Shown in pieces: positions 1 through 23,902 of a stretch of 23,902 nt of DNA (positions are counted from its first letter, which is position 1; every line of letters begins with the position of its first letter). Both the position numbers and the translations under genes were made by a program. The stretch spans positions 542-24,443 of the forward strand of contig JAAXJP010000081.1 of assembly GCA_012269805.1 (NCBI GenBank), in the 5' to 3' direction. The notes under the pieces were generated by a model that did no database searches, was not told where the DNA came from, and worked only from the letters and a program-made list of their open reading frames with translations. This DNA comes from Rubrivirga sp. Its GTDB lineage: Bacteria; Bacteroidota; Rhodothermia; Rhodothermales; Rubricoccaceae.

Positions 1-393
1 CCGGAGCTCCATGAGCGCACCGATGGCCCGCCGGCTCCGCCCGATCGCGACGTGCTGGAGCACGTTCGAGAGCGAGAACAGGAACAGGAGCATCGCCCCC
101 TCGAACGGCGCGCCGATCGCGAGCGCCCCCAGCGCCGCCAGGATCATGAGCAGGTCGATGTCGACCGACCGCGCGCGCAGCGACGCGAGCCCGGCCCGCA
201 GCCCGAACCACCCGCCGAACCCGTACGACACCGCGTAGCCCACCGCGCTCAGCGCGGCCGCCTCCCCCCACTCCGCCACGAGCCCGACGATGAGCCCCGC
301 CAGCGCGAGGCCGACGAACACGGCCTCGGTCCGCCACGCCGCTGCGTCGGCCGAGGCGGACGGGGTCAGGGAAGCAGCGGCGTCGGTGGACAC
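1..393 (-). CDS. Heavy-metal-translocating P-type ATPase, N-terminal part (cut by window edge)
   Basis: Only the first 131 residues are inside the window; the gene runs off the left edge. They read as a short hydrophilic N-terminus, two hydrophobic segments (about residues 26-40 and 45-60), then DIDLLMILAALGALAIG and FEGAMLLFLFSLSNVLQ followed by an arginine-rich stretch ending ALMELR. This pattern is characteristic of the membrane entry and the beginning of the actuator domain in Zn/Cd/Co/Pb- or Cu-type P1B ATPases, which export metal ions across the inner membrane. No N-terminal CXXC metal-binding domain precedes the membrane part. The catalytic DKTGT and the CPC-type motif that would set metal specificity lie outside the window. 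I chose the GTG at 391-393; another in-frame GTG at 436-438 is possible. No ATG is available. Confidence 0.8.
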   Translation of the reverse strand, partial: MSTDAAASLTPSASADAAAWRTEAVFVGLALAGLIVGLVAEWGEAAALSAVGYAVSYGFGGWFGLRAGLASLRARSVDIDLLMILAALGALAIGAPFEGAMLLFLFSLSNVLQHVAIGRSRRAIGALMELR

Positions 394-432
394 GGCGGGG
401 CGGGCGCGGTCCCGCAGACTACCGCACCGCCC

Positions 433-458
433 GGACACGGTGCCGGGACACGGTGCCG
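433..458. repeat. Two tandem copies of a 13-bp sequence
   Basis: GGACACGGTGCCG occurs twice back to back (433-445 and 446-458) in the 85-bp gap between the P-type ATPase start and the stop of the small lipoprotein gene. It does not fold into a clear hairpin. It may be a simple duplication or a regulator site for the metal ATPase; nothing in the sequence decides. Confidence 0.5.
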
Positions 459-478
459 GCAGCGCCCTCCCCCGCCGA

Positions 479-1069
479 CTAGTTCCAGACCGCGTCCTCC
501 TGCCCGAAGGCGTCGGTGTGGACGGCGTGGAACTCACCGGTCACCTCGACGGCCGCCGTCGTCTCGAGCGCGGCGAACCCGTCGCCCAGTTCCACGGCCC
601 GCATCGAGAACGTCCCCCGGGCGCGCGTCGCGTCGACCTCCTCGAAGGTGATCGTGCCCTCGCCCGTGTAGTAGAACCCGCTCCGCCCGATCTGGCCCGA
701 GACGTACTCCGACGGGTCGATGTAGACGCCGATGAACGCGCCCTCCGGCGGGTCCCCGCTCGGGTTGACGGCCGCGAGGTCGTACGTCCCCACGCTCACC
801 GAGGCGCCGTCGTAGGCGAACCCCACGACCGGGGCCGTGATGGAGGCCAGCGAGCCCACCGGCCGCGTGCCGAAGATCATCGCCACCGTCGGCCCCGTCG
901 TCGCGCTGACGTACGAGCCGAAGTGGGCCTCCTGGCGGACCGTCCGCTCGCCGTCGCCGACCTGGACCGCGAACGTGTTCTCGGCTAGAGGGCCGTCGTC
1001 AGGCGCCCCGGCGTCGCAGGCGCCGAGGGTGAGGAGCAGGGCGAGCGCCGTCGGGCGGAGCGAGCGCAT
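479..1069 (-). CDS. Small lipoprotein of unknown function
   Basis: 196 residues with a typical lipoprotein signal: a basic start (MRSLR), a hydrophobic stretch, and the lipobox LGAC with the lipidated cysteine at residue 18. The mature protein begins with an acidic, flexible stretch (DAGAPDDGP) and should sit on the periplasmic side of a membrane. The rest looks like an all-beta domain: alternating hydrophobic residues, 'GTYDLAAVNPSG', 'GEGTITFEEVDATRARGTFSM' and a closing 'AAVEVTGEFHAV'. The pattern 'G.ITFEEVD...RGTF....' resembles small Bacteroidota lipoproteins of the DUF6252 kind, but I recall this from memory and cannot confirm it. The gene stands alone, 85 bp downstream of the phosphomutase gene on the same strand. 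The start is the only ATG giving a complete signal peptide. Confidence 0.8.
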   Translation of the reverse strand: MRSLRPTALALLLTLGACDAGAPDDGPLAENTFAVQVGDGERTVRQEAHFGSYVSATTGPTVAMIFGTRPVGSLASITAPVVGFAYDGASVSVGTYDLAAVNPSGDPPEGAFIGVYIDPSEYVSGQIGRSGFYYTGEGTITFEEVDATRARGTFSMRAVELGDGFAALETTAAVEVTGEFHAVHTDAFGQEDAVWN

Positions 1070-1154
1070 CGGCGGACGTGTGGTGGAGGGGCGAACGTCG
1101 CCACAAACCGCGCCCGGGGCCGCTCCAATGGGCCGACCGGTCGCGGGCCGGCGC

Positions 1155-2567
1155 TCAGCCGTCGCCGCCGACGAACCGAACGCCCCAGCCGACGAGCGCG
1201 TCGGCGGCGTCCTGGCTCGGGGCCTCGGAGTAGATGCGGAGAACCGGCTCGGTCCCGGACGCCCGGAACATGAGCCAGCCCTCCTCGAGGCGGAACTTGA
1301 ACCCGTCGAGCGTTTCCGTCGCCGTCACGGCGTGCCCGTCCACCTCGGCGAGTCCGTCGGCCTGGAGCTGCTCGAGGACAGCCTGCTTGCGAGCCTCGGT
1401 CGTGTGGAGGTCCTGGCGCGACTGGTAGTGCGGCCCGAACTCGTCCATCAGCTCGCGGACGAGGCCCGAGAGCGTCCGCTCCCGCTTGACCATCATCTCC
1501 ACGACCGTCATCCCGATAAAGAGCCCGTCGCGCTCGGGGATGTGGCCCTTGATGGCCATCCCGCCCGACTCCTCACCGCCGACGAGCACGTCGCCCTCGA
1601 CGATCTTCGGCCCGATGTACTTGAACCCGATCGGCGTCGTGACGACGTCGAGGCCGTACGCCTCGCCCATCCGGTCGAGCATGTCCGTCGTCGAGAACGT
1701 CTTGACGATGTCGCCGCGGAGCCCCTTCTCCTCGTGGAGGTACTTGACGAGGAGCGCGAGGATCTTGTGGGAGTCGACAAACTGGCCCTCCTCGTCGACG
1801 AGGCCGATCCGGTCGGCGTCGCCGTCGGTCGCGAGGCCGATCCCGCAGTTCTCGGCGGTCACGGTCTCGAGAAGGCCGTTCAGGTTCCGCTCGATGGGCT
1901 CGGGCGCCTGGCCGTGCATGCCCGGGTTGAGCTCGTGGTGGAGCTCCTCGACGCGCGGCTTGCCCAGAAGCTCGGTCACGACGCCCTGGCCGGCGCCGTA
2001 CATCGCGTCGTAGGCCACGCGCGTGGCGGCCTCCTTGATGGCGTCGAGGTCGAGCCGCTCGCGGAGCATGTCCACGTAGCCGGCCTGGAGGTCGAAGGTC
2101 TCGATCCGCCCGTCGGCCTCGAGCGCGTCGTAGGGCTGGACGGCGAACCGGCCCTTGAGCGCGGCCAGCTCGGCCTCGACCTCCGCGATCATGGCCGGCG
2201 TGGCCGGCCCACCAAAGTGGCCCTTGATCTTGAACCCGTTGTACTCGGGCGGGTTGTGGCTGGCCGTGATGACGATGCCGGCCGTCGCGCCGCGGTCGTT
2301 CGTGGCCCAGCTCACGGCCGGCGTCGTCGCGAACCCGCTCGCGAGGTGGACGCGGACGCCCGCGCTGGCGAACACGGCGGCCACGTGCCGCGCGAAGGCC
2401 GCGCCCTGGAACCGCGTGTCGTGCCCCACGACCACGGACCCGTCCCCGGCGTCCTGCGTCTGGACCCAGGCGGCCGTCGCGCGGGCCACGCGGGTCAGGT
2501 TGTCGAAGGTGTAGTCTTCGGCGATGACGGCGCGCCAGCCGTCCGTGCCGAACGTGATCTCGCTCAT
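1155..2567 (-). CDS. Phosphoglucomutase/phosphomannomutase family protein
   Basis: A 470-residue alpha-D-phosphohexomutase, the usual length for the family. It moves a phosphate between C1 and C6 of a hexose through a phosphoserine enzyme, in the cytoplasm. All four family motifs are present: the phosphoserine loop TASHNP with Ser103; the magnesium loop DGDADR at 248-253; the sugar-binding loop GGEESGG at 330-336; and the phosphate-binding loop RASGTEP at 435-441. The start MSEITFGTDGWR matches the family N-terminus. GEESGG is typical of glucose/mannose-specific members and argues against GlmM, but substrate choice cannot be settled by reading. The gene appears to be transcribed on its own: a promoter-like TAGCTTCG box lies 37 nt upstream of the start and unrelated genes flank it. 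Confidence 0.95.
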   Translation of the reverse strand: MSEITFGTDGWRAVIAEDYTFDNLTRVARATAAWVQTQDAGDGSVVVGHDTRFQGAAFARHVAAVFASAGVRVHLASGFATTPAVSWATNDRGATAGIVITASHNPPEYNGFKIKGHFGGPATPAMIAEVEAELAALKGRFAVQPYDALEADGRIETFDLQAGYVDMLRERLDLDAIKEAATRVAYDAMYGAGQGVVTELLGKPRVEELHHELNPGMHGQAPEPIERNLNGLLETVTAENCGIGLATDGDADRIGLVDEEGQFVDSHKILALLVKYLHEEKGLRGDIVKTFSTTDMLDRMGEAYGLDVVTTPIGFKYIGPKIVEGDVLVGGEESGGMAIKGHIPERDGLFIGMTVVEMMVKRERTLSGLVRELMDEFGPHYQSRQDLHTTEARKQAVLEQLQADGLAEVDGHAVTATETLDGFKFRLEEGWLMFRASGTEPVLRIYSEAPSQDAADALVGWGVRFVGGDG

Positions 2568-2604
2568 GGGGAAGGGCGGGTGAGAGCGTGCCCGGGGGCG
2601 GCGC

Positions 2605-2612
2605 CGAAGCTA
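2605..2612 (-). promoter_or_regulatory. TAGCTTCG box upstream of the phosphomutase gene
   Basis: TAGCTTCG on the minus strand, 37 nt before the phosphomutase ATG. The same octamer recurs before other genes of this window. It resembles the Bacteroidota -7 element TAnnTTTG, but no matching TTG is seen about 20 bp further upstream. Confidence 0.4.
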
Positions 2613-2698
2613 CGGAGCCCCCCGGAACCAGGACGTGGGGAATCTCTGGTGCCCCGCTGCCGGGTGCGTGTCAGAGGGACTGGGCGACGAGGAAAGGG

Positions 2699-2730
2699 CG
2701 AGGGCGGCGGCCGGTGACTCGTCGCCCTCG
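2699..2730 (-). terminator. Possible hairpin terminator after ettA
   Basis: CGAGGGCG (2699-2706) and CGCCCTCG (2723-2730) form an 8-bp stem with a 16-nt loop, 18 bp after the ettA stop codon. There is no real T-run after it, only a CCTTTCC stretch, so a terminator role is a guess. Confidence 0.3.
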
Positions 2731-2748
2731 CGCGTCGCCCCTCGCTCG

Positions 2749-4422
<1,674 letters not shown>

Positions 4423-4444
4423 GGGGTCACAGAGGGTGGACCGG

Positions 4445-4452
4445 CGAAGCTA
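4445..4452 (-). promoter_or_regulatory. TAGCTTCG box upstream of ettA
   Basis: Exact TAGCTTCG on the minus strand, 22 nt before the GTG start of ettA. Same octamer as before the phosphomutase and metalloprotease genes; probable -10/-7 promoter element, inferred only from recurrence and position. Confidence 0.45.
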
Positions 4453-4527
4453 GACGGGCCCCGTTTTCCACGTGGTGGATAACCCGTGGACACCGGCCAC
4501 GCGGGGCGGCCACGCGGCTCGCTCCTG

Positions 4528-4547
4528 CCGCCTCGGCGCCGAGGCGG
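4528..4547. repeat. Palindrome family copy A: perfect 20-bp inverted repeat
   Basis: CCGCCTCGGC followed directly by its reverse complement GCCGAGGCGG. It lies between ettA and the TerB-like gene, 39 bp after the stop of the latter. Identical to the copy at 19720-19739. Confidence 0.85.
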
Positions 4548-4586
4548 GCACAGCCGGGCGAGTCAGGTCGGAGGCCGGGCCCCCGA

Positions 4587-4991
4587 CTACGAGCCGACGG
4601 CGCTCCCGAGGTGCTCGGCCTCGTCGACGAGCGCCTGGTGGCGGCGGGCCCAGTCGAGCGCGGCCTCGAACGTCCCCGCGTCGACCTGGAGGCCCGCGGC
4701 TACGGACCGGACGGCCCGGATCTCGCTCGGGTGGAGTTGGCCGTCGGCGTAGGCCATCAGAAGGAGGTCGAGCAGGACGACCACGCGCGACCGCTCGGTC
4801 CCGAACAGGAGGTTCAGGTCGCCGACGCCGCTCGGGGCCGACGCCGTCTCGGTGCCCACGCCGGCCTCGACATAGAGCCGGTCGAGCCGCTCGACCTCCT
4901 GGATCGCGAGCCGGTTGTCGGCGTCGATGACCTGACGGGCCAGGACGAGGAAGGCGCGGCGCTGCTCGGGGCTCAGCTCGTGGACGAACAT
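4587..4991 (-). CDS. TerB-like protein
   Basis: 134 residues, soluble and helical, with no signal peptide. The N-terminal part (FVHELSPEQRRAFLVLARQVIDADNRLAIQE) and the later 'LLLMAYADGQLHPSEIRAVRSVAAGLQVD' each look like the acidic helix pair of the tellurite-resistance TerB fold, in which conserved acidic residues after 'ADG' bind metal. In this family such proteins are found with stress, surface and tellurite systems, but many stand alone with unknown roles, as here. It is divergently arranged with the DsbA-family gene across a 208-bp gap, and a promoter-like TAGCTTGG box lies 19 nt before its start. No other ter gene is nearby, so tellurite resistance should not be assumed. Confidence 0.75.
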   Translation of the reverse strand: MFVHELSPEQRRAFLVLARQVIDADNRLAIQEVERLDRLYVEAGVGTETASAPSGVGDLNLLFGTERSRVVVLLDLLLMAYADGQLHPSEIRAVRSVAAGLQVDAGTFEAALDWARRHQALVDEAEHLGSAVGS

Positions 4992-5010
4992 GGATCGGAA
5001 AGGGTGTCGG

Positions 5011-5018
5011 CCAAGCTA
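5011..5018 (-). promoter_or_regulatory. TAGCTTGG box upstream of the TerB-like gene
   Basis: Seven of eight bases match TAGCTTCG. It lies 19 nt before the ATG on the minus strand, in the divergent gap with the DsbA-family gene. Confidence 0.4.
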
Positions 5019-5199
5019 ACGGGCGGAGGACGCGATCCGCTCCCGATGACGGAATGGTTGCGCCGGTGTCGGCGGCAGAGGGCGCCCGAGGACGCGGCGC
5101 GCCTCGGCCCCTGGGCGGAGGCCCCCGTCGTACGGGTCAGCCGCCGGCCGGAGCTTTTCCAGGGGGCGTCTGTCCATACGCTCCCCCCTCCTCGTCTCC

Positions 5200-5847
5200 A
5201 TGACCCTCGACGTGTTCGCCGACATCGCCTGCCCGTGGTGCTACATCGGGGAGGCCCACCTCGCCGAGGCGCTCCGCCAACGACCCGGGCTCGGCGTCGA
5301 ACGCCGCTGGCGGCCGTTCCAGCTCCAACCCGACCTCCCGCCGGAGGGCCAGGACCGTGCCTTCTTCCACCGCAAGTTCGGGGGGCCGGAGCGGACCGAG
5401 GCCGCCTTCGCCCACGTCACGGAGGCGGGCGAGCGGGCCGGCATCCGGTTCGACTTCGCGAAGCTGGCCGGGGCGCCCAACACGCTCGACGCCCACCGCC
5501 TCGTGCTCCTCGCGGGGGAGTACGACCGGACGTGGGAGACCGTCGAGGCCCTGTTCGAGGGCTACTTCGCCGACGGCCGCGATCTAGGCGACGCCGAGGA
5601 CCTCGTCGCGATCGCCGAACACGCCGGCCTCCCGGGCGCCGACGTTCGCGCGCTCCTCGGCGACGACCGCTACGCCGACGACGTCCGCCGGAGCCAGACG
5701 GTCGCGCAGCGAGCCGGGATCGGCGGCGTCCCGCTGTACCTGTTCGGCGACCGGTTCGCGCTGTCGGGCGCCCAGCCCGTCGAGGCGTTCCTCCAGGCGC
5801 TCGACCGGGCCGCCGAGGCGGGCGTGTCGGACGGGTCCGACGCCTGA
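5200..5847 (+). CDS. DsbA-family oxidoreductase, FrnE-like
   Basis: 215 residues of the thioredoxin-fold DsbA/2-hydroxychromene-2-carboxylate isomerase group. The active-site pair CPWC is at residues 11-14 directly after the first beta strand (LDVFADIACPWC), and the cis-proline loop GVPLYLF has Pro178. Between them lies the all-helical insert usual for the group. 'RWRPFQLQPDLPPEG' and 'NTLDAHRL' are typical of the FrnE subfamily. There is no signal peptide, so it should act in the cytoplasm as a thiol-disulfide oxidoreductase or isomerase, possibly in oxidative-stress defence as known for FrnE of Deinococcus. The MscS gene follows on the same strand after 60 bp, but that gene has its own promoter-like box. 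Confidence 0.9.
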   Translation: MTLDVFADIACPWCYIGEAHLAEALRQRPGLGVERRWRPFQLQPDLPPEGQDRAFFHRKFGGPERTEAAFAHVTEAGERAGIRFDFAKLAGAPNTLDAHRLVLLAGEYDRTWETVEALFEGYFADGRDLGDAEDLVAIAEHAGLPGADVRALLGDDRYADDVRRSQTVAQRAGIGGVPLYLFGDRFALSGAQPVEAFLQALDRAAEAGVSDGSDA

Positions 5848-5879
5848 CGGACGGCGCGAACCGCACGCGGGGCGGGCCG

Positions 5880-5887
5880 TAGCTACC
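5880..5887 (+). promoter_or_regulatory. TAGCTACC box upstream of the MscS gene
   Basis: TAGCTACC, sharing TAGCT with the recurring TAGCTTCG box, lies 20 nt before the MscS ATG. It suggests a separate promoter for this gene within the 60-bp gap after the DsbA-family gene. Confidence 0.35.
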
Positions 5888-5907
5888 CCCCGCACAGACC
5901 GCGCCGC

Positions 5908-6882
5908 ATGCAGACCGATACGACCGTCGTCGCCGCCGACACGACTGCCCAATCCGTGGGCGCCGCCGCCAGCGGCGCGCTCGTGACCCTCCGCGAGTGG
6001 GTCGACGGGTTCTTCGAGCTTCTCCCGAACCTCGTCCTCGCGGCCCTCATCGTGATCGCGGCCGCGTTCGTGGCCCGCCTCGTCCGGAGCGTCGTGTCGA
6101 GCGTGCTCCACCGCGCGGCCGACCGGGCGCCCCAGACGAAGAACGTCGTCGAGCTGCTGGCGACGATCGTCTACATCGCCGTGCTCGCGGTCGGGACGTT
6201 CATCGCGCTCACCGTCATCGGGCTAGACGGCGCCGTGACGACGCTCCTCGCCGGGGCCGGCGTCGTCGGGCTGGCCCTCGGCTTCGCGTTCCAGGACATC
6301 GCCTCGAACTTTATCGCGGGCATCCTGATGGCCATTCGCAACCCGTTCCTCGTGGGCGAGATCATCGAGACGAACGGGTTCACGGGGACCGTCCGCGAGA
6401 TCTCGCTCCGGTCGACGGTCCTCGACACGTTCCAGGGCCAGAAGGTCATCCTCCCCAACGCGAAGGTCTTCGGCGACCCGATCGTGAACTACTCCGCGCG
6501 CGGTGAGCGGCGCGTCGACCTCGCCTGCGGCGTCGGCTACGGCGACGACCTCGGGCACGCCCAGCAGGTGGCCGTCGCGGCCGTCGAGGGGCTGGCGGCG
6601 CGGAAGGACGGCAAGCCTGTCCAGCTCTACTACACCGAGTTCGGCGACTCGTCGATCAACTTCGTCGTCCGCTTCTGGGTCGACTTTATGCGCCAGACCG
6701 ACTTCCTGGAGGCCCAGAGCGAAGCCATCAAGGCCGTCAAGGCCGCGTTCGACCGCGACGGCGTGACGATCCCGTTCCCGATCCGGACCCTCGACTTCGA
6801 CCCCAACGGCGGCGTCGACCTCCGGGCCGTGCTCCAAAGCGGCGGCGCCCTCTCGACCGACGGCGCGGACGGACCCGCGTAG
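5908..6882 (+). CDS. Small-conductance mechanosensitive channel, MscS family
   Basis: 324 residues, near the size of E. coli MscS, acting in the inner membrane as a safety valve that opens under osmotic downshock. A hydrophilic N-terminus of about 38 residues leads to TM1 (about 40-60), TM2 (about 82-104) and the pore helix TM3 (about 109-143). TM3 carries the family's glycine/alanine-rich signature AGAGVVGLALGFAFQDIASNFIAG followed by the beta-domain start NPFLVGEIIETNGFTGTVREI. The 'ILPNAKVFGDPIVNYSARGERRVDL' segment is the usual start of the cytoplasmic cage. The last 20 residues after 'DFDPNGGVDLRAVL' look disordered. A palindrome (copy B) follows 8 bp after the stop and may end the transcript. 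Confidence 0.95.
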   Translation: MQTDTTVVAADTTAQSVGAAASGALVTLREWVDGFFELLPNLVLAALIVIAAAFVARLVRSVVSSVLHRAADRAPQTKNVVELLATIVYIAVLAVGTFIALTVIGLDGAVTTLLAGAGVVGLALGFAFQDIASNFIAGILMAIRNPFLVGEIIETNGFTGTVREISLRSTVLDTFQGQKVILPNAKVFGDPIVNYSARGERRVDLACGVGYGDDLGHAQQVAVAAVEGLAARKDGKPVQLYYTEFGDSSINFVVRFWVDFMRQTDFLEAQSEAIKAVKAAFDRDGVTIPFPIRTLDFDPNGGVDLRAVLQSGGALSTDGADGPA

Positions 6883-6890
6883 CTCGCCCC

Positions 6891-6906
6891 GCCTCGGCAC
6901 CGAGGC
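6891..6906. repeat. Palindrome family copy B, after the MscS gene
   Basis: GCCTCGG, spacer CA, CCGAGGC: a 7-bp perfect stem 8 bp after the MscS stop codon, in the convergent gap with the 91-residue orphan. Likely hairpin at the 3' end of the transcript. Confidence 0.8.
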
Positions 6907-6936
6907 CGACCCACCCAGACGGCTCGTTGCTCGCGA

Positions 6937-7001
6937 CGTCGCTGCGCTCAGCGGCTGCGCCGTCTAGCGAGCCAGGTGCTGCGCGGCGTCGCTGCGCTCA
7001 G
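6937..7001. repeat. 15-bp direct repeat, two copies 50 bp apart
   Basis: CGTCGCTGCGCTCAG occurs at 6937-6951 and 6987-7001. The second copy covers the stop codon of the orphan gene on the minus strand. The DNA between is rich in related fragments (GCGGCTGCGCCG, GTGCTGCGCGGCG) and carries GGCTCG/CGAGCC inverted ends at 6921-6926 and 6968-6973. It looks like a degenerate intergenic repeat of the kind common in GC-rich genomes. Confidence 0.6.
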
Positions 7002-7273
7002 TTCCAAGGGAGCTCGACGACGACGTCCTCGTGGAGCGCCGCGCGGACGTAGCCCAGGAGCGCGTGCCGGCCCGGCCCGTAGCGGTAGATCCGGTCGACG
7101 TCCGTCTTCATGCGGACGCGGCACACCGGCAGCCCCGGAATGACGACCACGCCGTCGACGAGCGCGCGGCCCGCCTCGTCCTCGGTCGTCGTGATGCGCA
7201 CGAACTCGTTGGTCGGGTCCGAGAACCCGAGCCCGTTGTAGTCGGGCGGCAGCGGGGGATTCGAGAGGGCCAT
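6998..7273 (-). CDS. Hypothetical 91-residue protein
   Basis: I do not recognise the family. With the ATG at 7271-7273 the protein is 91 residues, without signal peptide or membrane segment. It starts MALSNPPLPPDYNGLGFSDPTNEFV and continues with likely beta strands (RALVDGVVVIPGLPVCRVRM, HEDVVVELPWN); one cysteine is present. The composition looks like a real soluble protein rather than a GC-rich shadow frame: normal hydrophobic spacing and third positions mostly G or C. A longer frame from 7318 exists, but its extra 15 residues look like non-coding DNA. A small hairpin (GGGGGA/TCCCCC, 7284-7298) lies just upstream of the start and could affect translation. It is convergent with the MscS gene and 123 bp downstream of the ArsA-like gene. 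Confidence 0.6.
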   Translation of the reverse strand: MALSNPPLPPDYNGLGFSDPTNEFVRITTTEDEAGRALVDGVVVIPGLPVCRVRMKTDVDRIYRYGPGRHALLGYVRAALHEDVVVELPWN

Positions 7274-7396
7274 GACGGAGTGTGGGGGAGCCTCCCCCCT
7301 ATCGGCCCATCCGACCACGTCGTTAAATGGGCGGATCGGAAACCTACGGTCACGCGGCAGACCACCAATCAGGGGATGCCACGAGATGCGCCTCCC

Positions 7397-8563
7397 CTAC
7401 GGCTCCGGCACGAACCGGGCGCAGAGCCAGCCCCCCTCGACGCGCGCCTCCGCGAGCCGGTAGTAGGCCAGGAACGCCGGGAGCGTCACGTTCCGCCGCT
7501 GGTTCGCGATCTGGACCACGAGGTCGTCGCCGAACTGCTCGGCCTCGACGTCGCCGGGGTCGGCCCCGGGCACGCGGAGCGCGACGGTGTAGACGTCGCC
7601 CTCGTTCTCGACCTTGTACGACGGCTCGACGTGGTAGACGGCGGCCGGGTCGCGGTCGCGGTACATCCCCTCCGCGATCTGCTCCAGCAGCTCGAGCCCG
7701 AACACCTCGCGCCCGAGGTGCGGGACGGTCAGCACCGGCAGCGGGTGGAACGACCGGTGGATCTCGTCGAGGTAGCCGGCCTGGGCCTCGACGTACCGCG
7801 CCATGACGCCTCCGGCCTCGTCCTCCGGGATCACGCGGTTGACGACGGCCGCGTCGACGCCGTAGCCGTAGAGCTGGAGGTAGGTGTAGGCCCGCTTGGC
7901 CTCCTGGATCACCATCCGCTCGGGGTTCATCACGAGGCGGGCGCTCGTGACCTCGGGGTCCTGGAGGACCTCCTGCACGTCGCCGAGCTTGCCGAAGAGC
8001 CGGTCGAGCTCGTCGTACCCCTTGTCGAGCGGGACGCCCGTGGTCTTGCGGACAGCGAAGCCGACCGTCTTGATGGCCGTCTTCTGCAGGGGGAAGGCTT
8101 TCTGGAGCCACCACTGCGTGACCTGCGGGAGCGTCAGGAGCGTGAGCGTCTCGCCCGTCGGCGCGGCGTCGAGCACGATCACGTCGTAGTCGCCGGAGCG
8201 GACGAACTCGTCGAGCCACAAGAGCGCGCTCCCCTCGCCCATCCCCGGCAGCGCCGCCAGCTCCTCGGCCGCGATGGCGTCGGCGCCCTGGAAGCGGAGG
8301 ACGGCGCGGACGAGCTCGCGCATGTTGCCCCAGTACTTCCGCATGGAGTAGTACAGGTCGACCTCCATGGCGTCGAGCTTCGGCGCGAGCGCCTGGGGCT
8401 CGGGGCCGAGCGGCCGGTCGACGGCGTCGGCGAGCGAGTGGGCGGGGTCGGTCGAGAGGACGAGCGTGCGCTGGCCGCGCTGGGCGCAGGCGAGGGCCGT
8501 GGCCGCGGCGCACGTCGTCTTCCCGACGCCGCCCTTGCCGGTGAAGAGTAAGACTCGGGACAA
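7397..8563 (-). CDS. ArsA/GET3-family ATPase with C-terminal HSP20-like domain
   Basis: 388 residues. The N-terminus MSRVLLFTGKGGVGKTT holds the deviant Walker A motif GKGGVGKTT (9-17). Switch I is DPAHS (39-43) and switch II is DAAPTGE (132-138), as in ArsA, the arsenite-pump ATPase, and GET3/TRC40, which handles tail-anchored membrane proteins. From about residue 313 a beta-rich part (YKVENEGDVYTVALRVPGADPGDV...GDDLVVQI) matches the HSP20-like C-terminal domain of bacterial ArsA homologues known from Chlorobiota and Cyanobacteria. The start is TTG: the protein begins right at the P-loop strand as in homologues and no ATG is near. No arsenic genes (arsB, arsR, arsC) are in the window, so a chaperone-like role is more likely than arsenite transport, but this is inference. 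Confidence 0.9.
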   Translation of the reverse strand: MSRVLLFTGKGGVGKTTCAAATALACAQRGQRTLVLSTDPAHSLADAVDRPLGPEPQALAPKLDAMEVDLYYSMRKYWGNMRELVRAVLRFQGADAIAAEELAALPGMGEGSALLWLDEFVRSGDYDVIVLDAAPTGETLTLLTLPQVTQWWLQKAFPLQKTAIKTVGFAVRKTTGVPLDKGYDELDRLFGKLGDVQEVLQDPEVTSARLVMNPERMVIQEAKRAYTYLQLYGYGVDAAVVNRVIPEDEAGGVMARYVEAQAGYLDEIHRSFHPLPVLTVPHLGREVFGLELLEQIAEGMYRDRDPAAVYHVEPSYKVENEGDVYTVALRVPGADPGDVEAEQFGDDLVVQIANQRRNVTLPAFLAYYRLAEARVEGGWLCARFVPEP

Positions 8564-8638
8564 ACGAACGGGAGGGGATGAGGAGTCGTGAAGGGCGGGG
8601 GCGTGGCCGCCGTTCCGGCTTTCGGAGACTTCACCTCC

Positions 8639-8661
8639 CCCGCCTCGGCACCCGAGGCGGG
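8639..8661. repeat. Palindrome family copy C, after the PBP gene
   Basis: CCCGCCTCGG (8639-8648), loop CAC, CCGAGGCGGG (8652-8661): a perfect 10-bp stem beginning 1 bp after the PBP stop codon, on the way to the ArsA-like gene. Strong RNA hairpin but no T-run behind it. Confidence 0.85.
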
Positions 8662-8662
8662 C

Positions 8663-11287
8663 CTACCCGTCGCCGTCGCGGCGTCGGGCCTCCTCGATCA
8701 TCTCCTCGGCCGTCATGCCGCCGCGGTTGTTCCGGTTGCGGACCGTCGGCTCGGGCGGCGGGGCGTCGCGCGGGATCACGACGGGCTCGCCGGACTGGCC
8801 ACCCCGCGGGGCCGGCGGCGGCGGAGGCGTCCGGGGCGTCGGCGCGCGGCGCGGCTCCGAACGGGCGTCGTCGGTCCGCCGGGCGTCGTCGGTCCGGCGG
8901 CCGTCGCCGTCCCAGCCGATCCGGCGCGTAGCCGGCGGCGGCTGGCGGAGGTCGGGGCGGTCCTCAAGGGGCCGCTCGACGTTGGGGACGTCGACCTCGA
9001 CGGGGTCGTAGGGGTCCTCGCCGTAGGCCCACTCGTAGTCCTCGGCCGTGAGGTCGGCCACGTCGGCCTCGGAGACGAGGAGCGAGTCGCCGTCCGGGTC
9101 GAAGTCGAGGGCCGCGTACTGGCCCGGCGGTGGCGGGAAGGCCACGTCTGGGAGGCGGTCCTGGACGCGCAGGAGGAAGTCGCCGACGACCGGGAGCGCC
9201 GTCCGCGAGCCCTCGCCGGTCGCCTTCGAGCGGAACGTCACGCGCTGGTCGTTGAACCCGACCCACGCGCCGACGGCCAGCCCCGGCCGCATGGCGATAA
9301 ACCACCCGTCGGCGTACTCCTGGGTGGTGCCGGTCTTGCCGGCGAGGTCGCCGGTCACGCCCATCTCGCGGAGCGGGCGCCCCGTCCCGCGGTCGACGAC
9401 GCCGCGGAGCATGTCGAGGAGGTTGCGGGCGTCGCGCCGGGTGAGCGCCTGCCGGCCCGCGCCGCCGAACGTGTCGAGGACCGTCCCCGACGCCGTCTCG
9501 ACGCGCGTGATGAGCTTGGGTTCGCGGCGGAGCCCGTCGTTGGCGATCGTGGCGTAGGCCGAGACCATCTCGAGCAGCGTGACCGGGCTCGTGCCGAGAC
9601 CGATCGACGGGACCACGTCGAGGTCGCTCTCGACGCCCATCCGCTGGGCCACGAGCGCCACACGGTGCGGCCCGATCTCTTGGGTGAGCCGGGCCGTGGC
9701 GGCGTTCTTGGAGTAGGCGAGCGCGTCGGCGAGCGTGCCCTCCGACGAGCCGCCGGCCGGCGTCCACGTCGTCCCGTCGTCGAGCTCGCCCTGGGCGGCG
9801 CCGCCGTCGATCTCGTCCTCGGGCCCGTAGCCGCGCTGGAGCGCGCCGGCGAACACGAACGCCTTGAACGTCGAGCCCGGCTGGCGGAGCGCGACGCCCG
9901 CGTGGTCGTACTCGTCGACCCGGAAATCGCGGCTCCCGACGTAGGCGCGGACGGCGCCGGTCTCGGGCTGGATCGCCACGAGCCCCGCCTCGACGCGGCG
10001 GACCGACTGCGCGACGGAGTCCCACAGCGCGGCGTCGGCGCGGACCTCGGCGAGCGCCTCGGCCTCGCTCATCCCGCCGTCGCCGGGCGGGGGGGGGGCC
10101 GGGGGGGGGGGGGCGGCGGCGGCGAGCGCCGCGCGCGGGACGCCGCGGCCCCACTGGGCGTCGGCGGTCCGCTGGAGGCGGGCGGCGCGCTCGGCGACGG
10201 CCGCCTCGGCCTCCCGCTGCATCGTCAGGTCGAGCGTCGTGCGGACGACGAGCCCGTCGCGGTCGACGTCGTAGCCCCGCGCCAGCGCCCAGTCCTCCAG
10301 CTCGCGGCGGACGGCGGCCGTGAAGTGCGGCGCCGCGCTGTAGGTCGAGGGCTGCGGCTGGAGGTCGATGTCGAGGCCCTCGGCCTGGTACGCCTCGGCC
10401 TCGGCCGGGGCGAGGACGCCCTGCTCGGCCATCAGCCGGAGCACGAGGTTCCGGCGCGCCGCCGCCGCCTCGGGGTGGCGCACCGGGTTGAACTGGTTCG
10501 GCCCCTTCAGCATCGCCACGAGCATGGCCGACTGTGGGACCGTGAGGTCGGGCGCGTGCGAGGCGAAGTAGGTCCGTGCGGCGAGCTCGACGCCGTGGGC
10601 GTTGTAGAGGAACGGGACCGTGTTGAGGTAGGCCTCGAGGATCTCGCGCTTCGTGTGGTCGCGCTCGATGGCGCGCGCCGCCAGCGCCTCCTTCGTCTTC
10701 CGCTCGATCGTCCCCGCGTTGCCGATCTCGTCGGGGAACAGGTTCCGCGCGAGCTGCTGCGTGATGGTCGAGCCGCCCTGGCGGTCGCCCCGGAGCGTGT
10801 TCCAGATGGCCCCGACGGTCCGCTGGTAGTCGACGCCGCCGTGGCCGTAGAAGTCGCGGTCCTCGGTCGCGATGAGCGCGTCGACGAGGTGCGTTGGGAT
10901 CGAGTCGAGGGGGACCCACTCGCGGAACTCGGGCTCAAACTGCGTGATCCGCTCGCCGCGAACGTCGACGACGACGGTCGGCTGCGACTGCGTGGCGCGG
11001 GCGAGCGCGTAGGCGTCCGGCGTCTCGGGCAGGAGCGACCACGCGTAGACAGCGAAGGCCACCGCGCCGAGCACCAATCCGCCCACGGCGATCCCAAACG
11101 GAACGCCGACAGCCACGAGCAGCCGCCGACCCCACGACGCCTCATCGTCGGTGACAGCCCGCCAGTAGCGCTTGAACGGGTTCCGCGTGGGCGCTTCGAC
11201 GGGCGCCGGAGGCGACCACGAGCGGGCGGGACGGGCGATGTTGGGCGGCGAGGCCACAGGCGTGGTGGGGGGACCAGGGACGGACAT
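8663..11287 (-). CDS. Class A penicillin-binding protein (PBP1A type)
   Basis: 874 residues. It polymerises and cross-links peptidoglycan on the outer face of the inner membrane. A proline-rich cytoplasmic N-terminus of about 50 residues is followed by one membrane helix (about 55-82). The glycosyltransferase domain (GT51) has EDRDF with catalytic Glu142 and QGGSTITQQLARN from residue 170. The transpeptidase domain has the serine motif STFK (Ser472), SKN (526-528) and KTGT (651-654). Between the domains the linker AAAAPPPPAPPPP (about 388-400) is encoded by two long homopolymer tracts. The C-terminal 130 residues are disordered, Pro/Arg/Asp-rich, and contain a duplicated TDDARR hexapeptide. 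I chose the ATG at 11285-11287; the frame stays open far upstream, but that part is only GC-rich shadow coding opposite or beside the VWA gene. Confidence 0.93.
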   Translation of the reverse strand: MSVPGPPTTPVASPPNIARPARSWSPPAPVEAPTRNPFKRYWRAVTDDEASWGRRLLVAVGVPFGIAVGGLVLGAVAFAVYAWSLLPETPDAYALARATQSQPTVVVDVRGERITQFEPEFREWVPLDSIPTHLVDALIATEDRDFYGHGGVDYQRTVGAIWNTLRGDRQGGSTITQQLARNLFPDEIGNAGTIERKTKEALAARAIERDHTKREILEAYLNTVPFLYNAHGVELAARTYFASHAPDLTVPQSAMLVAMLKGPNQFNPVRHPEAAAARRNLVLRLMAEQGVLAPAEAEAYQAEGLDIDLQPQPSTYSAAPHFTAAVRRELEDWALARGYDVDRDGLVVRTTLDLTMQREAEAAVAERAARLQRTADAQWGRGVPRAALAAAAPPPPAPPPPGDGGMSEAEALAEVRADAALWDSVAQSVRRVEAGLVAIQPETGAVRAYVGSRDFRVDEYDHAGVALRQPGSTFKAFVFAGALQRGYGPEDEIDGGAAQGELDDGTTWTPAGGSSEGTLADALAYSKNAATARLTQEIGPHRVALVAQRMGVESDLDVVPSIGLGTSPVTLLEMVSAYATIANDGLRREPKLITRVETASGTVLDTFGGAGRQALTRRDARNLLDMLRGVVDRGTGRPLREMGVTGDLAGKTGTTQEYADGWFIAMRPGLAVGAWVGFNDQRVTFRSKATGEGSRTALPVVGDFLLRVQDRLPDVAFPPPPGQYAALDFDPDGDSLLVSEADVADLTAEDYEWAYGEDPYDPVEVDVPNVERPLEDRPDLRQPPPATRRIGWDGDGRRTDDARRTDDARSEPRRAPTPRTPPPPPAPRGGQSGEPVVIPRDAPPPEPTVRNRNNRGGMTAEEMIEEARRRDGDG
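8863..8898. repeat. 18-bp tandem duplication in the PBP tail
   Basis: GGGCGTCGTCGGTCCGCC (8863-8880) is repeated at 8881-8898 with 17 of 18 bases the same. It encodes two copies of the hexapeptide TDDARR in the disordered C-terminal tail of the PBP, and is in frame, so copy number can change without breaking the protein. Confidence 0.75.
10089..10113. repeat. G10 and G13 homopolymer tracts inside the PBP gene
   Basis: On the plus strand ten G (10089-10098), CC, then thirteen G (10101-10113); on the coding strand these are C13 and C10. They encode the proline linker between the glycosyltransferase and transpeptidase domains, near residues 392-400. Tracts of this length slip readily during replication, so this is a possible phase-variable site, or a place for sequencing error. 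Confidence 0.8.
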
Positions 11288-11392
11288 GAACGCGCCAGAT
11301 CCAAACGCGTGCCATCGGCCGCTGGCGTGCGCCGTTCGGCGCCGCCACGCCCCGGCTGACGCCTGTGTTGGCCGTCTCCCCCTCCAGCGCGC

Positions 11393-11415
11393 CACCGAGG
11401 CGGGCCGCCTCGGTG
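11393..11415. repeat. Palindrome family copy D, arms in reversed order
   Basis: CACCGAGGCGG (11393-11403), one G, then CCGCCTCGGTG (11405-11415): a perfect 11-bp inverted repeat. Compared with the other copies the arms are swapped (CCGAGG first). It lies 57 bp after the stop of the VWA gene and about 105 bp upstream of the PBP start. Confidence 0.8.
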
Positions 11416-11472
11416 ACGTCGCGAGGGGGCAGGTATACAAGCGCCCCGACGGCGTACTGCGGCTGGGCGTCG

Positions 11473-13449
11473 TCAGTCGCCGAGAGCGACGGGGCGGTCG
11501 CGGCGGGCGCCCTCGGTCTCCTGAAGCGCTCGTGCGGTCTCCATCATGCGGATAAACTCGGCGCGGTCGCCGTGGGCGTCGCCGCCGCGCGCGCCGCGGG
11601 CCAGCTCGAGGGCCTGCTCCCCCGTCGCGCCCGGGGCGTGCGCGCTCTCGCGGAGCAACATCGCCGCCTCGGCGACCGACGCCGCCCAGCGCGTGGCTTC
11701 CGAGGCCCGCCGAACCGGCCGAAACTCGGCCCCGTCGACGGCGACCGCGAGGCGGACGGACTCGTCGGCGAACGTGCCGGCGCCGGTCGCGGGCTTGTAG
11801 CGAAGGGCGACCGTCATCAGCTCGCCGCTCCGGGCGGCGCTCGTGAGGTCGGGCGTCGTTTGGTAGCGGAGTCCGTCGACGCCGGCCGTGGGCACCTCGA
11901 CGCCAACCGGGACGATCTCGTAGAGCGCGGTCACGGTGTGGCCCGCGCCCAGCTCGCCGGCGTCCTTCCGGTCGTCGTTGAAGTCCTCGGCCGCCAGCAT
12001 CCGGTTCTCGTAGCCGATGAGCCGGTAGCCCGCCACCTCGGCCGGGTTGAACTCGACCTGGATCTTGACGTCCTTCGCAATCGCGAAGAGCGTCCCGCCG
12101 AACTCGCGGACGAACACGCGCTCGGCCTCGCGGATCGAGTCGATGTAGGCGTAGTTGCCGTTTCCGTGGTTGGCGAGCGTCTCCATCTTGGAGTCCTGGA
12201 GGTTGCCCGTGCCGAAGCCGAGGACCGACAGGAAGACGCCCGACTCGCGCTCCTCCTCGATCAGCCGCTGCATCTCGGCGTCGGACGAGAGGCCCACGTT
12301 GAAGTCGCCGTCCGTCGCGAGGATCACGCGGTTGGTCGCCTCCGGGTCGAAGTGCTCGCGGGCCGTGGCGTAGGCGAGGCGGAGGCCCGCGGCGCCGGCC
12401 GTCGAGCCGCCGGCCTGGAGCCGGTCGATGGCGTCGAGGATCTCGGCCTTCTCGGTCCCATCCGTCGAGGGCAACACGAGGCCCGAGGCCCCGGCGTAGA
12501 CGACGATCGCGACGCGGTCCTCCGGCCGCATCTCGCGGACGAGCAGGCGGAACGCGCGCTGAAGGAGCGGGAGCTTGTCCGGCGCCTGCATCGAGCCCGA
12601 CACGTCGAGGAGGAAGACGAGGTTGGCCGGCGGGAGGTCCTCGGTGTCGATCCGCCGCCCCTGGAGCCCGATCCGGACGAGCCGGTGGGCCGGCGCCCAC
12701 GGCGCCTCGGTCACCTCGGTGTGGACGGCGAACGGGTGGCGCGCGCGGTCGCCCGGCCCGTCGAGCGCGTAGTCGAAGGCGTTGACGAACTCCTCGACGC
12801 GGACGGCGTCGACGGGCGGGAGCCGGTCGTCGGCGAGAAAGCGGCGCGCGTTGGCGTAGCTGGCCCGGTCGACGTCGATGGAGAACGTCGAGAGCGGGGC
12901 GTCGGTGGCCGTCTTGAACCCGACCTCGTCGATGGGCGCGTAGCCCTCGCGGTCGGTCGGCGGCGGCTGGAGCCCGCCGCCCGTCGCCGACTGGCGGGCC
13001 ATGTAGAACCGGCCCGGTGCGGCCATCGCGGGGGCCGGCGGCGGCGCGATCCCGGCCGTCCGCCCGCGAACGGAGATCGCGTCGGCCTCCCGAGCCTCGT
13101 ACTCGACGACGACCTCGCCCACCTCGGCGGCCGTGAGGGCCACGTCGAGCGCGACGCGGGCGCCGTCCTCGACGCGGACCTGCCGCTGCGCGCGCTCGTA
13201 GCCAGCGTACGACACCGTCACGCGGTGCGTCCCGGCCGGCACGTTCGCCAGACGGAACCGGCCGTTCAGGTCGGTCGCCGCACCGAGACTCAGAAACGGA
13301 ACCGCGACGCTGGCCCCGACGAGGGGCTCCCCGGTCTCGGCGTCGGTGACGGTGCCGGCGATCGTACCGGCGTTCTCGACAGGCCGCGGGACGGCGAACG
13401 CGACGGCGGAGAGGGCGAGAGCGGCGAACGCCAGAGAGCGGAGAGCCAT
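11473..13449 (-). CDS. YfbK-like VWA-domain protein with N-terminal carboxypeptidase-regulatory domain
   Basis: 658 residues. An N-terminal signal peptide (MALRSLAFAALALSAVAFAVP) is followed by a carboxypeptidase-D regulatory-like beta domain (about 29-110: GTIAGTVTDAETGEPLVGASV, DLNGRFRLANVPAGTHRVTVSYAGYE). Then come a linker, the VWF_N region (about 185-260: STFSIDVDRASYANARRFL, RVEEFVNAFDY), the VWA domain (about 275-455) and the DUF3520 C-terminal region (EFNPAEVAGYRLIGYENR onward). The metal-dependent adhesion site is complete: DVSGS from Asp282, Thr350 and TATDG-like ATDGD with Asp380. This order, apart from the extra first domain, is that of E. coli YfbK. It is probably envelope-located and binds a protein partner through the metal site; its partner is unknown. 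The start at 13447-13449 is chosen because it gives the signal peptide. Confidence 0.9.
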   Translation of the reverse strand: MALRSLAFAALALSAVAFAVPRPVENAGTIAGTVTDAETGEPLVGASVAVPFLSLGAATDLNGRFRLANVPAGTHRVTVSYAGYERAQRQVRVEDGARVALDVALTAAEVGEVVVEYEAREADAISVRGRTAGIAPPPAPAMAAPGRFYMARQSATGGGLQPPPTDREGYAPIDEVGFKTATDAPLSTFSIDVDRASYANARRFLADDRLPPVDAVRVEEFVNAFDYALDGPGDRARHPFAVHTEVTEAPWAPAHRLVRIGLQGRRIDTEDLPPANLVFLLDVSGSMQAPDKLPLLQRAFRLLVREMRPEDRVAIVVYAGASGLVLPSTDGTEKAEILDAIDRLQAGGSTAGAAGLRLAYATAREHFDPEATNRVILATDGDFNVGLSSDAEMQRLIEEERESGVFLSVLGFGTGNLQDSKMETLANHGNGNYAYIDSIREAERVFVREFGGTLFAIAKDVKIQVEFNPAEVAGYRLIGYENRMLAAEDFNDDRKDAGELGAGHTVTALYEIVPVGVEVPTAGVDGLRYQTTPDLTSAARSGELMTVALRYKPATGAGTFADESVRLAVAVDGAEFRPVRRASEATRWAASVAEAAMLLRESAHAPGATGEQALELARGARGGDAHGDRAEFIRMMETARALQETEGARRDRPVALGD

Positions 13450-13641
13450 GACAAGTCGGGCGAGTGGGAGGAGGCAACGTCCTGATCGTGCGAGACGTAC
13501 CTCGGCGAGCATCGTGCACCATCCAGACACCCGTGGGCCGCGTCCGTCGCCCGATTCGTCACATCGGCCCCGCTGGCGGTCCAGCGCGGCGCTCGCGGCA
13601 ACCGTCCGCGGGCCCCCTCCCGGCCCTCGTCCTGAGAGCCG

Positions 13642-14541
13642 CTAGCTCAGGTTCACCTGCCGGATAAACCGGCGGACGGCCACGCTCGACGCGATGAGCC
13701 CCAGCACGAGCCCGAGGCCGACGAGGGCGAGGACGACCAAGAGCGGCGTCCCGCCCGGCCAGCCGACGACCGCGCGGCTCGCGTCGGCCGAGCGGACGAA
13801 GCTGAGGAACAGCCCGTAGAGCCCCCACAGCACGACGCCGGCCACGACACCCGCCACGACGCCTTGGATCACGCCCTCGATGAGGAAGGGCCGCCGGATG
13901 AACGCGTTCGTCGCGCCGACCAGCTTCATCGTCCGGATCAGCATCCGCCGCGCGTAGATCGACAGGCGGACCGTGTTGCCGACGAGCAAGAGCGCGGCGA
14001 CCACGACGAGGAGCGCGACGGCCAGCCCGACGCTCGAGAACAGCCGGACGTTGCGCTCGACGGCCTCGACGGAGGCCCGGTCGTAGGCCACGTCGTCGAC
14101 GGCCGTCCACCCCGCGACGACCTCGGCGAAAGCCTGGAGCGAGTCGGGGGAGGCCGCGTCGCCGCCGAGGCGGACGCGGTAGCTGGCCGGGAGGAACTGG
14201 GCGTCGTCGTAGAGGTCGGCCTCCTCGCCGAACGCCTCGCGGAAGATCTCGGCGGCCTCCTCGTGCGAGACGTACCGGACCGAGTCGACGCCGGCCACGC
14301 TCCGGAGCCGGTCCCCCACGCGGGCCGACGCCTCGGGCGTGGCGTCGTCGTCGAGGAAGATCTCGACCTCGCTCGCCCGCTGGCGGAGCAGCTCGGCGAC
14401 CTGCTGGCCCTGCCACCCGAGGAGAGCGAACAGCCCGATGAGGACGAGGGCGATGGCAAGCGCGACGACGCTCGTCGCCGCGGCCAGCTTGGCGCGCCGG
14501 AAGCCGGCGAGCCCTTCGCGGAGCGTGTAAGAGAGGGCCAC
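13642..14541 (-). CDS. ftsX: Cell division protein FtsX
   Basis: 299 residues, the usual FtsX length and topology. TM1 is about 20-42, then comes a periplasmic domain of about 125 residues beginning SEVEIFLDDDATPEASARVGDRLRSVAGVDSVRYVSHEEA, which is typical FtsX. TM2 is about 169-192, the cytoplasmic loop has RTMKLVGATNAFIRRPFLIEG, a family hallmark, and TM3 and TM4 are at about 222-247 and 266-290. FtsX with the ATPase FtsE forms an ABC-like complex at the division site that switches on peptidoglycan hydrolases. ftsE is not in this window. The start MALSYTLREGLAGFRRAK matches the family, and a promoter-like TAGTTTGG box lies 24 nt upstream. Confidence 0.93.
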   Translation of the reverse strand: MALSYTLREGLAGFRRAKLAAATSVVALAIALVLIGLFALLGWQGQQVAELLRQRASEVEIFLDDDATPEASARVGDRLRSVAGVDSVRYVSHEEAAEIFREAFGEEADLYDDAQFLPASYRVRLGGDAASPDSLQAFAEVVAGWTAVDDVAYDRASVEAVERNVRLFSSVGLAVALLVVVAALLLVGNTVRLSIYARRMLIRTMKLVGATNAFIRRPFLIEGVIQGVVAGVVAGVVLWGLYGLFLSFVRSADASRAVVGWPGGTPLLVVLALVGLGLVLGLIASSVAVRRFIRQVNLS

Positions 14542-14565
14542 GGGGGCGTGTCGGGGGGAGACGCC

Positions 14566-14573
14566 CCAAACTA
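14566..14573 (-). promoter_or_regulatory. TAGTTTGG box upstream of ftsX
   Basis: On the minus strand, 24 nt before the ftsX ATG. It is a variant of the recurring TAGCTTCG box and close to the Bacteroidota -7 consensus TAnnTTTG. Confidence 0.4.
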
Positions 14574-14606
14574 GCGCGCGCGGCTCGTCCCTCCCACCAT
14601 GCCGTG

Positions 14607-14632
14607 CCGCCTCGACGTCGTCGCCGAGGCGG
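14607..14632. repeat. Palindrome family copy E
   Basis: CCGCCTCG (14607-14614) and CGAGGCGG (14625-14632) form an 8-bp stem around a 10-nt loop. It lies beyond the atpDC terminator and 65 bp upstream of the ftsX start. Confidence 0.7.
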
Positions 14633-14660
14633 GCGGCCTCAAACGGCCGCGGCCCGCGGG

Positions 14661-14703
14661 GGGCACAAAAAGAGAGCGCCCGACGGAAACCCGTCGGACG
14701 CTC
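14661..14703 (-). terminator. Intrinsic terminator of the atpD-atpC operon
   Basis: On the minus strand: GAGCG and CGCTC (outer 5 bp), one mismatch, CCGACGG and CCGTCGG (inner 7 bp) with a 4-nt GTTT loop, at 14674-14703. It is followed at once by TCTCTTTTTG (14673-14664). A stable GC stem plus T-run about 150 bp after the atpC stop is a textbook Rho-independent terminator. Confidence 0.85.
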
Positions 14704-14855
14704 GGTCGGGGAGCTCGCCCTGGAGGGCGGGGCTGGGCGTGCTCAACCCGATTCGTTGGCCGGTGTATCGGCCGGTGTCGGAGTGCCAAGGTACGCCGGC
14801 TTCGGGGGCGCGGGAAGAACCCTACGTGAAGGCTCCGGCCGTTAGCCCCCCGCCG

Positions 14856-15266
14856 TCAGACCTGGCCCATCGCGGTGCGGAGCCGGTTCCGAGCGCGGTC
14901 GCGCTCGGCCTCGAGCTCGGCGCGCTCCTCGGGCGTGCTCGCCGCGGCGCGCCGCTCAGCGGCCCGCTCCTCGGCGGCCTTGGCGCGCTCGACGTCGATC
15001 TCGCCGGCCGGCTCGGCCGTCTCGGCCAGCATGATGACGTGGTCGTCGAGGACCTCGACGAACCCGCCCGACGTGGCGAACTGGACGCGCTCGCCCTGGA
15101 GCGTCGTGACCGTGACGGTCCCGACCTGGGTCGCGGCGAGCAGCGGGGCGTGCCCGCGGAGGACCTCGAACGAGCCCTCGACGCCGGGGGCGCGGAAGGC
15201 CCGGGCCTCGCCGCGGTAGGCCGCGCGGTCCGGGGAGACGATCTCGACGAGCAGGGAGTCAGCCAT
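14856..15266 (-). CDS. atpC: ATP synthase F1 epsilon subunit
   Basis: 136 residues. The N-terminal beta-sandwich (about 1-85) shows the family pattern: LLVEIVSPDRAAYRGEARAFRAPGVEGSFEVLRGHAPLLAATQVGTVTV and GGFVEVLDDHVIMLAETAE. The rest is a charged helical hairpin rich in Glu, Arg and Ala (about 90-134), which in epsilon subunits can extend into the F1 head and inhibit ATP hydrolysis. Epsilon forms part of the central stalk on the cytoplasmic side. The gene follows atpD after 58 bp on the same strand, with palindrome copy F in the gap, and the terminator downstream marks the end of the unit. Confidence 0.95.
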   Translation of the reverse strand: MADSLLVEIVSPDRAAYRGEARAFRAPGVEGSFEVLRGHAPLLAATQVGTVTVTTLQGERVQFATSGGFVEVLDDHVIMLAETAEPAGEIDVERAKAAEERAAERRAAASTPEERAELEAERDRARNRLRTAMGQV

Positions 15267-15282
15267 GTCTGGGGGAGTCGGC

Positions 15283-15308
15283 CCGCCTCGGGCCCGTGCC
15301 CGAGGCGG
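15283..15308. repeat. Palindrome family copy F, between atpD and atpC
   Basis: CCGCCTCGGGC (15283-15293), loop CCGT, GCCCGAGGCGG (15298-15308): a perfect 11-bp stem 16 bp after the atpD stop and 16 bp before the atpC start. Sitting inside an operon, it may cause partial termination or protect the atpD message from 3' decay, which would set the beta:epsilon ratio (3:1 in the enzyme). Confidence 0.85.
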
Positions 15309-15324
15309 ACGCGGTCGGGGTGTC

Positions 15325-18131
<2,807 letters not shown>

Positions 18132-18133
18132 CC

Positions 18134-18161
18134 CCGCCCGCCCCGGCGCCGAGGCGGGCGG
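18134..18161. repeat. Palindrome family copy G, between convergent genes
   Basis: CCGCCCGCC (18134-18142) and GGCGGGCGG (18153-18161) enclose the self-complementary CGGCGCCG (18144-18151), with one C/A mismatch. It is 2 bp after the stop of the exported protein gene and 15 bp after that of glyS, so it could end both transcripts. Confidence 0.75.
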
Positions 18162-18176
18162 AGCCGGCGCGGAGGG

Positions 18177-19613
18177 CTACGGCTGCGGCGCCCAGCCCTC
18201 GACGCGGTCCTCGATGTAGCGGCGGACGTTCTCGGCCGGGATCCGGTCCTGCTCCATCGAGTCGCGGTCGCGGACCGTGACGGTCCCGTCCTCCAGCGTG
18301 TCGCCGTCGACCGTGACGCAGAACGGCGTGCCGATCTCATCCTGCCGGCGGTACCGCCGCCCCACGGCCCCGCTCTCGTCGTACATCACGTTGAACTGGC
18401 GGCGGAGGTCGGCCTCGATCTCGTGGGCCCGCTCCGGCATCCCGTCCTTCTTGACGAGCGGGAACACGGCGGCCGTAAACGGCGCCAGCGCCGGGTGGAA
18501 CTTGAGGACCGTCCGGCTGTCGCCGTCGACCTCCTCCTCGCGGTAGGCGTCGCAGAGCGTCATCAGGATCGTCCGGTCGAGGCCGACGGACGTCTCGACG
18601 ACGTACGGGATGTAGCGCTCGCGCGTGGCCTGGTCGAAGTACTCGAGCTTCTTGCCGGAGTACTCCTGGTGGCGGCTGAGGTCGTAGTCGGTCCGGCTGT
18701 GGATCCCCTCGATCTCGTTCCAGCCGAAGGGGAACTCGTACTGGACGTCCTTGGCCGCGTCGGCGTAGTGGGCCAGCTTCTCGTGGTCGTGCCACCGCAG
18801 CTTCTCGGTCCGGATGCCGTTGTTGGCGTGCCACTGCATCCGCTTCTCGGCCCACGCCTCGTAGGCCTCCATCTGGCGGCCCGGCGCGACGAAGTACTGC
18901 ATCTCCATCTGCTCGAACTCGCGCATCCGGAAGATGAACTGGCGCGCGACGATCTCATTCCGGAAGGCCTTGCCGATCTGGGCGATCCCGAACGGGACCT
19001 GCTGACGGGCCGTCTCGGCGACGTCCTTGAAGTGGACGAAGATGCCCTGGGCCGTCTCTGGGCGGAGGTAGATCGTGTTGGCCTCCTCGGCGACGGCGCC
19101 CGTGGCCGTCTCGAACATGAGGTTGAACTGGCGGACCTCCGTCCAGTCGAACGCGCCGGAGTCGGGGCTCCGGATCTCCTCGTCTTGGATGATCTGCCCG
19201 AGCGCGGCCGGCATGTTCTCGGCGTGGAGGGCCTCGACGAACCGGGCCTGGAGCGCCTCGGCCTCGTCGGCCTTCCCCTTTTTCTCGAGCTTGGCGATGT
19301 GGCCCTCGACAAGCTGGTCGGCGCGGTAGCGCCGCTTCGAGGCCTTGTCGTCGATGAGCGGGTCGGCGAAGGCGTCGACGTGGCCCGACGCCTTCCAGAC
19401 GGTCGGGTGCATGAGGATCGCCGCGTCGATGCCGACGACGTTGTCGTGCTCGCGGACCATCGCGTTCCACCACCGCTCGCGGACGTTCCGCTTGAGCTCG
19501 ACGCCGAGCGGGCCGTAGTCGTAGACGGCGCCGAGCCCGCCGTAGATCTCGGACGACGGGAACAGGAAGCCGCGGCGCTTCGAGAGGGAGACGATCGTGT
19601 CGAGGTCGGCCAT
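18177..19613 (-). CDS. glyS: Glycine--tRNA ligase, alpha2 dimer type
   Basis: 478 residues; charges tRNA-Gly with glycine in the cytoplasm. This is the single-chain class II type also found in archaea, eukaryotes, Thermus and Bacteroidota, not the alpha2beta2 GlyQ/GlyS type of E. coli. The N-terminus MADLDTIVSLSKRRGFLFPSSEIYGGLGAVYDYGPLGVELKRNVRERWW is diagnostic. Motif 2 is FRNEIVARQFIFRMREFEQMEMQYF and motif 3 is SVGLDRTILMTLCDAY. The C-terminal anticodon-binding domain (about 370-475) begins near KFHPALAPFTAAVFPLVKKDG. The ATG at 19611-19613 is preferred over a frame extended to 19766 because the extra residues look like non-coding DNA. It is divergent from the metalloprotease gene. Confidence 0.97.
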   Translation of the reverse strand: MADLDTIVSLSKRRGFLFPSSEIYGGLGAVYDYGPLGVELKRNVRERWWNAMVREHDNVVGIDAAILMHPTVWKASGHVDAFADPLIDDKASKRRYRADQLVEGHIAKLEKKGKADEAEALQARFVEALHAENMPAALGQIIQDEEIRSPDSGAFDWTEVRQFNLMFETATGAVAEEANTIYLRPETAQGIFVHFKDVAETARQQVPFGIAQIGKAFRNEIVARQFIFRMREFEQMEMQYFVAPGRQMEAYEAWAEKRMQWHANNGIRTEKLRWHDHEKLAHYADAAKDVQYEFPFGWNEIEGIHSRTDYDLSRHQEYSGKKLEYFDQATRERYIPYVVETSVGLDRTILMTLCDAYREEEVDGDSRTVLKFHPALAPFTAAVFPLVKKDGMPERAHEIEADLRRQFNVMYDESGAVGRRYRRQDEIGTPFCVTVDGDTLEDGTVTVRDRDSMEQDRIPAENVRRYIEDRVEGWAPQP

Positions 19614-19719
19614 GCGTGTGCCCGGGCGGGCGCGGATGCGAGGGGAGCGCGCAAGATCGCGGTCCGGACCGGCCCAGACGCGAACGCCGCTCGAAAAGCG
19701 ATCGACGCCCTCCCCTCTT

Positions 19720-19739
19720 CCGCCTCGGCGCCGAGGCGG
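19720..19739. repeat. Palindrome family copy H, between divergent genes
   Basis: CCGCCTCGGC plus GCCGAGGCGG, perfect and identical to copy A. It lies in the divergent gap between the glyS and metalloprotease starts, ending 11 bp before the TAGCTTCG box, that is, over the region where a -35 element would be. This is the one complete copy that cannot be a 3'-end hairpin of a neighbouring gene. Confidence 0.85.
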
Positions 19740-19750
19740 GCCGGGCCGGC

Positions 19751-19758
19751 TAGCTTCG
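19751..19758 (+). promoter_or_regulatory. TAGCTTCG box upstream of the metalloprotease gene
   Basis: Exact TAGCTTCG 19 nt before the metalloprotease ATG; same octamer as before ettA and the phosphomutase. Palindrome copy H directly precedes it. Confidence 0.45.
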
Positions 19759-19777
19759 GGGGTCACCCCGCGCCGCC

Positions 19778-22237
19778 ATGATCCGCCCCGTCGCCCTCGT
19801 TCTTCTGGCCGCCCTCGCTGGCTGCACCGCTACGGCCCCGACCGCGCCCGCCTCGGGCCCCGCGCCGAGCGAGCCGAACGGCCTCCCGACCATCGAGGCC
19901 AAGACGGCCGGCCTGGAACAGCACGACGGGCAGTGGCCGGTGTGGTGGGACGCCGCCGACGGCACGGTCTGGCTCGAGGTCCCGGAGCTCGACGCCGACC
20001 TCCTGTACGTCGTCTCGCTCGCGGCCGGGCTCGGGTCGAACGACGTCGGGCTCGACCGGAGCCAGCTCGGCGGCGAGCGTGTGGTCCGGTTCGAGCGCGT
20101 CGGGCGGCGGGTGCTCCTCGTCCAGCCGAACCTCCGCTTCCGCGCGACCTCCGACAACCCGGCCGAGCGGCTCGCGGTCGAGGACGCCTTCGCGCCGTCG
20201 GTGGTGTGGGGCTTCGACGTGGCCGCCGAGACGGACGGGCGCGTGCTCCTCGACGTGACCGACTTCGTGCTCCGCGACGCGCACGGGGTCGCCGAGACGC
20301 TCCGCCGGACGGGCCAGGGCGCGTTCTCGCTCGACAAGTCTCGGAGCGCGCCCGTCCCGTCGGCGCTGAAGGCGTTCCCGCAGAACACCGAGGTCGAGGC
20401 GCGGCTGACGTTCGCCAGCGCACAGCCCGGCCGCTACGTCCGCGACGTGGCCGCCGACCCGAGCGCGGTGACGGTCCGCGTGCGGCACTCGTTCGTGGCG
20501 CTGCCCGACCACGGCTACACGCCGCGCGCCTTCCACCCGGCCGCCGGCTACTTCCCGATGAGCTACGCCGACTACGCCGTCCCCATCGGCGAGGACATCC
20601 AGCGCCGGGTGATCACGCGGCACCGGCTCCAGTGCGCCGGCCGGCCGGGACCGGACGGGCTGTGCGACCCGGTCGAGCCCATCGTCTACTACCTCGACCC
20701 CGGGACGCCGGAGCCCGTCCGCAGCGCGCTCCTCGACGGCGCCCGCTGGTGGGCCGACGCCTTCACGGCCGCCGGCTTCCGCGACGCCTACCGCGTCGAG
20801 GTCCGCCCCGACTCCGTCGACCCGCTCGACGTCCGGTACAACACGATCCAGTGGGTCCACCGGGCCACGCGCGGGTGGAGCTACGGCGCGAGCGTGGTCG
20901 ACCCACGGACGGGCGAGATCCTGAAGGGCCACGTCTCGCTCGGCTCGCTCCGCGTCCGCCAGGACTACCTCATCGCCGAGGGCCTCCTCGCCCCGTACAC
21001 CGGCGCGAACGCCGACGGCTTCGCGTCCGAGGCCGACGACCCGATGCTCCAGCTCGCGCTCGCGCGGCTCCGACAGCTCTCGGCCCACGAGGTCGGCCAC
21101 ACGATCGGGCTGGCCCACAACTTCGCCGGCTCGACGCAGGGCCGCTCGACGGTCATGGACTACCCGGCGCCGCTGGCTCTGCCCGCTGAGGGGAACGCGC
21201 CAGACCTGACGGAGGCCTACGCCGTCGGCGTGGGCGAGTGGGACGTCCAGGCCGTCCGCTACGGGTACGCCCCGAGCGACGCCGAGGCGGAGCGGGTGCT
21301 GGCCGAGAACCGCGACCGCGGCCTCCGCTACGTCACCGACGCCGACGCCCGGCCGGCCGGCGCCGCGACGCCGACCGGCGCGCTCTGGGACAACGGCGCC
21401 GACGCCGTCCAGGCGCTCGAGCTCGAGATGGCCGTCCGCCGCGACGCGCTCGACCGGTTCTCGGAGGCCGTGATCCGCGACGGGCGGCCGCTCGCCACGC
21501 TCGAAGAAGCGCTCGTCCCGCTCTACCTCCGCCACCGCTACCAGGTCGACGCGACGTCGCACCTCGTCGGCGGCGTGGCCTACGGCTATACCAGCCGCGG
21601 CGAGGGCGCCGAGCCGCCCATGCCGGTCGACGGCGACACGCAGCGGGCGGCCATCGACGCGCTCCTGATGACGGTGACGCCGGAGGCGCTGGCGCTGCCC
21701 GAGGCGGCCCGACGCATCCCGCCGCGCCCGCCGGGCTACTCCGACGGCCGCGAGCTGTTCGACGGGCGGACCGGGCTGACGTTCGACCCCGTCGCCCCGG
21801 CCGAGACGGCGGCCCGGCTCACGTTCGGCTACCTCTTCGACGCCGACCGCGCCGCGCGCCTGACGTACCAGCACGACCTCGACCCGTCGCTTCCGAGCTA
21901 CAAGGACCTCCTCGACCGGACCGGCGCGATGGTCTGGATGGCGGACGTACCGGACGCCCACCACGAGGAGATCCGCCGGACCGCGCTCAGCGCCTGGGTC
22001 GACGTGCTGATGGAGCTCGCCGCCGACGCCGACGCCGCGCCGACCGTCCGCGCCATGACGGAACTCATGCTCGAGGAACTGGCGACGTCCAACGGCCCCG
22101 GCGGCATCAGCGAGGACGCCGCGTTCATCCGCTGGGTCGGCCGCCGCATCGAGGCCTTCCTCGACCGCGACTACGACGAGGACGCCGAGCCGCAGCCGGT
22201 CACGATCCCGCCGGGCTCGCCCATCGGCCAGTGGTAG
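19778..22237 (+). CDS. Zinc-dependent metalloprotease lipoprotein (DUF5117/DUF4953 type)
   Basis: 819 residues. The start MIRPVALVLLAALAGC gives a lipoprotein signal with Cys16, so the mature protein is anchored in a membrane facing the periplasm or outside. The middle carries the metzincin-like zinc site HEVGHTIGLAH (His437, Glu438, His441, His447), followed by NFAGS and STVMDYPAP, a likely Met-turn. Before it lie the DUF5118/DUF5117-type regions (LPTIEAKTAGLEQHDGQWPVWWDAADGTVWLEVPELDADLLYVVSLAAGLGSNDVGLDRSQLG, and HSFVALPDHGYTPRAFHPAAGYFPMSYADYAVPIGED); after it is the long helical DUF4953-type region. This family is widespread in Bacteroidota; its substrates are unknown. Its last codons overlap the start of the acetyltransferase gene. 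Confidence 0.93.
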   Translation: MIRPVALVLLAALAGCTATAPTAPASGPAPSEPNGLPTIEAKTAGLEQHDGQWPVWWDAADGTVWLEVPELDADLLYVVSLAAGLGSNDVGLDRSQLGGERVVRFERVGRRVLLVQPNLRFRATSDNPAERLAVEDAFAPSVVWGFDVAAETDGRVLLDVTDFVLRDAHGVAETLRRTGQGAFSLDKSRSAPVPSALKAFPQNTEVEARLTFASAQPGRYVRDVAADPSAVTVRVRHSFVALPDHGYTPRAFHPAAGYFPMSYADYAVPIGEDIQRRVITRHRLQCAGRPGPDGLCDPVEPIVYYLDPGTPEPVRSALLDGARWWADAFTAAGFRDAYRVEVRPDSVDPLDVRYNTIQWVHRATRGWSYGASVVDPRTGEILKGHVSLGSLRVRQDYLIAEGLLAPYTGANADGFASEADDPMLQLALARLRQLSAHEVGHTIGLAHNFAGSTQGRSTVMDYPAPLALPAEGNAPDLTEAYAVGVGEWDVQAVRYGYAPSDAEAERVLAENRDRGLRYVTDADARPAGAATPTGALWDNGADAVQALELEMAVRRDALDRFSEAVIRDGRPLATLEEALVPLYLRHRYQVDATSHLVGGVAYGYTSRGEGAEPPMPVDGDTQRAAIDALLMTVTPEALALPEAARRIPPRPPGYSDGRELFDGRTGLTFDPVAPAETAARLTFGYLFDADRAARLTYQHDLDPSLPSYKDLLDRTGAMVWMADVPDAHHEEIRRTALSAWVDVLMELAADADAAPTVRAMTELMLEELATSNGPGGISEDAAFIRWVGRRIEAFLDRDYDEDAEPQPVTIPPGSPIGQW

Positions 22238-22668
22238 ACGGCATCGAGATCCGGATCCTCGGTCCCGGCGACCTCGGCGTGCTCGCCGACGTCGAGCCGG
22301 GCACGTTCGACGGGCCGGTCGCGCCGCGCTGGGCCGAGGCCGCGCTCGACGCCCCTGGTCAGCACCTCGCGGTCGCGCTCGACGGGACGCGCGTGGTCGG
22401 CTTCGCGATGGGGATCCACTACGCGGAGCCCGACAAGGCGCCGGTCCTCTACGTCGACGAGGTCGGGACGGCCGACGCGTACCGGCGGCGTGGGGTCGCG
22501 ACGGCCCTCATGCGCGCGCTCCTCGACCACGCTCGCACGCTCGGCTGCACGCGGGTGTGGCTGATGACGGAGGACGAGAACGAGCCGGCGCGCGCGTTCT
22601 ACGCCGCCATCGGCGGGGTCGAAGAGCAGCGGCCGGTCTACATCACGTTCGACCCGGACGGGCCCTAG
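22231..22668 (+). CDS. GNAT-family N-acetyltransferase
   Basis: 145 residues; transfers an acetyl group from acetyl-CoA to an amine. The fold is recognisable: strand 1 IEIRILGPGD, strands HLAVALDGTRVVGFAMGIHY and VLYVDEVGTADAYRRRGVATALMRALLDHARTLGC, with the acetyl-CoA pyrophosphate loop RRRGVA (85-90), then VWLMTEDENEPARAFYAAIGG. The pattern with 'PDK.P.L...EVG' resembles the AAC(3)-I aminoglycoside group, but the actual substrate cannot be told, and resistance should not be assumed. The start is GTG at 22231-22233, inside the end of the metalloprotease gene (overlap of 7 bp, GTGGTAG), which suggests translational coupling; no ATG lies near the N-terminus. Confidence 0.85.
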   Translation: MVDGIEIRILGPGDLGVLADVEPGTFDGPVAPRWAEAALDAPGQHLAVALDGTRVVGFAMGIHYAEPDKAPVLYVDEVGTADAYRRRGVATALMRALLDHARTLGCTRVWLMTEDENEPARAFYAAIGGVEEQRPVYITFDPDGP

Positions 22669-22671
22669 CCC

Positions 22672-22707
22672 TCCGCCTCGGTGTCCCTGCGGGCCGGCCG
22701 AGGCGGA
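22672..22707. repeat. Palindrome family copy I, between convergent genes
   Basis: TCCGCCTCGG (22672-22681) and CCGAGGCGGA (22698-22707) form a perfect 10-bp stem with a 16-nt loop. It starts 3 bp after the acetyltransferase stop and ends 8 bp from the stop of the membrane acetyltransferase on the other strand; a likely shared 3'-end hairpin. Confidence 0.8.
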
Positions 22708-22715
22708 CGGGGCCG

Positions 22716-23902
22716 CTACACCTTCCACACGATGCCGCGGCGGTAGAGCGCGAGCAGGGCGAGGAACCACCCGCCGATCCACACGAGCGCGTACAGCAGC
22801 GACGCCACCTCCGGCGGTCCGAGCGGCGCGAACACCGTCTGGAAGATCCACGCCTGGAGCGACGCCTCGCCGACGGAGATCCGCGCGAGCGTCTGCGCGA
22901 GAAGGCTGCTCCCCACGAACACGAGCAGCGCGTTGACGCCGTAGACCACGAACGGCCGCGTCCACGCGCGCCACCCGCGGACGTCGGCGGCCCAGTAGCA
23001 CGCGCCGAGCACGCTGAACGCGAGGCCGCCCGTGAGCAGGACGTACGAGCTCGTCCACAGCGACTTGTTGATCGGGAAGACCCAGCCCCACGCGCTCCCG
23101 ACGGCCGTCAGCGCGAGGCCGAGCGCCATCATCCGCGCCGCCGTCTCGACGGGCGCGACGTCGTTCCGGCGGACCATCCGCCCGGCCGCGAGGCCGAGGA
23201 GCGTCGTGACGACCGCCGGCAGCGTGCTCACCAGCCCCTCCGGGTCCCAGAGCTTGTCGGCCCCCGCCCAGAGGTGCTGGCTCCCGAGGACGAGCCGGTC
23301 GACGTAGGCCGGCAGCGTCTCGGCCGCCACGTCGAGCTGGCCCGCGCCGATGCCTGGGACGGGCACCCACTCCAGCGCCGCCCAGTACCCGAGGAGGACC
23401 GCGGCGCCCACCCCCACCTGCGTCCGCGCCGACGTGTACAGAAAGAGGAGCGACGCGGCGAGGTAGCACAGCGCGATCCGCTGGAGGACGCCCATCACGC
23501 GGAAGTCGCTCAGGTCGAGCGGCACGCCCTCGGCCATGCGCCAGACGCGCGAGAAGAGCGCCAGCCCGACGCCGATCGCGAACAGCACGGCCGCGCGCTT
23601 CACCGTCTTCCGCACGAGGCCGCCGCGGTCGTCGCCGCGCTCGAGCCGCTTCGAGAACGCCAGCGGGATCGCCACGCCGACGATGAACAGGAAGAACGGG
23701 AAGACGAGGTCGGTCGGCGTCCACCCGTGCCAGGCGGCGTGGCGGAGCGGCGGGAAGATGGCGCCCCACGTCCCCGGGTTGTTGACGAGGATCATGCCCA
23801 TGATCGTCAGCCCGCGGAACACGTCGAGCGAGACGAGGCGCCCGCGCGGGGCACCGGCCAGGGGGCTGGCTCCCTCGGCCTCGGCGCCGAGGTGGGCGGG
23901 GT
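22716..23902 (-). CDS. Membrane acyltransferase of the HGSNAT/DUF5009 family (NagX-like), probably cut by window edge
   Basis: At least 368 residues with about ten membrane helices. The N-terminal part RLVSLDVFRGLTIMGMILVNNPGTWGAIFPPLRHAAWHGWTPTDLVFPFFLFIVG is the hallmark of the heparan-alpha-glucosaminide N-acetyltransferase family. The His of RHAAW corresponds to the active-site histidine of human HGSNAT, which moves acetyl from acetyl-CoA across the membrane to a sugar amine. In bacteria these proteins often go with amino-sugar use. A GTG at 23820-23822 would start the protein at 'FRGLT', but the conserved RLVSLD lies before it and the frame is open, without ATG or GTG, to the window edge, so the true start is probably just outside. 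The last helices end GGWFLALLALYRRGIVWKV. Confidence 0.88.
   Translation of the reverse strand, partial: PAHLGAEAEGASPLAGAPRGRLVSLDVFRGLTIMGMILVNNPGTWGAIFPPLRHAAWHGWTPTDLVFPFFLFIVGVAIPLAFSKRLERGDDRGGLVRKTVKRAAVLFAIGVGLALFSRVWRMAEGVPLDLSDFRVMGVLQRIALCYLAASLLFLYTSARTQVGVGAAVLLGYWAALEWVPVPGIGAGQLDVAAETLPAYVDRLVLGSQHLWAGADKLWDPEGLVSTLPAVVTTLLGLAAGRMVRRNDVAPVETAARMMALGLALTAVGSAWGWVFPINKSLWTSSYVLLTGGLAFSVLGACYWAADVRGWRAWTRPFVVYGVNALLVFVGSSLLAQTLARISVGEASLQAWIFQTVFAPLGPPEVASLLYALVWIGGWFLALLALYRRGIVWKV
23878..23893. repeat. Palindrome family copy J, shorter
   Basis: CCTCGGC plus GCCGAGG (23879-23892), a perfect 14-bp inverted repeat with a possible G-T pair outside. It lies near the window edge, 56 bp before the GTG of the membrane acetyltransferase and possibly inside its true coding sequence. 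Confidence 0.65.

Follow-up and report, generated by a model that had tools for sequence, protein, structure and literature searches.

The palindromes that recur between genes in a 23,902-nt stretch of a Rubrivirga sp. genome (contig JAAXJP010000081.1; hereafter the window) are probably inverted pairs of a dispersed self word of the DNA-uptake type, with the inverted pairs acting as hairpins at gene 3' ends. Their stem belongs, as one half, to a wider pattern: the 9-mer CCGCCTCGG is scattered genome-wide, in and between genes, and other words take its place in relatives.

The window's genome (G000) belongs to the Rubricoccaceae (Bacteroidota), a little-known marine bacterial family, and was compared with Rubricoccus marinus (G231) and seven further relatives (G395–G401). 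The G000 sample comprised 58 pieces, of which 18 consisted entirely of N and another had a GC content of 37%, leaving 39 for most counts; one early ranking of intergenic hairpins took in all 58. Stretches of G399, G400 and G401 were picked by contig number and position, independently of matches, and three very small pieces of G400 were excluded from sample counts. Genes were called with our own codon-model script rather than a standard gene finder, and codon tests excluded genes containing N or shorter than 150 nt. Word and hairpin counts were controlled with the reversed word or the reversed pattern.

Ten palindromes in the window

All ten strings listed by an initial annotation of the window are present:

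4528–4547: exact inverted pair CCGCCTCGG-CG-CCGAGGCGG; gap 4423–4586, flanked by two minus-strand genes, some 40 nt past the stop codon of gene 4587–4991
6891–6906: exact inverted pair, spacer CA; convergent gap, 8 nt past the stop codon of the MscS-type gene 5908–6882
8639–8661: exact inverted pair, spacer CAC; 1 nt past the stop codon of the minus-strand penicillin-binding-protein gene ending at 8663
11393–11415: opposite arrangement, CCGAGGC..GCCTCGG; gap 11075–11472
14607–14632: imperfect inverted pair, one arm GCCTCGA; gap 14542–14855, more than 200 nt downstream of atpC
15283–15308: exact inverted pair, spacer 8 nt; 58-nt gap between atpD and atpC
18134–18161: imperfect inverted pair, one mismatch; convergent gap
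19720–19739: exact CCGCCTCGG-CG-CCGAGGCGG; divergent gap upstream of proS
22672–22707: exact inverted pair, spacer 16 nt; convergent gap, 3 nt and 8 nt from two stop codons
23878–23893: inverted pair mismatched at one end; close to the end of the window, either upstream of the gene ending at 22716 or within its start

The annotation had given them the common form GCCTCGG...CCGAGGC. Six carry both 7-nt arms exactly (4530, 6891, 8642, 15285, 19722 and 22675), three have a mismatch in one arm (14607, 18134 and 23878), and the palindrome at 11393 is oppositely arranged. As a whole, the initial observation is partly confirmed. With our codon-model gene calls, eight copies again lie downstream of a stop codon, at a distance of no more than 16 bp in five cases (6891, 8639, 15283, 18134 and 22672). 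The gene ending at 22716 spans 22716–23822 in one listing of open reading frames and 22716–23900 in those calls.

The motif exceeds chance expectation at both scales: the window has 51 matches to GCCTCGG, compared with an average of 19.8 (s.d. 4.5) over 100 shuffles, and the hairpin pattern occurs 302 times in G000 against 9 for the reversed pattern. An Rfam search of the window at gathering scores gave zero matches.

Upstream of proS, G399 also carries a CCGCCTCGG pair. By eye, the gap that holds 18134–18161 contains a mismatch-free CCGCCTCGG pair in G399 and, in G401, a hairpin of the GCTGGCG word. The atpD–atpC gap of G400, G401, G398 and R. marinus is without an inverted word pair. A search for proS homologues in a named genome collection returned, as its best 80 loci, a set topped by Rhodothermales and unplaced Bacteroidota; G000 or near-identical records may be absent from that collection.

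A dispersed word and its dialects

Genome-wide, CCGCCTCGG occurs 2,523 times in G000 (304 for the reversed word), 4,084 times in G399 (459) and 3,300 times in G400 (241), the genomes of what we call the A dialect; it is low in G401 (494; 327) and in R. marinus (491; 308). G401, a sister species and congener of G000 and G399, is nearly devoid of CCGCCTCGG-type hairpins and uses CCGCTGGCGG in like manner. R. marinus holds 14,176 copies of GCCTCTGGCG (control 61; 7,049 and 7,127 on the two strands), a word present in 8 to 99 copies in the other eight family genomes. Three words thus mark five genomes, as lineage dialects would, and hairpin counts shift with dialect across genomes. For the remaining four genomes (G395–G398), the words tested revealed no clear dialect. 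This includes G398, which also has no PilT match, though it is a congener of R. marinus; G395, from another genus, contains 338 copies of CCGCCTCGG against 111 for the control, yet its hairpins number 21 against 9. Calculated from counts and genome sizes, word density ranges from 0.65 per kb (G000) to 3.2 per kb (R. marinus), in keeping with the one copy per kb or so expected of an uptake word.

Within genes, CCGCCTCGG is the top 9-mer relative to synonymous-codon shuffles (observed/expected 302/105 in G400, 224/90 in G399 and 177/79 in G000), and CCGCCAGC is the top 8-mer in G401 (1,035/310). The excess is spread over several reading frames; two frames of G401 in which 1.6 and 1.8 copies are expected hold 11 and 18. 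In G000, where the in-gene signal is weakest, it is limited to three of six frames. Stretches of 400–420 kb, unplaced relative to the origin, are close to strand balance (467/456 in G401, 254/213 in G400 and 246/231 in G399). The words are thus enriched in coding DNA on both strands beyond what amino acids and codon usage require.

The G401 word is likewise enriched in the genes of two A-dialect genomes, G399 and G000, almost without forming hairpins there. Of all 7-mers in G399 genes, GCTGGCG/CGCCAGC ranks highest (396/203), ahead of GCCTCGG (654/443), and it also ranks ahead in G000 (307/187 and 501/362, respectively); GCTGGCGG, the G401 word, stands at 199/91 in G399 genes. Such enrichment could reflect codon context or a dialect that survives as a relic; its occurrence in two other species weakens the case for uptake. 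Furthermore, a cross-genome contrast of word excess, confounded by words with GCCGGC or CTCGAG, did not place the dialect words first. Among 27 gaps common to an A-dialect genome and G401, compared by script, 3 carry the A-dialect word only, 4 the G401 word only, 20 neither and none both.

The main rival to an uptake word is an iterated word of another function, comparable to HIP1 or Chi, that would serve methylation, recombination, repair or nucleoid organization, with the hairpins as a by-product or secondary use; we consider this rather unlikely. GCTGGCGG is one base away from the E. coli Chi site. Chi and KOPS are polar words, however, unlike the words found here, which are nearly strand-balanced over the 400–420 kb stretches. 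A HIP1-like role would match the very high copy number within and outside genes, and the 3.2 copies per kb of R. marinus are near, and somewhat above, the 500–2,500 per Mb of cyanobacterial iterated octamers in the available portion of PMC4390886, according to which other iterated words replace HIP1 in some lineages. HIP1 is described there as an 8-bp palindrome tied to methyltransferases (PMC4390886), whereas the dispersed Rubricoccaceae words are not palindromic octamers and form hairpin pairs at gene ends. Such head-to-head 3'-end pairs are known for uptake sequences (PMC1852404, available portion) and do not appear in the available portion of the HIP1 account (PMC4390886).

Hairpins at gene ends

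Poly-C/G runs of G000 aside, no intergenic hairpin stem is commoner than the dialect words in any of the four sampled genomes (G000, G399, G400 and G401), and the stem word ranks first. Hairpins occur in 39.4, 13.5 and 3.6% of convergent, codirectional and divergent gaps of G000, whose densities (stem ranking, gap location, pair and 3'-end counts) lean high because its pieces were partly picked from contigs with known matches. Convergent gaps were richest in all four genomes and divergent gaps poorest in three. Most hairpins lie right behind stop codons, 8, 4 or 12 nt after, and chiefly in convergent gaps. Among 3' ends facing gaps of at least 40 bp, a hairpin is found at 28 of 191 in G399, 29 of 289 in G400, 38 of 349 in G401 and 34 of 159 in the high-leaning G000 sample, that is, at 10 to 21%, compared with 1 to 2% for U-tract terminators in our own scan.

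Inverted (+−) pairs at gene 3' ends, a feature of uptake sequences, were clearly in excess: 31 to 38 intergenic pairs within 20 nt were observed versus 1.7 to 5.8 expected. GCTGGCG in G401 shows a weaker +− bias (47 against 23). Half-site spacing is quantised, with distances of 2, 8, 11, 16 and 20 nt accounting for 58, 11, 8, 18 and 4 of 103 intergenic pairs (≤20 nt), and spacers of equal length vary in sequence. The compensated changes in outer pairs proposed initially were not borne out: Watson–Crick pairing at ten outer positions of 103 intergenic hairpins from three genomes stays within the column-shuffle range (50 of 103 paired at position −3 against a shuffle mean of 52.9). The absence of covariation places the conservation in the word rather than in the structure. 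The reported lack of a T-run held in codirectional gaps, where the 14 nt that follow the stem contain 0.84 to 1.0 T on average. U-tract terminators and hairpins were not significantly associated in G399, G400 or G000 (own scan); G401 has U-tracts at 3 of 38 hairpin ends and 4 of 311 other ends (p = 0.03).

We judge it improbable that the elements are nothing but lineage-specific terminators or 3'-end hairpins, with a stereotyped GC-rich stem for termination or mRNA 3' protection. Such a role would account for the paired copies, their distance from stop codons, their preference for convergent gaps and their surplus over U-tract terminators. Yet the hallmark U-tract is missing behind the hairpins of the sampled genomes, the outer pairs do not covary, divergent gaps and the atpD–atpC gap hold copies too, and the in-gene excess on both strands is left unexplained. 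A binding site for a regulatory or chromosome-organizing protein is less probable still: the quantised spacing suits fixed half-sites, but coding half-sites (654 GCCTCGG in the G399 sample) far exceed intergenic pairs (35), and gene ends are favoured rather than divergent promoter regions. This option is nevertheless compatible with uptake, as an uptake receptor would itself be a binder.

REP elements with RAYT are likewise intergenic palindromes near stop codons. A REP/MITE-like palindrome that a RAYT (Y1 transposase) mobilizes was rejected as highly improbable: despite hundreds of copies and one Y1_Tnp gene in G000, such genes do not track the elements (zero in G400 with its 322 hairpins, one or two matches elsewhere in the genus), the 2.1-kb locus around the G000 gene lacks a word palindrome, same-length spacers are unlike in sequence, and the word is also enriched in coding DNA.

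A probable uptake-type word in Bacteroidota

Among the four origins suggested initially, paired uptake-type sequences fit best, given the in-gene dispersal at uptake-sequence density, the change of word between lineages and the +− pairs at gene ends; the initial interpretation is thereby partly supported. The non-palindromic word (CCGCCTCGG in the window's species) would work like a DNA uptake sequence, with copies in and between genes labelling DNA as "own" for uptake by a type-IV-pilus/ComEC machine, and recurrent uptake and recombination would maintain the copies. Relatives would use CCGCTGGCGG (G401) or GCCTCTGGCG (R. marinus) in the same way, and differing dialects should limit interspecies exchange. 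Where a stop codon is followed by two head-to-head copies, these would yield a strong GC-rich hairpin, which may be retained as a 3'-end structure, either a terminator or an RNA-stability hairpin without U-tract. ComEC is found in all nine family genomes and PilT-family ATPases in eight (over cut-off in five). Both families are widespread (ComEC in 10 and PilT in 13 of 14 control genomes, the latter over cut-off in 5), which makes them weak evidence.

The available portion of PMC3630211 describes a similar arrangement for the Neisseriaceae: a non-palindromic word of about 10 nt in thousands of copies, located in genes and in terminator-associated inverted pairs, with lineage dialects that have a short common core. 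The Rubricoccaceae differ in phylum, in their words and in GC-rich flanks without a T-tail; the 14,176 copies of R. marinus compare with 4,265 as the largest count found in that portion (PMC3630211). The paired uptake signals that Neisseria and Pasteurellaceae carry in their terminators resemble ours in forming +− pairs at gene ends, with words elsewhere too, and N. meningitidis is enriched for such pairs in tail-to-tail gaps (PMC1852404, available portion). The Rubricoccaceae words are unrelated to those signals and lack the A/T-rich extension described there (PMC1852404). An extended motif with T-tail after paired copies, absent here, is a trait of the Neisseria and Pasteurellaceae hairpins, not of uptake itself. 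We count this missing T-tail against uptake, together with the cross-genome contrast, the three-frame limit in G000, the words without many hairpins in G395, the findings in G398, the lack of a shared gap with both word types and the weaker +− bias in G401.

The literature searched, subscription papers aside, contained no report pairing Rubrivirga with palindromes or Bacteroidota with a DNA uptake sequence. Among the matches listed, no title in the terminator/uptake/hairpin and competence literature concerned uptake signals of Rubricoccaceae or Bacteroidetes, none of the Rubricoccus/Rubrivirga genome papers mentioned natural transformation, and no paper containing the 10-mer or its complement was on such a word by title. 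The name Rubricoccus marinus was absent from the best 10 of 133,464 results of a broad query.

On balance, we lean towards an independently evolved uptake-word system outside Proteobacteria, in which a single genus has changed its words, genes of G401's congeners retain the G401 word as a relic of an older dialect, and R. marinus carries 14,176 tagged sites. Self-recognition uptake words have been described for Neisseriaceae and Pasteurellaceae (PMC1939737, available portion). If true, ours would be a third, unrelated case, in Bacteroidota, and would imply repeated evolution of this kind of tagging. As self tags, the words would keep species sexually isolated, and a change of dialect would entail the rewriting of many 3'-end hairpins. 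Rubricoccus marinus is a named, cultured species, and its extreme copy number would make the drivers of word accumulation, dialect switching and the recruitment of paired words as terminators testable. Uptake words may also offer a route to genetics in the Rubricoccaceae, a clade with few genetic tools.

Palindromes of the window and their species-specific words

All ten palindromes of the initial annotation were found in the window; both arms are exact in six and one mismatch occurs in three, while the remaining one (11393) has the opposite arrangement. Counted singly, GCCTCGG has 51 matches across the window versus 19.8 expected. The genome-wide count bore out a family of elements: GCCTCGG-N0..20-CCGAGGC is present 302 times in the Rubrivirga sp. 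assembly (G000; 3.9 Mb, completeness 81%) versus 9 for the reversed pattern, which served as the control throughout (counts in brackets). Across a 395-genome phylum sample, all other genomes contained 0 to 17 such hairpins. In the family set of nine genomes, the congeners G399, G400, and G401 carried 595 (9), 322 (12), and 17 (6), and the five genomes from other genera 1 to 24. Among named records, the homologues nearest the window's MscS-type protein belong to Rubrivirga sp., Rubricoccaceae, and Rubricoccus marinus, and the top ProS homologues to Rhodothermales and other Bacteroidota, which places the genome in Rubricoccaceae and probably in Rubrivirga. The missing T-run was confirmed for codirectional gaps, and U-tract terminators were rare in our own scan of 3' ends (G399, 4/191; G400, 5/289; G000, 2/159; G401, 7/349). 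The proposed compensated change of outer stem pairs was not supported: pairing among 103 hairpins is no commoner than column shuffles predict, and the conserved feature is therefore the sequence and not the structure.

Ranking intergenic hairpins by 8-mer stem placed CCGCCTCG/CGCCTCGG at the top in G399 and G400 and, poly-C/G runs apart, also in G000; the top stems of G401 were CGCTGGCG/GCTGGCGG. CCGCTGG-N0..20-CCAGCGG occurs 171 times in G401 (18), 7 to 14 times in its three congeners (18 to 26), 33 times in G398 (9), another member of Rubricoccaceae, and 15 times in Rubricoccus marinus (12). The latter genome holds 1,234 copies of GCCTCTGG-N0..20-CCAGAGGC (2), with 0 to 4 in the remaining 113 genomes of the order; among the matches listed, its commonest form is the 18-bp palindrome GCCTCTGGCGCCAGAGGC. 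By eye, all three words can be aligned on a common GGCG end.

The words are also dispersed as single copies. CCGCCTCGG was counted 2,523 times in G000 (304), 4,084 in G399 (459), and 3,300 in G400 (241), compared with 494 in G401 (327), 491 in R. marinus (308), and 338 (111), 105 (90), 43 (56), and 633 (442) in the family members G395, G396, G397, and G398, respectively. GCCTCTGGCG reaches 14,176 copies in R. marinus (61) and 8 to 99 in each of the eight other family genomes. Two stretches of the large R. marinus contig (8.2 kb) contain 13 copies in called genes and 26 outside, and two loci on smaller contigs (6.6 kb) contain 3.

Placement at gene ends and excess within genes

In sampled intergenic DNA, head-to-head pairs at most 20 nt apart numbered 34 in G399 (2.8 expected), 31 in G400 (1.7), 38 in G401 (5.8), and 36 in G000 (2.9), where densities lean high because pieces were partly picked from contigs with hairpins. 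Head-to-head pairs outnumbered the opposite arrangement 35:6 in G399, 36:3 in G000, and, in G401, 38:8 for CGCTGGC and 47:23 for GCTGGCG. The frequency of hairpins by gap type is tabulated below.

Table. Gaps with a hairpin (%) in sampled stretches, by orientation of the flanking genes; G000 densities lean high.
G399 (GCCTCGG): convergent 24.3, codirectional 11.0, divergent 6.8
G000 (GCCTCGG): convergent 39.4, codirectional 13.5, divergent 3.6
G401 (CGCTGGC): convergent 22.2, codirectional 7.2, divergent 3.0
G400 (CGCCTCG): convergent 24.1, codirectional 3.0, divergent 4.8

In G399, G400, and G000 combined, the distance from stop codon to hairpin GCCTCGG (up to 60 nt) peaks at 8 nt (31/100), 4 nt (13/100), and 12 nt (8/100), which may mean that the stop codon is part of a longer motif. 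In intergenic pairs of these three genomes, the two arms lie at quantised spacings (up to 20 nt), with 2, 8, 11, 16, and 20 nt accounting for 99 of 103 pairs; spacers of equal length vary in sequence, and long ones frequently contain an inner stem.

Measured against synonymous-codon shuffles of each gene separately, CCGCCTCGG is the most over-represented coding 9-mer in G400 (302 observed/105 expected), G399 (224/90), and G000 (177/79), and CCGCCAGC (1,035/310) and CCGCCAGCG (509/132) lead in G401. The excess extends over several reading frames, including rare ones in G401, G400, and G399, but over three of six in G000, which makes a protein motif an unlikely cause. CCGCCAGC favours the template strand of G401 genes (660 vs 375); an orientation bias in reading frame is described for known uptake sequences in PMC2346458.

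Some results weigh against an uptake-type reading. Among 16,384 7-mers (strand twins counted), the GCCTCGG-type word ranks 21st in G399 and 71st in G000 and is not the leader, and a cross-genome contrast of word excess did not rank the words first. The G401 word CGCCAGC/GCTGGCG is the first coding 7-mer in G399 (396/203) and 18th in G000 (307/187), despite the near absence of its hairpins from both genomes. It is possibly a relic of an older dialect, with codon context as the plain alternative. Separately, G400 genes are depleted of words that contain GCCGGC (GCCGGCGC, 48 vs 208 expected) and G401 genes of words that contain CTCGAG (CCTCGAGG, 8 vs 137), probably owing to restriction-site avoidance.

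Turnover in orthologous gaps and neighbouring features

Orthologous-gap comparisons demonstrate that the elements turn over. Of 29 gaps common to sample pairs sharing the GCCTCGG dialect, an exact hairpin was present in both genomes in 2, in one in 3, and in neither in 24. A scripted comparison of 27 gaps common with G401 gave 3 with the GCCTCGG type only, 4 with the GCTGGCG/CGCTGGC type only, 20 with neither, and 0 with both. By eye, two of these 27 combine a GCCTCGG-type stem in G000 with a G401-type stem in G401; in either gap, one of the two sides is imperfect:
G000_22_4/G401_0_6
G000_37_1/G401_8_6
The 17031-18131/proS gap contains an exact hairpin in G399, a one-mismatch hairpin in G000, and a hairpin with its own GCTGGCG word in G401. 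Replacement in place thus has three cases. The atpD-atpC hairpin of the window had no counterpart in four relatives.

Downstream of atpC, a conserved block was noted:
14640-14790, minus strand, in the gap that separates atpC from the following gene; it includes a classic U-tract terminator (GAGCGTCCGACGG..CCGTCGGGCGCTCTCTTTTTG)
The block is conserved in G000, G400, and G401 and partly so in G398 and R. marinus. An Rfam search of the window gave no match at the gathering scores; the block is a candidate small RNA.

Three of the four GCCTCTGG-type palindromes of G400 lie within 3.4 kb. That stretch (3.8 kb, G400:C3:1090300-1094100; L262) holds 9 of the 74 R. marinus word copies of that genome and encodes a ketoacyl-ACP synthase III-type protein, a sodium-solute symporter, and an AMP-binding protein. 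Judged by its words, this island is likely a cross-genus import from a Rubricoccus-like donor. In G000, contig C36 (L040) has 37% GC in a 73% GC assembly and is probably contamination.

Possible uptake machinery and interpretation of the words

ComEC-family genes were found in all nine family genomes and PilT-family matches in eight, above the cut-off in five. A second, weaker ATPase match lies about 4 to 6 kb from the PilT match in G399, G400, and G401, and the PilT identity of the G399 protein was confirmed. Since both families are widespread, their presence means no more than that uptake could occur. Y1_Tnp genes numbered 1 in G000, 2 in G399, 0 in G400, and 1 in G401.

For DUS/USS elements, PMC1852404 and PMC3630211 describe words that are specific to a lineage and scattered through the genome, with inverted pairs recruited at the ends of genes and dialects that change. 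The Rubricoccaceae words, here studied in genome sequence, display the same dispersion, gene-end pairing, and dialect change. A HIP1- or Chi-like function of the word comes next among the readings and appears doubtful. Given the DUS/USS-like signature, the palindrome words of Rubricoccaceae are most likely uptake-type self words, a reading we consider reasonably probable.
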